The notes beneath the pieces are model-generated. The model was given only the letters and a program-made list of their open reading frames with translations, did no database searches and was not told the origin of the DNA. This document shows, piece by piece, positions 1 to 64,000 of a stretch of DNA of 64,000 nucleotides. This DNA is from Giesbergeria sp. (GTDB lineage Bacteria > Pseudomonadota > Gammaproteobacteria > Burkholderiales > Burkholderiaceae_C). Position 1 is the stretch's first letter. The number at the start of each line of letters is the position of its first letter. Location of the stretch: assembly GCA_017985015.1 (NCBI GenBank), contig JAGNYI010000013.1, positions 16,650-80,649 of the forward strand. The letters run 5' to 3'. Both the position numbers and the translations under genes were made by a program.

Positions 1-512
1 GGCAGGCCGCGTGCAACGCCAAACTCGGTCAGCAACCAGATGAACCCGGCCACCAGCGCGGCAGCGGCTGGCGATGGCAGGCCTTGAAAAAACCGTTTGT
101 CCACCACGCTGGTGTTGACGTTGAAACGGGCAAGCCGCAGAGCGGCGCAGGCGCAGTACACAAAGGCCGCGATCCAGCCCCAGCGGCCAAGGTCTTTCAG
201 GGCCCATTCGTAGGCGATCAGCGCGGGCGCTGCACCAAAGGACACCATGTCCGAGAGCGAATCCATCTGTTCGCCGAAGGCACTTTGCGTATTCGTCATG
301 CGTGCCACGCGGCCATCGAGGCTGTCGAGCACCATGGCGCAAAAAATACCAATGCCGGCCATGTCGAAATGCCCGTTCATGGCCATCACGATCGCGTAGA
401 AGCCGCCAAACAGCGCCGCCAGCGTGAAGAGGTTGGGCAGTATGTAGATGCCCTTGCGCCGCTTGCGCACGAAGACGCCGTGTGGCGTTTCGCTTTCGTC
501 AATTTTGTGCAT
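1..512 (-). CDS. pssA: CDP-diacylglycerol--serine O-phosphatidyltransferase (3' end beyond window)
   Basis: Membrane enzyme that makes phosphatidylserine from CDP-diacylglycerol and L-serine, the first step toward phosphatidylethanolamine. About 170 residues are visible and the C-terminus lies off the left edge. The CDP-alcohol phosphotransferase signature is complete: D63, D66-G67, A70-R71, G80, D84 and D88 fit DxxDGxxAR-x8-GxxxDxxxD. Hydrophobic segments surround it. The ATG at 512 opens MHKIDESETPHG, typical of beta-proteobacterial PssA. A GGAGG lies 8 nt upstream, inside a dispersed repeat. It follows ilvC on the same strand but is separated by a hairpin terminator, so it probably has its own promoter. 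Confidence 0.93.
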   Translation of the reverse strand, partial: MHKIDESETPHGVFVRKRRKGIYILPNLFTLAALFGGFYAIVMAMNGHFDMAGIGIFCAMVLDSLDGRVARMTNTQSAFGEQMDSLSDMVSFGAAPALIAYEWALKDLGRWGWIAAFVYCACAALRLARFNVNTSVVDKRFFQGLPSPAAAALVAGFIWLLTEFGVARGL

Positions 513-575
513 CAAAAAGGCCTCCAGCGCTTGTTTTGATTACCCATATAGCTATCTTTTTAATAGTATCTTCTC
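513..575 (-). repeat. Dispersed GATAGCT/AAGCGCT repeat, supplying pssA leader
   Basis: On the minus strand this reads AAAAGATAGCTATATGGG, then AAGCGCTGGAGGCC. It is an intergenic copy of the family seen about thirteen times in the window. It abuts the pssA ATG, and its GGAGG is at ribosome-binding distance. Confidence 0.75.
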
Positions 576-626
576 CGAGAACTCAGGCGGCAGTGTAGTC
601 GCGGCTTTCCAACCTCCCCCAACAAC

Positions 627-648
627 AAAGGCCACCGAAGTGGCCTTT
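627..648 (-). terminator. Rho-independent-type hairpin downstream of ilvC
   Basis: Perfect 9-bp stem AAAGGCCAC/GTGGCCTTT with a 4-nt loop, 27 nt past the ilvC stop. On the minus strand it runs into TTTGTTGTT. It probably ends the ilvBHC transcript. Confidence 0.75.
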
Positions 649-674
649 GCATGGCTCAGCGCACGGCTGGACGC

Positions 675-1826
<1,152 letters not shown>

Positions 1827-2318
1827 TTACACGCGCAGCACGCGTTCGCCCCGGCCGATGCCACTGGCGCCAGTGCGCACGGTCTCCAGGATGGCCGTGC
1901 GGTCGATGGCTTGCAGGAAGGCGTCGTTCTTGGCCTGGTCGCCAGTGAGCTCCAGCGTGTAGCTGCGCTCGGTGACGTCGATGATGCGGCCACGAAAGAT
2001 GTCGGCCATGCGCTTCATCTCCTCGCGCTCCTTGCCCACGGCGCGCACCTTGACCATCATGAGCTCGCGCTCGGTGTAGGCGCCCTCGGTCAGGTCGACC
2101 ACCTTGACCACCTCGATCAGGCGGTTGAGGTGCTTGGTGATCTGCTCGATGACGTCGTCCGACCCTGCGGTCTGGATGGTCATGCGCGACAGCGATGCGT
2201 CCTCGGTGGGCGCAACGGTGAGCGATTCAATGTTGTAGCCCCGCGCAGAGAACAGCCCGACCACGCGCGAGAGCGCACCAGGTTCGTTTTCGAGCAGGAC
2301 GGCGATGATGTGTTTCAT
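1827..2318 (-). CDS. ilvH: Acetolactate synthase small (regulatory) subunit
   Basis: Regulatory subunit of acetohydroxyacid synthase. It activates the large subunit and confers valine feedback inhibition. The 163-residue protein starts MKHIIAVLLENEPGALSRVV, a textbook N-terminal ACT domain (residues 3-75), followed by the second ACT-like domain with RELMMVKV. Length and ends match the IlvH/IlvN family. It lies between ilvB and ilvC on the same strand, 134 bp after ilvB and 135 bp before ilvC. Both gaps contain repeat elements. Confidence 0.96.
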   Translation of the reverse strand: MKHIIAVLLENEPGALSRVVGLFSARGYNIESLTVAPTEDASLSRMTIQTAGSDDVIEQITKHLNRLIEVVKVVDLTEGAYTERELMMVKVRAVGKEREEMKRMADIFRGRIIDVTERSYTLELTGDQAKNDAFLQAIDRTAILETVRTGASGIGRGERVLRV

Positions 2319-2400
2319 GAAGAGATTCCTCTTTTTGCTGCCCTCCGCGCACGCCGGTAAGCGCGCGCCTTGGCAGGCAATAGATTCGTCGAAAATACTA

Positions 2401-2460
2401 TCGTAAAGATAGCTGCTTGCGCTTATGGAATAAGCGCTGAAGGCCGATTTGGCTACAAAT
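2401..2460 (+). repeat. Dispersed GATAGCT/AAGCGCT repeat overlapping the ilvB 3' end
   Basis: One of the best copies: AGATAGCTGCTTGCGCTTAT, then AATAAGCGCTGAAGGCC. GCGCTTAT/ATAAGCGC forms a hairpin. Its right flank covers the ilvB stop codon at 2453-2455. Confidence 0.8.
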
Positions 2461-4240
2461 CCTCGGAACCGAGCAGCATTTCCGTGATGCCCTTGCCGGC
2501 CTGCACCATGGGGAAGACGTTTTCGGTGGGGTCGGTGCGGAAGTCCATGAACACCGTGCGGTCCTTGAGCTTGCGGGCTTCGCGCAGCGCGGGCTCCACG
2601 TCTTGCGGGCGCTCGATCAGCATGCCGACGTGGCCAAAGGCCTCGGCCAGCTTGACGAAGTTGGGCAGCGCGTCCATATAGCTGTGGCTGTAGCGGCCGG
2701 AATATTCAATCTCCTGCCACTGGCGCACCATGCCCAGATAGCGGTTGTTGAGCGACACCACCTTGATCGGCGTGTTGTACTGCAGGCAGGTCGAGAGCTC
2801 CTGGATGTTCATCTGCACCGAGCCTTCGCCGGTGATGCAGAACACCTCACTTTGCGGCTTGGCCAGCTTGATGCCCATGGCGTAGGGAATGCCCACGCCC
2901 ATGGTGCCCAGGCCGCCGGAATTGATCCAGCGGCGCGGCTCGTCGAAGCGGTAGTACTGCGCGGCCCACATCTGGTGCTGACCCACGTCGGACGTGATGT
3001 ACGTGTCGGCGTCCTTGGTCATGTTCCAGAGCGTCTCGACGACGTACTGTGGCTTGATGACGTCCGCGCTGCCCATGCTGTACTTGAGGCAGTCGCGGCT
3101 GCGCCAGCCTTCAATGGTGTCCCACCACGCGGCCAGCGCACCGGCATCGGCGCGGGTCGTGGTTTCGCGGATCATGGAGATGAGCTCGGTCAGTACGTCC
3201 TTGACATCGCCGACGATGGGAATGTCCACCTTGACGCGCTTGGAGATGCTCGACGGGTCGATATCGATGTGGATGATCTTGCGTTCGTTCTGCGCGAAGT
3301 GCTTGGGGTTGCCAATCACGCGGTCGTCAAAGCGCGCGCCCACCGCCAGCAGCACGTCGCAATGCTGCATGGCGTTGTTGGCCTCTACCGTGCCGTGCAT
3401 GCCGGGCATGCCGAGGAACTTGCGGTCGCTGGCCGGATAGGCGCCCAGGCCCATCAGCGTGTTGGTCACTGGGTAACCCAGCATGTCCACCAGGGTGCGC
3501 AGCTCGTTCGTCGCGTTGCCAAGCAACACGCCGCCACCGGTGTAAATGTAGGGGCGCTTGGCGGCCAGCAAGAGTTGCAGCGCCTTGCGAATTTGCCCGC
3601 CGTGGCCCCGCCGCACCGGGTTGTAGGAGCGCATTTCCACGCTTTGTGGATAGCCCTCGTACGGCGCTTTCTTGAACGAGACGTCCTTGGGGATATCGAC
3701 AACGACGGGCCCGGGCCGGCCCGAGCGGGCAATATGGAACGCCTTCTTCAAGGTGATCGCCAGGTCCCGCGGGTCCTTGACCAGGAAGTTGTGCTTGACG
3801 ATGGGGCGCGTGATGCCCACGGTGTCGCATTCCTGGAAGGCATCGAGGCCAATCGCTGCCGTAGGCACCTGGCCGGTGATGATCACCATGGGAATGCTGT
3901 CCATGTAGGCCGTGGCAATGCCGGTGACCGCATTGGTCACGCCGGGGCCGGAGGTCACAAGCGCGACGCCCACATCGCCCGTGGCGCGTGCGTAACCATC
4001 TGCCGCGTGGACAGCTGCCTGCTCGTGGCGCACCAGCACATGCTGCATGGTGTCTTGCTTGTACAGCGCGTCGTAGATGTAGAGAACAGCACCGCCGGGG
4101 TAGCCCCAGATGTACTTGACGCCTTCGGCCTGCAAGCCCTTGATGAGGATTTCTGCACCCATGAGTTCCTGGGTGGCAGGAGCAGCGCCCTGCTTTTGGG
4201 CGGCGGCTGCCGAGGCGAGTTCGGCTGATGAAATTTCCAT
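2453..4240 (-). CDS. ilvB: Acetolactate synthase large (catalytic) subunit
   Basis: Thiamine-diphosphate and FAD enzyme that condenses two pyruvates, or pyruvate with 2-oxobutyrate, in the first committed step of branched-chain amino-acid synthesis. The 595-residue protein has a short Ala/Gln-rich leader, then the TPP-enzyme N-domain (GAEILIKGLQAEGV; GYPGG; catalytic Glu in VRHEQAAVHAADGYAR), the central domain, and the C-terminal TPP-binding motif beginning GEGSVQMNIQELST. First gene of ilvBHC. I looked for an Ile/Leu/Val-rich attenuator peptide upstream and did not see one. The stop codon lies in a dispersed repeat. Confidence 0.97.
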   Translation of the reverse strand: MEISSAELASAAAAQKQGAAPATQELMGAEILIKGLQAEGVKYIWGYPGGAVLYIYDALYKQDTMQHVLVRHEQAAVHAADGYARATGDVGVALVTSGPGVTNAVTGIATAYMDSIPMVIITGQVPTAAIGLDAFQECDTVGITRPIVKHNFLVKDPRDLAITLKKAFHIARSGRPGPVVVDIPKDVSFKKAPYEGYPQSVEMRSYNPVRRGHGGQIRKALQLLLAAKRPYIYTGGGVLLGNATNELRTLVDMLGYPVTNTLMGLGAYPASDRKFLGMPGMHGTVEANNAMQHCDVLLAVGARFDDRVIGNPKHFAQNERKIIHIDIDPSSISKRVKVDIPIVGDVKDVLTELISMIRETTTRADAGALAAWWDTIEGWRSRDCLKYSMGSADVIKPQYVVETLWNMTKDADTYITSDVGQHQMWAAQYYRFDEPRRWINSGGLGTMGVGIPYAMGIKLAKPQSEVFCITGEGSVQMNIQELSTCLQYNTPIKVVSLNNRYLGMVRQWQEIEYSGRYSHSYMDALPNFVKLAEAFGHVGMLIERPQDVEPALREARKLKDRTVFMDFRTDPTENVFPMVQAGKGITEMLLGSEDL

Positions 4241-4426
4241 GATGAACCTTTGTGATTTTCTCTAACGAAAAACCTTGGGTGCTTCTTGCAAGGCCCTTGT
4301 GAGGCCCGCTCGAAACTTGAGGCCAAGGACATGGGCGGGATGATTGCCGCGCCGGACCGAGACCCGTTTGCTTTGATGATGCTGGGCGCGATTATCGCAC
4401 TGCAACAAATCTCCTGTGCGCCGGGA

Positions 4427-4454
4427 TTGAAAAAAACGTGGAAATGCAATAATC
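4427..4454 (+). promoter_or_regulatory. Candidate promoter for the sigma-factor operon
   Basis: TTGAAA followed 16 nt later by ATAATC, in an AT-rich pocket of otherwise GC-rich DNA, about 55 nt before the chosen start. Assigned by resemblance to a vegetative promoter only. Confidence 0.4.
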
Positions 4455-4510
4455 CGCGCCGCAGCCCGGCAGCGATTGGGCGCAACCCCTGCCTCCACCA
4501 CCTGCCCCTC

Positions 4511-5080
4511 TTGGCCACCGAAAAAGAACTGTCTGATTTCCTCAAAAGCGTCGAAAAACGGGCCTTCAAACGCTCGTACTACCACGTACGCAATGAGGAA
4601 TCCGCGCTCGACATCGTGCAAGACAGCATGATGAAGCTGGCCCAACACTATGGCGACAAGCCGCCCAACGAGTTGCCGATGCTGTACCAGCGCATTCTCA
4701 GCAACTGCACGCTGGACTGGTTTCGCCGCCAAAAGACCCACCGGGCGCTGTTCTCTTCCATGGGTGAATTTGTCGCTGCAGGCGACGACGGGGCAGAATT
4801 TGACGCTTTGGAGGCACTGTCGTTTGCCAGCAACGGCGAGCATGCGCAAAGCACCGAAGATCTGGCTCGGCGCGCTCAAACCTTTCACCAGATCGAGGAC
4901 GAGATTGCGCGTTTGCCGCCGCGTCAACGAGAAGCGTTTTTGATGCGTTACTGGGAGGAGATGGACGTTGCAGAAACGGCAGCCGCGATGGGATGCTCTG
5001 AAGGCAGCGTGAAAACCCACTGCTTTCGAGCGGTCCAAACACTTGGCAAGGCACTCAAGGCCAAAGGAATCGAACTATGA
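4511..5080 (+). CDS. RNA polymerase sigma factor, ECF/sigma-70 family
   Basis: Alternative sigma factor of 189 residues. Region 2 is visible near the N-terminus (ESALDIVQDSMMKLAQ; ILSNCTLDWFRRQKT). Region 4 is near the C-terminus, with LPPRQREAFLMRYWEEM and a helix-turn-helix ending GCSEGSVKTHCFRAV. The TTG at 4511 is preferred because relatives begin M-A-T/S-EKELSDFLKSVEKRAFKR. The upstream in-frame sequence looks non-coding and contains a candidate promoter. The stop overlaps the DUF3619 start (ATGA), indicating translational coupling. Coupled sigma and small membrane protein genes usually encode a sigma/anti-sigma pair, but this is inference here. Confidence 0.85.
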   Translation: MATEKELSDFLKSVEKRAFKRSYYHVRNEESALDIVQDSMMKLAQHYGDKPPNELPMLYQRILSNCTLDWFRRQKTHRALFSSMGEFVAAGDDGAEFDALEALSFASNGEHAQSTEDLARRAQTFHQIEDEIARLPPRQREAFLMRYWEEMDVAETAAAMGCSEGSVKTHCFRAVQTLGKALKAKGIEL

Positions 5081-5526
5081 ACAATCTTCCCCAGAGCAGC
5101 GCCGAACGGGCCATGGAAGGCTATGCGCAGCGCATCACTGCACGGCTCAATGAAGCCACGACGCAACTTGACTACCACGTCGTCGAGCGCTTGCGCGCTG
5201 GACGCGTGCAGGCACTGGCCCATCGCAAGAAGGCAATGTCGGCACCCAAACCGGTGCCCGTCTTCACCCGGCTGGGGTCCAGCTTGGCCTGGGGCGGTGG
5301 TTCGGGTGGCAGCTCGGGCGGTTGGTGGCATTCGTTGCTCGCAGCCGTTCCCATGCTGGCCCTGGTTGCGGGCATCATGGTCATCGGTGCGGCCCAGGAT
5401 GAGACCGGTACCATAGAAATTGCCGAAGTCGATGCCGCGCTGCTCGCCAGCGATTTGCCCCCCGCCGCCTATGCCGATCCTGGCTTTGTGCAATACCTTA
5501 AGGCGCACGCCGACGAAAGCCGCTGA
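5077..5526 (+). CDS. DUF3619 family protein, putative membrane anti-sigma-like protein
   Basis: A 149-residue protein resembling the DUF3619 family, whose function is unknown to me. A charged N-terminal cytoplasmic-type half (residues 1-60) is followed by a Gly/Ser linker (73-82), one membrane helix (about 84-107, WWHSLLAAVPMLALVAG) and a short acidic tail. The ATG overlaps the sigma-factor stop by four bases. The layout of a cytosolic N-domain, one membrane span and coupling to a sigma gene is that of many anti-sigma factors. No zinc-binding HxxxCxxC motif is present. Confidence 0.8.
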   Translation: MNNLPQSSAERAMEGYAQRITARLNEATTQLDYHVVERLRAGRVQALAHRKKAMSAPKPVPVFTRLGSSLAWGGGSGGSSGGWWHSLLAAVPMLALVAGIMVIGAAQDETGTIEIAEVDAALLASDLPPAAYADPGFVQYLKAHADESR

Positions 5527-5554
5527 ACTGGCTGCGTTTTAACTATTTTTGTGC

Positions 5555-6388
5555 ATGCATCCACCTATTGCGCCCGTTCCTCGCTCGCCCCGCGCCACGC
5601 CAGCCCTTGTGCTGGCGTTGGTTTTGTTGGTGGCGTTCAGTGCTGGCGGCCTGGCGATTCTCAATGCCGTTCCCATGGCGCCCGGCACCGCCATCCCCGA
5701 ACAGGCGCTGGAGTCTGCGGGCGAACGCAGCGCCGAGGCGCTGACTGCAGGGCCACGGAAACCCCTGCGCTTGTCGGGGCCGGGCTGGGAGCTGATGACA
5801 ACGCCGCAAAAGCTCGCGCTCTATCCACTTGCCGAGCGGTGGGCCTACCTGAGCGAAACGCAGAAACGCCGCTGGCTGGTGCTGGCCGAGAATTTTGGCT
5901 CGCTGTCTGAGCCCGAGCAGCAGCGACTGCATGAACGCATGACGGACTGGGCCAGCCTGAGCGCCCAGCAACGCAGCCAAGCCCGACTGAACTTTGCCGT
6001 CACGCGCGATCTGGCGCCGCAAGATATTCAGTCGCAATGGGAGGCTTACCAAGCCCTTAGCAAAGCCGACAAGCAACGCTTGGCGGCGCACGCAGCGAAG
6101 CCGCGCGGCGCTGCTACGGCGCTCATGCCAGTGCCGGCCAAACGCTTGGCGCGTGTCCCTGCGGCCCCGGACGCCCAGGCACAATCAGCCAATCCTCCAA
6201 AAATCGTGTTCCCGTCGACCACCGCAGTGCGTGCGACGCCTGCGCCCGAGCCCATCGCGCTCCCGCCCTCGCCATTGCCGCCGGCATCCAGCAGCGCGCA
6301 GGCGGCGGGCGCCGGTGCCCCGGGCGAGGTCAATGCCGACGCACCACCGCGCCCGTCGGACCCGCTGCCCGATCCCTACGTCAATTGA
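5555..6388 (+). CDS. DUF3106 domain-containing protein
   Basis: A 277-residue protein with an N-terminal membrane anchor or signal (residues 15-38). A DUF3106-type region follows, made of repeated Trp-containing helices (SGPGWELMTTPQKLALYPLA, RWAYLSETQKRRWLVLAENF, RMTDWASLSAQQRSQ). The tail is long and rich in Pro and Ala. The main body probably lies outside the cytoplasmic membrane. The function of DUF3106 is not known to me. It sits 28 bp after the DUF3619 gene and overlaps the RDD gene by four bases, so it belongs to the sigma-factor operon. ATG 5555 is chosen over the TTG at 5549. Confidence 0.8.
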   Translation: MHPPIAPVPRSPRATPALVLALVLLVAFSAGGLAILNAVPMAPGTAIPEQALESAGERSAEALTAGPRKPLRLSGPGWELMTTPQKLALYPLAERWAYLSETQKRRWLVLAENFGSLSEPEQQRLHERMTDWASLSAQQRSQARLNFAVTRDLAPQDIQSQWEAYQALSKADKQRLAAHAAKPRGAATALMPVPAKRLARVPAAPDAQAQSANPPKIVFPSTTAVRATPAPEPIALPPSPLPPASSSAQAAGAGAPGEVNADAPPRPSDPLPDPYVN

Positions 6389-6930
6389 ACGCCTTGAATC
6401 CGACACCCGCACCCGCGCCCGCAGCCACTGGCCTGCCCGGCAGTTCCCTTATTGCACCGGCGCTCTCGCGCCGGATGGCATGTTGGCTCTACGAAGGCAT
6501 TTTGATGTTCGGCGTCGTCTTCATTGCCGGCTACCTCTTTGGCACCCTGAGCCAGACGCGCAATGCGCTGGACAACCGGCATCCGCTGCAGGCGTTTTTG
6601 TTTGTCGTGTTTGGTATCTATTTCGTCTGGTTCTGGGCCAAGGGCCAGACGCTTGCCATGAAGACCTGGCATATCCGTGTGGTTGATGCGGCCGGACAAC
6701 CGCTAACGCAGGTTCGCGCACTGGGCCGCTACCTGCTGGCATGGCTGTGGTTTTTGCCGCCCCTGGTGGTGCTCGCACCACTCGGGCTTCCTGCCAGCGA
6801 GATCGTGGTGCTTGTGGTGGGATGGGTTGTTTTCTGGGCGCTCGCCAGCCGCTTGCACCCCCAGCACCAGTTCTGGCACGACGCCCTGGCCGGTACACGC
6901 CTGATCAACAGCCAGCTTCGCGCGCAATAA
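6385..6930 (+). CDS. RDD family membrane protein
   Basis: A 181-residue integral membrane protein. After a Pro/Ala-rich head come the RDD-family features: the first helix near LSRRMACWLYEGILMFGVVF, an FWAKGQTLAMKTWHIRVVD loop, then two further hydrophobic segments and an ending like LAGTRLI. RDD proteins are poorly characterised and some have been linked to ion transport. The likely start is TTG 6385, which overlaps the stop of the DUF3106 gene. Fourth gene of the sigma-factor operon. Confidence 0.82.
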   Translation: MNALNPTPAPAPAATGLPGSSLIAPALSRRMACWLYEGILMFGVVFIAGYLFGTLSQTRNALDNRHPLQAFLFVVFGIYFVWFWAKGQTLAMKTWHIRVVDAAGQPLTQVRALGRYLLAWLWFLPPLVVLAPLGLPASEIVVLVVGWVVFWALASRLHPQHQFWHDALAGTRLINSQLRAQ

Positions 6931-6959
6931 GCGCTTGCAGGCGCGCGACAATGCGCCCC

Positions 6960-7370
6960 ATGAAAGACATTCCCGGTTCAAACGCTGGATACGCCAACCC
7001 GCAGAAAGAGCGGCGTGGCCTAAGCCGCATGCTGCACGCCACCCGCTACTCCCTGCTCGGCCTGCGTGCCGCCTGGGGCGAAGCGGCTTTTCGCCAGGAA
7101 GCCCTCGCCGCGTTGGTGCTGGTGCCCATTGCCTTCTGGCTTGGCCGCACTTGGGTCGAGGTCTCGCTGCTGGCCGGCTCGGTTGTGCTGCTGATGATTG
7201 TGGAACTCCTCAACACGGCGGTGGAAGCCGCCATTGACCGCATTGGCCCCGAATGGCATGCGCTCTCGGCCCGCGCCAAGGACATGGGCAGCGCCGCCGT
7301 CCTGCTGGGCCTGCTGCTGTGCATGAGCATCTGGGGTGCCGCCATTTACCAAAGGATTGTTCATGGCTGA
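6960..7370 (+). CDS. dgkA: Diacylglycerol kinase
   Basis: Small trimeric inner-membrane kinase that recycles diacylglycerol to phosphatidic acid using ATP. At 136 residues it is slightly longer than E. coli DgkA (about 122). It carries the family pattern RATRYS-like (MLHATRYSLLGLRAAWGEAA), FRQE, three membrane helices and the catalytic VELLNTAVEAAIDR segment. The start may be 6960, or 6951 nine bases upstream. It overlaps the following LOG gene by eight bases. Confidence 0.92.
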   Translation: MKDIPGSNAGYANPQKERRGLSRMLHATRYSLLGLRAAWGEAAFRQEALAALVLVPIAFWLGRTWVEVSLLAGSVVLLMIVELLNTAVEAAIDRIGPEWHALSARAKDMGSAAVLLGLLLCMSIWGAAIYQRIVHG

Positions 7371-7959
7371 GCCCCGTTTTTCAGTGTGTGTGTACTGCGG
7401 CTCGCGGCCCGGAGAAAACCCGCTGTTTGGCGAGGCGGCCCAGGTCGTGGGCACCTGGATTGGCGCGCAGGGCGGTCAGCTCGTCTATGGTGGTGGCCGC
7501 AGCGGCCTGATGGGCACCGTGGCGCAGGCGACGGCAAGCGCGGGCGGACGCGTTGTCGGCGTCATTCCGCAGTCGCTGGTGGACAAGGAACATGCCAATC
7601 GCGCGTGCGACGAGCTGCACATTGTGCAAACCATGCACGAACGCAAGGCGCTGATGGCCGAGCGCAGCGATGCCTTTCTGGCGCTTCCGGGCGGCATTGG
7701 CACCTTCGAAGAGCTGTTTGAAGTCTGGACCTGGAGCCAGCTCGGCTACCACAACAAGCCCATCGGCCTGCTCGACGTGGCCGACTATTACCAGCCGCTG
7801 CTGGCGTTTCTGTCGGGCAGCGTGCAGGCAGGCTTCATGGGGCCGTGGCAAATGGACCTGGTGCGCGTGGGCACGGATCCGGCAAGCCTGCTGGAGCAGT
7901 TGACGCAGGCAGCGCAGCGCAGCGCGCCTCGGGATGCGGCACTGCGAGCCAAAATCTGA
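7363..7959 (+). CDS. LOG-family / TIGR00730 Rossmann-fold protein
   Basis: A 198-residue protein of the lysine-decarboxylase-like LOG family. Characterised members are cytokinin riboside 5'-monophosphate phosphoribohydrolases that release a nucleobase from a nucleotide. Visible signatures are VCVYCGSRPG near the N-terminus, the nucleotide-binding GGGRSGLMG and the catalytic LPGGIGTFEELFE. ATG 7363 overlaps the end of dgkA. The physiological substrate in bacteria is often uncertain, so the catalytic role is by family only. Confidence 0.9.
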   Translation: MAEPRFSVCVYCGSRPGENPLFGEAAQVVGTWIGAQGGQLVYGGGRSGLMGTVAQATASAGGRVVGVIPQSLVDKEHANRACDELHIVQTMHERKALMAERSDAFLALPGGIGTFEELFEVWTWSQLGYHNKPIGLLDVADYYQPLLAFLSGSVQAGFMGPWQMDLVRVGTDPASLLEQLTQAAQRSAPRDAALRAKI

Positions 7960-7971
7960 CCGGCCAAATGC

Positions 7972-8343
<372 letters not shown>

Positions 8344-9999
8344 TCAGGCGCGGAACTGATTGGTGATGGGGTAGCGCCAATCCTTGCCAAAGCTGCGCCG
8401 CGTGACGCGGATGCCTACCGGCGCCTGGCGGCGCTTGTATTCGTTGATCTTGATGAGACGCGTCACCCGTTCAACATCCGCGCGTTCGAAACCGGCTGCA
8501 ATGATGGACTCTATGGCTTCGTCATTTTCCATATAGCGCGCAATGATGGCGTCCAGCACCTCGTAGGGTGGCAGGCTGTCCTGGTCGGTCTGACCAGGGC
8601 GCAGCTCGGCGCTGGGTGGGCGCGTGATGATGCGCTCGGGGATCGGGTTGGCGCCGGTGTTGAACGGGTCGTTGGCATTGCGCCAGCGCGCCAGCGCGAA
8701 GACCTGCGTCTTGGGCACGTCCTTGATGGGCGCAAAGCCCCCTGCCATGTCGCCGTACAGCGTGCAATAACCCGTAGCCAGCTCGCTCTTGTTGCCCGTG
8801 GTCAGCACCAGGCTGCCAAACTTGTTCGACAGCGCCATCAACAGCGTGCCGCGAATGCGCGCCTGGAGGTTTTCTTCGGTCGTGTCCTCCGCCTTGCCGG
8901 CGAATTGCGGCGCGAGGGAGGCCTTGAAGGCTTCGAACGCGGGGCGGATGTCGATCTCTTCGTACGACACGCCGAGGCGCCCGGCCATGTCGCGCGCATC
9001 AATCCAGCTGATGTCGGCCGTGTAGGGCGACGGCATCATTACCGTGCGCACGCGGCCCTTGCCCAGCGCATCGACGGCCAGGGCCAACACCAGCGCCGAA
9101 TCGATGCCGCCCGAGAGGCCCAGCAGCACACCGGGGAAGCCATTTTTGCCGATGTAGTCGCGCACGCCCAGCACCAGCGCATGCCACAAGTCTGGCAGCA
9201 AGCCCGGCAGTGGGGCCACGTCTGCTTTAATTTTGATAGCTGCCTGCGCTTGCTCCACCTGCGCAAACACCAGTTTTTCTTCAAAAGCCGGGGCGCGGGC
9301 GACGACAGCGCCGTCCGCGTCCAGAGCAAACGAGCGCCCTTCGAAGACCACCTCGTCCTGCCCGCCCACCAGGTGTGCATAGACCAGCGGCAGGCCGGTT
9401 TCCTGCACCCGCGCGCGCATGGTCTCCTCACGCGTGCTGCTCTTGCCGCTGTGGAACGGCGAGGCGTTGATGACGGCGATGAGCTGGGCGCCCGCTGCCG
9501 CCACGTCCCGTGCCGGTGCTGTGTGCCAGGCGTCCTCACAAATCAGCAAGCCCACGCGCAGGCCGGCCACTTCGAACACGCAAGGCGCCTCGCCGGGCCG
9601 GAAGTAGCGCCGCTCGTCAAACACTTCGTAGTTGGGGAGCTCCCGCTTGGCATAGGTCTGCTCAATGCACCCGGCGCGCAGCACGCTGGCGGCGTTGAAA
9701 CAGGTGGCAAACGCGGCGGCTCCGCTGGCCCGCTGCGGGTGCCCCAGCACGATGACGAGGTCTTTCAGGGCCGCCGTCGCCTCGGCGATGCGTTTGACGG
9801 CATCATCACAGGCCGCGAGAAACGCTGGCCGCAGGAACAAATCCTCGGCGGCATAGCCACACAAGGCCAGTTCGGGCGTCAGCAGCAAGGCCGCGCCGCC
9901 GGCATGGGCCGCGTGCGCTGCATCGATGATCTTCTGCGCGTTGCCGCGCAGGTCACCTACAGTGAAATTGAGTTGCGCTATGCAAATGGAGAGCGTCAT
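8344..9999 (-). CDS. nadE: Glutamine-dependent NAD+ synthase
   Basis: Last step of NAD synthesis: ATP-dependent amidation of nicotinic acid adenine dinucleotide, using ammonia channelled from glutamine. The 551-residue two-domain protein has an N-terminal nitrilase-type glutaminase (TPELALCGY, Lys region YAKRELPNYEVFDE, ICEDAW with the catalytic Cys) and a C-terminal synthetase with the P-loop LGLSGGIDSALVLALAVDAL. ATG 9999 gives the usual MTLSICIAQLNFTVGDL start. The interdomain segment (about residues 248-259, AQAAIKIKA) is written by a half-copy of the dispersed repeat. glnB follows 33 bp downstream. Confidence 0.95.
   Translation of the reverse strand: MTLSICIAQLNFTVGDLRGNAQKIIDAAHAAHAGGAALLLTPELALCGYAAEDLFLRPAFLAACDDAVKRIAEATAALKDLVIVLGHPQRASGAAAFATCFNAASVLRAGCIEQTYAKRELPNYEVFDERRYFRPGEAPCVFEVAGLRVGLLICEDAWHTAPARDVAAAGAQLIAVINASPFHSGKSSTREETMRARVQETGLPLVYAHLVGGQDEVVFEGRSFALDADGAVVARAPAFEEKLVFAQVEQAQAAIKIKADVAPLPGLLPDLWHALVLGVRDYIGKNGFPGVLLGLSGGIDSALVLALAVDALGKGRVRTVMMPSPYTADISWIDARDMAGRLGVSYEEIDIRPAFEAFKASLAPQFAGKAEDTTEENLQARIRGTLLMALSNKFGSLVLTTGNKSELATGYCTLYGDMAGGFAPIKDVPKTQVFALARWRNANDPFNTGANPIPERIITRPPSAELRPGQTDQDSLPPYEVLDAIIARYMENDEAIESIIAAGFERADVERVTRLIKINEYKRRQAPVGIRVTRRSFGKDWRYPITNQFRA
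9224..9256 (+). repeat. Half-copy of the dispersed repeat inside nadE
   Basis: TTTTGATAGCTGCCTGCGCT matches the left half of the family. On the nadE strand it encodes QAQAAIKIKA, almost the same peptide as the hrpA copy (QAQAAIKTKA), in the same frame. Confidence 0.7.
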
Positions 10000-10088
10000 G
10001 GGGCCCAGAAGGTCGGACAAGAGCCAGCGGCAAACCATGCCGAGCACACGAGCATTCGCAATGAACGCGCGCATTGCCAAGGCCGTGC

Positions 10089-11315
10089 ATGGCTGAAAAA
10101 GCCATTATCACCCGCGTACACACCAGTCCGCTGGCGCTGGACGCAGCCGCTTGGAACGCTCTCCTGGCGCAACAGGCACACGCCACGCCCTTCATGCGCC
10201 ACGAGTACCTCGCGGCCCTGCACGCGAGCGGCAGTGCCGTGCCCGCCACTGGCTGGCACCCGCACTACGTCACGCTGGAGCAGGACGGCTGCCTGATCGC
10301 CGCTTGCCCGCTGTACCTGAAAGAGCATTCGTACGGCGAATACATATTCGACTGGGCCTGGGCGCGCGCCTACCAGGAGCACGGCCTCGCCTACTACCCC
10401 AAGGCCCTGGTTGCCGTGCCCTTCACGCCCGTCCCAGGCAGCCGGCTGCTGGCGCGCGATGAGGCTGCGCGCACGGCGCTGCTTCGCGCGGTGGTGGCTT
10501 GGTGCGAGGAGCAGTCCTTGTCTTCCTTGCACCTGCTCTTTGGCAGCGAAGCAGACATGGCGGCGTGCAAAAGTGTTGGGCTGATGCAGCGCACCACCGT
10601 GCAATTTCACTGGAAGAACCTTGCGCCGGAGGGAGGAAGGTTCCGCGATTTCGAGCATTTTCTCGGCGCCCTTACCCAGGACAAGCGCAAGAAAATTCGC
10701 CAGGAGCAGCGCCGCGTGCGGGACGCGGGCGTGCGCTTTCGTTGGGCGCACGGGTCGGACATTGCGGCTGCCGACTGGAATTTTTTCTACCGCTGCTACG
10801 AGCGCACCTATCTGGAACACGGCAACCCGCCCTACCTTAGCCGCGCCTTTTTTGAGCGCATGGCGCGTGACATGCCGGGCGCCTGGCTGCTGTTCATTGC
10901 CGAACGTGAAGGCGAAGCGATTGCTAGCAGTCTGATAGCTGTCAACGCATATCCATCAAGCGCTAGAGGCCAAAATGGCTTTACTTTTTCGCCACCAACA
11001 GCCTATGGCCGGTACTGGGGGGCGCTGGAGCGGGTGGACAGCCTGCACTTCGACGCCTGCTATTACCAGCCGCTGGCCTGGTGCATCGCGCACGGCTTTG
11101 AAACATTTGAGGGCGGTGCCCAGGGCGAGCACAAGATGGCCCGTGCGCTGATGCCAGTGGCCACGCACAGCGCCCATTGGCTGGCCCACCCCGCCTTCGC
11201 AGACGCCGTGGAGCACTTTCTGGAGCGTGAGGATGCTGGCATGGCGGCGTACGTTCAAGAACTCAAGGCGCACACACCCTTTCGCGTCGCAGCGCAGAGG
11301 GTGCCAAACCCCTGA
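10089..11315 (+). CDS. GNAT/FemAB-like N-acyltransferase family protein (DUF482-type)
   Basis: A 408-residue protein of the FemAB-like / peptidoglycan-recognition-type GNAT group (DUF482). Typical motifs are TPFMRHEYLAALHASGSA, GWHPHYVTLEQDG, the tract QDKRKKIRQEQRRVRD, YERTYLEHGNPPYL and, late, YGRYWGA with ACYYQPLAWCIAHGFETFEGGAQGEHK. Substrate unknown. ATG 10089 is preferred over TTG 10074. Residues 278-299, in the GNAT core between EGEAIAS and YGRYWGA, are encoded by a dispersed repeat. From memory, relatives have only a short loop there. The gene is divergent from nadE. Confidence 0.85.
   Translation: MAEKAIITRVHTSPLALDAAAWNALLAQQAHATPFMRHEYLAALHASGSAVPATGWHPHYVTLEQDGCLIAACPLYLKEHSYGEYIFDWAWARAYQEHGLAYYPKALVAVPFTPVPGSRLLARDEAARTALLRAVVAWCEEQSLSSLHLLFGSEADMAACKSVGLMQRTTVQFHWKNLAPEGGRFRDFEHFLGALTQDKRKKIRQEQRRVRDAGVRFRWAHGSDIAAADWNFFYRCYERTYLEHGNPPYLSRAFFERMARDMPGAWLLFIAEREGEAIASSLIAVNAYPSSARGQNGFTFSPPTAYGRYWGALERVDSLHFDACYYQPLAWCIAHGFETFEGGAQGEHKMARALMPVATHSAHWLAHPAFADAVEHFLEREDAGMAAYVQELKAHTPFRVAAQRVPNP
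10920..10985 (+). repeat. Dispersed repeat read in frame inside the GNAT gene
   Basis: CTGATAGCTGTCAACGC, then AAGCGCTAGAGGCCAAAAT: a near-complete copy oriented with the gene. It encodes about 22 residues (LIAVNAYPSSARGQNG and flanks) with no stop in the frame used. Confidence 0.8.
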
Positions 11316-11358
11316 TTGCAGCGCGGAAGTGCTGCCCACCAGTTGCCAGCCCATCTAA

Positions 11359-11379
11359 AGATGCATATCATCTGCATCT
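11359..11379. promoter_or_regulatory. Candidate NsrR-type operator upstream of the suf operon
   Basis: AGATGCA, seven bases, TGCATCT: a 21-bp inverted repeat with the same half-site and spacing as the operator between nnrS and nsrR. It lies 78 nt upstream of the sufB ATG. Another Rrf2-family regulator could also use it. Confidence 0.55.
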
Positions 11380-11392
11380 AATAAAACCAGCG

Positions 11393-11470
11393 ATGACCAC
11401 GATGCCCGTTACTGAAAAAACCGTTCTGTCCTGCTCCCCAACGCCCGAGGTCCGCCATGGGCGCGTCTGA
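11393..11470 (+). CDS. Possible 25-residue leader ORF before sufB
   Basis: An ATG-initiated ORF of 25 codons (starts [14 protein letters not shown]) that ends inside the sufB start region in another frame. It lies between the candidate operator and sufB. No family is recognised and it may simply be chance. Overlap with the sufB start would allow translational coupling. Confidence 0.2.
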
Positions 11471-12911
11471 CCAGGCAGCGCCTCTGGCGCAGGCGCTGGA
11501 GCGCCCCTACCGCCACGGCTTCACCACCGATGTCGAATCCGACTCGCTGCCGCCAGGCCTCGACGAAGGCACGATTCGCGCCATCTCGCTGCGCAAGCGC
11601 GAGCCCGAGTTTTTGCTCAAATGGCGCCTGGCCGCCTACGAACGCTGGCTGACCATGCCCACGCCCGAATGGGCGCATGTGCACATGCAGCCGGTGGACC
11701 TGCAGGCGCTGTGCTACTACTCGGCGCCCAAGTCGCTCAAGGACGGCCCCAAGAGCCTGGCCGATGTGGACCCCAAACTGCTCGAAACCTACGAGAAGCT
11801 CGGCGTGCCGCTGCACGAACGCGCGCGTCTGGCGGGCGTGGCGGTGGATGCGGTGTTCGACTCGGTCTCTGTCGGCACCACCTTCCGCGAGCAATTGCAC
11901 AAAGTCGGCGTCATCTTCTGTTCGTTCTCACACGCCGTGGAGCACTACCCAGAACTGATTGAACGCTACATGGGCAGCGTGGTGCCGGTGGCCGACAACT
12001 ACTACGCCGCGCTCAACTCGGCGGTGTTTTCCGACGGCTCCTTTGTCTATATCCCCAAGGGCGTGCGCTGCCCGATGGAGCTGTCTTCGTACTTTCGCAT
12101 CAACGCCAAAGGCACGGGGCAGTTCGAGCGCACGCTGATCATTGCCGAGGAAGGCAGCCATGTGAGCTACCTCGAAGGCTGCACGGCGCCGCAGCGCGAC
12201 GAGAACCAGCTGCACGCAGCGGTGGTGGAACTGGTGGCGCACGACGACGCCTACATCAAATATTCGACGGTGCAGAACTGGTACCCCGGCGACGAAAACG
12301 GCCTGGGCGGCATCTACAACTTTGTCACCAAGCGGGGCCTGTGCGCCGGCAAACGTGCGCATATCTCGTGGACGCAGATTGAAACCGGCTCAGCCATCAC
12401 CTGGAAGTACCCCAGCGTGGTGCTGCGTGGCGACGATTCGCGCGGCGAATTCCATTCGATTGCGGTGTCCAATCACTTCCAGCAGGCAGACACCGGCACC
12501 AAGATGATTCACCTGGGCAAAAACACCAGCAGCCGCATCGTCTCCAAGGGCATCAGCGCCGGCAATGCGCAAAACAGCTACCGCGGCCTGGTGCGCATAT
12601 CCCCCGGTGCGGCCAATGCACGCAACCACACCCAGTGCGATTCGCTCTTGATTGGCCCCAAGTGTGGCGCCCACACCTTCCCCTACATCGACACCGCACG
12701 CAGCGACGCCGTGGTGGAGCACGAAGCCACCACCACGCGCATTTCGCAGGACCGTTTGTTCTATTGCCAGCAACGCGGCATCCACCCCGAAGACGCGACG
12801 GCGCTCATCGTCGGTGGTTTCTGCCAGTCGGTGCTCGAAGAGCTGCCCATGGAATTCGCGCTCGAAGCCAAGGCCCTGCTTGCGGTCTCGCTCGAAGGCT
12901 CGGTTGGCTAA
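11457..12911 (+). CDS. sufB: Fe-S cluster assembly protein SufB
   Basis: Scaffold subunit of the SufBCD complex on which Fe-S clusters are built under oxidative or iron-limiting stress. The 484-residue protein is the usual length. Conserved blocks include [59 protein letters not shown], the beta-helix core, and the conserved Cys in [16 protein letters not shown]. First gene of sufBCDSUT, 34 bp before sufC. No iscR or sufR gene precedes it. A candidate NsrR-type operator lies upstream. Confidence 0.96.
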
Positions 12912-12945
12912 GCCAGAACATTTTTAAAAAAAGTCGAAACACCCC

Positions 12946-13719
12946 ATGATCACCTCCACCACCCCCCTGCTGCAACTGGACGCCCTGCGCGTTGCCATTG
13001 GCGAAAAGACCATCCTGCAATCCATCAGCCTCGACGTCGCCCCCGGCGAACTCGTCGTGCTGATGGGCGCCAACGGCAGCGGCAAAAGCACGCTCGGCCT
13101 GGCGCTTGCGGGCCACCCGGCCTACCACACGACCGAGGGCACGGCGCGCTTTGGCGGCGCCGATCTGCTGGCCATGGAACCCCAGGACCGCGCCCGCGCC
13201 GGGCTGTTCCTGTCGTTCCAGGCGCCCCCGGAGATTCCCGGTGTCAAGAACAACCTGTTCATCCGCACCGCCATGAATGCCGTGCGCGCCGCGCGCGGCG
13301 AGGAACCGCAGGATGCGTACGACTTTCTCGGCAGCGCCAAGGCCGCCGCCACGACACTCGGCCTGCCAGAAAACATGCTCAGCCGCCCGGTGAATGATGG
13401 GTTTTCGGGCGGCGAGAGAAAACGCAATGAGCTGCTGCAACTCTCCTTGCTGCGCCCGCGCCTGGCGGTGCTCGACGAAATCGACTCGGGCATGGACGTG
13501 GATGGTGTGCGCGCGGTCGTCGAACTGGTGCAGCGCCTGCGCAGCGAAGGCACGGCCTTCATCGTCGTCTCGCACTACCTGCAGCTGATTGAGTCGCTGC
13601 AACCCGACACCGTGCTGCGCCTCGCCGACGGCCAGATTGCCGAGCGCGGCGACATCGCCCTGGCGCAGCGCATTGCGCGCACCGGTTTCGTGCAGGCGCC
13701 CGAATTGGCAGAGGCTTGA
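12946..13719 (+). CDS. sufC: Fe-S cluster assembly ATPase SufC
   Basis: ABC-type ATPase that drives conformational change of SufBCD. It has 257 residues. Walker A is GANGSGKST, the signature is FSGGERKRNELLQ and Walker B is LAVLDEIDSGMD, followed by the switch His in VVSHY. The FSGGERKRNE form is diagnostic of SufC rather than a transporter ATPase. Second gene of the operon, 4 bp before sufD. Confidence 0.97.
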   Translation: MITSTTPLLQLDALRVAIGEKTILQSISLDVAPGELVVLMGANGSGKSTLGLALAGHPAYHTTEGTARFGGADLLAMEPQDRARAGLFLSFQAPPEIPGVKNNLFIRTAMNAVRAARGEEPQDAYDFLGSAKAAATTLGLPENMLSRPVNDGFSGGERKRNELLQLSLLRPRLAVLDEIDSGMDVDGVRAVVELVQRLRSEGTAFIVVSHYLQLIESLQPDTVLRLADGQIAERGDIALAQRIARTGFVQAPELAEA

Positions 13720-13723
13720 GACC

Positions 13724-14935
13724 ATGAACATCCGCCCCATCACCGCACACGAGGCCATGTTGATGGCCCGTGAGCACCTCGCTGCCACCGGCTGGGTGGC
13801 ACCAAAGAACGAATCCTTCCGCCACCTGCCACCGCCACCGGCTGCACTCTGGCTGGAGCAGGCTGCAGCAACGCCATTGGCGCAGAACAGCGGCTGGACC
13901 CTCACCACGCTTGCCGGCGGCACACCTACCGGCATTGCGGCACGCACGCTGTCTGCCACCGACACCGCACAGCGCGCCGAGCTGTTTGCGGGCCTGGATT
14001 TGCCGGGCGACGATGACGCCGCGCCATTTGCCTGGGCGCACCGCGCCTTGTGCACTGCGGGCCTGCGCCTGCGGGTAGAGTCCGGAACGGCGCAGCAACC
14101 CACGCAGCTTGAACTGCGCCACCAGCCCACGGGCCAGGTGGAAGCGCCCTTGTTGGTGCTCGACATCGCCGAAGGGGTGCACTGCGTCCTGCGCGAACTC
14201 CACCTCGCGGGCGACGCTGCCACCTCTGGCGGCAAGGTACAAAACCTGCAGTTACACCTGCGCCTTGCCCGAGGTGCCAGCCTGCAGCACCTGCGCGTTG
14301 TCGCCCCGCATGCAGAGGACCGCTGCGCGCACATCATTCACGCCCAGATAGGTGAGAACGCTCGCTACGTCCAGGCCTTTGTCGCCGGCGGCAGCAGCTA
14401 CCACCTGCAGCGCAGCCAGGTGCTGCTCAGCGGCGCGGGCTCCTCGGCGCATATTGCGGGCCTGACCTGTGCAGCCGGCACAAAATTCGAGCAGCAGGTC
14501 TTCATGCGCCATGCCGCAGCGCGGACCACCAGCCACAGCGAAGCACTGGTGCTGGCAAGCGGCAAGGCGCACACGGTGGCCAACGCCAACACGCACATTG
14601 CGCCCGGCTCGGACGAAGCCGACGTGCACCAGCGGCTCGCAGGCATTCCGTTGGGAGGCCAGCCGCGGCTGGTACTGCGCCCACACCTGGAGATCTACCA
14701 CGACAACGTGCAGGCAGCCCATGGCGCCACTTGGGGCGCCCTGCCCGAAGATGCGTTGTTCTACGCGCGCCAGCGCGGGTTGGACGCGAGCGCTGCACGC
14801 TCGCTCATCATCGAGGGCATGGCCAACGCCCTGCTGTCGCGCTGCTTCACGGATGCCGCCACGCTCGATGCCTTGGCCCAGGGCGATGCCCTTCAAGGCG
14901 TGCTGCGCCAAGTGCTGGAGACAAGCCATGGGTGA
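13724..14935 (+). CDS. sufD: Fe-S cluster assembly protein SufD
   Basis: Partner of SufB in the SufBC2D complex, needed for iron acquisition in cluster assembly. The 403-residue protein is less conserved than SufB, as usual. It carries the SufBD beta-helix core, the HSEALVLASGKAHTVANANT stretch, LEIYHDNVQAAHGATWG with the conserved His, and the C-terminal FYARQRGLDASAARSLIIEG. ATG 13724 (MNIRPITAHEA) lies just after the sufC stop. The 3' end overlaps sufS by eight bases. Confidence 0.94.
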   Translation: MNIRPITAHEAMLMAREHLAATGWVAPKNESFRHLPPPPAALWLEQAAATPLAQNSGWTLTTLAGGTPTGIAARTLSATDTAQRAELFAGLDLPGDDDAAPFAWAHRALCTAGLRLRVESGTAQQPTQLELRHQPTGQVEAPLLVLDIAEGVHCVLRELHLAGDAATSGGKVQNLQLHLRLARGASLQHLRVVAPHAEDRCAHIIHAQIGENARYVQAFVAGGSSYHLQRSQVLLSGAGSSAHIAGLTCAAGTKFEQQVFMRHAAARTTSHSEALVLASGKAHTVANANTHIAPGSDEADVHQRLAGIPLGGQPRLVLRPHLEIYHDNVQAAHGATWGALPEDALFYARQRGLDASAARSLIIEGMANALLSRCFTDAATLDALAQGDALQGVLRQVLETSHG

Positions 14936-16217
14936 CATGCTCCCCGCCCGCTGGCTCAGCGCATCCGGCGCGGCGCCCACCAGTCCGTCCGGCGTTACCG
15001 GGCTACGCGCCCTGTTTCCGGTGCTCTCCCAGCATATTCAGGGCCACCCGCTCGCCTATCTGGACAACGCCGCCACCACGCAGATGCCCCAGCCGGTGCT
15101 GGATGCACTGCAGCACTTCGAGCGCCACGACCGCGCCAACATCCACCGCGGCGTACACGCACTGAGCCAACGCGCCACCGACGCCTACGACGCTGCGCGC
15201 GCCGAGCTCAAACGCTTTGTCGGTGCGGGGGCTGGGCACGAACTGGTGTTCACCTCGGGCACCACCGAATCGCTCAACCTTGTGGCGCACGGCCTGTCTG
15301 CACATGCTGGTGGGAGCAAGCCTCTGCAGCGCGGTGATGAAATCATCGTCAGCGGCCTGGAGCACCACGCCAACCTCTTGCCCTGGCAACGCGCCGCGCG
15401 CGAGAGCGGCGCGGTCCTGCGCATTCTGCTGCCCGATGCTGAGGGCCATCTGCACGCCGAAGACCTGGCCCGTCTTCTGAGCCCGCGCACACGCGTGTTT
15501 GCCGTAACCGCCTGCGCCAACGCCACTGGCGAACGCCCGCCCGTGGCTGAGCTGCTGGCATTGGCGCGCCAAGCCGGCGCACTGACGGTGCTGGATGCTG
15601 CGCAAGTGGCCGCCCATGCCGTCCCCGATATCTCCGCCCTGCCCTGCGATTTCCTCGTTTTCTCGGGCCACAAGATGTATGGCCCCATGGGCACCGGCGC
15701 CCTCGTGGGTGCGCGCAACGCGCTTGAACTGCTGGCCCCACTGCGGGTGGGTGGCGACATGGTGGAGTGGGTAAGCTTCACCGACGCAAGTTATGCCGCG
15801 CTACCCGCCCGGCTGGAGGCTGGCACGCCCAATGTGGGCGGCGCCATTGGCATGGCAGCAGCGGCCAAATTCATAGACGCCGTAGGCCGCAGTGCGATCG
15901 ACCAGCATTTGCATGCGCTTCGCCACCAAGCCGTACAAGGCCTTGCCGCCCTGCCCGGCCTGCGTGTGCTGTCACCCGATACCCAGGACACCGCCATCGT
16001 CTCCTTCGTGACCGAAGGCGTTCACCCACACGACATCGGCACGCTGCTTGACGGCCAGGGCGTTGCCGTGCGCACCGGCCACCACTGTGCCCAGCCATTG
16101 CTGGAACATCTGGGCTGTGGGCCGACGACGCGCGCGTCGTTCGCGCTCTACAACACACCGGAAGAAGTCGAGCGCCTGGTCGCGGGCGTGGCCAAGGCGC
16201 TGGAGCTTTTGCGATGA
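14928..16217 (+). CDS. sufS: Cysteine desulfurase SufS
   Basis: PLP-dependent group II cysteine desulfurase that extracts sulfur from L-cysteine as an enzyme persulfide and passes it to SufU/SufBCD. It has 429 residues. Visible sites are YLDNAATTQMPQPVLDA near the N-terminus, the PLP lysine in FLVFSGHKMYGPMGTGALVG and the active-site Cys in RTGHHCAQPLLEHLG. It starts at ATG 14928, overlapping the sufD stop. The sufU start overlaps its own stop by four bases. Confidence 0.95.
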   Translation: MGDMLPARWLSASGAAPTSPSGVTGLRALFPVLSQHIQGHPLAYLDNAATTQMPQPVLDALQHFERHDRANIHRGVHALSQRATDAYDAARAELKRFVGAGAGHELVFTSGTTESLNLVAHGLSAHAGGSKPLQRGDEIIVSGLEHHANLLPWQRAARESGAVLRILLPDAEGHLHAEDLARLLSPRTRVFAVTACANATGERPPVAELLALARQAGALTVLDAAQVAAHAVPDISALPCDFLVFSGHKMYGPMGTGALVGARNALELLAPLRVGGDMVEWVSFTDASYAALPARLEAGTPNVGGAIGMAAAAKFIDAVGRSAIDQHLHALRHQAVQGLAALPGLRVLSPDTQDTAIVSFVTEGVHPHDIGTLLDGQGVAVRTGHHCAQPLLEHLGCGPTTRASFALYNTPEEVERLVAGVAKALELLR

Positions 16218-16687
16218 GCAGTGCCGAAACCGATCTCTACCAGGAACTGGTGCTGGAGCACAAACGTGCGCCGCGCAACTTCGGCCATTTACTCGCGCCC
16301 ACGCACCAGGCACGGGGCACCAACCCATCTTGTGGCGACGACCTTTCCGTAGAACTGAATATTGCGGATGGGCGCCTCGCAGACATCCGCTTTCACGGCC
16401 AGGGCTGCGCCATCTGCATGGCTTCCGCCTCGATGATGAGCGAGGCCGTGAAGGGCCAGGAGATTGCCACCGCGCAGGCGCTGCAACAGCACTTTCGCGC
16501 CGTACTGACCGGGGAAGAAAGTGCCGACGTCGCCCCGCTCGGCAAGCTTGTCAGCCTGGCCGGCGTCAGCCGCTACCCCAGCCGCATCAAATGCGCGCTA
16601 CTAGGCTGGCATGCGCTGATGCATGCCATTGCCAGCAACCCGGCCGCGCCCGCAGCCCCGGTATCCACGGAAGGAGAAACACCATGA
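16214..16687 (+). CDS. sufU: SUF system sulfur-relay/scaffold protein SufU
   Basis: IscU-fold protein that accepts persulfide sulfur from SufS (zinc-dependent in characterised SufU). The 157-residue protein has the conserved Cys40 and Asp42 in NPSCGDD, Cys65 and Cys68 in QGCAICMAS, and Cys127 in RIKCALLGWH. The loop of about twenty residues before Cys127 (TGEESADVAPLGKLVSLAGV) is the usual SufU-specific insertion. Four-base overlaps with sufS and sufT show tight coupling. Confidence 0.94.
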   Translation: MSSAETDLYQELVLEHKRAPRNFGHLLAPTHQARGTNPSCGDDLSVELNIADGRLADIRFHGQGCAICMASASMMSEAVKGQEIATAQALQQHFRAVLTGEESADVAPLGKLVSLAGVSRYPSRIKCALLGWHALMHAIASNPAAPAAPVSTEGETP

Positions 16688-17232
16688 TGAAACGCATGCG
16701 CGAAGACGTGCTGATTAATCGACCTGTGACGGTCGAGCGCATTCCCGATGGCACACCCATGGATTTGCCCGGCGGACTCTGGGCCCAGGTGACCCAGGCG
16801 CTGGGCTCAAACTTCACCCTGGTCGTCGAGGGCCAGTTGGTGCGCCTCAAGGGGAGTGATGCCGACGCCATTGGCAAAGAGCCGCCCGCCGAAGTCGAAC
16901 ACCCCGAGAACGTTGAAATTGACGATGTCAGCGGCCTGATCTGGAACACCCTCAAGACCTGCTACGACCCGGAGATTCCGGTCAACATCGTGGACTTGGG
17001 CCTCGTCTACCGCTGTGACCTGGAACCCATGGAAGGCGGCGATGTGCGCGCCCTCATCGACATGACGCTCACCGCGCCCGGCTGCGGCATGGGAGAAGCG
17101 ATTGCCGATGAGGTCTGCGACAAGGTGCTGGCGATTCCGCGCGTCGGCGAGATCACCGTCAACATGGTGTTTGACCCACCCTGGGATCGCTCGCGCATGT
17201 CGGAAGCAGCGATGTTGGCCATGGGTATGTAA
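16684..17232 (+). CDS. sufT: SUF system maturation protein SufT (DUF59/MIP18 family)
   Basis: Auxiliary Fe-S maturation protein. The 182-residue protein has an N-terminal extension (residues 1-75) followed by a MIP18/DUF59 domain with VIDLGLVY-like NIVDLGLVYRCDL, TLTAPGCGMGEAIADEV and VFDPPWDRSRMSEAA. The Cys in APGCGMG is the conserved family residue. ATG 16684 overlaps the sufU stop. Last gene of the suf operon, followed within 20 bp by a strong terminator. Confidence 0.92.
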   Translation: MMKRMREDVLINRPVTVERIPDGTPMDLPGGLWAQVTQALGSNFTLVVEGQLVRLKGSDADAIGKEPPAEVEHPENVEIDDVSGLIWNTLKTCYDPEIPVNIVDLGLVYRCDLEPMEGGDVRALIDMTLTAPGCGMGEAIADEVCDKVLAIPRVGEITVNMVFDPPWDRSRMSEAAMLAMGM

Positions 17233-17249
17233 ACCGCACACTCCCCAAC

Positions 17250-17278
17250 AAAAAGGCGCCCCATGGACGCCTTTTTTT
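17250..17278 (+). terminator. Rho-independent terminator of the suf operon
   Basis: AAAAAGGCG stem, 9-nt loop, CGCCTTTTT stem with a T-run, 17 nt after the sufT stop. The A-tract also makes it usable in the opposite direction for the convergent DUF2249 gene. Confidence 0.9.
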
Positions 17279-17297
17279 GGTTCTATCGCTGTAGAGA

Positions 17298-17591
17298 TCA
17301 ACCGCCGCAAGCACCGCCCGAGCAGCAGTGGTGCTCTTCCGCGTCTTCCAGGACTTCAAGCTTGCTTACCAGAACACGCCACTGGTCCGGCCCCGACTGC
17401 AGGTAAGCCCACTGAAACTGGCCGGGCGAGCGCGAATCGAACTGGTGGTGCAGTGGCCGCGGATCGTGATCGCTGACGATCTGAATCGCCTCGCCAGGCA
17501 GCAGCTCGTCAAAGCGGCCAAAAATGGTGGTGTGGCGCTGGGGTGGAGGAATCTGGCGCACGTCGATCACGAGAGACTGGGTAGGAAGCAT
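17298..17591 (-). CDS. DUF2249 domain-containing protein, nitric-oxide module
   Basis: A 97-residue DUF2249-type protein. Visible core: VIDVRQIPPPQRHTTIFGRF, LLPGEAIQIVSDHDPRPLHH, FQWAYLQSGPDQWRVLV. It ends in a metal-ligand-rich tail with His-His-Cys-Cys and a further Cys. DUF2249 genes often sit with nnrS and denitrification or NO-response genes. Here it is 52 bp downstream of nnrS on the same strand, so it is probably controlled by the same NsrR-type operator. Biochemical role unknown; the tail suggests metal binding. Confidence 0.85.
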   Translation of the reverse strand: MLPTQSLVIDVRQIPPPQRHTTIFGRFDELLPGEAIQIVSDHDPRPLHHQFDSRSPGQFQWAYLQSGPDQWRVLVSKLEVLEDAEEHHCCSGGACGG

Positions 17592-17643
17592 GAGAACCTT
17601 TCTTCAGGGTTTCGATAGGGAATAAGAAACAGGAAACGCAATT

Positions 17644-18864
17644 TCAGCCATCCTTGCCGTCGAGCCGTGTGCTCGTCAGCCAAGGGACATACATCACGAG
17701 ATAGATCAGGAATGCCGTGGTCCACGCAGCAGCAGCACAAACCAGGGCATGCGAAACCCACTGCGGTGCGACCATAGGGACAAGCACTCGCAGCACGGCT
17801 GCAGCCATCACCAGCGCATAAGCCAGCACTTCTGCGCGCGAAACCTGCAGCGGCCGGCCCGTGTGCCCACGCGCGGTACGCGTGAGCATGCCGATGATCA
17901 GCCCGCCGGTGGCGCCAACCGCGAGGGCATGGACGCCCACCGACACCAGCACCCAGCCCGGCTGCGCAAGTGCCAGCAAGGCCAAGCCCAGCGGAATCCA
18001 TGCGTACGCAGCGTGCAAGATCCAGAGAATCGGCTTCTTGCGCGAAACCATGGAATGCCAGTGCAGCATGCGCGCGCCCTGCAACACCGCCGCTGCGGCC
18101 AGCGCGGCAAACGTGATCCAACCGCCAGGCGCAAACACCCACAGCGCCAGCGCCACGAACGTGGTGGCCAGCGCGCCGCGCTCCAGCCACGGCGGCACGG
18201 CGATCTTCAGCCCCGGCGTCACGCTCATGGTGAACGCGGGAATCACGCGGCCCGCCATCACGCACTCGACCATCACGATCAAGCCCAGGGCTGCGTACAG
18301 CGCGCTGGAGGGCGGCAGCGCAAGCCATCCCATGACCGACAGGTGGAACACCAGGTTGGCCACCGACAAAAGAATGAGAATCCCCGCCAGTGGCAGGTTG
18401 CGCTTATTGCCAGCGCGCAAAAGAATGCGCACCAGGATCACGGCGACGGCGGGCAACAGCACTACATCAAGCGCCGCGTACACCGGGTAAGGCGCCACCC
18501 AGGCCGCCACACGGGCCGCCAGCCAAAGCAGCACCAGCGCGCCCAGCGCCGCACCGCGCGGCGTTTGCAGCCCAGTCCAGGCTTTGACCGCCGTCAGCAG
18601 GAAGCCGACGATCACGCCCGTGGCAAAACCCAGCAGCATTTCGTGCGCGTGCCAAAGCATCGGCGAAACGCCGAGATCCAGAGAAACCGCCCCCAGCATG
18701 GCCGCCACCCAGAGTGGAACCGCCACGCAGGCCAGCGCCGCTGCAGCGATATAGAAGGGTCGAAAGCCGAGCCGAAGCACTGGCCAGCCGTGGGGCACTT
18801 TGCTTGCAGGCTTCGCAGCGCCAGCGCTGACCAGGGGCGGAAGAGGTGTTTTCATGGAGTCCAT
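17644..18864 (-). CDS. nnrS: NnrS family heme-copper membrane protein
   Basis: Polytopic membrane protein associated with resistance to nitric oxide. The 406-residue protein has about twelve hydrophobic segments. The N-terminal motif LRLGFRPFYIAAAALACVAV and the conserved His residues in MLWHAHEMLLGFATGVIVGF are hallmarks of NnrS. It starts at 18864, or possibly at the second Met nine bases in. It is divergent from nsrR, with the operator centred between the two genes, and followed by the DUF2249 gene. Confidence 0.94.
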   Translation of the reverse strand: MDSMKTPLPPLVSAGAAKPASKVPHGWPVLRLGFRPFYIAAAALACVAVPLWVAAMLGAVSLDLGVSPMLWHAHEMLLGFATGVIVGFLLTAVKAWTGLQTPRGAALGALVLLWLAARVAAWVAPYPVYAALDVVLLPAVAVILVRILLRAGNKRNLPLAGILILLSVANLVFHLSVMGWLALPPSSALYAALGLIVMVECVMAGRVIPAFTMSVTPGLKIAVPPWLERGALATTFVALALWVFAPGGWITFAALAAAAVLQGARMLHWHSMVSRKKPILWILHAAYAWIPLGLALLALAQPGWVLVSVGVHALAVGATGGLIIGMLTRTARGHTGRPLQVSRAEVLAYALVMAAAVLRVLVPMVAPQWVSHALVCAAAAWTTAFLIYLVMYVPWLTSTRLDGKDG

Positions 18865-18904
18865 ATCAGGCCCGGCGCGCTTGCGTTGCCGGGTACAAAA
18901 CTAT

Positions 18905-18927
18905 AAGATGCATTTTAAATGTATCTT
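18905..18927. promoter_or_regulatory. NsrR operator between nnrS and nsrR
   Basis: Palindrome AAGATGCA, TTTTAAA, TGTATCTT. This matches the known NsrR consensus (AAGATGCA-type half-sites, 7-bp spacer). It lies 41 bp from the nnrS start and 48 bp from the nsrR start, so it can control both, including autoregulation. Confidence 0.85.
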
Positions 18928-18974
18928 ACAGCGCCCGGCGATTTTTTTCAATCGACTGTGCGCTGCACACCACC

Positions 18975-19457
18975 ATGCGGCTTGCCAACTACACCGACTA
19001 CACCCTGCGCGTGCTGATGTACTGCGCGCAGCACCGCGAGCGCCGCGTCACCATTGCCGAGCTCGCGCAGAGCCATTCATTGTCGAAAAACCACTTGATG
19101 AAGATCGTCAATGACCTGGCTCGACACGGTCTGCTGGAAACGGCCCGAGGGCGGGGCGGCGGTGTTCGCCTGTTGCTGGAACCGGCCGAGATCGGCGTTG
19201 GCGCCGTGGTGCGCTGGTGCGAAAGCGATTTTCGTATGGTCGAGTGCTTCGACGAAAACTCCAACACCTGCCGCCTGAGCCCCGCCTGCCGTCTGAAAAA
19301 ACTGTTTCAGCGCGCCCTGGCCTCCTGGCTGCGCGAACTCGACACCGCCACGCTGGCCGATCTGGTGGGAGATGGCGCTGCAGAGTCGCTCGGCGCTTCC
19401 GCCATCATCAGCTTGTCGCGGCGCGCACCCGCAGCCGCCGCACTGGCGCGCGGTTGA
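18975..19457 (+). CDS. nsrR: Rrf2-family nitric-oxide-sensing repressor NsrR
   Basis: Fe-S cluster repressor that loses DNA binding when NO reacts with its cluster. It has 160 residues. The N-terminus MRLANYTDYTLRVLMYCA and the winged-helix segment HSLSKNHLMKIVNDLARHG are typical NsrR. Three cluster cysteines (Cys91, Cys99, Cys105) are present and the GRGGGVRLLL wing is intact. ATG 18975 is set by the family N-terminus; the longer in-frame ORF would run through the operator. Divergent from nnrS. Confidence 0.94.
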   Translation: MRLANYTDYTLRVLMYCAQHRERRVTIAELAQSHSLSKNHLMKIVNDLARHGLLETARGRGGGVRLLLEPAEIGVGAVVRWCESDFRMVECFDENSNTCRLSPACRLKKLFQRALASWLRELDTATLADLVGDGAAESLGASAIISLSRRAPAAAALARG

Positions 19458-19472
19458 CGCTAGAGCAGCGCA

Positions 19473-19540
19473 TGTATTTTGCTATTAATTAGATAGCTGT
19501 AAACATATACCTATAAAGCGCTAGCAGCATTTTTTACCAC
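19473..19540 (+). repeat. Dispersed repeat between nsrR and a chemoreceptor gene
   Basis: TTAGATAGCTGTAAACATA, then TAAAGCGCTAGCAGCATTTT: an intergenic copy in an AT-rich gap between convergent genes. Confidence 0.7.
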
Positions 19541-19550
19541 TAAATCGCAT

Positions 19551-21302
19551 CTAGAACGACTCCCAGTCATCGCTCGCCCCAGCCGCGCCCTTCACGGGTT
19601 TGGGCGCTGACGCCACCGTGGAGGTTTGCCGGGTAAGCGGTTTGGCAGGAATCCGCGCCGGAACCTTCGGCTTGGGCGCTGTCACAGCCGCAGCCGCCGT
19701 GCGCTTTGGGGTGGTCAACGGCGCACGCGAGACGGGCGAGACGGTGTTGCCGGCAGCAAGCCGGAACACCGCCACGGACTGCACCAAGTCCTCCGCCTGC
19801 CCCTTGAGACTGCTGGCGGCTGCGGCCATCTGCTCGACCAGTGCCGCATTCTGCTGGGTGGCCTGGTCCATTTGCGTGACCGCCTCGCCAACTTGCGAGA
19901 CACCTGAGCTTTGCTCGCTGCTGGCGGCGCTGATTTCTGCAACGATGTCGGTCACCCTGCGGATCGCGGCCACGACCTCGTTCATGGTGGCGCCGGCCTT
20001 GTCCACCTGGTCGTTGCCTTGCTCGACACGCTCGACGCTTGCGGAAATCAGCGCCTTTATTTCCTTGGCCGCATCCGCGCTGCGGCCGGCAAGACTGCGC
20101 ACCTCGCTGGCCACCACGGCAAAACCCCGGCCCTGCTCGCCCGCACGTGCCGCCTCGACCGCCGCGTTCAGCGCCAGGATATTGGTCTGGAACGCAATGC
20201 CATCAATGACGCCAATGATGTCGGCAATCTTGCGGCTGCTCTCGTTGATGCCCTTCATGGTTTCGACCACCTGAGCGACCGTCTCACCGCCTTGCTGCGC
20301 GACGCCGGATGCGCTCACGGCCAGTTGGTTGGCTTGGCGGGCGTTGTCGGCGTTCTGACGCACGGTGCTGCTCAACTCCTCCATGGAGGCCGCCGTTTCT
20401 TCCAGTGCGCTGGCCTGCTGCTCCGTCCGCGCTGACAAATCGTGGTTGCCCTGGGCGATTTCAGCGCTCGCCGTTGCGACGCTCTCAGAGCCCTCACGCA
20501 CCCGTGTCACGATGCGCACCACACTGTCCCGCATGGTTGCTATGCCATGCAGGACGCTGCGTTCATCTGCGGGAGGGATCTCCACCGCCAGATCGCCTTG
20601 AGAGATCTTGTTGGTAATGGAGTTGAGAAGCTCAGGCTCCCCGCCCAATTGGGTCAGGATGCCACGCGTGAACCACCAGCCAATCAGCCCCAGAGCAACG
20701 GCCAGGGCCAGCGCAATAGCACCAGCTTCAAGCACACGGCCCATGAAGGTCGTCTGCACCGTGTCGACATAGACCCCGGAACCAACAATCCAGCCCCACG
20801 GCGTGAAACCTTTCACAAAAGAAACCTTGGGCACCGGATCCGTGCTCCCCGGCTTGGGCCACAGATAGTTGACAAAGCCAGCGCCGCTTTTCTTTACCGT
20901 GTTGACAAATTCCACAAAAAGAAACTTGCCCGTGGGATCCTTGTTGCCACTGAGGTCCTGGCCCTCCAACTTGGTGCTGATGGGATGCATCACCATGGTT
21001 GGATGCATGTCGTTGATCCAAAAATACTCGGTGTCACTGTAGCGCAGCGAGCGCACCGTTTCCTTGGCACGCTGCTTGGCCTCATCTTCTGTCATGGCTC
21101 CCTTGCTCGCCTGCTCATGAAAATGGGCAATCACGCCATAGGCGGTCTCCACCGCCTGGCGAACGCTGCTCTCCCGCTCTTGCCTGATCAGACTGCGCTC
21201 GGACACCATAAGGACACCCGCGAGCACCAGCATGGCCAGCAAGGCAAACCCCACGAGCCCCGTGAGACGCCGCGCAACACTGAGTTGTTTGAATGTGGTC
21301 AT
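19551..21302 (-). CDS. Methyl-accepting chemotaxis protein with Cache sensor domain
   Basis: Transmembrane chemoreceptor of 583 residues. First membrane helix at about 12-34. The periplasmic single-Cache-type domain includes RYSDTEYFWINDMHPTMVMH and FTPWGWIVGSGVYVDTVQ. A second helix, a HAMP segment and the signalling domain follow, with the invariant hairpin tip reading [20 protein letters not shown] and [16 protein letters not shown]. The C-terminus after a Pro/Ala-rich linker is DDWESF, resembling the NWESF/NWETF pentapeptide that tethers CheR/CheB. ATG 21302 (MTTFKQLSVARRL) is used. Ligand unknown; many such Cache domains bind small organic acids. Confidence 0.9.
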   Translation of the reverse strand: MTTFKQLSVARRLTGLVGFALLAMLVLAGVLMVSERSLIRQERESSVRQAVETAYGVIAHFHEQASKGAMTEDEAKQRAKETVRSLRYSDTEYFWINDMHPTMVMHPISTKLEGQDLSGNKDPTGKFLFVEFVNTVKKSGAGFVNYLWPKPGSTDPVPKVSFVKGFTPWGWIVGSGVYVDTVQTTFMGRVLEAGAIALALAVALGLIGWWFTRGILTQLGGEPELLNSITNKISQGDLAVEIPPADERSVLHGIATMRDSVVRIVTRVREGSESVATASAEIAQGNHDLSARTEQQASALEETAASMEELSSTVRQNADNARQANQLAVSASGVAQQGGETVAQVVETMKGINESSRKIADIIGVIDGIAFQTNILALNAAVEAARAGEQGRGFAVVASEVRSLAGRSADAAKEIKALISASVERVEQGNDQVDKAGATMNEVVAAIRRVTDIVAEISAASSEQSSGVSQVGEAVTQMDQATQQNAALVEQMAAAASSLKGQAEDLVQSVAVFRLAAGNTVSPVSRAPLTTPKRTAAAAVTAPKPKVPARIPAKPLTRQTSTVASAPKPVKGAAGASDDWESF

Positions 21303-21435
21303 GGCACGCCCTCGATGGTTCAACTTCAATGGACGCTGTGATCCTACATCCCAGCGGCAACGCGTGCCGGCTTTCGGCTTGAGACCCGGTCACGCAATTG
21401 GTTTGCGAACAACAAAAAGCAAGATTTCGCCCGAA

Positions 21436-21495
21436 ATTGCTATAACAATTATAGCTACATACTGTTTATCAATAAGCGATAGATCGGTATTTCAC
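21436..21495 (+). repeat. Degenerate dispersed repeat between two chemoreceptor genes
   Basis: TTATAGCTACATACTG, then ATCAATAAGCGATAGATC: a diverged copy in an AT-rich gap. Weaker than the others. Confidence 0.5.
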
Positions 21496-21510
21496 AATAA
21501 ATCCTGCGGG

Positions 21511-23280
21511 TCAAAAGCTTTCCCACTCACCGCTCGGTGTTGCTGCAATGCGCGGGGCAGGCCGCACGGCCGGGACCGGCGCAGCCCTGGCTTTCTTGGA
21601 AGGAGGCAACAGCGGCTCTGCAGATCGCGCGGGCACCTTGGGCTGCGCTGCTTGGCGGGCCGGTGCGGCAACCGGCACCGTTCTGCCATGACTTGTGGGC
21701 GCGAGCGCAAACACCGCCACAGCTTGCACCAGCTCTCCCGCCTGTGCCTTCAGGCTGCTGGCAGCGGCGGCCATTTGCTCGACCAGCGCAGCGTTTTGCT
21801 GCGTCGCCTGGTCCATCTGCGTAATCGCTTCGCCCACCTGGGAGACGCCCGAACTCTGCTCGTTGCTGGCGGCGGTGATCTCGCCGACGATGTCGCTCAC
21901 GCGCCGAATGGCGCCCACCACGTCGGTCATGGCGGCGCCGGCCTTGTCGGCCCATTGCCTGCCTTGTTCGACCTGCTGACTGCTCGCGCTGATCAGGGCC
22001 TTGATTTCCTTGGCGGCGTCGGCGCTGCGCCCCGCCAGGCTGCGCACTTCGCTCGCCACCACGGCAAAGCCGCGGCCTTGCTCCCCGGCACGGGCGGCTT
22101 CCACTGCGGCGTTCAGCGCCAGGATATTGGTCTGGAAAGCGATGCCGTCAATGACGCCAATGATGTCGCCGATCTTGGCGCTGCTGCTGTTGATGCCTTG
22201 CATGGCCTGCACCACCTGGGCCACAACTTCTCCACCCTGAACAGCCGTTTGTGACGCACTCTGAGCCATCTGGTTGGCTTGCCGCGCGTTGTCGGCGTTC
22301 TGCCGCACGGTCGAGCCAAGCTCCTCCATGGAAGCCGAAGTCTCTTCCAGGGCGCTGGCCTGCTGCTCCGTTCTGCCGGACAGATCGTGGTTGCCGGATG
22401 CGATCTGGGCGCTTGCCGCAGCCACCCCTTCGGACCCGCTGCGCACATTGGCTACCACCCCAGCAAGATTGGCGCGCATTTCGGTCAGCGCAGCGAGCAG
22501 CTGCCCCATTTCGTCCTTGCCACCCACGGGGATGGGTTCGGCCAGATTCCCGGCCGCCATGGCGCGCGCCGCAGCCACCGCCTGCGCTGCGGGGCGCGAG
22601 ACACTGCGAGCGATGAGCACGGCGAACACCACCGCCAATACGACGCACAGGCCGAGCGCCACAGCGACGGCCACGCGCGCATTTTCGAACACCAATCCAG
22701 CCCGCTGGTGCGCGGCATCCGCCGCAGCTGCGGCGACATCCGACAGTTGGCCCAGCGTTTCATCGGCTGCCGCAAAGGCCTTGGCCGAATCGCCGGCGTA
22801 TTTGTCGGCCAGCGCCCGCGACGTCATCTCGACCATCTCGGCGGTGGTGAAATCAATGCCCTTGGCGATGTCGAGCAGATCGCCTTGCACTTGCCGGTAG
22901 GCCGTCTTTTGCTCAGCATATTGGCCAAAAGCAGCGATTTCCTGAGGGCCCGCCATCAGCGCCTGAAGCCGCTGGTCGAGCTTGTCCATGTCGCTGGCTC
23001 GGGCGACGATCTGCTGCACCAAAGCGGTTACTTCTTCGGCGTTGCGCGCCGTGATCAAACCAGCTTCGGCACGCCGCATGCGGTTGATGAGCACGCGCAA
23101 TTGACCTGCCTGGTCCACGCTGGGCATCAGGTGATCGGCAAGCTCCTGCGTCTGGGCCTGCATGCGCGCGAGTTGCACCAGGGACAACGCGCCAAGCGCC
23201 AGAGTCAGCACTACGACAACGAAAAAACCCGCTGCGAGCTTGGTGCCGATACGCAGATTGGAAAAACGAAAGAGTGTCAT
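21511..23280 (-). CDS. Methyl-accepting chemotaxis protein with four-helix-bundle-type sensor
   Basis: Chemoreceptor of 589 residues. Membrane helix at about 12-32. The helical periplasmic domain ([30 protein letters not shown]) resembles four-helix-bundle sensors. A second helix, HAMP and the conserved signalling hairpin [20 protein letters not shown] follow. Its signalling domain is very similar to the neighbouring receptor, indicating duplication with sensor swap. It ends GEWESF, a CheR/CheB-tether-like tail. ATG 23280 ([19 protein letters not shown]) is chosen on the family N-terminus. No che genes are nearby. Confidence 0.9.
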
Positions 23281-23397
23281 GGAAGCAAAGCCCGGCCCGC
23301 TTGAATGCGCTGGTCTCGTAAGCAAGCAGGGTCCCGAGAAGTAACAATTTGTCCAGTCTAGCCCCGCCCTGCCCCATCGTGCACCGGGTAATCCATC

Positions 23398-23432
23398 AAA
23401 AAGCACGCACACCATGCGGTGGGCGTGCTTTT
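23398..23432 (-). terminator. Terminator downstream of ppa
   Basis: 10-bp stem AAAAGCACGC/GCGTGCTTTT, followed on the minus strand by TTTTTGATGG, 41 nt after the ppa stop. Confidence 0.8.
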
Positions 23433-23472
23433 GCAGGCAAGCCGTCAGCTGCCTGACAAGATTCGGACGATC

Positions 23473-24009
23473 TCAGCCGTGTGCCTTGGCGTAGTGGGCC
23501 AGGCCTTCGACAATTTCCTTGTGTGCCGATTCAATGCCTTCCCAGCCCAGAACTTTCACCCATTTGCCGTCTTCCAGATCCTTGTAATGCTCGAAGAAGT
23601 GGCTCAGTGCCTTGAGGCGCGCGGGGTTTACATCCTCAATATTTTTCCAGGCAGCGTACATGCCCAGCACCTTGTTCGTGGGCACGGCCAGCACTTTGCC
23701 GTCGATGCCTGCTTCGTCTTCCATCTTCAAAATGCCCAGCGCGCGGCAGGGCACGACCACGCCGGGGTGCAGCGGGTAAGGCGTGATGACCAGCACATCC
23801 ACCGGATCGCCGTCGCCGCTGAGCGTCTGCGGCACATAGCCGTAGTTCGACGGGTAGTACATGGCGGTGGTCATGAACCGGTCCACAAAGATGGCGCCCG
23901 ACTCCTTGTCCACCTCGTATTTGATCGGGTCGGAATCCATAGGAATTTCGATCACGACGTTGAAAGATTCGGGGAGGTTCTTGCCGGGAGTGACGCTGTT
24001 GAGGGACAT
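23473..24009 (-). CDS. ppa: Soluble inorganic pyrophosphatase (family I)
   Basis: Mg2+-dependent hydrolysis of pyrophosphate to phosphate, which drives biosynthetic reactions forward. It has 178 residues, standard for bacterial family I. Conserved residues include the Glu/Lys/Arg set in [33 protein letters not shown] and the metal-binding DGDPVDVLV. Divergent from hppA, so soluble and membrane pyrophosphatases share one intergenic control region. Confidence 0.97.
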
Positions 24010-24137
24010 GTTGCTTGATTTCCAGGTAGATAACTAGTGACTAACCCTGATTTTACCGGCCGAGCCCTTGCACCCGGCTTGCAGACGCAGTTTTCGGGGT
24101 AAATTGTCGGGGTTGGCCAATCGACTCCGGGACGGGA

Positions 24138-24192
24138 GCACGAGGAAGCAACGCAGCGGAGACCCTCCCATGCGTTGTGTCTCCTACCGTGC
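24138..24192 (+). ncRNA. Candidate structured leader (long imperfect hairpin) upstream of hppA
   Basis: Nested inverted repeats fold bases 24138-24192 into one long stem: GCACG/CGTGC (24138-42 with 24188-92), AGGA/TCCT (43-46 with 82-85), GCAACGCA/TGCGTTGT (48-55 with 71-78) and GGAG/CTCC at the apex. There is no T-run, so it is not a simple terminator. It lies 24 nt before the hppA start. It matches no riboswitch class I can name. Confidence 0.4.
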
Positions 24193-24216
24193 GAAACAAC
24201 ACTTGGAGCGATAAGA

Positions 24217-26295
24217 ATGGCTGGAACCACAGCGTCGAATTTTCCCCTCATCCTTGCCCTTGTTTGCGGCCTGATTGCCGTGGCCTACGGCTTCTGGGCC
24301 CGCAGCTGGATATTGGGCAAAGACCCCGGCAACCCGCGCATGCAGGAGATTGCCGCGGCCATCCAGGCCGGTGCAGCGGCCTACCTGGCGCGCCAATACA
24401 AGACCATTGCCGTCGTCGGCGTGGTGCTGGCCATCCTCATCGGCGTTTTCCTTGATGGCAAGACCGCCGTGGGCTTTGTCATCGGTGCCGTGCTCTCGGG
24501 CGCCTGCGGTTTCATCGGCATGAACGTGTCAGTGCGTGCCAACGTGCGCACCGCACAGGCTGCCACGCAAGGCATTGGCCCGGCACTGGACGTCGCGTTC
24601 CGCGGCGGCGCCATTACCGGCATGCTGGTGGTGGGCCTGGGGCTGCTGGGCGTCACCGGGTTCTACTGGTACCTGGTGGGTGGCAATCCGGTGGCGGACA
24701 AATCGCTGGCCGGCCTGCTCGACCCGCTGATCGGTTTTGCCTTCGGCTCCTCGCTGATCTCCATCTTCGCGCGCCTGGGCGGCGGCATCTTCACCAAGGG
24801 CGCTGACGTGGGCGCCGACCTGGTGGGCAAGGTCGAGGCCGGTATTCCCGAGGACGACCCGCGCAACCCCGCCGTGATTGCCGACAACGTGGGCGACAAC
24901 GTGGGCGACTGCGCCGGCATGGCCGCCGACCTGTTCGAAACCTACGCAGTGACACTGATCGCCACCATGGTGCTGGGCGCGCTGATGCTGACGGCCGCTC
25001 CGGTCAACGCCGTGATGTACCCGCTGGCGCTGGGCGCCGTGTCCATCGTGGCCTCCATCATTGGCTGCTTCTTCGTCAAGGCCTCGCCCGGCATGAAGAA
25101 CGTGATGCCCGCGCTGTACAAGGGGCTGGCGATTGCCGGCGTGCTCTCGCTCATCGCCTTCTACTTCGTCACCACCTGGATCATTCCCGACAACGCCCTG
25201 GGCGGCACGGGCGCACAGATGAAGCTGTTTGGCGCCTGCGCCACCGGCCTGGTGCTCACCGCAGCGCTGGTCTGGATCACCGAGTACTACACCGGCACGC
25301 AGTACAAGCCGGTGCAGCACATTGCGCAGGCCTCCACCACCGGCCATGGCACCAACATCATTGCCGGCCTGGGCGTGTCCATGCGCTCCACCGCGTGGCC
25401 GGTGATCTTTGTCTGCGCCGCCATCCTGGTGTCGTACTCGCTCGCTGGGTTGTTCGGCATCGCCGTGGCGGCCACCTCCATGCTCAGCATGGCGGGCATC
25501 GTGGTGGCGCTGGACGCCTACGGACCGATCACCGACAACGCTGGCGGCATTGCCGAAATGGCCGAAATGCCCAGCAGCGTGCGTGACATTACCGACCCGC
25601 TGGACGCCGTGGGCAACACCACCAAGGCCGTGACCAAGGGCTACGCCATTGGTTCGGCTGGCCTTGCTGCGCTGGTGCTGTTTGCCGACTACACCCACAA
25701 GCTGGAGAGCTACGGCCAGGCGATCGACTTCAACTTGAGCGACCCCATGGTCATCGTCGGCCTGTTCATCGGCGGCCTGATTCCCTACCTGTTCGGTGCC
25801 ATGGCCATGGAAGCCGTGGGCCGCGCAGCCGGCGCCGTGGTGGTGGAAGTGCGCCGCCAGTTCCGCGATATCAAGGGCATCATGGAAGGCACGGCCAAGC
25901 CCGAATACGGCAAGGCCGTCGACATGCTGACCAGCGCTGCCATCAAGGAAATGATCGTCCCCAGCCTGCTGCCCGTGGTGGTACCGATTCTGGTCGGCCT
26001 GCTGCTCGGCCCGAAAGCGCTCGGCGGCTTGCTGATGGGCACGATCGTGACCGGCCTGTTCGTCGCCATTTCCATGTGCACCGGCGGCGGTGCCTGGGAC
26101 AACGCCAAGAAGTACATCGAAGACGGCCACCACGGCGGCAAGGGCTCTGAGGCACACAAGGCCGCCGTGACCGGCGACACCGTGGGCGATCCGTACAAAG
26201 ACACCGCTGGCCCGGCTGTGAACCCGCTGATCAAGATCATCAACATCGTGGCGCTGCTCATCGTGCCGCTGGTGGTGAAGTTCCACGCCGGCTGA
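24217..26295 (+). CDS. hppA: Proton-translocating membrane pyrophosphatase (K+-independent type)
   Basis: Integral membrane enzyme of 692 residues that couples pyrophosphate hydrolysis to H+ pumping. About sixteen hydrophobic segments are visible. The catalytic loop [20 protein letters not shown], with [19 protein letters not shown], is intact. The segment [16 protein letters not shown] has Lys and Thr where K+-dependent enzymes have Ala and Gly, which assigns the K+-independent H+-pumping class. ATG 24217 has GGAG nine bases upstream. Confidence 0.96.
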
Positions 26296-26326
26296 AGCGG
26301 CGCCGTCGCTGATGGCGACTTATGAC

Positions 26327-26351
26327 GAAAGGGGCTTTGTGCCCCTTTCTC
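26327..26351 (+). terminator. Terminator downstream of hppA
   Basis: GAAAGGGGC/GCCCCTTTC 9-bp stem with a 5-nt loop, 31 nt after the hppA stop. The T-tract is short. Confidence 0.7.
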
Positions 26352-26388
26352 AATGCACAAAAGGAAAGACGGATGGAGAGATCGACCG

Positions 26389-28695
26389 ATGAATCACCTC
26401 GCCCGCTATCCCGCCGGCCCCGATATCGAGGTTTACACCCAGATCGTTCGCACTACGCTGGCCACTTCCGGCCATTTCCTCGAGCGCGTCATCGAATCCA
26501 CCCGCAGAGCCTTGCAACAGCGCGAAGACCAGGCGCGCACCCCCCGCGAGAGCCACAGCGTAATGCACGCGCGCCAGCACCTCGAACGCGTCAACTTTGT
26601 CATGTGCGAGCGATTTCCCAACGCTCTGGAGCAAGCGATTGCCAAAGGTGCCGATCGGGAGCAAGCCGCAACACGCTCTCTTTTCTCGGTGCAGTTTGAC
26701 GACCTGGAGTTGATGGACGAATCGCAACTCAGCGAGAGTGTCGAACGTGCGCGGGCCGGACAGCTGCTTGCCGAAGCCGTGACAGAGCCTTTGGCGGAGC
26801 TCAATGCGCTCATGAGCGCTGCGCAAGGGCAATCGAGCGTCGACCCTGGGCACAATCCCCTGCAACCTGTGCTATTTCTGCAGGCCATGCAAGCCGTGGT
26901 CGGGCAGATGCAGCCGTCCGACGAAGTGCGGCGGGACTGGATGGGGCACATGGCCGAGGCAATGGGCTCCCAGCTTCGGGCCCTGTATCTTCAACTCATC
27001 GGGCAGATGCAGGATAGCGGCATCAAGCCCGCCGGTTATGCGGTGCGCCAGCAAGGCGGTCACTATGTTTACGTCAAGCCTGATGGCCCAGAAGGCCACG
27101 CTCCCGGGTTTGGTCCCGAAGCCGCGCCGTGGCGTGCGGGCGGTGTGCAAGCTTCGCCCGCGGCAGCAGCCGGAACCCGCCACACCCTGCTCACGCTGCA
27201 CCAGTTGCGCCGTCTGCTCACGGGCGAGCTGACCGAGGGCCCGGCGCCCGAAATGCCATTTTCTGAACAGTTTTCGTGCGAATTCGAAAGCGCACCATCC
27301 CACGCTGCCGCGCCCGCGCCGGAGTTCGACATCACCGTCCCTGCCGCCTTTGAGGCACTCCAGGAGATGAACCAGGTAGATCACATGATGAAGCGGCTGG
27401 GCAGTCGGGGCCCGGTGGGTGCGCCGGCTTCGGCGGCGATAGCCCCCCAGAGCCCCAGAGCGGCGCTCGGACAAGCCTTGAGCATGGAAGTCGTGGCACT
27501 CATGCTGGACAACATCGCGCACGACGATCGCCTGCTCTGGCCGGTGCAGCAACTCGTGAAAAAGCTGGAGCCCGCCCTATTGAAACTGGCAGTAGCCGAC
27601 CCGCGATTTTTCAGTGAAAAAGACCATCCCGCTCGCCGCCTGCTGCAGGAGATGACGGACCGCAGCCTGGCCTTTGACAGTCTCGAAGCCCAAGGTTTTG
27701 AGAGCTTCATGCAGCCACTGATCGACGTGGTAGGCCCATTGACCCACTCACCCATTGAAGACCAGGAGCCTTTTGCGCACGCCCTGTGGCAATTGATGGA
27801 CGCTTGGGCCACGCGTGAGAAAAAGCGCGAAAACGAGCGTCTGCGGGCCATCGAAGCCCTGCGCCATGCCGAGCAGCGCAACCTGCTGGCCGCCAGGATG
27901 TCGCATGAGATGCGGCTACTGCCGCAGATCGACGCGATCCCGGCCGAAATTGCGCGTTTCCTGTTGGGCCCCTGGACCCAGGTGATGGCCCAGGCGCGGC
28001 TGAGCGATCACAGTGGCAGCAACGACCCGGGCCGCTACCGGGAGGCGGTCGACGCGCTGATCTGGAGTGCGCAACCCCAGCTCACCCGCATCAACGTGGG
28101 CCGCCTCGCCCGCCTCGTTCCCAAGCTGCTCTCCAGACTGAACGCAGGCCTGGCTGCCATCGACTATCCACCCACCGAGACCCACAAGTTCTTCGAACTG
28201 CTGATGCAGCTGCACCAGCAGGCCTTTGTGCCCGGCCGCACCGCAGACGCCGCACCCAGCGCGCACCCAGCCTCCACCCCCAGCCATGCGCCCACCCTGG
28301 AGACAGAAGAACCCTGGATTGCGCCATCCGAAGCCGCGGAATCGGGCTTCATGGCGGAGCTCGCAGACATCCCGCCACCAAGCCCTGACGGCGACGCGCC
28401 CCACCCCCCGGCTTCCACCACTGCGCCCACGCCGGAGATGGGCGTTGGAACCTGGGTCAACCTTCAAATTGAAGGCAAATGGGAGCGCACGCAGCTGTCC
28501 TGGATTGGATCCCATGGCAACTTCTTCCTGTTTACCAACGCCTATGGTCACACGCAGTCAATGACCCGGCGACTGCTCGATAAGCTGGTTGCTCGGGGCA
28601 CGCTGCAGGTCATTTCCGAGCAAACCGTGGTGGCTGGCGCACTGGACGCCGTGGCACAGACGGCCCTGCGCAACAGCCTGGACACGAGCCATTGA
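26389..28695 (+). CDS. DUF1631 family protein
   Basis: A 768-residue protein matching the DUF1631 family (function unknown, mostly beta- and gamma-proteobacteria). Visible features are an N-terminal helical region with RVNFVMCERFPNALEQAI, a central region with LGQALSMEVVALMLDNIAHD and DRLLWPVQQLVKKLEPALLK, a Pro-rich linker (about 620-690), and a C-terminal PilZ-like piece VNLQIEGKWERTQLSWIGSH with FLFTNAYGHTQSMTRR. This suggests a possible link to cyclic-di-GMP signalling, by resemblance only. ATG 26389 has GGAGAG upstream; ATG 26353 is also possible. Confidence 0.85.
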   Translation: MNHLARYPAGPDIEVYTQIVRTTLATSGHFLERVIESTRRALQQREDQARTPRESHSVMHARQHLERVNFVMCERFPNALEQAIAKGADREQAATRSLFSVQFDDLELMDESQLSESVERARAGQLLAEAVTEPLAELNALMSAAQGQSSVDPGHNPLQPVLFLQAMQAVVGQMQPSDEVRRDWMGHMAEAMGSQLRALYLQLIGQMQDSGIKPAGYAVRQQGGHYVYVKPDGPEGHAPGFGPEAAPWRAGGVQASPAAAAGTRHTLLTLHQLRRLLTGELTEGPAPEMPFSEQFSCEFESAPSHAAAPAPEFDITVPAAFEALQEMNQVDHMMKRLGSRGPVGAPASAAIAPQSPRAALGQALSMEVVALMLDNIAHDDRLLWPVQQLVKKLEPALLKLAVADPRFFSEKDHPARRLLQEMTDRSLAFDSLEAQGFESFMQPLIDVVGPLTHSPIEDQEPFAHALWQLMDAWATREKKRENERLRAIEALRHAEQRNLLAARMSHEMRLLPQIDAIPAEIARFLLGPWTQVMAQARLSDHSGSNDPGRYREAVDALIWSAQPQLTRINVGRLARLVPKLLSRLNAGLAAIDYPPTETHKFFELLMQLHQQAFVPGRTADAAPSAHPASTPSHAPTLETEEPWIAPSEAAESGFMAELADIPPPSPDGDAPHPPASTTAPTPEMGVGTWVNLQIEGKWERTQLSWIGSHGNFFLFTNAYGHTQSMTRRLLDKLVARGTLQVISEQTVVAGALDAVAQTALRNSLDTSH

Positions 28696-28843
28696 CGCGA
28701 CATTGCCTGGCTCAAACTGCCGCAAACTCGCCGCCCGCAGCAACGCACTCGCCGGCGCCACCAGCGTCTGCAAGCCGTCTCCACGCGCCTGCGACAGCGC
28801 TGGTATGCACAGGGCGACACACAAGCGCAGCCCAACGCGCTGG

Positions 28844-29284
28844 TCAGCCCGGCCAGTCCGCACCCGGGCTCAGCCACCCACCCTGGCCCACCAGCAGATC
28901 GGCCGCCGCGAGCTGGGAGCGGCGCGGCCTGGCGATCGGGCGTGGCACGCTTGATTCCTGCTGCCGCCAAGGCCGCAGCCACTGCCAGGTGCGCAGACGT
29001 GCCGCCAGCGCCCTGCGCGCGGGCACGGGCGCGGCAAAGCCCTCGCCCGCTTCCGCCTGCATCGCCCAAGCAGCGGAGCGCTCGCGCTCGATAGACAGCG
29101 CCGTGTCGCGCACCATGACCGCCGCCCGCAGACGCAGAACCTCGCACTCCAGCCGATCAATATCCGCCTGCTGCTGCGCCATCACGCGGCTGCAGCGCTC
29201 CTGCACGGCGCCATACACGCGGCAGAGCACCACATGCTCTTGCGCAGCCGTGGTTGCGGGCGAAACGATGGGTATGGAGCGCAT
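28844..29284 (-). CDS. Small Fur-box-associated protein, possibly a decayed DUF2325 gene
   Basis: A 146-residue ORF with a coiled-coil core (RLECEVLRLRAAVMVRDTAL) resembling the N-terminal half of coiled-coil DUF2325 proteins. The end, AADLLVGQGGWLSPGADW, lines up with the family motif ADLVICQTGCxSHxxYW but has lost both cysteines. The segment normally before it is missing, and the stop follows at once. A strong Fur box lies 39-57 nt upstream. It may be a shortened functional protein or a pseudogene. The minus strand immediately downstream (28696-28843) shows no convincing continuation. Confidence 0.5.
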   Translation of the reverse strand: MRSIPIVSPATTAAQEHVVLCRVYGAVQERCSRVMAQQQADIDRLECEVLRLRAAVMVRDTALSIERERSAAWAMQAEAGEGFAAPVPARRALAARLRTWQWLRPWRQQESSVPRPIARPRRSQLAAADLLVGQGGWLSPGADWPG

Positions 29285-29322
29285 GGTGCTGGCCTGATGT
29301 AGAAACGACAGGCTCGATATTA

Positions 29323-29341
29323 AATGAGAATAATTCTCATT
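29323..29341 (-). promoter_or_regulatory. Fur box
   Basis: AATGAGAATAATTCTCATT is a perfect 9-1-9 palindrome and a classical iron-repressor site. It sits upstream of the small minus-strand ORF and just past the 3' end of hrpA, so the small ORF is its only sensible target. Confidence 0.85.
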
Positions 29342-29390
29342 GCAAATAGGCAAACACTTCAACACCCAACGCACACGCTCGCTCCGAAGA

Positions 29391-32300
29391 TCAGCTCTGG
29401 ATCTGCGCCCAGAGCTTGTCGAGTCTTTTCACGCTCACCGGCTGCGGTGTGCGCAGTTCCTGTGCGAAAAAGCTCACGCGCAGTTCTTCCAGCAGCCAGC
29501 GCAGCTCCTGCATGCGGGCATCCACCGCGCCCTTGCGCTCGGCCACCAGGCGCCAGTAGCGCTGCTCCTGCGGGCGCAATTCGGCCAGTTTTGCAGCGTC
29601 GCGGGCCGGGTCGGCGCGCAGCTTGTCCAGGCGTGCGGTGATGGCCTTGAGGTAGCGGGCAAAGTGCGCCAGTTGCGGCCACGGCGCTGCGGTGAGGAAG
29701 TTTTTCGGCACCAGGCGCTGGAGTTGTGCCAGCGCGTCCTGCGTGGCTTCGGGGGCGTTTTTGGTGTCCTTGATCTTGCGGGCAGCCAGCGCGTATTCGG
29801 CGAGGATGGTGGCGGCCAGGCGCGCCACTTCGTTGGCGATCAAGGTCAGGCGCCCACGCCCTTCCTGCACGCGGCGATCAAATTCTTGTGCGTTGGTGGG
29901 GAGGGGTTCGAGCAGAAAGGCTCGGCCCATTGCCACGTCGAGGATTTGGCTGCGCAGCTCTTCCTGGGTTCCCAAGGGCATAAAAGCGACGGCCATTTTT
30001 TGCAGCTCGGGAAGGTTTTTTTCGAGGTACTTGAGTGCATCCTTGATTTGCAGCGCAAACAAGCGCCGCAGGCCCGCACGGTGTTTGGCAGCGGCCACAT
30101 CGGGTTCGTCAAACACTTCGATGGTGACGGCATCGCCCGCATCAATGAGCGCGGGAAAGCCAATCAACTGCTGCCCGCCCCGGCCGATTTCCATCAGTTC
30201 GGGCAGCTCGCCAAAGGTCCAGCTGGTGTAGCGCGCCTCGGCGTGCACCGTGGGCAGCGCAGATTTTGCTTTTGTTTTGATAGCTGCTTGCGCTTGTCCA
30301 GTAAGCGCTAGAGGCTCATTTGACTCTAATTTTTTGGCTTCTTGAGCGTTACTGCTCAGCTTGAGCCCGGCCAGCGCCTGGAACGCCCCGCGCGCCTTGG
30401 CGCCCCACTCGGCCTTGAGCGCGCCCAGGTTGCGGCCCTGACCGAGCTGGCGGCCATGCTCGTCCACGATACGGAAGTTCATGAACAAGTGCGGGCTCAG
30501 CATGTCGAGCTTGAAGTCGGCGCGTTTCACGTCGAGCGAGGTCTCGTCGCGCACCTGTTTGAGCAGCGCATCCACCAGCCCCAGGTGCCCGATGCGGTCG
30601 GGCGTGCCCAGCAGTTCGGCCAAGCGCGCAGCGGATTCGGGCAGCGGCACAAAGCGGCTGCGCGGGCGCTGGGGCAGGCTTTTGAGCAGCGCCTGAATCT
30701 TTTCCTTGAGCATGCCCGGCACCAGCCATTCGCAGCGCTCCTCGCTCACCTGGTTGAGCACAAACAGCGGCACGGCCACCGTGACGCCGTCGCGCGCGTC
30801 GCCCGGCTCGTGCAGGTAGCTGGCCTGGCAGTCCACGCCGCCCAGGCGAATCATTTTGGGGAACGCGGCGGTGGTGATGCCTGCCGCCTCATGGCGCATC
30901 AATTCATCGCGCGTGAGAAGCAGCAGCTCGGGGCGCTTGACCGTCTCTTGCCGGTACCACTGCTCGAAACTGCGGCCGCTGGTGATGTCTTGCGGCAACT
31001 GCTGGTCATAGAAGGCGTAGATCAGTTCTTCGTCCACCAGCACGTCCTGGCGGCGGGACTTGTGCTCCAGCTCTTCCACCTTGGCGATGAGCTTTTCGTT
31101 GGCTGCCAGGAACGGCAGGCGCTTGTGCCATTCGGGCAGCACATCGCCCGCCACCAGCGCCTGGCGGATGAACATCTCGCGCGCGGCCTGCGGGTCCACC
31201 TTGTCAAAGGGCTTGCGCCGCCCGCTGTAGACCACCAGGCCGTAGAGCGTGGCGCGCTCGAAAGCCACTACTTCGGCGGCCTTTTTCTCCCAGTGCGGGT
31301 CGAGCAGCTGCTTCTTGAGCAAATGGCCGCCGACTTCTTCCAGCCAGGTCGGATCGATGTTGGCAATGCCACGGCCGAACAAACGCGTGGTCTCCACCAG
31401 TTCGGCGCAGACGATCCAGCGGCCGGGCTTCTTGCGCAGGTGCGCGCCGGGGTGGCGGTGAAACTTGATGCCGCGCGCGCCCAGGTACACGTCTTCCTCT
31501 TCCGGTTTGAAGCCGATGTTGCCCAGCAAACCGGCGAGCATGGAATTGTGCAACTCCTCATAGCTCGCCGGCTTTGGGTTCAGCTCCCACTTGTGCTCGG
31601 CCACCACGGTGAGCAGTTGGCTGTGCACGTCGCGCCACTCGCGCACGCGGCGCACGTTGATGAAGTTCTGCCGCAGCAATTGTTCGTACTGGCGGTTGCT
31701 GAGCTTGTGGGAAGGGGCTGCATCTGCAAGCGCCGAGGGTGGTGCAGGCTGTGGCTGGGCGCCCGAGGCGCGCTGTGCCACGGGCAGAAAGGCCTGGTTG
31801 GGCGCCTTCTTGCGCGCCTGGTCCTTCTGCACGCGGGCCGAGGCGAACGTGGGCATGCTGCCGCCGCGCGCTTGCTGCAGCCAGTTCCACAGCGTCAAGT
31901 AGCCGCTGAACTCGCTTTTCTCGTCGTCGAACTTGGCGTGCTGCTGGTCGGCCTGCTGCTGCGCTTCCATGGGGCGGTCGCGCACGTCCTGCAGGCTGAG
32001 TGCGCTGGCAATCACCAGCACTTCGTTCAAGGCACCGCGCGCTCGCGCTTCCAGAATCATGCGGCCGACGCGCGGGTCCACCGGCAGGCGCGCCAGTTCA
32101 CGGCCCATGGAAGTGAGCTCGTTCTGCTCATCCACCGCGCCCAGCTCGTGCAGCAGCTGGTAGCCATCGGCAATGGCGCGGCCGGACGGTGCATCGATAA
32201 ACGGAAACTGCGCCACGTCGCCCAGGTGCAGCGACTTCATGCGCAGGATGACGCCGGCCAGCGATGAACGCAAAATTTCCGGGTCCGTAAAGCGCGCTCG

Positions 32301-33422
32301 CCCGGCAAAATCTTTCTCGTCGTACAGACGTATGCAGATGCCGCTGGCCACCCGTCCGCAGCGCCCGGCGCGCTGGTTGGCCGCCGCCTGGCTGATGGGC
32401 TCGACCAGCAACTGCTCGACCTTGCTGCGCAGGCTGTAGCGCTTGACGCGCGCGGTGCCCGAGTCGATCACGTAGCGGATGCCCGGCACCGTGAGCGAGG
32501 TCTCGGCCACGTTGGTGGCCAGGATGATGCGCCGGCCCGTGTGGCCGTCAAAGATGCGGTCCTGCTCGGCTTGCGAGAGGCGCGCAAACAGCGGCAGCAC
32601 CTCGGCATTGCGCGTGACCACGTTGTGCGCCAGGTGCTTGCGCAGGTGGTCGGCGGCCTCGCGGATTTCGCGCTCGCCGGGCAGGAAAACGAGGATGTCG
32701 CCAGCGGCGTTGCCTTGCCACAGCTCATCGACGCCATCGGCAATCGCTTCGTTCAAGCCGTAGTCGCGCGACTCCTCGAACGGGCGCCAGCGCTGCTCCA
32801 CCGGGAACATGCGGCCGGAGACCATCAGCACCGGGGCCGGGCCGTCCTTGCTTTCAAAATGCTTGGCAAACCGGTCCGCATCGATGGTGGCGGACGTCAC
32901 CACCACCTTCAGGTCGGGCCGGCGCGGCAAGATCTCGCGCAGGTAGCCCAGCAGGAAATCGATGTTCAGACTGCGCTCGTGCGCCTCGTCGATGATGATG
33001 GTGTCGTAGGCCTTGAGTAGCGGGTCGGTCTGCGTCTCGGCCAGCAAAATGCCGTCCGTCATCAGCTTGACCGAAGCATCGCGGCTCAGCCGGTCCTGAA
33101 AGCGCACCTTGTAGCCCACCACCTCGCCCAGCGGCGTCTTGAGTTCCTCGGCAATCCGCTTGGCCACGCTGCTGGCTGCAATGCGGCGCGGCTGGGTGTG
33201 GCCGATAAGCTGGCCGCGTTCGCCGGGACGGGCGTTGAGTTTTCCGCGCCCCAGGGTGAGCGCGATCTTGGGCAACTGGGTGGTCTTGCCCGAGCCGGTT
33301 TCGCCGCAGACGATGATGACCTGGTGCTGCTTCAGGGCCTGCGCAATCTCGGCACGCCGGGCAGAGACCGGCAAAGATTCGGGAAACGTGATCTGCAGAG
33401 AACGGGCGGCGGCGTCGGACAA
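29391..33422 (-). CDS. hrpA: ATP-dependent RNA helicase HrpA
   Basis: DEAH-box RNA helicase of 1343 residues, the usual HrpA size. Walker A is GETGSGKTTQLPK near the N-terminus. The DEAH box is in IIIDEAHERSLNIDFLLGYL, the SAT motif is VTSATIDADRF, and motif VI is QRAGRCGRVASG. The ratchet and OB-fold regions are followed by the long HrpA-specific C-terminal DUF3418 domain. Residues 1028-1054 (around LESNEPLALTGQAQAAIKTK), in that C-terminal region, are encoded by a dispersed repeat. Divergent from argA. Confidence 0.95.
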   Translation of the reverse strand: MSDAAARSLQITFPESLPVSARRAEIAQALKQHQVIIVCGETGSGKTTQLPKIALTLGRGKLNARPGERGQLIGHTQPRRIAASSVAKRIAEELKTPLGEVVGYKVRFQDRLSRDASVKLMTDGILLAETQTDPLLKAYDTIIIDEAHERSLNIDFLLGYLREILPRRPDLKVVVTSATIDADRFAKHFESKDGPAPVLMVSGRMFPVEQRWRPFEESRDYGLNEAIADGVDELWQGNAAGDILVFLPGEREIREAADHLRKHLAHNVVTRNAEVLPLFARLSQAEQDRIFDGHTGRRIILATNVAETSLTVPGIRYVIDSGTARVKRYSLRSKVEQLLVEPISQAAANQRAGRCGRVASGICIRLYDEKDFAGRARFTDPEILRSSLAGVILRMKSLHLGDVAQFPFIDAPSGRAIADGYQLLHELGAVDEQNELTSMGRELARLPVDPRVGRMILEARARGALNEVLVIASALSLQDVRDRPMEAQQQADQQHAKFDDEKSEFSGYLTLWNWLQQARGGSMPTFASARVQKDQARKKAPNQAFLPVAQRASGAQPQPAPPSALADAAPSHKLSNRQYEQLLRQNFINVRRVREWRDVHSQLLTVVAEHKWELNPKPASYEELHNSMLAGLLGNIGFKPEEEDVYLGARGIKFHRHPGAHLRKKPGRWIVCAELVETTRLFGRGIANIDPTWLEEVGGHLLKKQLLDPHWEKKAAEVVAFERATLYGLVVYSGRRKPFDKVDPQAAREMFIRQALVAGDVLPEWHKRLPFLAANEKLIAKVEELEHKSRRQDVLVDEELIYAFYDQQLPQDITSGRSFEQWYRQETVKRPELLLLTRDELMRHEAAGITTAAFPKMIRLGGVDCQASYLHEPGDARDGVTVAVPLFVLNQVSEERCEWLVPGMLKEKIQALLKSLPQRPRSRFVPLPESAARLAELLGTPDRIGHLGLVDALLKQVRDETSLDVKRADFKLDMLSPHLFMNFRIVDEHGRQLGQGRNLGALKAEWGAKARGAFQALAGLKLSSNAQEAKKLESNEPLALTGQAQAAIKTKAKSALPTVHAEARYTSWTFGELPELMEIGRGGQQLIGFPALIDAGDAVTIEVFDEPDVAAAKHRAGLRRLFALQIKDALKYLEKNLPELQKMAVAFMPLGTQEELRSQILDVAMGRAFLLEPLPTNAQEFDRRVQEGRGRLTLIANEVARLAATILAEYALAARKIKDTKNAPEATQDALAQLQRLVPKNFLTAAPWPQLAHFARYLKAITARLDKLRADPARDAAKLAELRPQEQRYWRLVAERKGAVDARMQELRWLLEELRVSFFAQELRTPQPVSVKRLDKLWAQIQS
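30262..30340 (+). repeat. Full dispersed repeat read antisense and in frame inside hrpA
   Basis: TTTTGATAGCTGCTTGCGCT, then AGTAAGCGCTAGAGGCTCAT: the clearest full copy in a coding region. Its reverse strand is open in the hrpA frame and encodes about 26 residues. Confidence 0.8.
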
Positions 33423-33523
33423 GGTGGCAACTTCGTAGAGAATCGCGAATTATCCCCGGCCCGCTCCATTTTCTGGACGACTCCCACCCAGCCTACCGCC
33501 GCTCTGCGGCCCCGCCCACGCGC

Positions 33524-34870
33524 ATGTCCACCGTCTTCAACTTCACTTTTGTGCCCTGGTTCCGCTCCGTGGCGCCCTACATCCACAAGTTTCGGCACCA
33601 GACCTTTGTCATCGGGCTGCCGGGCGAGGCCATTGCTGCGGGCAAGCTCTACAGCATTGCGCAGGACCTTGCCATGATCCAGGCGATGGGCGTCAAGATC
33701 GTTCTGGTGCACGGCTTTCGCCCGCAAGTGAACGAGCAGCTCGCCGCCAAGGGCCATGAGGGGCGCTACTCGCACGGCATCCGTATCACCGATTCGGTGG
33801 CGCTCGACAGTGCGCAGGAGGCCGCTGGGCAGTTGCGCTATGAGATCGAAGCCGCGTTCAGCCAGGGCCTGCCGAACACGCCCATGGCCGATTCCACGGT
33901 GCGGGTGATTTCGGGCAACTTCATTACGGCACGGCCGGTGGGCATCGTCGATGGGGTGGATTTCCAGCACTCTGGGCTGGTGCGCAAAGTGGACGTGGCG
34001 GGCATCCAGCGCTCGCTCGACATGGACGCACTGGTGCTCATCTCACCCTTTGGCTTCTCGCCCACGGGCGAGGCCTTCAACCTGAACATGGAGGAAGTCG
34101 CGACCTCGGTGGCCATCGCCCTCAAGGCCGACAAGCTGGTGTTCGTCTCCGAAGTGCCGGGCATATTGCAGAACCCCGAAGAACCCGCCACCGACGACAA
34201 CCCGATCGACACCGAACTGCCGCTCGCCCAGGCGCGCCAGCTGCTGGCGCGCATGCCCGCGAGCCAGCAACCGTCGGACACCGCGTTCTACCTGCAGCAC
34301 TGCGTGAAGGCCTGCCAGGGCGGTGTGGAGCGCAGCCACATCATTCCGTTTGCCGTGGACGGTGCGCTGCTGCTCGAGATCTACGTGCACGACGGCATCG
34401 GCACCATGATCGTAGACGAAAAGCTCGAAGAAGTGCGCGAAGCCACGGCGGACGACGTTGCCGGCATCCTGCAGCTGATCGAGCCGTTCGAGAAAGACGG
34501 CACGCTGGTCAAGCGCGACCGCACCGAGATCGAACGCGACGCCTCCAACTACACCATCGTCGAGCACGACGGCGTGATCTTTGGCTGCGCCGCGCTGTAC
34601 GCCTACCCCGAGGCACGCACCGCCGAAATGGCCGCCCTCACCGTCTCGCCGCAAAGCCAGGGCACCGGCGACGGTGAAAAGCTGCTGCGCCGCATCGAGC
34701 AGCGCGCGCGCCTGCTGGGGTTGGAGAGCATCTTCGTGCTCACGACGCGCACCATGCACTGGTTCCTGAAGCGCGGCTTCAAGCCGGTGGACCCCGAGTG
34801 GCTGCCCGAAGCGCGCAAGCGCAAGTACAACTGGGACCGGCGCAGCCAGGTTCTGGTGCGCAAACTTTAG
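33524..34870 (+). CDS. argA: Amino-acid N-acetyltransferase (N-acetylglutamate synthase)
   Basis: First step of arginine synthesis: acetyl-CoA plus glutamate to N-acetylglutamate. The 448-residue protein has an N-terminal amino-acid-kinase-like domain (KIVLVHGFRPQVNEQL, SGNFITARPVGIVDGVDFQ, DALVLISPFGFSPTGEAFNL), usually the arginine feedback site, and a C-terminal GNAT domain (EMAALTVSPQSQGTGDGEKL acetyl-CoA loop, FVLTTRTMHWFLKRGF). Length and order match classical ArgA. It ends just before a dispersed repeat. Confidence 0.95.
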   Translation: MSTVFNFTFVPWFRSVAPYIHKFRHQTFVIGLPGEAIAAGKLYSIAQDLAMIQAMGVKIVLVHGFRPQVNEQLAAKGHEGRYSHGIRITDSVALDSAQEAAGQLRYEIEAAFSQGLPNTPMADSTVRVISGNFITARPVGIVDGVDFQHSGLVRKVDVAGIQRSLDMDALVLISPFGFSPTGEAFNLNMEEVATSVAIALKADKLVFVSEVPGILQNPEEPATDDNPIDTELPLAQARQLLARMPASQQPSDTAFYLQHCVKACQGGVERSHIIPFAVDGALLLEIYVHDGIGTMIVDEKLEEVREATADDVAGILQLIEPFEKDGTLVKRDRTEIERDASNYTIVEHDGVIFGCAALYAYPEARTAEMAALTVSPQSQGTGDGEKLLRRIEQRARLLGLESIFVLTTRTMHWFLKRGFKPVDPEWLPEARKRKYNWDRRSQVLVRKL

Positions 34871-34871
34871 G

Positions 34872-34925
34872 CAAAAACAGCCTCCAACGCTTATTCAGCA
34901 AGCGTTTATAGCTATATTTTCAATA
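34872..34925 (-). repeat. Dispersed repeat at the 3' end of the HD-GYP gene
   Basis: On the minus strand AAAATATAGCTATAAACGC, then GAATAAGCGTTGGAGGC. It overlaps the last codons of the HD-GYP gene, and the TAG of the TAGCTAT core is that gene's stop. Confidence 0.75.
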
Positions 34926-36570
34926 GCGATTGCGCTTGCGCTGCCGTGACGAAGCCCGCCACGTCCACCGCGTCCATCTGCTCGGCATCCAGAAACCGCT
35001 CGGCGTAGCGCAGATAGACGCGCTCGCGCAGAAACACCTCGAACAGATCGGGGTCGATGTGGCCGCCGTGCTTCATGCGCTCCATGATGGCAACGGCCTG
35101 CGACAGCTTCATGCCGCTCTTGTAGGGGCGGTCAGCCGCCGTCAGGGCCTCGAAGATGTCGGCAATGCCCATCATGCGGGCCTGCACCGACATCTGATCG
35201 CGGGTGAGGCCGCGCGGGTAGCCCTTGCCGTCCATGCGTTCGTGGTGGCCGCCAGCGTACTCGGGCACCCTCTTGAGGTGCTGGGGCCAGGGCAAGGCTT
35301 CGAGCATTTTGATGGTGGCCACGATGTGGTAATTGATGGTGTCGCGCTCCGCCTGGGTCAGCGTGCCGGAGCGGATGGTGAGGTTCTCAATTTCCTCGGC
35401 GGTCAGAAACTCCGTCTGCACGCCGTCGACATTGCGCCACTGGCGCTGTGCAGACAGGCTGCGAACGCGTTGCTGATCGGCCGCCTGCATGGCCTCGACA
35501 CCGCGGTTGCAATGGCGCAAAAAGGCCCGGTCGTCGTCTATGGCCTGCATCTCCCGTTGCAGGCTGGCCAGGGCCACGGCCTCGGCGCCGGGGTCCACCG
35601 CCGGGCGCAAGGCGAGTTGGGCGCGCAGGGCGGCGAGTTCCGCGTCGCGCTTGGCCACCTCAAAGCGGGTATCGATGAGTCCGATGCGGTCGTAGAGTGT
35701 TTGCAGCTTGGTGGCCTTGTCCACCACGTGCACCGGCGTCGTGATCTTGCCGCAGTCGTGCAGCAGTCCGGCCATTTTCAGCTCGTAGCGGTCGCGATCG
35801 CTCATGTGGAAATCCGCGAGCGGTCCTGTGGTCGTGGCATCTGCCGCTTCGGCCAGCATCATGGTCAGCTCGGGCACGCGCTCGCAATGGCCCCCGGTGT
35901 AGGGCGATTTTTCGTCGATGGCGATATTGATCAGCTTGACGAAGGACTCAAACAAGCGCTCGAGTTGCGTGATGAGCAGCCGGTTGGACAGCGCGATCGC
36001 CGCCTGCGAGGCCAGCGATTCGGTCAGGCTCTGGTCGGCATTCGAAAAAGCCACCACCTTGCCTGTCGCAGGGTCGAGCGCATTGAGCAGTTGCAGCACC
36101 CCGATCAACTCGCCCTGGTGGTCCGTCATCGGCACCGTCAAAAACGATTGCGAGCGGTAGCCGGTGCGCTGGTCAAAGGCGCGCGTGCCAGAAAAGTCAA
36201 AACCTTCTTGCGCATACGCGTCGACGATGTTCACTGTGCGCCCGTGCAGCGCAGCGTGCGCGGCCACCAGCGCGTCATTGGGTGAACCGTCGGCGCGGCG
36301 CAGCGGCAACTCGGGAAGATCGATTTTCTGGCCCGTGGTGCCGCCCTGGCGAACGCCCAGCGAGTCGGTGCGCATGATCTCAAAGCGCAGCGCGCTGTGG
36401 TCTTCCGTCACGCTGTAGAGCGTGCCGCCGTCGGCGCCGGTCAGCGCTTTGGCTGCTTCAAGAATGTTCTCCAGCAGGCGCTCGATATTGCGCTCGCGGG
36501 ACAGCGCCGCCCCAATCCGGTTGAGTTGGTCCAATCGGGCGAAGAGGTTCATCGCAGACTGCTTTTCCAT
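34912..36570 (-). CDS. GAF and HD-GYP domain protein, putative cyclic-di-GMP phosphodiesterase
   Basis: A 552-residue signalling protein. The GAF domain (about 20-195) ends in GVLQLLNAL and QAAIALSNRLL. The HD-GYP domain follows with HCERV (228), the metal HD pair in LLHDCGK (271-272), HHERMDGKGYP (442-452) and ADIFEALTAADRPYKSGM. The HD and GYP parts are separated by a charged helical insert of roughly 100 residues (290-395), much longer than in canonical enzymes. Expected activity is hydrolysis of c-di-GMP, since all metal ligands are visible. The second of two tandem ATGs (36570) is preferred for its AGGGAG spacing. Confidence 0.9.
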   Translation of the reverse strand: MEKQSAMNLFARLDQLNRIGAALSRERNIERLLENILEAAKALTGADGGTLYSVTEDHSALRFEIMRTDSLGVRQGGTTGQKIDLPELPLRRADGSPNDALVAAHAALHGRTVNIVDAYAQEGFDFSGTRAFDQRTGYRSQSFLTVPMTDHQGELIGVLQLLNALDPATGKVVAFSNADQSLTESLASQAAIALSNRLLITQLERLFESFVKLINIAIDEKSPYTGGHCERVPELTMMLAEAADATTTGPLADFHMSDRDRYELKMAGLLHDCGKITTPVHVVDKATKLQTLYDRIGLIDTRFEVAKRDAELAALRAQLALRPAVDPGAEAVALASLQREMQAIDDDRAFLRHCNRGVEAMQAADQQRVRSLSAQRQWRNVDGVQTEFLTAEEIENLTIRSGTLTQAERDTINYHIVATIKMLEALPWPQHLKRVPEYAGGHHERMDGKGYPRGLTRDQMSVQARMMGIADIFEALTAADRPYKSGMKLSQAVAIMERMKHGGHIDPDLFEVFLRERVYLRYAERFLDAEQMDAVDVAGFVTAAQAQSLLKI

Positions 36571-36639
36571 CATCGCTCCCTTGTTTCTGGCTGCCGCTGT
36601 GCATGGTAGCGAAAGCACGCCGCCGGTCTACCATGGGCG

Positions 36640-37308
36640 ATGTCCTCCCTGCCCGTGCTGTATTCATTTCGCCGTTGTCCCTACGCCATCCGCGCTCGCC
36701 TCGCACTCGCCGTGGCGGGCACGCCTTTCACGCTGCGCGAAGTGGTGCTGCGGCACAAGCCCGCCGCCTTGCTGGCCGCATCGGCCAAAGCCACCGTGCC
36801 TGTGCTGGTGCTGGCGGACGCAAGCGTCGTCGAAGAGAGCCTGGCCATCATGCGCTGGGCACTTGAGCGCTGCGACCCAGAGGGCTGGCTGGCCTACGAC
36901 CTGGCTGAGACCGACTCCTTGATCGCCCTGTGCGACGGCCCGTTCAAGCATGCACTGGACCGCTGCAAGTATCCAGAGCGCTTTCCCGATGGGGAGCGCG
37001 AGGCTTCCTGGAGCGCGGCGCAAAGCTGCCTGGACGTGTGGGAGCGCCACCTTCAAGACGGGCAGTTGTGCGGACCGGGCCGCTCGCTGGCAGACGCCGC
37101 GATCTTTCCGTTCGTGCGCCAGTTTGCCGCTATCGAACCGGGGCGCTGGTCCGCTCTGCCCTTGCCCAGGCTGCAGGCATGGCTCGCCGCCTGGCTGGCG
37201 AGCGGCCTTTTTGCCGCAGTGATGGAAAAGCACCCGCCATGGATCGAGGGGGATGCACCCGTGTACCTATTGGACTCGGGCGCCGGACGCGCTCAGGCCG
37301 CCACGTAG
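36640..37308 (+). CDS. Glutathione S-transferase family protein
   Basis: A 222-residue GST-fold protein. The N-terminal thioredoxin-like domain carries CPYA in YSFRRCPYAIRARLALAVAG, then VPVLVL and the glutathione-site VVEESLAIM (E-S pair). A helical C-terminal domain follows, with RSLADAAIFPFVRQFA. The CPYA motif suggests a glutaredoxin-like or omega-type member. Substrate unknown. The 3' end overlaps the convergent dsbB gene by 16 bp. Confidence 0.88.
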   Translation: MSSLPVLYSFRRCPYAIRARLALAVAGTPFTLREVVLRHKPAALLAASAKATVPVLVLADASVVEESLAIMRWALERCDPEGWLAYDLAETDSLIALCDGPFKHALDRCKYPERFPDGEREASWSAAQSCLDVWERHLQDGQLCGPGRSLADAAIFPFVRQFAAIEPGRWSALPLPRLQAWLAAWLASGLFAAVMEKHPPWIEGDAPVYLLDSGAGRAQAAT

Positions 37309-37805
37309 CGCCGGCTGCGGGCCAGCAGCACCATCAGCACCAGCGCAAAACCCACAAAGCAGACGAAAGACCAGTTGGCAATCGAGCCGCCCAGGAAGGT
37401 CCAATCCACCTTCGCACAGTCGCCCGAGCCCCGGAAGATCATGGGAATGGCGCGGCTGAAAGAATAGTTCTCGATCATTCCGTAGAAGTCGCGCCCGCAC
37501 ATCGCGAACTCTGGCGGGTACCACTGCAGCCAGGTCTGGCGGGCCGCAGTGAAGGCACCGAAGCCACTGGCCAGCAAAGCCAGCACCGACCAGGAAATTA
37601 TCCAGCCTTTTCTGGCACTAGCGCTTGCCAGGCCTGTGCATATAGCTACCAAAATAAGAGCATAGCGCTGCACGATGCACATCGGACAAGGTTCCAGTCC
37701 CACCACGTGCTGCAGGTACAGCCCAAACGCCAGCATGCCAATGCAGGCCAGACACATCAGCGCCAGAATGCGGCGCGGGGCCGTGGTGAACCAGTCGAGA
37801 ATCAT
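37293..37805 (-). CDS. dsbB: Disulfide bond formation protein B
   Basis: Inner-membrane quinone reductase that reoxidises DsbA. The 170-residue protein has four membrane helices. Redox cysteines are Cys40-Pro-Met-Cys43 in the first periplasmic loop, and Cys103 and Cys130 in the second (FAMCGRDF; GSGDC). The quinone-site Arg47 follows the CxxC helix. Residues 49-67, the second membrane helix and following turn, coincide with a dispersed repeat. From memory the total length matches relatives, so the repeat has not obviously lengthened the protein. Confidence 0.94.
   Translation of the reverse strand: MILDWFTTAPRRILALMCLACIGMLAFGLYLQHVVGLEPCPMCIVQRYALILVAICTGLASASARKGWIISWSVLALLASGFGAFTAARQTWLQWYPPEFAMCGRDFYGMIENYSFSRAIPMIFRGSGDCAKVDWTFLGGSIANWSFVCFVGFALVLMVLLARSRRYVAA
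37606..37660 (-). repeat. Dispersed repeat inside dsbB
   Basis: On the minus strand TTATTTTGGTAGCTATATGC, then GGCAAGCGCTAGTGCCAG. It encodes LVAICTGLASASARKG in the gene's frame, the same frame as the GNAT copy. Confidence 0.7.
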
Positions 37806-37870
37806 CGAAACCCCAGAACGTCAAAAAAGCGGCGATCCGCCAAAGAGCGCCTTAGACCGACTTTGCGATC

Positions 37871-38979
<1,109 letters not shown>

Positions 38980-38983
<4 letters not shown>

Positions 38984-39894
38984 GTTGGGGTTCCTGCGGC
39001 GCTGGCGTGCGGGCGCTCTGGCGGGAGGTCGGCGGCCAGGCGCAACTGTTGTTCTTGCCGCCACTCGGCCACGCTCTTGATGACCAGCGTGACCAGGGCC
39101 AGCAAAGCCAGCAACGAGGCAACGGCAAAGGCCGCAACCGACTGGTATTCGTTGTACAAAATTTCTACGTGCAGCGGCATGGTGTTGGTCTGGCCACGAA
39201 TGTGGCCCGAGACCACCGACACCGCGCCAAACTCGCCCATGGCGCGGGCGTTGCACAAAATCACGCCATACACCAGGCCCCACTTGATGTTGGGCAGCGT
39301 GACGTGCCAGAAGGTCTGCCAGCCGCTCGCGCCGAGCACGATGGCAGCCTGCTCCTCGTCGTTGCCCTGCGCCTGCATCAGCGGAATGAGTTCGCGCGCA
39401 ATGAACGGCACCGTCACGAACACCGTGGCCAGCACGATGCCGGGCACGGCAAAAATGATCTTGATGTCGTGGGCCATCAGCCAGGGGCCGATCCAGCCGT
39501 TGGCACCAAAAATCAGCACGTAAGTCAGGCCGGCGACTACGGGCGAGACGGAAAACGGCAGGTCGACGAGCGTGGTCAGAAACGCCTTGCCTTTGAATTC
39601 GTACTTGGCAATGCACCAGGCGGCGGCCACGCCGAAGACGAGGTTGAGCGGCACGGCAATCGCTGCGGTGAGCAAGGTGAGGCGAATGGCGGACCAGGCC
39701 TCGGGCTCGCGCAGACCGTCCAGGTAAGCCCCAAAACCCTTCCTCAGCGCTTCGGCAAACACGGCGGCCAGCGGCAGCAGCAGAAACAGCACCATGAACG
39801 CAAGCGCGAGCGCAATCAGCAGCCTGCGCACCCAGGGTGCTTCGGTGGTGCCGGAGCGCGCCGCCGCCTTGTTGCGGACGGATCCCGCGCTCAT
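38980..39894 (-). CDS. cysW: Sulfate ABC transporter permease CysW
   Basis: One of two membrane channel subunits. The 304-residue protein has six predicted helices. Conserved text includes [40 protein letters not shown] and the ATPase-coupling EAA loop in [40 protein letters not shown] is typical of CysW. Four-base overlaps with cysT upstream and cysA downstream indicate one transcript. Confidence 0.95.
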
Positions 39895-40766
39895 GTCTGC
39901 GCCCCCGCGCGGCGCCGCTGCCAGGCCTGCAAGGCATTGATCAGCAGCAGCAGCGCAAATGACATCACCAGCATGACCACGGCCACTGCGGTGGCTCCCG
40001 CGGTGTCGTATTGCTCCAGCTTGCCAATGATGATCAGCGGCGTGATCTCGGAGACCATGGGCATATTGCCGGCGATGAAAATGACCGATCCGTATTCGCC
40101 CACTGCCCGCGCGAAGGCCATGGCAAAGCCTGTCAGCAACGCCGGCGCGATGGACGGCAGCAACACCTTGGTGAACACCTGCCAGCGCGTCGCGCCAAGA
40201 CTCGTCGCGGCTTCTTCCAGCTCACGTTCGGTGTCTTCCAGCACCGGCTGCACGGTGCGCACCACAAACGGCAGACTGATGAAAATCAGCGCCACCACGA
40301 TGCCCGCCGGCTTGAACGCGAGATGGATGCCCAGCGGCGCCAGCAGGCTCCCGACCCAGCCGTTGTCCGCCAGCAGCGAGGTCAGCGCAATCCCGGCCAC
40401 GGCGGTGGGCAAGGCAAAGGGCAGATCCACCAGCGCATCGACGATGCGCTTGCCCGGAAATCGGTAGCGCACCAGCACCCAGGCAATCAGAAGACCAAAC
40501 ACCAGATTGACCAGCGCGGCGAGAAACGACGCCCCAAAGGTGAGCCGGTACGAAGCCAGCACACGCGGCGACGCGACGGCGGACCAGAACTGCTCCCAGC
40601 TCAGGCTGAAGCTGGTGAAGACCAGCGCAGAGAGCGGGATCAGCACGATCACGCTCAGGTAGAACAGCGTGTAGCCGAGCGTCAACCCAAAACCGGGCAA
40701 CACGCGTCGGCTGGCGCGCTTCGCCGGGCGCCCCGCGGGCGCGGGCGCGGCAATGGCTGCAGCCAT
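39891..40766 (-). CDS. cysT: Sulfate ABC transporter permease CysT
   Basis: Second membrane channel subunit, 291 residues. Helices are separated by [16 protein letters not shown]-type sequence and an EAA loop [39 protein letters not shown] distinguishes CysT (CysU). It lies 3 bp after sbp and overlaps cysW. Confidence 0.95.
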
Positions 40767-40769
40767 GTT

Positions 40770-41762
40770 TTATTGGCCGGGCGTGTACAGCTTATCGAAC
40801 TGGCCGCCGTCATTGAAGTGCACCTTTTGCGCTTCGGTCAGGCTGCCAAAGTACTTGGCCACGGTGAACTGCTTGATCGGTTTGAACACGTCAGCGTGGC
40901 GGGCGAGCACTTTTTCCGAGCGTGGGCGCACCGCGTGCCTGGCGGCGATTTCCTGGGCTTCGTCGGAATACAGGTAGTCTAGGTAGGCCTTGGCCAGCTC
41001 GGCTGTGCCCTTCTTGGCCACCGTGCGCTCAACCACCGCCACCGGGTTCTCGGCCGTGATGCTGACCGACGGGTACACCGCGTCAATCTTGCCGGCGCCA
41101 AATTCGCGCTCAATCGACACCACTTCCGATTCAAAAGTGATCAGCACGTCACCGATGCCGCGCTGCACGAAGGTGGCCGTGGCATCGCGCCCGCCCTTGG
41201 CCAGAATCGGGACATTCTTGTAGAGCTTGGCGACAAAATCGGCGGCCTCGGCATCGGACCCACCCTTCTCACGCACCGAGCCCCATGCTGCCAGATAGGC
41301 GTAGCGGCCGTTGCCGCCGGTTTTGGGGTTGACCACAATGACTTTCACGCCGGGCTTGATGAGGTCGCTCCAATCCTTGATGCCCTTGGGGTTGCCGGCG
41401 CGCACCATGAACAGCATGGTCGATGTGGTCGGCGAGGCGTCGTTCGGGAACTTCTTCTGCCAGTCTTTCGCCACCACCCCGTTGTCGGCCAGGAACTGCA
41501 CGTCGGTGGTGGTGTTCATGGTGACGACGTCGGCCGCCAGACCGTCATTCACCGCGCGCGCCTGGGCGCTGGAGCCGGCGTGCGACTGGTCCACCTTCAC
41601 GTCCTTGCCGGTCGTTTTCTTGTAGTGCGCGATAAAGGCAGGGTTGTATTCCTTGTAGAACTCACGCGCCACGTCGTACGAGACGTTGAGCAGCGAAGTC
41701 TGGGCCGAGGCGATGGAGCTTGCACCCAGGGCGATGGAGGCGAGAAGGAGGCGGATTTTCAT
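40770..41762 (-). CDS. sbp: Periplasmic sulfate-binding protein
   Basis: High-affinity sulfate receptor of the ABC importer. The 330-residue precursor has a signal peptide of about 20 residues ending ASSIASA. The mature protein has VSYDVAREFYKEYNPAFIAH, the anion-site DQSHAGSSAQARAV, the WSDLIKPGVKVIVVNPKTGG block and ERTVAKKGTAELAKAYLDYL. This is the Sbp/CysP family; Sbp is the likelier name with CysT/W/A. ATG 41762 starts the signal peptide. First gene of the operon. Confidence 0.95.
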   Translation of the reverse strand: MKIRLLLASIALGASSIASAQTSLLNVSYDVAREFYKEYNPAFIAHYKKTTGKDVKVDQSHAGSSAQARAVNDGLAADVVTMNTTTDVQFLADNGVVAKDWQKKFPNDASPTTSTMLFMVRAGNPKGIKDWSDLIKPGVKVIVVNPKTGGNGRYAYLAAWGSVREKGGSDAEAADFVAKLYKNVPILAKGGRDATATFVQRGIGDVLITFESEVVSIEREFGAGKIDAVYPSVSITAENPVAVVERTVAKKGTAELAKAYLDYLYSDEAQEIAARHAVRPRSEKVLARHADVFKPIKQFTVAKYFGSLTEAQKVHFNDGGQFDKLYTPGQ

Positions 41763-41855
41763 GGGAACAGTCAGCGCGGTGCGCAAAAAAAGCAGGAATC
41801 GCAGCATTGTGGAGTCGGCTCTTTAAAACTCAAACGAATATTTGATTCTAAATTC

Positions 41856-41871
41856 ATGCAAAAAAATGCAT
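41856..41871 (-). promoter_or_regulatory. AT-rich palindrome upstream of sbp
   Basis: ATGCA, six A, TGCAT within an AT-rich 50-bp block (41821-41875) between sbp and the divergent transporter. It resembles a LysR-type (CysB/Cbl-like) T-N11-A site, but the match is generic. Confidence 0.3.
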
Positions 41872-41924
41872 AAGTCGCCTCTCACACCGCCAATGGCCGG
41901 TTCTATGATCGGGCCCTCTGTTCT

Positions 41925-43022
41925 TTGTGCGCACCAAGCCACACGCCCGTGACCCCATCGCCGCCACCGCTGTCTTCCCTGCCCGCTCCCGCCTGGCGCA
42001 GTGCGCTGGCCGACATGTCGCCCGCCAACTTTGGCATGGTGATGGCCACGGGCATCGTCTCGATCGCCGCGCACATGCTGGGCCAGCGCACGCTCGCGCT
42101 CGGCCTGTTTGCGCTGAACCTGTTTTTGTACCTGCTGATGTGGGGGCTCTATCTGGCCCGCCTGCTGCTGTTTCGCCAGCGCTTTCTTGCAGATCTGCTG
42201 AGCCATCTGCGCGGTCCGGCCTTTTTTACCGCCGTGGCGGCCACCAACGTGCTGGGCAGCCAGTGCCTGCTGCTCATGCGCTGGACCGATGCGGGCCTGG
42301 CGCTCTGGTGTGTGGGCCTGACGCTGTGGCTGTTGCTGACCTACACCATTTTCACGGCGCTGACCATCAAGGAAAACAAGCCGACGCTGGACCGTGGCAT
42401 CAGCGGCGGCTGGCTGTTGGCGGTGGTGGCCACGCAGTCGGTGGCCGTGCTGAGCGCCCTGCTCGCCACCCATATCGGCCAGCCCTACCGGCTGGAGCTG
42501 AATTTTTTTGCGCTCTCCATGTGGCTGTGGGGCGGCATGCTCTACATCTGGATGATGTCGCTCATCTTTTACCGCTACACCTTCTTCCCGTTCAGCCCAG
42601 GCGACCTCTCGCCGCCCTACTGGATCAATATGGGCGCGATGGCAATTTCCACCCTGGCCGGCTCGCTGCTGATCGTCAACACGCCGGATGCGCCCTTTCT
42701 TGCCTCGCTGCTGCCCTTTCTGAAGGGCTTCACGGTGTTTTACTGGGCTACGGGGACCTGGTGGATACCCATGCTGCTGGTGCTGGCCGTCTGGCGCTAC
42801 GGCGTCAAGCGTTTTGGCCTGCACTACGACCCGCTGTACTGGGGCGCCGTGTTCCCACTGGGCATGTACGCGGCGTGTACGCAGGAGATGCGCCTGGCCA
42901 TGGGTTTTGATTTTTTGAGCGCCGTGCCGGTGGTTTTTTTCGGTATCGCGCTGCTGACCTGGACCGTCGCCGGCTTTGGCGCGGCGCGGCAGGCCTGGCG
43001 CATCGTGTTCACACGACCATGA
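41925..43022 (+). CDS. TDT/SLAC1-type membrane transporter (tellurite-resistance/dicarboxylate family)
   Basis: A 365-residue membrane protein with about ten hydrophobic segments. Family marks are MSPANFGMVMATGIVSIAAH at the first helix, YWINMGAMAISTLAGSLLI, FYWATGTWWIPMLLVLAVWR and YDPLYWGAVFPLGMYAACTQ. The TDT family includes TehA, malate transporters and sulfite exporters. The head-to-head position with the sulfate-uptake operon makes sulfite or another anion the best guess, as inference only. Start uncertain: TTG 41925 or GTG 41952. Confidence 0.85.
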   Translation: MCAPSHTPVTPSPPPLSSLPAPAWRSALADMSPANFGMVMATGIVSIAAHMLGQRTLALGLFALNLFLYLLMWGLYLARLLLFRQRFLADLLSHLRGPAFFTAVAATNVLGSQCLLLMRWTDAGLALWCVGLTLWLLLTYTIFTALTIKENKPTLDRGISGGWLLAVVATQSVAVLSALLATHIGQPYRLELNFFALSMWLWGGMLYIWMMSLIFYRYTFFPFSPGDLSPPYWINMGAMAISTLAGSLLIVNTPDAPFLASLLPFLKGFTVFYWATGTWWIPMLLVLAVWRYGVKRFGLHYDPLYWGAVFPLGMYAACTQEMRLAMGFDFLSAVPVVFFGIALLTWTVAGFGAARQAWRIVFTRP

Positions 43023-43025
43023 TGT

Positions 43026-43934
43026 CTAGGCGAGCGAGACCTTGCCTGGTTGCATCTCTGCCAGAAAATCGAGAAATTTGCGCACCGCCGGTGCCAGCCC
43101 CCGGCGCGAGGGAAAGACCGCGTGGAAGATGCCTTCAGGAGTCGTCCAGTCGGGCAGCACGCGCACCAGCTTTCTCTGGCGCAGCTCGTCCTCGCACATG
43201 TAGTCGGGCAACCAGCCCAGGCCCGTGCCGGCGAGCAGCGCAAATTTGAGCGTAAGCAGATCGTCGGCCACGTAGCGCGGCTGGTGCTGCACGGTCTCGC
43301 GCGCGCCGCCGGGGCCAATCAGATTCCACACTGCTTTGCCATCTGCCGCCGCCATGGCAACGCTGTCGATCCGTGCCAGATCGGCCAGCGTGCGCGGCGT
43401 GCCCTGGCGCGCCAGCAGGTCCGGGCTGGCCACCAGCACTTGTCGGGTGCGGTCCAGCCGTTTAACCACCATGCTCGCGCTGCCCTCCACCGACTCGCGC
43501 ACCCGCAGGCCCACGTCCACGCCCTCTTCCACCAGGTTGACCACGCGGTTGCTCACCAGCATTTCCACGCGCACCAGGGGATAGCGGGCCAGAAAATCCG
43601 GCATCAACTGGCCCAGCACGGATTGCGCAATGGTCACCGGGCAGCTCACCCGCAGCGTGCCGCGCGGCTCGGTCTGCACCTGGGCCACGGCGTCGGCCGC
43701 TGCCTGGGCCGATTCGCGCACCGCCTGACAGTGGCGCAGATACGCCTCGCCCACGTCGGTGAGCGAGAGCTTGCGCGTGGTGCGATGCAGCAGACGCACG
43801 CCCAGCTGGCTTTCCAGTTCCGAGACCCGGCGCGAGAGCCGCGACTTCGGAATCCCCAGCGCGCGCCCCGCCGCAGCAAAACCGCCGCGCTCCACCACCT
43901 CGGCGAAATACAGCATGTCGTTGAGGTCTTGCAT
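43026..43934 (-). CDS. LysR-family transcriptional regulator
   Basis: A 302-residue LTTR. The N-terminal winged helix-turn-helix reads MLYFAEVVERGGFAAAGRAL, then GIPKSRLSRRVSELESQLGV. The effector domain follows, including GTLRVSCPVTIAQSVLGQLM and PDYMCEDELRQRKLVRVLPD. It belongs to the AaeR/DhcR-like group common beside quinone and azo reductases. Divergent from azoR with a 109-bp gap, so it probably controls azoR and itself. Effector unknown. Confidence 0.92.
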   Translation of the reverse strand: MQDLNDMLYFAEVVERGGFAAAGRALGIPKSRLSRRVSELESQLGVRLLHRTTRKLSLTDVGEAYLRHCQAVRESAQAAADAVAQVQTEPRGTLRVSCPVTIAQSVLGQLMPDFLARYPLVRVEMLVSNRVVNLVEEGVDVGLRVRESVEGSASMVVKRLDRTRQVLVASPDLLARQGTPRTLADLARIDSVAMAAADGKAVWNLIGPGGARETVQHQPRYVADDLLTLKFALLAGTGLGWLPDYMCEDELRQRKLVRVLPDWTTPEGIFHAVFPSRRGLAPAVRKFLDFLAEMQPGKVSLA

Positions 43935-43977
43935 GATTTTTGAACCTATTAATGGAACGATGTAGCGCGATATTGCC

Positions 43978-43991
43978 ATCTTTTCAAAGAT
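43978..43991. promoter_or_regulatory. Candidate LysR operator half-sites between lysR and azoR
   Basis: ATCTTT, TC, AAAGAT inverted repeat in the divergent promoter region, 52 bp before azoR. Short and not specific. Confidence 0.3.
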
Positions 43992-44043
43992 TGCGCTCTC
44001 CACCAAACTCTATCCATCGCTTTCAACACGTTCGGAGATTTCC

Positions 44044-44691
44044 ATGCAACTGCTTCACGTCGATTCCGCCATCACCGGCGCCCAGTCTGTCTCGCGCCAG
44101 CTCAGCCGCCAGGTGGTGGACAGCTGGACTTCAGCACACCCTGGCACACAGGTGACGCATCTCGACCTGGTGACCCACGCGCCGGCCCACCTGACGCAGG
44201 ATGCGCTGGCACTGCGCATGGGCCAGACGGACAACCTGAGCGAAGCACAAAAACGCGAGAACGCGGTGACCGAAGGCCTGCTGCAGCAGTTTTTGGCGGC
44301 GGATGTCATCGTGATCGGCGCGCCGCTCTACAACTTCAGCATTCCGACCCAGCTCAAGGCCTGGATCGATCGCCTGGCCCAGCCTGGCCGCACCTTTCGC
44401 TACACCGCCAGCGGCCCCGAAGGCCTGGCCGGCGGCAAGACGGTGATCGTGGCCAGCAGCCGCGGGGGCCTGTATTCCACCAGCGAGGGCGGCCGGGCCA
44501 TGGAGCACCAGGAGAGCTACTTGCAGACGGTGCTGGGTTTTCTTGGCATCACCGACGTGCGCTTCGTGCGCGCCGAAGGTCTGGGCATGGGCGAGGCCGC
44601 GCGCGAAGCGGCGCTGACCAGCGCGCAGGCCGACATCCGGGCCCACACGCAACAGGCGGCCAACGAGGCACGCCTGGCGCGCGCGGCCTGA
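44044..44691 (+). CDS. azoR: FMN-dependent NADH-azoreductase / quinone reductase
   Basis: Flavodoxin-fold enzyme that reduces azo compounds and quinones by two electrons using NADH. The 215-residue protein has the phosphate loop region [19 protein letters not shown]-contact [40 protein letters not shown] and SSRGGLYS. All are AzoR signatures. It sits divergently next to its probable LysR regulator, consistent with quinone or electrophile detoxification. Confidence 0.93.
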
Positions 44692-44695
44692 CGCT

Positions 44696-44762
44696 TCATT
44701 CAAATTTTGATAAAAATAGGGCTCTAGCGCTTATCCCATAAGCGTTAGCAGCTATCAATTCA
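44696..44762 (-). repeat. Dispersed repeat between azoR and the kinase gene
   Basis: On the minus strand TGAATTGATAGCTGCTAACG, then GATAAGCGCTAGAGCCC: a full copy in the gap between convergent genes. It reaches the TGA stop of the kinase gene at 44760-44762. Confidence 0.8.
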
Positions 44763-46076
44763 GGACTTTTCTGGCGGCGCCGCCACCAGATCCCATTCCG
44801 CCACCTGCTCGTTCGTCGCCACCAGGCGGCCCACCAGCAGTTTGATGAAGGCCTTGTCAAAGCACGATTGCAGCGTGTCCGACGCGCCGCGCAGCGCCGG
44901 GTTGGGCACCTTGAGCACCAGCACCTCCGACTCGGAGACCGCCGTGGCGGTGCGGATGGGGGCGTCGGGCCGCAAGAACGTCATTTCGCCAAAGCTGACG
45001 CCGCGCTCCAGGGTGCACAGCTGCCAGCCCTGGCGCGTGATGTTCACCTGCCCTTCGATGAGGATGCAGAACGAATCGCCCGGCGTGCCCTCGCGCATCA
45101 GCACGGTGCCGCGCGGCACGCGCCGCCAATGGCCCAGGCGCATCAGCTCCCACAGGGCCACATCGTGAAACTCGGCAAAGAACGGCAAGGCCCGCAGGCG
45201 TGCGAAACGCTCGGTCTCCGTGTCCTGCGACTTCTGGCGCGGCAGGCTGCGCGAGAGCGCGAGCAAGGCGTCTGCCCAGTCGGACCAACGCGCATAGCGG
45301 TCCTGCGGGGCCTTGGCCAGTGCGCGCAGCACAAAGGCGTCAACTTGCGCCGGCAGCGACGCGCGCAGCAGGCTGGGTGCAGCGGCTGCTTCGTGGCTGA
45401 TGCGGTAGAGCGTGGCGAAATCGGTTTCGCCATCAAACGGCCGGCGCCCGGTGAGCAGTTCGTACACCACCACGCCGAGCGAAAACATATCGCTGTGGTG
45501 GGTCAGCGTTTCTTCGCGCACCTGCTCGGGCGACATGTACGAAGGCGAGCCCACCAGCCCCGCGAGTTGCGTGGCCTCGCTCTGCGTCGAGAGGGCCGCG
45601 CCAAAATCCACCAGCTTGACTTCGCCATCGTCGGCCAACAGCAGGTTGGCGGGTTTGATGTCGCGGTGCACCAGGCCCTGGCGCTCGGCGTATTCGAGGG
45701 CGTGGCCGCATTTGAAGGCGATATCAAGCACCTGCGCCACGGGCAGCAGGGTATCGGCACTGGCATGGTCAGACAGCGGCCGGCCGCTCAGGTATTCAAA
45801 GACGAGGTAAGGCGGCGTTGCGGATTCGTCGGCGTCCAGCAGCCGCACGATGTTGGGGTGGCGCAGGCGTGCGGCCAGCGCCGCCTCGCTCTGCAACTGC
45901 CGGCGGTGGCGCGCCGCCTGCGCCGGTTCGGCCAGCAGGTGCGCGTGCATTTGCTTGACCGCCACCTTGCGCCCGCGCAGGCCGTCGAGCCCCAGGTACA
46001 CCACGCCACTGGCGCCGCGCCCCAGCTCGCGTTCGATGCGGTATTTGCCGATGGTGGCGGGCACCCGGTCTGCCAT
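44760..46076 (-). CDS. Serine/threonine protein kinase with C-terminal cyclic-nucleotide-binding domain
   Basis: A 438-residue Hanks-type kinase. The glycine loop is ELGRGASGVVYLG, with catalytic Lys41, HRDIKPANLL (137-146), DFG (157-159) and PSYMSPEQVREE. All catalytic residues are present. A Crp/cNMP-binding-type domain follows (about 305-425: PRGTVLMREGTPGDSFCILI, GVSFGEMTFLRPDAPIRTAT). No transmembrane helix is seen, so this is probably a soluble kinase gated by a nucleotide-like ligand. Its start is 2 bp past the sbcB stop on the same strand. Substrate unknown. Confidence 0.9.
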   Translation of the reverse strand: MADRVPATIGKYRIERELGRGASGVVYLGLDGLRGRKVAVKQMHAHLLAEPAQAARHRRQLQSEAALAARLRHPNIVRLLDADESATPPYLVFEYLSGRPLSDHASADTLLPVAQVLDIAFKCGHALEYAERQGLVHRDIKPANLLLADDGEVKLVDFGAALSTQSEATQLAGLVGSPSYMSPEQVREETLTHHSDMFSLGVVVYELLTGRRPFDGETDFATLYRISHEAAAAPSLLRASLPAQVDAFVLRALAKAPQDRYARWSDWADALLALSRSLPRQKSQDTETERFARLRALPFFAEFHDVALWELMRLGHWRRVPRGTVLMREGTPGDSFCILIEGQVNITRQGWQLCTLERGVSFGEMTFLRPDAPIRTATAVSESEVLVLKVPNPALRGASDTLQSCFDKAFIKLLVGRLVATNEQVAEWDLVAAPPEKS

Positions 46077-46078
46077 GG

Positions 46079-47530
46079 CTATTGCTCCGGAACGATGGTT
46101 TCGGCCCAGTCGTACAGCGCGCCCAAAATCTCTTCGGCGCGCTCGTCGTCCGTCTCGGACAGCGCGTCGATGCGCTCGAACAGCGCCTGCGCGGTCAGCG
46201 CCCCGCCGCGCCCATGCAGCAGGCAATCGGTGCGGTGCTGCAGCCAGCGCGCTTGCTCCTCAGGCGTCAGTGTGGCCGCGAAATTGCGCGCGCGATAGCG
46301 AAACAGCAGCTCGGCGAGGCGCGCGTCGTCAAAGCCGGTGCGCGCGCTGGCCAGCTGCGCGCCGGTCATGGCGCGCAGCTCATCGAGCCGGCGCCGGTCG
46401 CCATTGCCGACAAAGCCGCCGTACAAATCCTGCTCCACGTCCGGCGCCGGGCCCTCGGCACGCGGGCGCTCGTAGACCGCCGCCCAGATGGCGCTCATGT
46501 CGGGCAGCAGACGCGCACGCGCCGCGTGCTCCGCAATCTGCCCCATGTCGAAACCCCATCGCGCAGCCAGTTCGGGCGTGAGCGTGTTGACGTTGCCCAC
46601 CACCATGGGCGACTTGTTCAGGTGTACGCCCTTGACCGGCAGGCGCGCAACGCCCTCTGGCAGATCGGCACTGCGGGTAAAGAGGCGCAGGCGCAGTTCC
46701 TCCACGCTTTGCGTTGCCAGCTCGGACGGATCGTGCGCCAAGTCCCACGCCAGGAGTTCGTTTTTGTTGGTCGGGTGCGTGGCGAGCGGGAACATCACCG
46801 CCAGGCACCCTCGTTCGGCCGGAAACATGCCCGAGACATGCAGAAACGGCCGCGCATTCTGCACATCGGTCGGCAGGCGCAGCTCGGCCGCCACGCGGTC
46901 TTTCTTGTGCAGGCCAAGCGCAAAGTCAAACAGCTTGGCGTTGTGCTGGCGCAAGAGCTTTGCCAGGGCAATGGTGGCGCGTACGTCAGACAGGGCATCG
47001 TGCGCCGCTTCGTGCAGCAGGCCGTTGGCCTTGGCCAAGTCGCCCAACTTGAAACTGGGTGAGCCGTCCTCCTTCTTGGGCCACACGATGAGCCCATCGG
47101 GCCGCAGCGCATACGCCAGGCGCACGACGTCGAGCAAATCCCAGCGGCCGCACTGGTTCTGCCATTCGCGGCCATAGGGGTCGATCAGGTTGCGCCAGAA
47201 CATGTGGCGCGTGACCTCGTCGTCAAAGCGAATCGTGTTGTAGCCCACGCCAATGGTGCCCGGCTGGGCCATGGCCTCGTGGATGCGCGCGGCAAATTCG
47301 CGCTCGCTCACCCCGCGCTCGAAGGCGATTTGCGGCGTGATGCCGGTGATCAAACAGGCCTCGGGCTCGGGCAAGTAGTCGTTGGGCGGCTGGCAGTACA
47401 GCATCAGCGGCTCGCCGACCTCGTTCAGGTCGGCGTCGGTGCGGATGGCAGCAAACTGCGCCGGCCGATCACGGCGCGGGTCGGAGCCGAAGGTTTCGTA
47501 GTCGTGCCAGAGGAAGGTGTGGGGGAGCAT
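46079..47530 (-). CDS. sbcB: Exodeoxyribonuclease I
   Basis: 3'-5' single-strand DNA exonuclease used in recombination and mismatch repair. The 483-residue protein is the usual length. DEDDh residues lie in FLWHDYETFGSDPRRDRPAQ (exo I), VGYNTIRFDDEVTRHMFWRN (exo II) and HDALSDVRATIALAKLL (exo III). The SH3-like and helical C-terminal domains follow. ATG 47530 (MLPHTFLWHDYETFG) is chosen on the family N-terminus. The kinase gene follows directly. Confidence 0.94.
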   Translation of the reverse strand: MLPHTFLWHDYETFGSDPRRDRPAQFAAIRTDADLNEVGEPLMLYCQPPNDYLPEPEACLITGITPQIAFERGVSEREFAARIHEAMAQPGTIGVGYNTIRFDDEVTRHMFWRNLIDPYGREWQNQCGRWDLLDVVRLAYALRPDGLIVWPKKEDGSPSFKLGDLAKANGLLHEAAHDALSDVRATIALAKLLRQHNAKLFDFALGLHKKDRVAAELRLPTDVQNARPFLHVSGMFPAERGCLAVMFPLATHPTNKNELLAWDLAHDPSELATQSVEELRLRLFTRSADLPEGVARLPVKGVHLNKSPMVVGNVNTLTPELAARWGFDMGQIAEHAARARLLPDMSAIWAAVYERPRAEGPAPDVEQDLYGGFVGNGDRRRLDELRAMTGAQLASARTGFDDARLAELLFRYRARNFAATLTPEEQARWLQHRTDCLLHGRGGALTAQALFERIDALSETDDERAEEILGALYDWAETIVPEQ

Positions 47531-47580
47531 GGCGGGCGGTGCGTCGTCTGAAGCCGGAACGCTGGGATGGTAGCGGCCCT

Positions 47581-47979
47581 TCAGACGGTGACCCAATTCT
47601 CCAATCGCAATCCCGGCACACGCGCAAATTCGCGTGTGTTGTGGGTGACCAAGGGCGCATCCACGCTCAGCGCGTGCGCGGCAATCATGGTGTCCAACGC
47701 ACCGATCGGTTGCCCCTCGCGCTCCAAACTCGCGCGCAGGTCCCCATAGGCCCAGACCGCGGCTTGGTCGAATGGCAACACCTCCAGCGGTGCGAGAAAC
47801 ATCTCCAGCGCGCTGCGGTTACGGGCGGATCGACTCTTGGCCACGCCGTAGGCCAGTTCCGCCGCCACCACACTGCAAATGCCGATCTCGCCCAGCCGGT
47901 ACTCCCGAAAACGGGCCAGCACCTGCGGCGGGCGCATGTTGATGACGTAGATGCAGATGTTGGTGTCGAGCAGGATCAC
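47581..47979 (-). CDS. vapC: Type II toxin VapC, PIN-domain ribonuclease
   Basis: A 132-residue PIN-domain protein, the toxin of a VapBC pair; family members cleave tRNA or rRNA. Acidic active-site residues are visible in MILLDTNICIYVIN (Asp5), CSVVAAELAYGVAKS (Glu), GALDTMIAAHAL (Asp) and LVTHNTREFARV. Its ATG overlaps the vapB stop by four bases. It ends 50 bp from the sbcB start. Confidence 0.94.
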   Translation of the reverse strand: MILLDTNICIYVINMRPPQVLARFREYRLGEIGICSVVAAELAYGVAKSRSARNRSALEMFLAPLEVLPFDQAAVWAYGDLRASLEREGQPIGALDTMIAAHALSVDAPLVTHNTREFARVPGLRLENWVTV

Positions 47980-48209
47980 GGCGCGATATCCTCGCGCTCC
48001 TGCACATCGGGCTGCGCGCGTTCCAGCGTGAAGCCGGGCTCGAAGCTTGCGAGCGCAGCGTCTAACATGGCCCAGGGGTTGTCTATCGGCAGCAGCAGCA
48101 CGCCTGCGCCGAAGTGCTGCACGCTGACTTCAGCGCCCGCAAAGCGGAACTCTTTGGGGAGTCGAACAGCCTGGCTGCGGCCAGACTGAAAGATGCGTGC
48201 AGTTTCCAT
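47976..48209 (-). CDS. vapB: Type II antitoxin VapB, AbrB/MazE-type
   Basis: A 77-residue antitoxin. The N-terminal swapped-hairpin DNA-binding domain is METARIFQSGRSQAVRLPKE, with FRFAGAEVSVQHFGAGVLLL. The C-terminal half (MLDAALASFEPGFTLERAQ) would wrap the toxin. ATG 48209 is set by this N-terminus. It precedes vapC with a four-base overlap. A perfect palindrome 20 bp upstream is a good candidate for autorepression. Confidence 0.93.
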   Translation of the reverse strand: METARIFQSGRSQAVRLPKEFRFAGAEVSVQHFGAGVLLLPIDNPWAMLDAALASFEPGFTLERAQPDVQEREDIAP

Positions 48210-48228
48210 GTCGGGCTCCTTTTGCAAT

Positions 48229-48275
48229 GGGTAGCTATCAATGATAGCTACCCTTCTCGCTTGCGCAAGAGGCTG
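48229..48275 (+). repeat. Dispersed-repeat copy forming a perfect palindrome upstream of vapB
   Basis: GGGTAGCTATC, AAT, GATAGCTACCC is an 11-bp perfect inverted repeat (48229-48253), followed by CGCTTGCGCAAGAGGC, the right part of the dispersed family. The palindrome is 20 bp upstream of the vapB ATG, where VapB operators usually lie. Confidence 0.65.
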
Positions 48276-48424
48276 TTGCCAAAGGCGTGCAGAACCTGGG
48301 CATTGGGATGCCATGCGGCGCGAACGGTCTTGAAGTACAGAAGGGCCGCCCGCTCACGGCACGGGCTTGACGAATGGGCGCTGCGCCCCCTACCCTGCCA
48401 GGCTCCACCACCCCAAAGCACACC

Positions 48425-49135
48425 ATGACCTCTGCCACCCGTCGCCTGCACCTTGAACGCCACCGGGGCGAGCGCATTGGCTGGCTGCGCGCCGCCGTGC
48501 TGGGCGCCAACGACGGCATCGTCTCCACCGCCAGCCTGGTGGTGGGCGTGGCGGCCGCGCAGGCCAGCCCGTCTGCCATTGTCATGACGGCGGTGGCGGG
48601 CCTGGTGGCCGGTGCCATGTCGATGGCGGCAGGCGAATATGTGTCGGTGCATTCGCAGGCCGACACCGAAAAAGCCGACCTCGACCGCGAACGGCGCGAG
48701 CTGGCGGCCGATCCGCAGGCCGAAGAGCGCGAGTTGGCCACCATCTACGAGCGCCGAGGCCTCGACCCCGCGCTGGCGCAGCAGGTAGCCCGGCAATTGA
48801 TGGGGCACGATGCGCTGGGCGCGCACGCGCGCGACGAGCTCGAACTCTCGCAAACCATGGCCGCCCGCCCGGTGCAGGCCGCACTCACCTCCGCCGCCAG
48901 CTTTGCCGTCGGTGCCGCCTTGCCCCTGCTGGTGGTGGTCGTTGCGCCCGCTGGCAGCTTGCTGGCCTGGGTGCCGGCGACCGCGCTGGTCTTTCTGGCC
49001 CTGCTCGGCGCCCTGGCCGCGCGCACCGGCGGCGCCGGCATGCTGGTGGGCGCTTGGCGCGTGACGTTCTGGGGTGCGCTGGCCATGGCCATCACCGCGG
49101 GCGTGGGGGCGCTGTTCGGGGCACCGGTGGGGTGA
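48425..49135 (+). CDS. VIT1/CCC1-family iron/manganese transporter
   Basis: A 236-residue membrane protein of the VIT family, which moves Fe2+ or Mn2+ out of the cytoplasm. Family motifs include RAAVLGANDGIVSTASLVVG in the first helix, AGAMSMAAGEYVSVHSQADT, the cytoplasmic metal-binding segment with AEERELATIYERRGLDP, and three C-terminal helices. ATG 48425 gives the usual start region HRGERIGWLRAA. It is divergent from vapBC. Confidence 0.92.
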   Translation: MTSATRRLHLERHRGERIGWLRAAVLGANDGIVSTASLVVGVAAAQASPSAIVMTAVAGLVAGAMSMAAGEYVSVHSQADTEKADLDRERRELAADPQAEERELATIYERRGLDPALAQQVARQLMGHDALGAHARDELELSQTMAARPVQAALTSAASFAVGAALPLLVVVVAPAGSLLAWVPATALVFLALLGALAARTGGAGMLVGAWRVTFWGALAMAITAGVGALFGAPVG

Positions 49136-49279
49136 TCGGGACGCGATCAAAAGGCAGATCCAGACGCCCGATGGGCGACATGCCTGGGTCGAATCGCGCT
49201 TCTCAAACGGCTCCTTCAACAGATCGCGGCACCGCTTGGCAGTCACGTCCAGATCGGCCTTGCTGGAGCCCCAACATAC

Positions 49280-52200
49280 TCACCCCCGCCACGCCACGCC
49301 GCCATCCACCGCCACCGCCTGCGCGCGGCCCAGGGCTTCGAGGGTTTGCAGGAGCGTGGGCAAGCTCTTCTTCCAGGGGCCTCGGCCTTTGAAGTGTGCT
49401 TCCAGGGCGGGCAGCGTGAGCGGCGCGGGGCTGCGGGCCAGGGCTTCGGCCACGGCGCGCACCTGCTCGGGGAGGGTGGCGGGCCAGGGGTGCTGGCTCG
49501 CGGGTGCGGGTGCGGTGCTTGCAGGCGCTAAATTTTGATCAAAATCGGCCTCTAGCGCTTGCTGCACCTGCGTTGGTAGCTCTTGTTTTTGTAGTATTTT
49601 TACCGGATTCTGAAACTCGGGCCGCAGCCAGCGCACGCGGCCCTGGGCTTCCTCCTGGGCGCGCTCGGTGTTGAGCTGCACCAGGTGCACAAGGATGTCG
49701 TCGGTGCTGGCGCCCGCCGGCAAGCCGTACGCGGCGAGCACGGCGGCGTCCAGCTCGTCGTGCAGTTCGCGCAGCACGCCCACCAGGCCCTGGGTGTGGA
49801 TGAGCTTCTCTTTGGCCGTCAGCGCCCTGCCGTCTCGCAGTGCGGTCAGCACGTTGTAGAGGCCGGTGAGCGTGAGGGCCGTGCTGGCTGGGGCGGGGGG
49901 TGTTGTGGCGGCTGTTGTGGCGGGCGTTGTGGCGGGTAGGGCCGGGGCAGGCGGGGACTGCGGGGGGCTCATACGCGCTTCGCTTGCCAAATCGCCCCCC
50001 GCAGTCCCCACCTGCCCCAGCACGCGCTTGCGGTGGGCGTCGATCTGCTCGGCGAGCTGGGCGATGCGTTCGCGCAGGGCGGGAGTCAGACCGGTGTCTT
50101 CGTCGGGGAAAGGGAAGGTTTCGAAGCAGCGGGATTTGTTGTAGCGCGGGTCGTTGCCAACGCCCAGCCGCGAACCAGTTGCCAGCGCCCATTCGGTGTG
50201 CAGTTGGCTCGAAAGAATGCCCAAAACAAAAGCATCATTGACGGCGACGGCAATCAGCATGTTGTCCGGGAGGATGCTGGCGTCTAGAAACTGGAAGGTG
50301 CGGTGTTTGGCGGTTTCGACGGTGGCGATGTAGCGCGGCAAACCTGCAAGCGCGGGACGCAGTTCACGACGTGGTTCCCCAAAAATCCACCAGTTGTCTC
50401 GGTACGTCGCCCGATTGTTCTGGTCGCGCTCAGGCTTGACCCGCTCCAGCAGCCATTGGTAAACGTGCGGCGCTTGCTGGAGCAATGCCTCGGCTTCCCA
50501 GCCGAAGGCATCAATCACCTTCACGCCGCGTGGCTTGTCGGTGAGGTCGCGCCCATTGCGGTAGTCGCGCAGCAACTGCGAACCGCCTGGTCCGCCCTCC
50601 AGCGGCTGGCCCTCCGGCAAGAGCTTTGCGGCTTCGTCCGGCGTGACGATAAACCCTGCGCCATGGAGCTTCACGCCCGGCGACGAAACGCCCGCCATCG
50701 CGCGCAGTGGTACCGCCGCCGCCACATTCGCCCCCACGCTCAAATCCGCATGCACCAGCCCCCGCCGCTCCTGCACCGTGACCGCCACCTCGCCAAAATC
50801 ACAAGTCCGCTCCCCCGTCACGCGCAGCACCGCGCCCTCGCCCGCCCCAGGCGCGAGCACCGTCATGGCGATCCGAACGGCAGCGCCGTTGGCACTGTCC
50901 ACCCAAGGATGGTCAGGAATCGCAAAACAAAGGTGCGTAGACCCCCAAACCAGCCCAGCGGACTTCCCAGCCTTCGCATCCACACCGCCCGCCCCAGCGT
51001 CGATGGTGGGCGTGCCAGCGGCCGATTTGTTGATGAGGCCGCTGGCTCGCCCGCCATCGGCGCCCTCCACCGCACCTCCCGGCAAGCCAGCGACAAACGA
51101 ACCCGACAACGCCGCCTGCACCACCCGCCGGTTGAAGGTCTGCCGCAAGCTGTTCGTCGTAATCAGCCCCATGCGCCGCGCACGCCCGCACGCCACCTGC
51201 GCGGCGGCATGGTGCCACCAGAACATCACAAAATCCGCGCTCTCAGGCACCTCAGGCCACGCGCCGCGCAGCGCCTCGACATAGCCATTGCCCAACGCAG
51301 CGCGCATGCTGGCCGCACCAATGAACGGCGGGTTCCCCACAATGAAATCCGCCTGCGGCCACGCGGCCTGCCTCGCGCCCAGGTAGCGCCACTGCGGCAC
51401 CTGCGCGGCTTCGTCGGGCACGGGCTCGCCGGTGACGGGGTGCGTTTTGAAAGTGCGGCCATCCCAGCGGGTGAGCAACTGGCCGGCTTTGTAGTACGCG
51501 GGCTCTTGCGAATCCCAGGCGAGCACGGCGTCGCGGCATTCGATGTTGCCGTAGTTGTGCACGACGGGCTCGGCGACGCTGTTGTGGCCGCGGGTGCGGA
51601 TGTGCCATTGCAGGTAGCCGATCCACAGCACGAGTTCGGCCAGGGCGGCGGCGCGTTCGTTCAGCTCGATGCCGCGCAGTTGCTGCAGGGTGACGGTTTC
51701 GCCCTCGAAACCGAGCTGGTCTTGGGTGTGGCCCAAGGCTTCGAGCTGGTTGACGACTTCGCCCTCCAGGCGCTTCAAGTGTTCCAGCGTGACGTACAAA
51801 AAGTTGGCACTGCCACAAGCCGGGTCGAGCACGCGGGTGGTGCAGAGCTGGTGGTGGAACTTTTTGACCTCGGCGCGGGCGTCCATCAGCTTGGCGTCAC
51901 GCGCCTTGCCTTCAAGCTCGGCCGCTTCGTGCGCCAGCACCAGTGCGGCGGCCTGGGCGTTGGCCCAGTCTGCGCGCAGGGGCTCGATGACGGTGGGCAG
52001 CACCAGCCGCTCGACATAGGCGCGCGGCGTGTAGTGGGCACCCAGGGCGTGGCGCTCGGTGGGGTCGAGGGCGCGTTCGAGCAGCGTGCCGAAGATGGCG
52101 GGCTCCACCTCGCGCCAGTTGGCCTTGGCAGCTTCAATCAAGAGATCAATCTGCGATGGCGTGAGCAGCAGGCTGTAGTCGGCCTGGCCGGCGCCCTTGA

Positions 52201-53113
52201 AGAGCTTGCCGTTGAAGTGCAGCACAGGTTTGGCCAGGGCGGCACTGAAACCGCCGGTGTCCATATCGGTCCACAGAATGCGTAGCATCTGCTGCAGCGT
52301 GGCCGGGTCGTCCCGGTGGGTTTGCAGCAGGCCCTGAAAGCTGCCTTTGGGGAGCAGCTCGACGTCTTCGGCAAACATGCAGAACAGGCAGCGGGTGAGA
52401 TAGGCTGCTACTGTTTCAGGAGCTACTAACGGTTTACTGGCGTGCGCTAGAGGCACATTTTGCTTGTATTTTTCACCCCCACCCTCCAGCGAGCGCGCCA
52501 GCTCGGCCAGCAGCGCGGCCACGCCCCGCGTGACCTGGGCGCTGATGCGCGCGGGGTTGAGGCTGTCGGGGTCCACCCAAATGCGGCGCAGGCGCTCTTG
52601 CACCTCGGGTTTGGCTAGGTCGGCAAGGGCCAGGCGGTGGCTGCGCGGGTCGGGGAAAGGCGTGTAGGTGGCGCCGCTCTTGCTGAATTCGGCGTACACC
52701 TCGATGACGGTGCCGACATCGACCACCAGCACAAACGGCGGGCGGCCCTCGGCGGCGGGCAGCGCGCGGGCGTAGGCCTCGCCCTGGCTGCGGGCACGCA
52801 GCAGGCCGTCGTCAAAGCCCTTGGTGTGGGCGCCGGCCTTGAGCTTCTTGGCTTCGAGCACAAAGTGACCGCGCCGGTAGCAGTCGATGCGCCCGGCGCT
52901 GGTGCTGCCGTTGCCGTGGCTGAAGGTGACCGGGCGCTCGAACATGTAGTCCTGCTCGGCCGTGGCGTGGGGCTTGGCCACACCAAGCAGCTCGCACAGC
53001 TCCATCACGAAACTTTGCGCGGTGGCCAGTTCGCTGGCGGTGGTGCCGGCCCAGCGGGCAATGAAAGCCTGGGTGGCGGCAGAGTCGACCGGGGCGAGGG
53101 GCGTCAAGGGCAT
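49280..53113 (-). CDS. MmeI-like Type IIL restriction-modification enzyme (single-chain)
   Basis: One large protein of 1277 residues combining nuclease, methyltransferase and target recognition. The N-terminal PD-ExK nuclease signature is D77-x9-E87-x-K89, spaced as in MmeI. A helical region and the N6-adenine methyltransferase follow, with motif I DPACGSANF (about 428-436; Ala where most have Gly) and motif IV NPPF (about 591). The recognition domain and C-terminus come last. Two dispersed repeats are read in frame (residues 213-240 and 1171-1196), and a Thr/Pro/Ala linker comes from a 12-bp tandem repeat. No separate R, M or S gene is nearby. ATG 53113 (MPLTPLAPVDSAATQAF). Confidence 0.85.
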   Translation of the reverse strand: MPLTPLAPVDSAATQAFIARWAGTTASELATAQSFVMELCELLGVAKPHATAEQDYMFERPVTFSHGNGSTSAGRIDCYRRGHFVLEAKKLKAGAHTKGFDDGLLRARSQGEAYARALPAAEGRPPFVLVVDVGTVIEVYAEFSKSGATYTPFPDPRSHRLALADLAKPEVQERLRRIWVDPDSLNPARISAQVTRGVAALLAELARSLEGGGEKYKQNVPLAHASKPLVAPETVAAYLTRCLFCMFAEDVELLPKGSFQGLLQTHRDDPATLQQMLRILWTDMDTGGFSAALAKPVLHFNGKLFKGAGQADYSLLLTPSQIDLLIEAAKANWREVEPAIFGTLLERALDPTERHALGAHYTPRAYVERLVLPTVIEPLRADWANAQAAALVLAHEAAELEGKARDAKLMDARAEVKKFHHQLCTTRVLDPACGSANFLYVTLEHLKRLEGEVVNQLEALGHTQDQLGFEGETVTLQQLRGIELNERAAALAELVLWIGYLQWHIRTRGHNSVAEPVVHNYGNIECRDAVLAWDSQEPAYYKAGQLLTRWDGRTFKTHPVTGEPVPDEAAQVPQWRYLGARQAAWPQADFIVGNPPFIGAASMRAALGNGYVEALRGAWPEVPESADFVMFWWHHAAAQVACGRARRMGLITTNSLRQTFNRRVVQAALSGSFVAGLPGGAVEGADGGRASGLINKSAAGTPTIDAGAGGVDAKAGKSAGLVWGSTHLCFAIPDHPWVDSANGAAVRIAMTVLAPGAGEGAVLRVTGERTCDFGEVAVTVQERRGLVHADLSVGANVAAAVPLRAMAGVSSPGVKLHGAGFIVTPDEAAKLLPEGQPLEGGPGGSQLLRDYRNGRDLTDKPRGVKVIDAFGWEAEALLQQAPHVYQWLLERVKPERDQNNRATYRDNWWIFGEPRRELRPALAGLPRYIATVETAKHRTFQFLDASILPDNMLIAVAVNDAFVLGILSSQLHTEWALATGSRLGVGNDPRYNKSRCFETFPFPDEDTGLTPALRERIAQLAEQIDAHRKRVLGQVGTAGGDLASEARMSPPQSPPAPALPATTPATTAATTPPAPASTALTLTGLYNVLTALRDGRALTAKEKLIHTQGLVGVLRELHDELDAAVLAAYGLPAGASTDDILVHLVQLNTERAQEEAQGRVRWLRPEFQNPVKILQKQELPTQVQQALEADFDQNLAPASTAPAPASQHPWPATLPEQVRAVAEALARSPAPLTLPALEAHFKGRGPWKKSLPTLLQTLEALGRAQAVAVDGGVAWRG
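49527..49603 (-). repeat. Dispersed repeat in the C-terminal part of the restriction enzyme gene
   Basis: On the minus strand CAAGAGCTACCAACGCAGG, then CAAGCGCTAGAGGCCGATTT. It encodes about 26 residues around LQKQELPTQVQQALEADF in a frame different from the GNAT/dsbB copies. Confidence 0.75.
49902..49937. repeat. Three 12-bp tandem repeats in the restriction enzyme linker
   Basis: Three near-identical 12-mers of the form GTTGTGGCGGGC. They encode the Ala-Thr-Thr-Pro-type linker. The unit is a multiple of three, so copy changes would alter linker length, not reading frame. Confidence 0.75.
52396..52477 (+). repeat. Dispersed repeat in the N-terminal part of the restriction enzyme gene
   Basis: AGGAGCTACTAACGG, then GTGCGCTAGAGGCACATTTT, and TTGTATTTTTC. 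Read antisense, it encodes residues 213-240 around KYKQNVPLAHASKPLVAPE, just before the conserved FCMFAEDVELLP block. Confidence 0.7.
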
Positions 53114-53171
53114 GCGCGGGATGATAGTGGGGCGTGCGCGCCCTGCCGATGAAGCGCCCAAAGTTCCGGGA

Positions 53172-53224
53172 TTGGGGTCGGAGCACGAGTTTCGCTGCGC
53201 TTGCATCGTGATCCGACCCCAATG
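53172..53224. repeat. REP-like palindrome between clpA and the restriction enzyme gene
   Basis: ATTGGGGTCGGAGCACGAG on the left pairs with CATCGTGATCCGACCCCAAT on the right (53 bp). Palindromes of this type recur between genes in beta-proteobacteria. Unrelated to the GATAGCT family and to the 1721 palindrome. Confidence 0.65.
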
Positions 53225-53299
53225 CCTGCGCTGCGCTCGACCCGAAGCGGCGTCACAACCAGCTCCGTAGCGTGCGCCCGCGCTGCGCCTGCAAACAGC

Positions 53300-53329
53300 A
53301 AAGGCCAGCAAGTCGCCCTGCTGGCCTTT
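53300..53329 (-). terminator. Hairpin terminator downstream of clpA
   Basis: 10-bp stem AAAGGCCAGC/GCTGGCCTTT with a 10-nt loop, 22 nt past the clpA stop. The T-tract is short. Confidence 0.65.
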
Positions 53330-53350
53330 GTTGAAGAGCGCTGCGCTCGC

Positions 53351-55699
53351 TCAGTCTGCCGTCGCCTCTTCCGGCTCAGCCGGCTCGGACTTGGTGGCGC
53401 GCTCGCGCTTCGGCAGCGGCTGGATGTCGAGCTTGACTTCGGACGTCTCCACGCCCTGCTCGTCGGTTTTGGTCTCGACGTCCACCGTCAGGCGGCCACC
53501 GTCCTGCAGGCGGCCGAACAGGAGTTCGTCGGCCAGGGCGCGGCGAATGGTGTCCTGAATCAGGCGCTGCATCGGCCGCGCGCCCATCAGCGGGTCGAAC
53601 CCCTTCTTGGCCAGGTGCTTGCGCAGGTTGTCGGTGAAGGTGACCTCGACCTTCTTCTCGGCGAGCTGGGTTTCGAGCTGGAGCAAGAACTTGTCGACCA
53701 CGCGCAGGATGACGTTTTCATCGAGCGCCTTGAAGCTGACGATGGCGTCCAGGCGGTTGCGGAACTCGGGCGTGAACAAACGCTTGATGTCGACCATCTC
53801 GTCGCCCGCCTGCCGGGCGTTGTTGAAGCCGATGGTGGCCTTGTTCATGGTCTCGGCGCCCGCATTCGTCGTCATGATGATGATGACGTTGCGGAAGTCG
53901 GCCTTGCGCCCGTTGTTGTCCGTCAGGCTCCCATGGTCCATGACCTGCAGCAGCACGTTGAAGATGTCGGGGTGCGCTTTTTCGATCTCGTCGAGCAGCA
54001 GCACGCAGTGCGGCTTCTTGGTGATGGCCTCGGTCAACAGCCCACCCTGGTCGAAACCCACGTAGCCCGGAGGCGCGCCGATGAGGCGGCTGACGGCGTG
54101 GCGCTCCATGTACTCCGACATGTCGAAGCGGATCAGCTCGATGCCCATGATGTAGGCAAGCTGTTTGGCCGCTTCGGTCTTGCCGACGCCCGTGGGGCCG
54201 CTGAACAGGAAGGAGCCAATGGGCTTGTCGCCCTTGCCCAGGCCGGAGCGCGCCATCTTGACGGCAGACGCCAGCACGTCGAGCGCCTTGTCTTGCCCGA
54301 AGACCACGCTTTTGAGGTCGCGTTCGAGCACCTGGAGCTTGCCGCGGTCGTCGTTGGAGACGTTGGCCGGGGGAATGCGGGCAATTTTGGCCACGATTTC
54401 CTCGATCTCGGTCTTGCCAATGGTCTTTTTGCGCTTGGAAGGCACCAGGATGCGCTGCGCAGCACCGGCCTCGTCGATCACGTCGATGGCCTTGTCGGGC
54501 AGGTGGCGGTCGTTGATGTACTTGGCCGAAAGCTCGGCGGCGGCCTGCAATGCGGCGGCGGCGTATTTGACGCTGTGATGCTCCTCAAAGCGGCTCTTGA
54601 GGCCCTTCAGGATGTCGATGGTTTCCTGCACCGTGGGCTCCACGACGTCGATCTTCTGGAAGCGCCGCGACAGCGCGGCGTCTTTTTCAAAGATGCCGCG
54701 GTATTCGGCGAAGGTGGTGGCGCCAATGCACTTGAGCGCGCCGGAGCTGAGCGCCGGCTTGAGCAGGTTGGATGCATCCAGCGTACCGCCCGAGGCCGCG
54801 CCCGCGCCGATGAGCGTGTGGATTTCGTCGATGAACAAGATCGCGTTGGGTTTGTCCTTGAGGGACTTGAGCACGCCCTTCAAGCGCTGCTCGAAGTCGC
54901 CCCGGTACTTGGTGCCGGCCAGCAGCGCGCCCATGTCGAGCGAATAGACGATGCCTTCGCTCAGAATTTCGGGCACGTCGCCCTGGGTGATACGCCAGGC
55001 CAGGCCCTCGGCGATGGCCGTTTTGCCCACGCCAGCCTCGCCGACGAGCAGCGGGTTGTTCTTGCGGCGGCGGCACAGGATCTGGATGGTGCGCTCAACT
55101 TCGTAGTGGCGGCCGATCAATGGATCGATCTTGCCGTCCTTGGCGAGCTGGTTCAGGTTGACCGTGAACTGCTCCAGGGGCGACGCCTTTTCGCTCTTCT
55201 CGCTGCTGCCCTCTTCGGCCTCGGCGGCGCCTTCGCTACCCTTGGCGGCCTCGGGCGGCTCGCCCTTCTTGATGCCGTGGGCGATGAAATTAACCACGTC
55301 GAGCCGCGTCACACCCTGCTGGTGCAGGTAATACACGGCGTGCGAATCCTTCTCGCCAAAAATGGCGACGAGCACGTTGGCACCGTTGACTTCCTTCTTG
55401 CCATTGCCTGTGGACTGCACGTGCATGATGGCGCGCTGGATCACACGCTGAAAGCCCAGCGTGGGCTGGGTATCGACTTCATCGGTTCCCGCGACCTGCG
55501 GGGTGTTGTCTTTGATGAAGTTGGCGAGCGATGCACGCAGATCGTCAATATTGGCCGAGCATGCGCGCAGCACCTCGGCGGCGCTGGGGTTGTCCAGCAG
55601 CGCGAGCAACAAATGCTCGACGGTGATGAATTCGTGGCGTTGCTGCCGGGCCTCGACAAAGGCCATGTGCAAGCTGACTTCCAGTTCTTGGGCAATCAT
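53351..55699 (-). CDS. clpA: ATP-dependent Clp protease ATP-binding subunit ClpA
   Basis: AAA+ unfoldase that feeds substrates to ClpP; N-end-rule substrates arrive via ClpS. The 782-residue protein has an N-domain (1-145, [20 protein letters not shown]), AAA-1 with Walker [10 protein letters not shown], and AAA-2 with GPTGVGKTE and [10 protein letters not shown]. The IGL-type ClpP-docking loop region is near ATIGFNNA. The C-terminus is longer and acidic ([11 protein letters not shown]). It lies 57 bp after clpS on the same strand, the classical clpS-clpA pair. Confidence 0.96.
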
Positions 55700-55756
55700 G
55701 TGAACTCCTTTGTGCTTGCAGAAAAAGAATAAGCGGTATTTGGGGTGACTGAGTGG

Positions 55757-56125
55757 TTATTCAACCGGCTCGCTCACACATTGAAGAGGGTGCCCTGCAC
55801 TGTGCGCCGCATCGAGCACCTGGTCCACCTTGGTGGCTGCCACGTCGCGTGAATACACGCCGCAGACGCCTTTTCCGTCCAGGTGGATCTTGAGCATGAT
55901 CTGCGTGGCGGTTTCGCGGTCTTTGCTGAAAAACTCCTGCAGAACCACGATAACGAACTCCATGGGCGTGAAATCGTCGTTCAGCATCAGCACGCGGTAC
56001 ATCTGCGGCGGCTGGGTTTTTTGCGTGCGCCGCTCAAGCACGACCGAGTCGCCGTCGTCCGGCCTGGGCCGGGTGACGCGCGGCGTGCGCGGGGGTGCTG
56101 GGGGTTTGTTTGCCATGAAATTCAT
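55757..56125 (-). CDS. clpS: ClpA adaptor protein ClpS
   Basis: Adaptor that binds N-degrons and delivers them to ClpAP. The 122-residue protein has a flexible N-terminal tail (1-40), then the core [20 protein letters not shown], with the Asn-Asp-Asp binding residues, [20 protein letters not shown] (including the pocket Met and His) and [15 protein letters not shown]. Start 56125, or the second Met at 56116. Cotranscribed with clpA. Confidence 0.95.
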
Positions 56126-56217
56126 TCTAGCGATGGCGGCCCGGTCCTGCAGGAGAAGAAACGGGCCGATTGCGTGTCAGGAGAGCGGATCGGTGTTTGC
56201 GGACGATTGCATTCCAA

Positions 56218-59200
56218 TCAGTCGTAGACCACCAAAGCCCGTCCAAGTTCAGCTTCGGCCGCCCAGGCGGCGAGTGCGGCGTCGCTCGGATACATGCGGT
56301 GCGCGTCGCCCAATTGCAACTCGGCGCTGGCGGCGCCCTCCTCCCCCTGGCAGCGCACGCCCATGCGTACGCGCAGGCCTTGCGGCACGTCGCCGTGTTC
56401 GGTGGACTGTCTGCGGGCCGGGTATTCGGCCAGCAAGCGCGCGACCTCGGGCGGCCGCTCACCCACGTCCACGCGCAGGTATTTGCCGAATCGGCAGCGC
56501 GCATCCGCCAAATCGCCCGCCTGCTGCACCACAAAGCGCGCCTCGAAGCCGTTGCGGCCGGGCTGCAGGCGGCCAGTGGCAATCAAGAGTTCGTCGTCCT
56601 TGAAAAGATCGCGGTGCTGTTGCACCAGAGCGTCGCTGGCGGTGGCCTCGACACGGCCCACGCCGTCTTCCAGCACAAAGATGGCCTGCCGCCCGCGCTG
56701 GCCGTTGATGACGCGAAAGTCGCTGACGATGCCGGCCACGGTCTGCGGCTCGCGGCTGTCTGAAAGTTCACTGATGCCTGTGCGCACAAAGCGGCGCACC
56801 TCGCGCGCGACTTCGTCGAACAAATGGCCCGACAAATAAAACCCCAGGGCCGACTTTTCCTGCATGAGTTGTTCGCGCACGCCCCACGGTGTGGCCTGTA
56901 CCAGATCGGGTTCCTGGGTACTGGAGCCGTGGCTGTCTTCCCCTGCCATATCGAACAGGCCGCCCTGGTGCTCATTGGCCAGTGCAGCAGCTGCGAAGTC
57001 GAAGGCGCGGTCGATCGATGCACTGAGCGCAGCGCGGTTGCGCTCCAGCGCATCGAAGGCGCCGGCCTTGATTAGTGCGTCGACGGTGCGCTTGTTGATG
57101 CGGGCGCGGTCGACGCGCAGGCAGAAATCGAACAAGCTTGAGAACGGCCCGGCGGTGGAGCCGCGCGGCCCGGCGCCCCGACCCTCGCGCGCGGCGACGA
57201 TGGCGTCAATGGCATGCTGCCCCGTGCCTTTGACGGCGCCCAGGCCATAGCGAATGACGGTATCGGACACCGGCTCGAAGCGGTAGCGGCCTCGATTGAC
57301 GTCCGGCGGCTCGAAGCTCAGAGCGAAATTCTTGCGCGCGTCCTCGAACAGAACCTTGAGCTTGTCGGTGTCGTCCATTTCCACGGTCATGTTGGCGCAG
57401 AAGAACTCGGCCGCGTAGTGCACCTTGAGCCAGCCTGTGTGGTAGGCCAGCAGCGAATAGGCGGCAGCGTGCGACTTGTTGAAGCCGTAGCCCGCAAACT
57501 TTTCCATCAGGTCGAAGACTTCGTCGGCCTTTTCAGTGGACAACCCATTCTTGGCTGCGCCTTCGCGGAAGATGGTGCGGTGCTGCGCCATCTCCTCGGC
57601 CTTCTTCTTGCCCATGGCGCGGCGCAGCAGGTCGGCGCCGCCCAGGCTGTAGCCGCCCAGGATCTGCGCGGTCTGCATCACCTGCTCCTGGTAGACCATG
57701 ATGCCGTAGGTCTCCGACAGCATGCTCTCCACCAGCGGGTGCGGGTACTCCACCGGCTCGCGCCCGTGCTTGCGCGCAACGAAGCTGGGAATCAGGTCCA
57801 TGGGGCCCGGTCGGTACAGGGCGTTCAGCGCAATGAGGTCTTCCAGGCGCGTCGGCTTGGCTTCCTTGAGCATGCCCTGCATGCCGCGGCTTTCAAACTG
57901 GAAGACGGCTTCGGTTTTCCCCTCGGAGAACAAACGGTAGGTGGCAGCGTCATCCAGGCGAATGTTTTCAAAGGCAAAGTCTTCCTGGCCCTTGTGGCGC
58001 TGAACGATGAATTCGCGCGCAATTTCCAGAATGGTGAGGGTTGCCAGGCCCAAAAAGTCGAACTTGACGAGGCCAATGGCTTCGACATCGTCCTTGTCGT
58101 ACTGGCTCACCGCCGATTCGCTGCCCGGCTGCTGGTACAGGGGGCAAAAATCGGTCAACTTGCCCGGTGCAATCAGCACGCCGCCCGCGTGCATGCCCAC
58201 GTTGCGCGTGATGCCCTCCAACTTTTGCGCCAGCGCCAGCAGCGTCTTGACCTCGTCTTCGCGCGCCAGGCGCTCGGCCAGAATCGGCTCGGCCTCAATG
58301 GCGCCGGCGATCGTGATGTGCTGGCCGGGCTTGTTCGGGATCAGCTTGCTGATGCCGTCGCAGAAGGTGTAGCTCATGTCGAGCACCCGGCCCACGTCGC
58401 GAATGGCAGCGCGCGCAGCCATGGTGCCGAAAGTGGCGATCTGGCTAACAGCATCCTTGCCGTATTTGTCCTTCACATAGTCGATCACCCGGTCGCGGTT
58501 GCTCTGACAGAAATCGATATCGAAGTCGGGCATGGAGACCCGCTCGGGGTTCAAAAAGCGCTCGAAAAGCAGTTGGTATTCGAGCGGATCCAGATCGGTG
58601 ATCTTGAGCGCATACGCCACCAGCGAGCCCGCCCCCGACCCACGCCCCGGTCCCACCGGGCAGCCGTTCTTCTTGGCCCAGTTGATGAAGTCGCCGACGA
58701 TCAGGAAGTAGCCTGGAAAGCCCATCTTGAGAATGGTCGTCAGCTCGAACTCCAGGCGTTCGACATAGCGCGGCCGCTGACGCTCGCGCTCGGCGGCCTC
58801 CGGATACAGGTGCGTCAGGCGCTGCTCCAGCCCCTCGAAGGACGAAATGCGAAAAAATTCATCGATCGGTATGCCGCCCGGCGTCGGGAAATCGGGCAAC
58901 TGGGGTTTGCCGAGCACCAGTGACAGGTTGCAGCGCTGGGCGATTTCCACCGTATTGGCCAGCGCCGCAGGCAGGTCGGCAAACAGCGCCTGCATTTGTG
59001 CGCTGGACTTGAAGTACTGCTCGCGCGTGAAGCGCCGCACGCGCCGGGCGTTGCCCAGAATCTCGCCTTCAGCAATGCAGACACGCGCCTCGTGCGCTTC
59101 GTAATCGTCGGCGGTAGGAAATTGCACCGGGTGCGTCGCCACCAGAGGCAACTCCAGGCGCGCGGCGAGTTGGGCCACCGCCAGCACATGCCCTTCGTCG

Positions 59201-59715
59201 TCGGCGCGGCCCGCACGCTGCACCTCCAGATAAAACCGGTGCGGAAAGATGCCCGCCAGGCGCAGCGCCGCGTCGCAGGCTGCAGCATCGTCGCCGCGCA
59301 GAAGCGCCTGCCCCACCGGCCCCGCCTGTGCGCCGGCCAGGGCAATCAAGCCGTCTCCCAGCTCTTGCAGCCACTCCCAGCTTGCCACGGCCTGCGTTTT
59401 TGACGCGCTGCGGGTCCAGGCACGGGCCAGCAGCTCAGAGAGATTCAGATAGCCCTGCGTGCTTTGCACCAGCAGCACGATGCGGGACGGCGTGGCGCCG
59501 TCGGGTCCAGCCAGCAGCAGTTCCGCGCCCAACAGAGGCTTTACGCCCTTGCTGCGAGCGGCCTGGTAGAACTTGACGGCGCCAAACAGGTTGCTCAGAT
59601 CCGTAATGGCCAGCGCACCCTGGCCGTCGGCCGCAGCACTGGCAACGACTTCATCGATGCGGTTGGTACCGTCGACGACGGAAAATTCGGTGTGCAGGCG
59701 CAAATGAACAAACAT
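56218..59715 (-). CDS. dnaE: DNA polymerase III alpha subunit
   Basis: Replicative polymerase subunit of 1165 residues, the standard DnaE1 length. N-terminal PHP domain (FVHLRLHTEFSVVDGTNRID). Family C palm motifs are VGPGRGSGAGSLVAYAL and the catalytic Asp pair in MPDFDIDFCQSNRDRVIDYV; fingers and thumb include SHAAAYSLLAYHTGWLKVHY. The beta-clamp-binding and OB regions follow, with TVAGIVSDFRVINGQRG. ATG 59715 fits the family; the longer ORF upstream runs into the bamD region. Confidence 0.96.
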   Translation of the reverse strand: MFVHLRLHTEFSVVDGTNRIDEVVASAAADGQGALAITDLSNLFGAVKFYQAARSKGVKPLLGAELLLAGPDGATPSRIVLLVQSTQGYLNLSELLARAWTRSASKTQAVASWEWLQELGDGLIALAGAQAGPVGQALLRGDDAAACDAALRLAGIFPHRFYLEVQRAGRADDEGHVLAVAQLAARLELPLVATHPVQFPTADDYEAHEARVCIAEGEILGNARRVRRFTREQYFKSSAQMQALFADLPAALANTVEIAQRCNLSLVLGKPQLPDFPTPGGIPIDEFFRISSFEGLEQRLTHLYPEAAERERQRPRYVERLEFELTTILKMGFPGYFLIVGDFINWAKKNGCPVGPGRGSGAGSLVAYALKITDLDPLEYQLLFERFLNPERVSMPDFDIDFCQSNRDRVIDYVKDKYGKDAVSQIATFGTMAARAAIRDVGRVLDMSYTFCDGISKLIPNKPGQHITIAGAIEAEPILAERLAREDEVKTLLALAQKLEGITRNVGMHAGGVLIAPGKLTDFCPLYQQPGSESAVSQYDKDDVEAIGLVKFDFLGLATLTILEIAREFIVQRHKGQEDFAFENIRLDDAATYRLFSEGKTEAVFQFESRGMQGMLKEAKPTRLEDLIALNALYRPGPMDLIPSFVARKHGREPVEYPHPLVESMLSETYGIMVYQEQVMQTAQILGGYSLGGADLLRRAMGKKKAEEMAQHRTIFREGAAKNGLSTEKADEVFDLMEKFAGYGFNKSHAAAYSLLAYHTGWLKVHYAAEFFCANMTVEMDDTDKLKVLFEDARKNFALSFEPPDVNRGRYRFEPVSDTVIRYGLGAVKGTGQHAIDAIVAAREGRGAGPRGSTAGPFSSLFDFCLRVDRARINKRTVDALIKAGAFDALERNRAALSASIDRAFDFAAAALANEHQGGLFDMAGEDSHGSSTQEPDLVQATPWGVREQLMQEKSALGFYLSGHLFDEVAREVRRFVRTGISELSDSREPQTVAGIVSDFRVINGQRGRQAIFVLEDGVGRVEATASDALVQQHRDLFKDDELLIATGRLQPGRNGFEARFVVQQAGDLADARCRFGKYLRVDVGERPPEVARLLAEYPARRQSTEHGDVPQGLRVRMGVRCQGEEGAASAELQLGDAHRMYPSDAALAAWAAEAELGRALVVYD

Positions 59716-59851
59716 CCGGGCATTGTAGAAAGTCGCTTCACGTGCCCCCCCAGTGCGCACGGAGAGGCCCGCTAGAATGCTTTTTTTGGCCTGGTGCGCT
59801 CTCCTGCCGCTGCCAGCTGCCGCCCACCGATTCGACAGAAAGCTGCTTGCC

Positions 59852-60652
59852 ATGCTGCGTGCGCCCCGTGCCCTCCTTCCCGCCCTGCTGGGTGCTGCTG
59901 CTTTGGTGGTGGGGTGCGCCAACAATGTCGACGACAAGACCGCCAACTGGTCCACCGAAAAAATTGCCGCCGAGGCGCGCGACGAATTGAATAGCGGCAG
60001 CTACGACAAGGCAGTGCCGCTCCTGGAAAAACTCGAAGGGCGCGCCGCCGGGACGCCGCAGGCGCAGCAGGCGCAATTGGACAAGGCGTATGCCCAGTAC
60101 AAGGGCAAGGAAAAGGCGCAGGCCCTGGCCACGCTGGAGCGTTTCATCAAACTGCACCCCGCCAGCCCGGCGCTCGACTACGCGCTCTACCTCAAGGGTT
60201 TGATCAATTTCAACGACGATCTCGGCATGTTCTCCTGGTTATCCAAGCAGGATTTGTCCGAGCGCGATCAAAAGGCGGCCAAGGATTCTTTTGAAACTTT
60301 TCGTGAGCTGACCACACGGTTTCCCAATTCACGCTACGCCCAGGATTCCCGCCAGCGCATGACCTACATCGTCAATTCGCTGGCGCAGTACGAGGTACAC
60401 GTGGCCCGCTACTACTACGAGCGCGGCGCGTATGTGGCGGCCATAGCGCGTGCACAGCGGGCGGTGGCCGACTACCAGGCCGTTCCAGCGGCAGAAGAAG
60501 CGCTTTACATCCTGGTGAAATCGTATGACGCCCTGGGCCTGACGCAGCTGCGCGACGACGCCCAGCGGGTGCTGACTGCCAACTTCCCTTCCAGCCGCTA
60601 TTCCACCGATGGATTCAAGGACAAGGAGCGTGCGTGGTGGCGGTTCTGGTAA
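59852..60652 (+). CDS. bamD: Outer-membrane assembly lipoprotein BamD
   Basis: Lipoprotein of the BAM complex that inserts beta-barrel proteins into the outer membrane. The 266-residue precursor has a lipobox LVVGC with Cys22 as the lipidation site. TPR repeats follow, including GSYDKAVPLLEKLEGRAAGT, YALYLKGLINFNDDLGMFSW and RFPNSRYAQDSRQRMTYIVN, and the end is WWRFW. ATG 59852 gives a normal lipoprotein signal. It is divergent from dnaE. The 3' end overlaps dinG by 38 bp. Confidence 0.94.
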   Translation: MLRAPRALLPALLGAAALVVGCANNVDDKTANWSTEKIAAEARDELNSGSYDKAVPLLEKLEGRAAGTPQAQQAQLDKAYAQYKGKEKAQALATLERFIKLHPASPALDYALYLKGLINFNDDLGMFSWLSKQDLSERDQKAAKDSFETFRELTTRFPNSRYAQDSRQRMTYIVNSLAQYEVHVARYYYERGAYVAAIARAQRAVADYQAVPAAEEALYILVKSYDALGLTQLRDDAQRVLTANFPSSRYSTDGFKDKERAWWRFW

Positions 60653-62693
60653 GCACGGCAATCGCTTCTTCGAACTCCTGAGCGCTGTGCAGGCGCCGCA
60701 TGGGCGGCAAGGCGCGCAGCAGGCGTTTGCCGTAGCCCATGGTGGCCAGGCGCGGGTCGCACACCACCAATATCCCACGATCGGTCTCGCTGCGAATCAG
60801 CCGCCCCGCGCCCTGCTTGAGCGCCACGGCGGCCTCGGGGATCGCGTAGTGGGCAAACGGGCTTCGCCCGGCCGCCGCAACGCGCTCCGAGCGCGCCTGC
60901 ACGAGGGGATCGGTGGGGGCAGGAAACGGTAGCTTGTCGATCACCACCAGTTGCAGGCTGTCGCCGGGCACATCAAAGCCCTCCCAGAACGTGGCCGAGG
61001 CCACCAGCACGCAGCCGGCCCGGCCCCGCGCAGCGCCCTCGCGAAAGCGATCCATGAGCCAGCGCTTGGGCGATTCGCCCTGCACCAACACGTCGATACC
61101 CGCCGCAGCAGGCAATGCCTCACGCAGCACCTGGCCAATGGCTCGCAAGGCCCGCAGGCTGGTGGTCAGCACCAGTGTGCGGCCACCCAATGCCTGCACC
61201 GCTGGCGCCACGAGTTCGGCCACGCGCTGGCTGTGGCTGGCATCGGAAGGAGCCGGAAGATCGGCAGGGACGTACAGGGACGCTTGCGCGCCGTAGTCGA
61301 ACGGGCTTGGCACCCTGAGAACACGGGCATCCTGCAAACCACAGGGCTCGGTGAACCACGACAGCCGATCATCGTCTCCCAGGGTGGCGGAGGTAAATAT
61401 CCAGGCGCGCGGCGCGGCGGCTTCGGCTTGCTGCAATACTGGCCCGTCGCCATCGGGCAGCCCCATCAGCCGGCTGCGCAGGGCGCTGGCGATATCGTGG
61501 GGCGAATCCATCAGGCGCCATTCGCTCGCGGAGCATTCCAGCCATCGCACCGAGGCGCCTTCATGCGCCTGTGAAAAACGCTGGGCCAGAGCCAGCAAAT
61601 CCACGCAGCGCTCGCCGAGCCGATCGAGCTCGGGCGTTTGCTCGCCCGCCAGAGCCAGTACGCCGATCAGCGCCTGCAAGGGGGGAGCCAAGCCGTCCAC
61701 CACGCGCGACCCATCGGTGTCGCTCAGGCCTTGCGGTGCGCCAGCGTCCCAGCGCCAACGCCCGGGCCCACGCAGGGCGCGGACCCAGGCCGAGACGCTT
61801 CGGGTCGCTGCGTCAAGGTCTGCTGCCAAGCCTTGCCAGTCGGCAAGTCCCAGGGCGGACTGGCGTGTGGCCGCCAGCAGATCGCGCACGAAATCCTGAA
61901 GGCGCCGGCTGCCCAGTTGCGTTCCCAGAAACAGCACACCGATCTCATTGAGCTGGTGCGCTTCGTCGACCACCACGGTATGCACTGTGGGCAACAGCTC
62001 GGCTACGCCGGACTCCCGCACCGCCATATCGGCAAACAGAAGATGGTGGTTGACCACCACCACATCTGCGCCCAGGGCCTCTCTGCGGGCGCGATAGACG
62101 TAGCAGTTGCGCGCATGGGCGCAGCCCGCGCCCAGACAGTTCTCGCGCGTGGAGGTCACCAGCGCGGCGATGCCCGAGCGCTCGTCAAGATGTGGCAATT
62201 CGGCCAGATCTCCGCTCTGCGTCGCCTGCGCCCACAACTCGATTTCACCAAGGTGCTCTGCCAGCGCGTCATCGGACTCCAGCTGACGCGCCAAAGCCAG
62301 TCGGTGCAGGCACAGATAGCTCGAGCGCCCCTTGAGCAAGGCCGTGCGCCGGGGCAAGGACAGCGCTTGCAGCACGCGGGGCAGATCGCGGCCAAACAAC
62401 TGATCCTGCAAGGCTTTGGTGGCGGTAGACAACAGCACGCGCTCACCGCTGAGCAGCGCAGGCACCAGGTAAGCAAACGTCTTGCCAACGCCGGTGCCGG
62501 CTTCCACTACCAAGGAGCCCCCTTCGGCCACCACACGGGCGACGGCCAGGGCCATTTCGGTCTGCCCCGCTCTGGGGACGAAGCCGGGTTGTGCGCGAAT
62601 CAGAGCGCCATTGGCAGAAAAAGCTTCGGCAACGGTGTTTTGCCCGTCGCTAAGAGAGACGTTTTCGGCTGCGGTGCCTACGGACGAGGCCAT
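60615..62693 (-). CDS. dinG: ATP-dependent DNA helicase, DinG/YoaA family
   Basis: 5'-3' Fe-S helicase of the XPD-like superfamily 2, 692 residues. Walker A is EAGTGVGKTFAYLVP, the DEAH box is VVVDEAHQLNEIG, and the helicase C-domain includes LVLTTSLRALRAIGQVLREA and LIRSETDRGILVVCDPR. Four cluster cysteines are visible: one in SSYLCLHRL and three in ENCLGAGCAHARNCYVY. It may correspond to E. coli YoaA rather than DinG. ATG 62693 (MASSVGTAAENVSLSD) is a reasonable start. Convergent and overlapping with bamD. Confidence 0.9.
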   Translation of the reverse strand: MASSVGTAAENVSLSDGQNTVAEAFSANGALIRAQPGFVPRAGQTEMALAVARVVAEGGSLVVEAGTGVGKTFAYLVPALLSGERVLLSTATKALQDQLFGRDLPRVLQALSLPRRTALLKGRSSYLCLHRLALARQLESDDALAEHLGEIELWAQATQSGDLAELPHLDERSGIAALVTSTRENCLGAGCAHARNCYVYRARREALGADVVVVNHHLLFADMAVRESGVAELLPTVHTVVVDEAHQLNEIGVLFLGTQLGSRRLQDFVRDLLAATRQSALGLADWQGLAADLDAATRSVSAWVRALRGPGRWRWDAGAPQGLSDTDGSRVVDGLAPPLQALIGVLALAGEQTPELDRLGERCVDLLALAQRFSQAHEGASVRWLECSASEWRLMDSPHDIASALRSRLMGLPDGDGPVLQQAEAAAPRAWIFTSATLGDDDRLSWFTEPCGLQDARVLRVPSPFDYGAQASLYVPADLPAPSDASHSQRVAELVAPAVQALGGRTLVLTTSLRALRAIGQVLREALPAAAGIDVLVQGESPKRWLMDRFREGAARGRAGCVLVASATFWEGFDVPGDSLQLVVIDKLPFPAPTDPLVQARSERVAAAGRSPFAHYAIPEAAVALKQGAGRLIRSETDRGILVVCDPRLATMGYGKRLLRALPPMRRLHSAQEFEEAIAVLTRTATTHAPCP

Positions 62694-62842
62694 AGAAGGC
62701 AAGGTTGGCAAGGGAGTCGAGAGGGACGTCGTTGGCACGTGGGGCCCGCAAGGATGGCGAAAATCCCACAGGGGCCCTGATAATACGTTCGCCTTTGCGC
62801 TCCGGCAGGACAGAGCGTCCGCACTTCGCCACAATCCACCCC

Positions 62843-63643
62843 ATGTCCAAAGCGTTTCGCATGATTGCTTCGACGGGCATCCACAAGGGTGACCGCGACT
62901 ACCAGCAAGACCAGGTGCTGCTGCTGGCGCATCCGCGCTTCAATGGCTGCGTGCTTGCCGTGTTGGCCGACGGCATGGGCGGGAGAAGCGGCGGACGCAA
63001 GGCTTCTGACCAGGTGATGATGACAGCGCGCCAGTTGTTTGAGCGCTATTGCCCCGATACGGACGACGCCACTGCCCTGCTCCGCAATCTGGTGCTTGAA
63101 GCGCACACCGTGATTCGCCTGACCGCCATCACTTCAGAGCAGGAGCCACACAGCACGGTGGCTGTTTTTCTCATCAACCCGCGCGGCGATTGCCACTGGG
63201 TCCATGCGGGCGACTCGCGCATTTACCACTTTCGCAACGGCCAACTGGTCAAACGCACCAGCGACCACTCGTACGTGCAGGCGCTGGTCGATCGTGGCGA
63301 GATCAGCGAGGCCGAGGCCAACGTGCATCCGCACTCGAACATTCTGGTGGGCTGCCTTGGGACGGAGAGCGACCCACCGGTCACCATGCACACGATCTCA
63401 CAACTGCAGCCGGGTGACGTGCTGCTCTCATGCAGCGACGGTGTGTGGCATTATTTTTCGCCCGCAGAACTGGCATCGGTGCTCGATTCTCTGACGCCGC
63501 GCGAAGCCACCGAGTTTCTGATTGACAAGGCGCGCATGCGCGCACGTGGCGGCGGCGACAACCTCTCGCTGGTCATCGTCAAACTCGAAGCCCTGCCCGA
63601 GCAGCCTGCGCCGCCCATGAAGGCGTTTGGCGTCAATACATAA
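62843..63643 (+). CDS. PP2C-family serine/threonine protein phosphatase
   Basis: A 266-residue Mg2+/Mn2+-dependent phosphatase. Motifs are GDRDYQQDQVLLL (metal Asp), VLADGMGGRSGG (metal Asp-Gly), VHAGDSRIYHFRNG, LLSCSDGVWHYFSP and the C-terminal GGGDNLSLVIVKL. All expected metal ligands are present. No membrane segment is seen. It is a potential counterpart to Hanks-type kinases such as the one at 44.8-46.1 kb, though the genes are not linked. Divergent from dinG. Confidence 0.93.
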   Translation: MSKAFRMIASTGIHKGDRDYQQDQVLLLAHPRFNGCVLAVLADGMGGRSGGRKASDQVMMTARQLFERYCPDTDDATALLRNLVLEAHTVIRLTAITSEQEPHSTVAVFLINPRGDCHWVHAGDSRIYHFRNGQLVKRTSDHSYVQALVDRGEISEAEANVHPHSNILVGCLGTESDPPVTMHTISQLQPGDVLLSCSDGVWHYFSPAELASVLDSLTPREATEFLIDKARMRARGGGDNLSLVIVKLEALPEQPAPPMKAFGVNT

Positions 63644-63676
63644 AACCCAAGCGCGTCCTGATCCGCTCGACTTGAC

Positions 63677-64000
63677 TCACGGTGGATCGGGCAGCGGTGC
63701 AGCATGCGGGTGCCCCTTGGCATCCAGCTGGGCCTGGCGGCGCTGCTGGGCCTGAACCCGCAGTTCTGCGGCGCGCTGCTTGTCCAGCAGGCGCTCGCGC
63801 GCTGCCTTGGCATCCAGCGCTCGCTGCGCGCTGGTTCGCGCCCGCTCTGCTTGAACTTCACGGGCTTTCGACGGACCGGCAGCACGGGCGCCGAGCGGCG
63901 CGGCACTGTGCGCGCGAGGCGGCTTTGCATGGGCGGTATCGGACTGTGGCGCCGCTTCTTCCGCTTGCTGCTGGCGCTCCGTCAGATTCTGCTCATGCTG
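63677..64000 (-). CDS. Hypothetical Ala/Gln/Arg-rich coiled-coil protein (5' end beyond window)
   Basis: The last 107 codons of a minus-strand gene, open to the right edge. The visible C-terminus is rich in Ala, Gln, Arg and Lys with strong heptad character (ARTSAQRALDAKAARERLLD, RVQAQQRRQAQLDAKG) and ends PLPDPP. No domain is recognised. It is convergent with the PP2C gene, 33 bp apart. Composition suggests a long helix; function unknown. Confidence 0.65.
   Translation of the reverse strand, partial: QHEQNLTERQQQAEEAAPQSDTAHAKPPRAHSAAPLGARAAGPSKAREVQAERARTSAQRALDAKAARERLLDKQRAAELRVQAQQRRQAQLDAKGHPHAAPLPDPP

What the first reader, a model, noticed from the sequence alone, without database searches (positions are those of the whole stretch)
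513..52477. A 50-80 bp dispersed repeat family with about thirteen copies, six of them read inside genes
Copies share GATAGCT, a variable middle, then (AT)AAGCGCTAGAGGCC and often AAAAT. The best form a hairpin GCGCTTAT/ATAAGCGC. Positions: 513, 2401, 9224, 10920, 19473, 21436, 30262, 34872, 37606, 44696, 48229, 49527 and 52396. Both orientations occur. Six coding copies remain open in the host gene's frame, using at least three different frames of the element. This is reminiscent of Rickettsia palindromic elements, which add peptides to proteins. No transposase is nearby, so the element must be mobilised in trans or spread by recombination.
Basis: partly seen in the sequence, partly recalled or inferred. 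Interest (0 to 1): 0.75.

Follow-up and report, generated by a model that had tools for sequence, protein, structure and literature searches.

The report
Long uptake-signal-like motif in Comamonadaceae
Well over a hundred copies of one 69-base DNA word lie scattered in the genome of this bacterium and of many relatives; inside genes they mostly seem to have been written over existing sequence rather than inserted, and they may be labels that help these bacteria recognise their own kind of DNA when taking it up.

Summary
The repeat family is real: 12 of 13 listed places match a 72-column profile; the exact core occurs 80 times in the own genome against 0 in the reversed control. The Rickettsia-palindromic-element reading is not supported. 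In-gene copies rarely look like 23-aa insertions: of 57 alignments with element-free congeners (30 hosts), 24 show no length change and 12 differ by 1-4 aa; against two outgroup genomes 22 of 26 well-flanked alignments lie within 10 aa, though hosts are usually longer. Stem pairs show no convincing covariation in 258 copies, while conserved columns are held between species (93% against 73%). Copies are spaced more evenly than chance, lack strand bias, avoid divergent gene pairs, and reach 10 or more matches in 40 of 150 family genomes but none in 78 outside it. This resembles DNA uptake sequences, yet the motif is far longer (about 69 bp, 63 bits). Acidovorax temperans, reported to transform only with same-species DNA, carries at least 150. 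Best reading: a sequence-recognised, in-place motif, most likely an uptake signal; uptake itself is untested.

The parts
509..569 (-). copy 1, intergenic
   Evidence: 35.2 bits, E 7e-9; present at the same place in G012, G007, G022, G004, not scored in G015, where a degenerate form is visible
2394..2462 (+). copy 2, intergenic, next to an ilvH leader RNA (2323-2390, minus strand)
   Evidence: 59.6 bits; RF02993 match
9223..9286 (+). copy 3, inside nadE (gene on minus strand, ORF 8344-10104), linker between amidase and synthetase parts
   Evidence: 32.1 bits; NF010588 NAD+ synthase; length change 0 and +1 aa against G002 and G005
10933..10988 (+). copy 4, inside a FemAB-like gene (ORF 10065-11315, plus strand)
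   Evidence: 38.0 bits; PF04339; this host is among the longer ones (-15 aa against G002 for the G007 copy)
19479..19546 (+). copy 5, intergenic
   Evidence: 36.9 bits
21436..21492 (+). copy 6, weak
   Evidence: 14.7 bits, E 0.018; both half-motifs score above the reversed control here
30267..30333 (+). copy 7, inside hrpA (ORF 29391-33449, minus strand)
   Evidence: 59.2 bits; TIGR01967 HrpA
34861..34930 (-). copy 8, intergenic, close after a stop codon
   Evidence: 51.1 bits; alignment
37605..37663 (-). copy 9, inside dsbB (ORF 37293-37820, minus strand)
   Evidence: 29.5 bits; segment gapless in 25 of 25 congeners
44701..44765 (-). copy 10, intergenic
   Evidence: 62.6 bits, best in the window
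49530..49597 (-). copy 11, inside an MmeI-like restriction-modification gene (ORF 49280-53350, minus strand)
   Evidence: 45.5 bits; PF20473, PF20464, PF20465, PF20466
52406..52472 (+). copy 12, inside the same MmeI-like gene, between MmeI_N and the helicase spacer
   Evidence: 39.8 bits; domain borders; -14 and -16 aa against two G005 relatives

Best explanation
The family is a long, sequence-recognised DNA motif: about 69 bp, fixed spacing, conserved GC-containing blocks separated by A/T tracts. It arises and is kept mainly by substitution of existing sequence, not by insertion of an element. The force that keeps it is most likely biased uptake of DNA carrying the motif during type-IV-pilus natural transformation, so that recombination keeps restoring it (molecular drive), as for the uptake sequences of Haemophilus and Neisseria. 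Shown: the motif, its column-specific conservation, near length-neutral presence in many genes, even spacing and no strand bias in the genome tested, abundance in one family only. Inferred: recognition by a protein. Inferred and untested: that the recogniser is the DNA-uptake machinery.
For: In-place origin: 30 in-gene hosts, 57 alignments with G002/G005 (no element score at E<=10 in any orthologue), length change 0 in 24, 1-4 aa in 12, 5-10 in 11, 11-15 in 6, 16 or more in 4. The dsbB and nadE segments carry scored elements in the five syntenic congeners (dsbB 16-29 bits, nadE 22-32 bits) and by eye ordinary GC-rich codons in G002, G005 and G008, with no 23-aa gap. Recognition at sequence level: none of 26 tested pairs covaries convincingly (best z 2.7); information content per column predicts identity between G000 and G007 orthologues (Spearman 0.70, p 6.5e-12; intergenic copies 565/609 at IC>=1 against 291/399 at IC<0.4). 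53 of 53 in-gene copies beat 1000 synonymous recodings (copies were chosen by score, so partly circular). Uptake-sequence hallmarks: spacing CV 0.61-0.72 against 0.96-1.04 simulated in non-coding DNA of G007 (4 segments, P 0.000, 0.052, 0.002, 0.009); 47 plus and 45 minus in one 580-kb segment; strong consensus (core sites anchored on GCG with 0/1/2 mismatches: 26/29/38 against 0/0/3 reversed). 33 of 37 own copies with an orthologous site keep the element in G007. Family: 58 of 150 genomes have a match, 40 of them (35 genera) 10 or more; 0 of 78 genomes of other families. A. temperans carries at least 150 matches and is reported to be transformed only by same-species DNA; type-IV-pilus-dependent, sequence-specific uptake is reported for V. 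eiseniae (passages).
Against: A 63-bit, 69-bp recognition site is several times longer than the uptake sequences in the papers seen. Against outgroup families the host segment is longer in 24 of 26 alignments, 4 of 26 by 16-20 aa, and two of the six alignments dropped for poor flanks show -25 and -27, so insertions accompany the motif at some sites and a true insertion at a few is possible. G002/G005 may have lost an ancestral motif, which weakens the congener comparison. At motif-mismatch positions the host base equals the orthologue's base in 75/170, no more than at matched positions (292/622), and mismatch codons are less conserved than match codons, against a simple 'constraint spared these bases' prediction. 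Several stem columns are nearly invariant and cannot show covariation, and with G-U pairs on the minus strand some stem pairs hold in most copies (4-20 in 242, 26-44 in 236 of 258), so an RNA of that strand is not strictly excluded. Mean identity of whole elements (0.860) is no higher than of flanks (0.877). ComEC is present in 40 of 40 genomes with and without the motif. Density (one per 6-8 kb) is lower than the roughly one per kb of known uptake sequences.
Confidence: 0.5

Rival explanations
1. A binding site for a chromosome-organising or nucleoid protein (regularly spaced, kept by selection), unrelated to DNA uptake.
For: Column-specific constraint, even spacing, A/T tracts in which neighbouring columns 55-57 switch together (they lead the mutual-information list; TTT or AAA by inspection of copies), avoidance of divergent gene pairs (3 of 162 against 245 of 1179).
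Against: No strand bias in the 580-kb segment examined, so not a polarity signal; no candidate protein identified; hundreds of 63-bit sites is unusual for such proteins (recalled, no call).
Confidence: 0.25
2. An old non-autonomous insertion element (MITE, REP or Rickettsia-palindromic-element like) that inserted in the family ancestor and was later trimmed.
For: Fixed length with few partial copies (half-motif hits outside full copies: 18 left and 18 right, against 338 and 340 overlapping full copies); host loops are longer than in other families in 24 of 26 alignments; a few sites differ by about 50-70 bp between relatives (G022 55998, G015 59912).
Against: No clean empty site with a target duplication was found: the three G000/G007 differences inspected are not clean. 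22 of 26 outgroup alignments differ by 10 aa or less; dsbB and nadE have no such gap; the RAYT gene of the own genome is not flanked by the element; no convincing covariation in the stems.
Confidence: 0.17
3. A bidirectional transcription terminator or 3'-end processing element.
For: Convergent gene pairs 45 of 162 against 107 of 1179 at baseline, divergent 3 of 162 against 245 of 1179; palindromic centre.
Against: In-gene copies (53 of 318); no convincing stem covariation; no T-run directly after the main stem in the consensus; 3'-end placement is also expected if the motif is merely tolerated there.
Confidence: 0.06
4. Templated overwriting: a copy of the motif replaces an equal length of target in one event (gene conversion by a single-stranded copy).
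For: Near length-neutral copies with strong consensus; some neisserial uptake sequences are also argued to arise by recombination rather than point mutation (PMC2397512, abstract and passages).
Against: No donor or enzyme known; by eye the dsbB copy matches in two blocks and keeps the middle residues of the element-free orthologues.
Confidence: 0.07

Closest known systems
Uptake signal sequence (USS) of Pasteurellaceae
   Same: Conserved core with A/T tracts, no orientation bias, more even spacing than chance, strong consensus, in coding and non-coding DNA, arises by substitution and not by insertion (PMC1626085, passages and section 7).
   Different: USS core 9 bp and two A/T segments, about one per kb, 65% in genes; here about 69 bp, 63 bits, one per 6-8 kb, mostly outside genes. 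Uptake bias is shown for USS and untested here.
DNA uptake sequence (DUS) of Neisseriaceae
   Same: Abundant dispersed motif, no orientation bias, regular spacing; some copies are thought to arise by recombination (PMC1626085 and PMC2397512, passages).
   Different: A 10-bp core without flanking motifs; other family.
Rickettsia palindromic elements
   Same: Many copies, some open in gene frames (PMC10969869, passages).
   Different: Those are about 150-bp integrated elements that add a peptide; here a 23-aa insertion is not seen in most hosts.
Beta-proteobacterial repeat element, BRE (Hot et al. 2011)
   Same: Short dispersed repeat in some Comamonadaceae, some copies in coding sequence (PMC3110155, section 14 read).
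   Different: BRE: 75-91 bp and 69% GC in Bordetella, sometimes tandem, also in Azoarcus. Here 40% GC, dispersed, 0 of 78 genomes outside the family. The BRE letters were not seen, so identity is not strictly excluded.

Membership tests
DNA uptake sequence (USS/DUS) | Copies arise in pre-existing sequence, not by insertion | tested here: met
   57 congener alignments, 36 within 4 aa; 22 of 26 outgroup alignments within 10 aa, with a bias to longer hosts and no loop-matched control. Met for most hosts, not for every one.
DNA uptake sequence (USS/DUS) | Strong over-representation with tight consensus | tested here: met
   80 exact cores against 0; mismatch spectrum
DNA uptake sequence (USS/DUS) | No strand bias and more even spacing than random | tested here: met
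   47/45 in one segment; CV below the simulated mean in 4 of 4 segments, P<0.01 in 3 of 4, all of one genome
DNA uptake sequence (USS/DUS) | Short core (9-11 bp in the passages seen) | tested here: not met
   about 69 columns carry information, 62.9 bits in all
DNA uptake sequence (USS/DUS) | Presence on DNA raises uptake or transformation | not testable with these tools
   needs an experiment
DNA uptake sequence (USS/DUS) | Rare on recently acquired DNA | not tested
   two copies lie in an MmeI-like gene that may be accessory
Rickettsia palindromic element | In-frame insertion that lengthens the protein | tested here: not met
   not seen in most hosts; a few hosts are 16-22 aa longer
Rickettsia palindromic element | Palindromic structure conserved | tested here: not met
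   no convincing covariation in 258 copies; several columns too invariant to tell
REP/REPIN with RAYT | RAYT gene flanked by the repeat | tested here: not met
   own RAYT-like gene G000:C55:45276-45605 lies more than 4 kb from the nearest copy; of the 11 PF01797 sequences scanned only the G015 locus (L194) holds a partial match
MITE | Terminal inverted repeats and target duplications at empty sites | tested here: inconclusive
   no terminal inverted repeat is evident in the consensus; no clean empty site was found among the few examined
BRE | 75-91 bp, GC-rich, also in Alcaligenaceae and Rhodocyclaceae | tested here: not met

The most novel reading that the evidence does not exclude
A DNA uptake signal of unprecedented length (about 69 bp, 63 bits) used across Comamonadaceae, a further bacterial family with a self-DNA label beside Pasteurellaceae and Neisseriaceae, read by an uptake complex that must contact or bend DNA over some seven helical turns.
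Probability: 0.42. Interest if true: 0.93.

Novelty: new variant of a known kind. Interest (0 to 1): 0.8.

Why it matters
Self-DNA labels for transformation are described for two families in the papers seen. If this is another, it predicts which DNA dozens of environmental genera can exchange, gives a molecular candidate for the sequence-specific uptake reported in Verminephrobacter and Acidovorax temperans, offers a new test of how a pilus machine reads DNA, and explains why ordinary genes carry runs of rare A/T-rich codons. Even if the recogniser is another protein, a 69-bp motif imposed on coding and non-coding DNA in some 35 genera (those with 10 or more matches) is a striking genome-wide constraint.

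Tried and rejected
Rickettsia-like insertion: not supported for most hosts by length comparison. RNA or DNA hairpin element: no convincing covariation, with the minus-strand G-U caveat told above. RAYT-driven REP: rejected in the own genome. BRE: unlikely. Rfam at gathering scores: one unrelated hit in the window. Plasmids: two plasmids, of Diaphorobacter and Comamonas, carry a copy; the other 204 of 206 records are enterobacterial, and the 18 of them listed match the query's flank only. ComEC presence: uninformative. Single-event against stepwise origin: the mosaic test went against my simple prediction. The outgroup gap test has no loop-matched control; 6 of its 32 alignments were dropped for flanks below 30% identity, with changes -9, -12, -25, -27, 0 and +11. 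Failed script parts: the profile scoring printed nothing; the last part stopped with an error and was redone another way. A direct comparison of the S. hankyongi loci with the fetched G007 stretches found no overlap.

Literature: ten searches, of which 54 and 71 were on other elements; no paper listed was seen to describe this motif. Subscription papers and preprints were not held and supplements could not be read.
Full report
WHAT WAS CHECKED. The window lies in G000:C102 of a 3.37-Mb draft genome. Its congener G007 appears to be the assembly of Simplicispira hankyongi NY-02: motif positions of G007 and of the genome behind locus L255, titled S. hankyongi NY-02 (G256), coincide at six places that I compared on contigs C1 and C13. 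S. hankyongi is in Comamonadaceae. The exact core AAGCGCTAGAGGCC occurs 80 times in the own genome and 0 times for the reversed control; 23 of 25 congeners have at least one exact core. Iterated nhmmer models gave a fixed-length, about 69-bp motif (72 columns modelled) with 119 distinct copies at E<1e-3 in 860,226 own bases and none in reversed sequence at E<=1; at E<0.01 there are 122, and 198 in 1,280,000 bases of G007. In the window 12 of the 13 listed places are members (21436 weakly); 48229 is not.

ANATOMY. Consensus of non-genic copies: AATTGCTATTAATTTGATAGCTGCTAGCGCTTACCGGATAAGCGCTAGAGGCCAATTTTACTTAAAATTTTG. GC is 40% in a 64% GC genome and total information is 62.9 bits. Three potential stems exist, but in 258 copies none of 26 tested pairs covaries convincingly (largest z 2.7), and pairs such as 4-20 and 7-17 are Watson-Crick in only 137 and 138 of 258. 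Some stem columns are too invariant to tell, and minus-strand G-U pairing would keep some pairs in most copies (4-20 in 242). The strongest coupled columns are neighbours, first of all 55-57. The motif therefore looks read as sequence rather than as structure.

CONSERVATION. Of 121 own copies tested, 37 have an orthologous site in the 1.28 Mb of G007; 33 keep the element, 30 of them with no length change beyond 5 bp. In 28 aligned pairs, information content predicts conservation (Spearman 0.70); in the 21 intergenic pairs, columns with IC>=1 are 92.8% identical and columns below 0.4 are 72.9% identical. The mean identity of whole elements (0.860) is no higher than that of their flanks, which include coding DNA (0.877). 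A decaying dead element would not be expected to show the column pattern (inference).

IN GENES. Of 318 copies with enough flank, 53 lie in an open coding frame (16 of 121 own, 37 of 197 G007), using frames -0 (27), +1 (15), +2 (5), -2 (5) and +0 (1); openness was part of the definition, and the test missed dsbB. An earlier classification left 11 of 118 own copies in same-frame contexts with stops, which may be gene ends. From the 53, 36 distinct hosts passed limits on score, length and flanks and were searched in G002 and G005, which hold no exact core. Thirty hosts gave 57 alignments; no orthologue had an element score; length change was 0 in 24, 1-4 aa in 12, 5-10 in 11, 11-15 in 6 and 16 or more in 4, the largest 22. 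A plain insertion would cost 23-24 aa. The dsbB segment is gapless in 25 of 25 congeners; the five syntenic ones score 16-29 bits there, while G002, G005 and G008 show ordinary codons by eye. Because G002 and G005 might be losers of an ancestral motif, 19 hosts were also sought in two genomes of other families: 32 alignments of 16 hosts, 26 (13 hosts) with both flanks at least 30% identical, length differences -20 to +1, 22 within 10 aa, 24 negative; the six dropped rows are -27, -25, -12, -9, 0 and +11. So plain insertion is not the rule, but host loops tend to be some residues longer and no loop-matched control was made. Lengths of matched stretch and profile: DsbB 159 against 158, NAD+ synthase 550 against 541; OTC 125 against 129, RlmD-like 114 against 117, ComEC 154 against 154, MiaA 144 against 138, TruB_N 96 against 90, RibD_C 136 against 125, but MutS_III 141 against 112 and FemAB-like 383 against 364.

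PLACEMENT. Non-genic copies of 25 bits or more with both neighbours resolved: 114 tandem, 45 convergent, 3 divergent of 162 (the number unresolved was not printed); sampled non-coding positions without element: 827, 107, 245 of 1179; within tandem pairs 56 lie on the gene strand and 58 on the other. Spacing in G007 has a lower CV than random placement in non-coding DNA in 4 of 4 segments (0.67, 0.72, 0.61, 0.71 against 1.04, 0.96, 0.99, 1.00; P 0.000, 0.052, 0.002, 0.009). Strands show no bias (47/45).

DISTRIBUTION. A sequence-only model (R1, 44 copies) matched 58 of 150 family genomes, own included, and 51 of 126 genera. It matched 0 of 78 genomes of other families in the order and 0 in one further family member; both searches used filters that lose weak matches.

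WHAT IT WORKS LIKE. The same gap test was published for Haemophilus uptake sequences: 24% (115 of 474) of alignments gapped, concluding that USSs arise by substitution (PMC1626085, section 7 read). That paper also gives no orientation bias, more regular spacing, A/T segments and an anomalously strong consensus (passages). PMC1939737 argues for gradual molecular drive (passages); PMC2397512 argues that some neisserial copies arise by recombination (abstract and passages). PMC4212676 reports natural transformation in Verminephrobacter eiseniae and in Acidovorax temperans and A. facilis, type-IV-pilus dependence and sequence-specific uptake in V. eiseniae, and that A. temperans was transformed only by same-species DNA (passages); the passages seen name no sequence. 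That the DSM and ATCC strains of A. temperans are the same type strain is recalled.

VERDICT. Observation confirmed; insertion interpretation not supported for most hosts. Best reading: an in-place, protein-recognised motif, most likely an uptake signal (0.5). The length is unlike known uptake sequences, so membership is not claimed.

Noticed in passing
window 2323-2390 (minus strand): An ilvH leader RNA (RF02993, 87 bits) ends 4 bases from the repeat copy at 2394-2462.
   Followed up: no
window 48229-48253: A perfect inverted repeat GGGTAGCTATCA/TGATAGCTACCC that resembles the first block of the motif but is not a full member.
   Followed up: partly
window 49280-53350: An MmeI-like restriction-modification gene carries two copies of the motif, although such genes are often accessory.
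   Followed up: no
G000:C55:45276-45605: A RAYT-like gene (PF01797, 250-aa frame); 21 of 26 genomes of the genus have a PF01797 match in a frame of 234-373 aa. Its flanks hold other short palindromes, GGGGTCAGACCCC upstream and an imperfect form downstream.
   Followed up: partly
G028:C1:1836740-1837544: A motif-bearing genome whose comEC match is split over three frames, a possible recent loss of competence or a sequencing error.
   Followed up: no
NZ_CP049911.1:107816-107876: A Diaphorobacter plasmid carries a copy inside cobN (83.6% over 61 bases).
   Followed up: no
window 10890-10919: The query flank before copy 4 matches 25-30 bases of enterobacterial plasmids at 93-100%, one annotated as an IS66 transposase; probably chance.
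   Followed up: no
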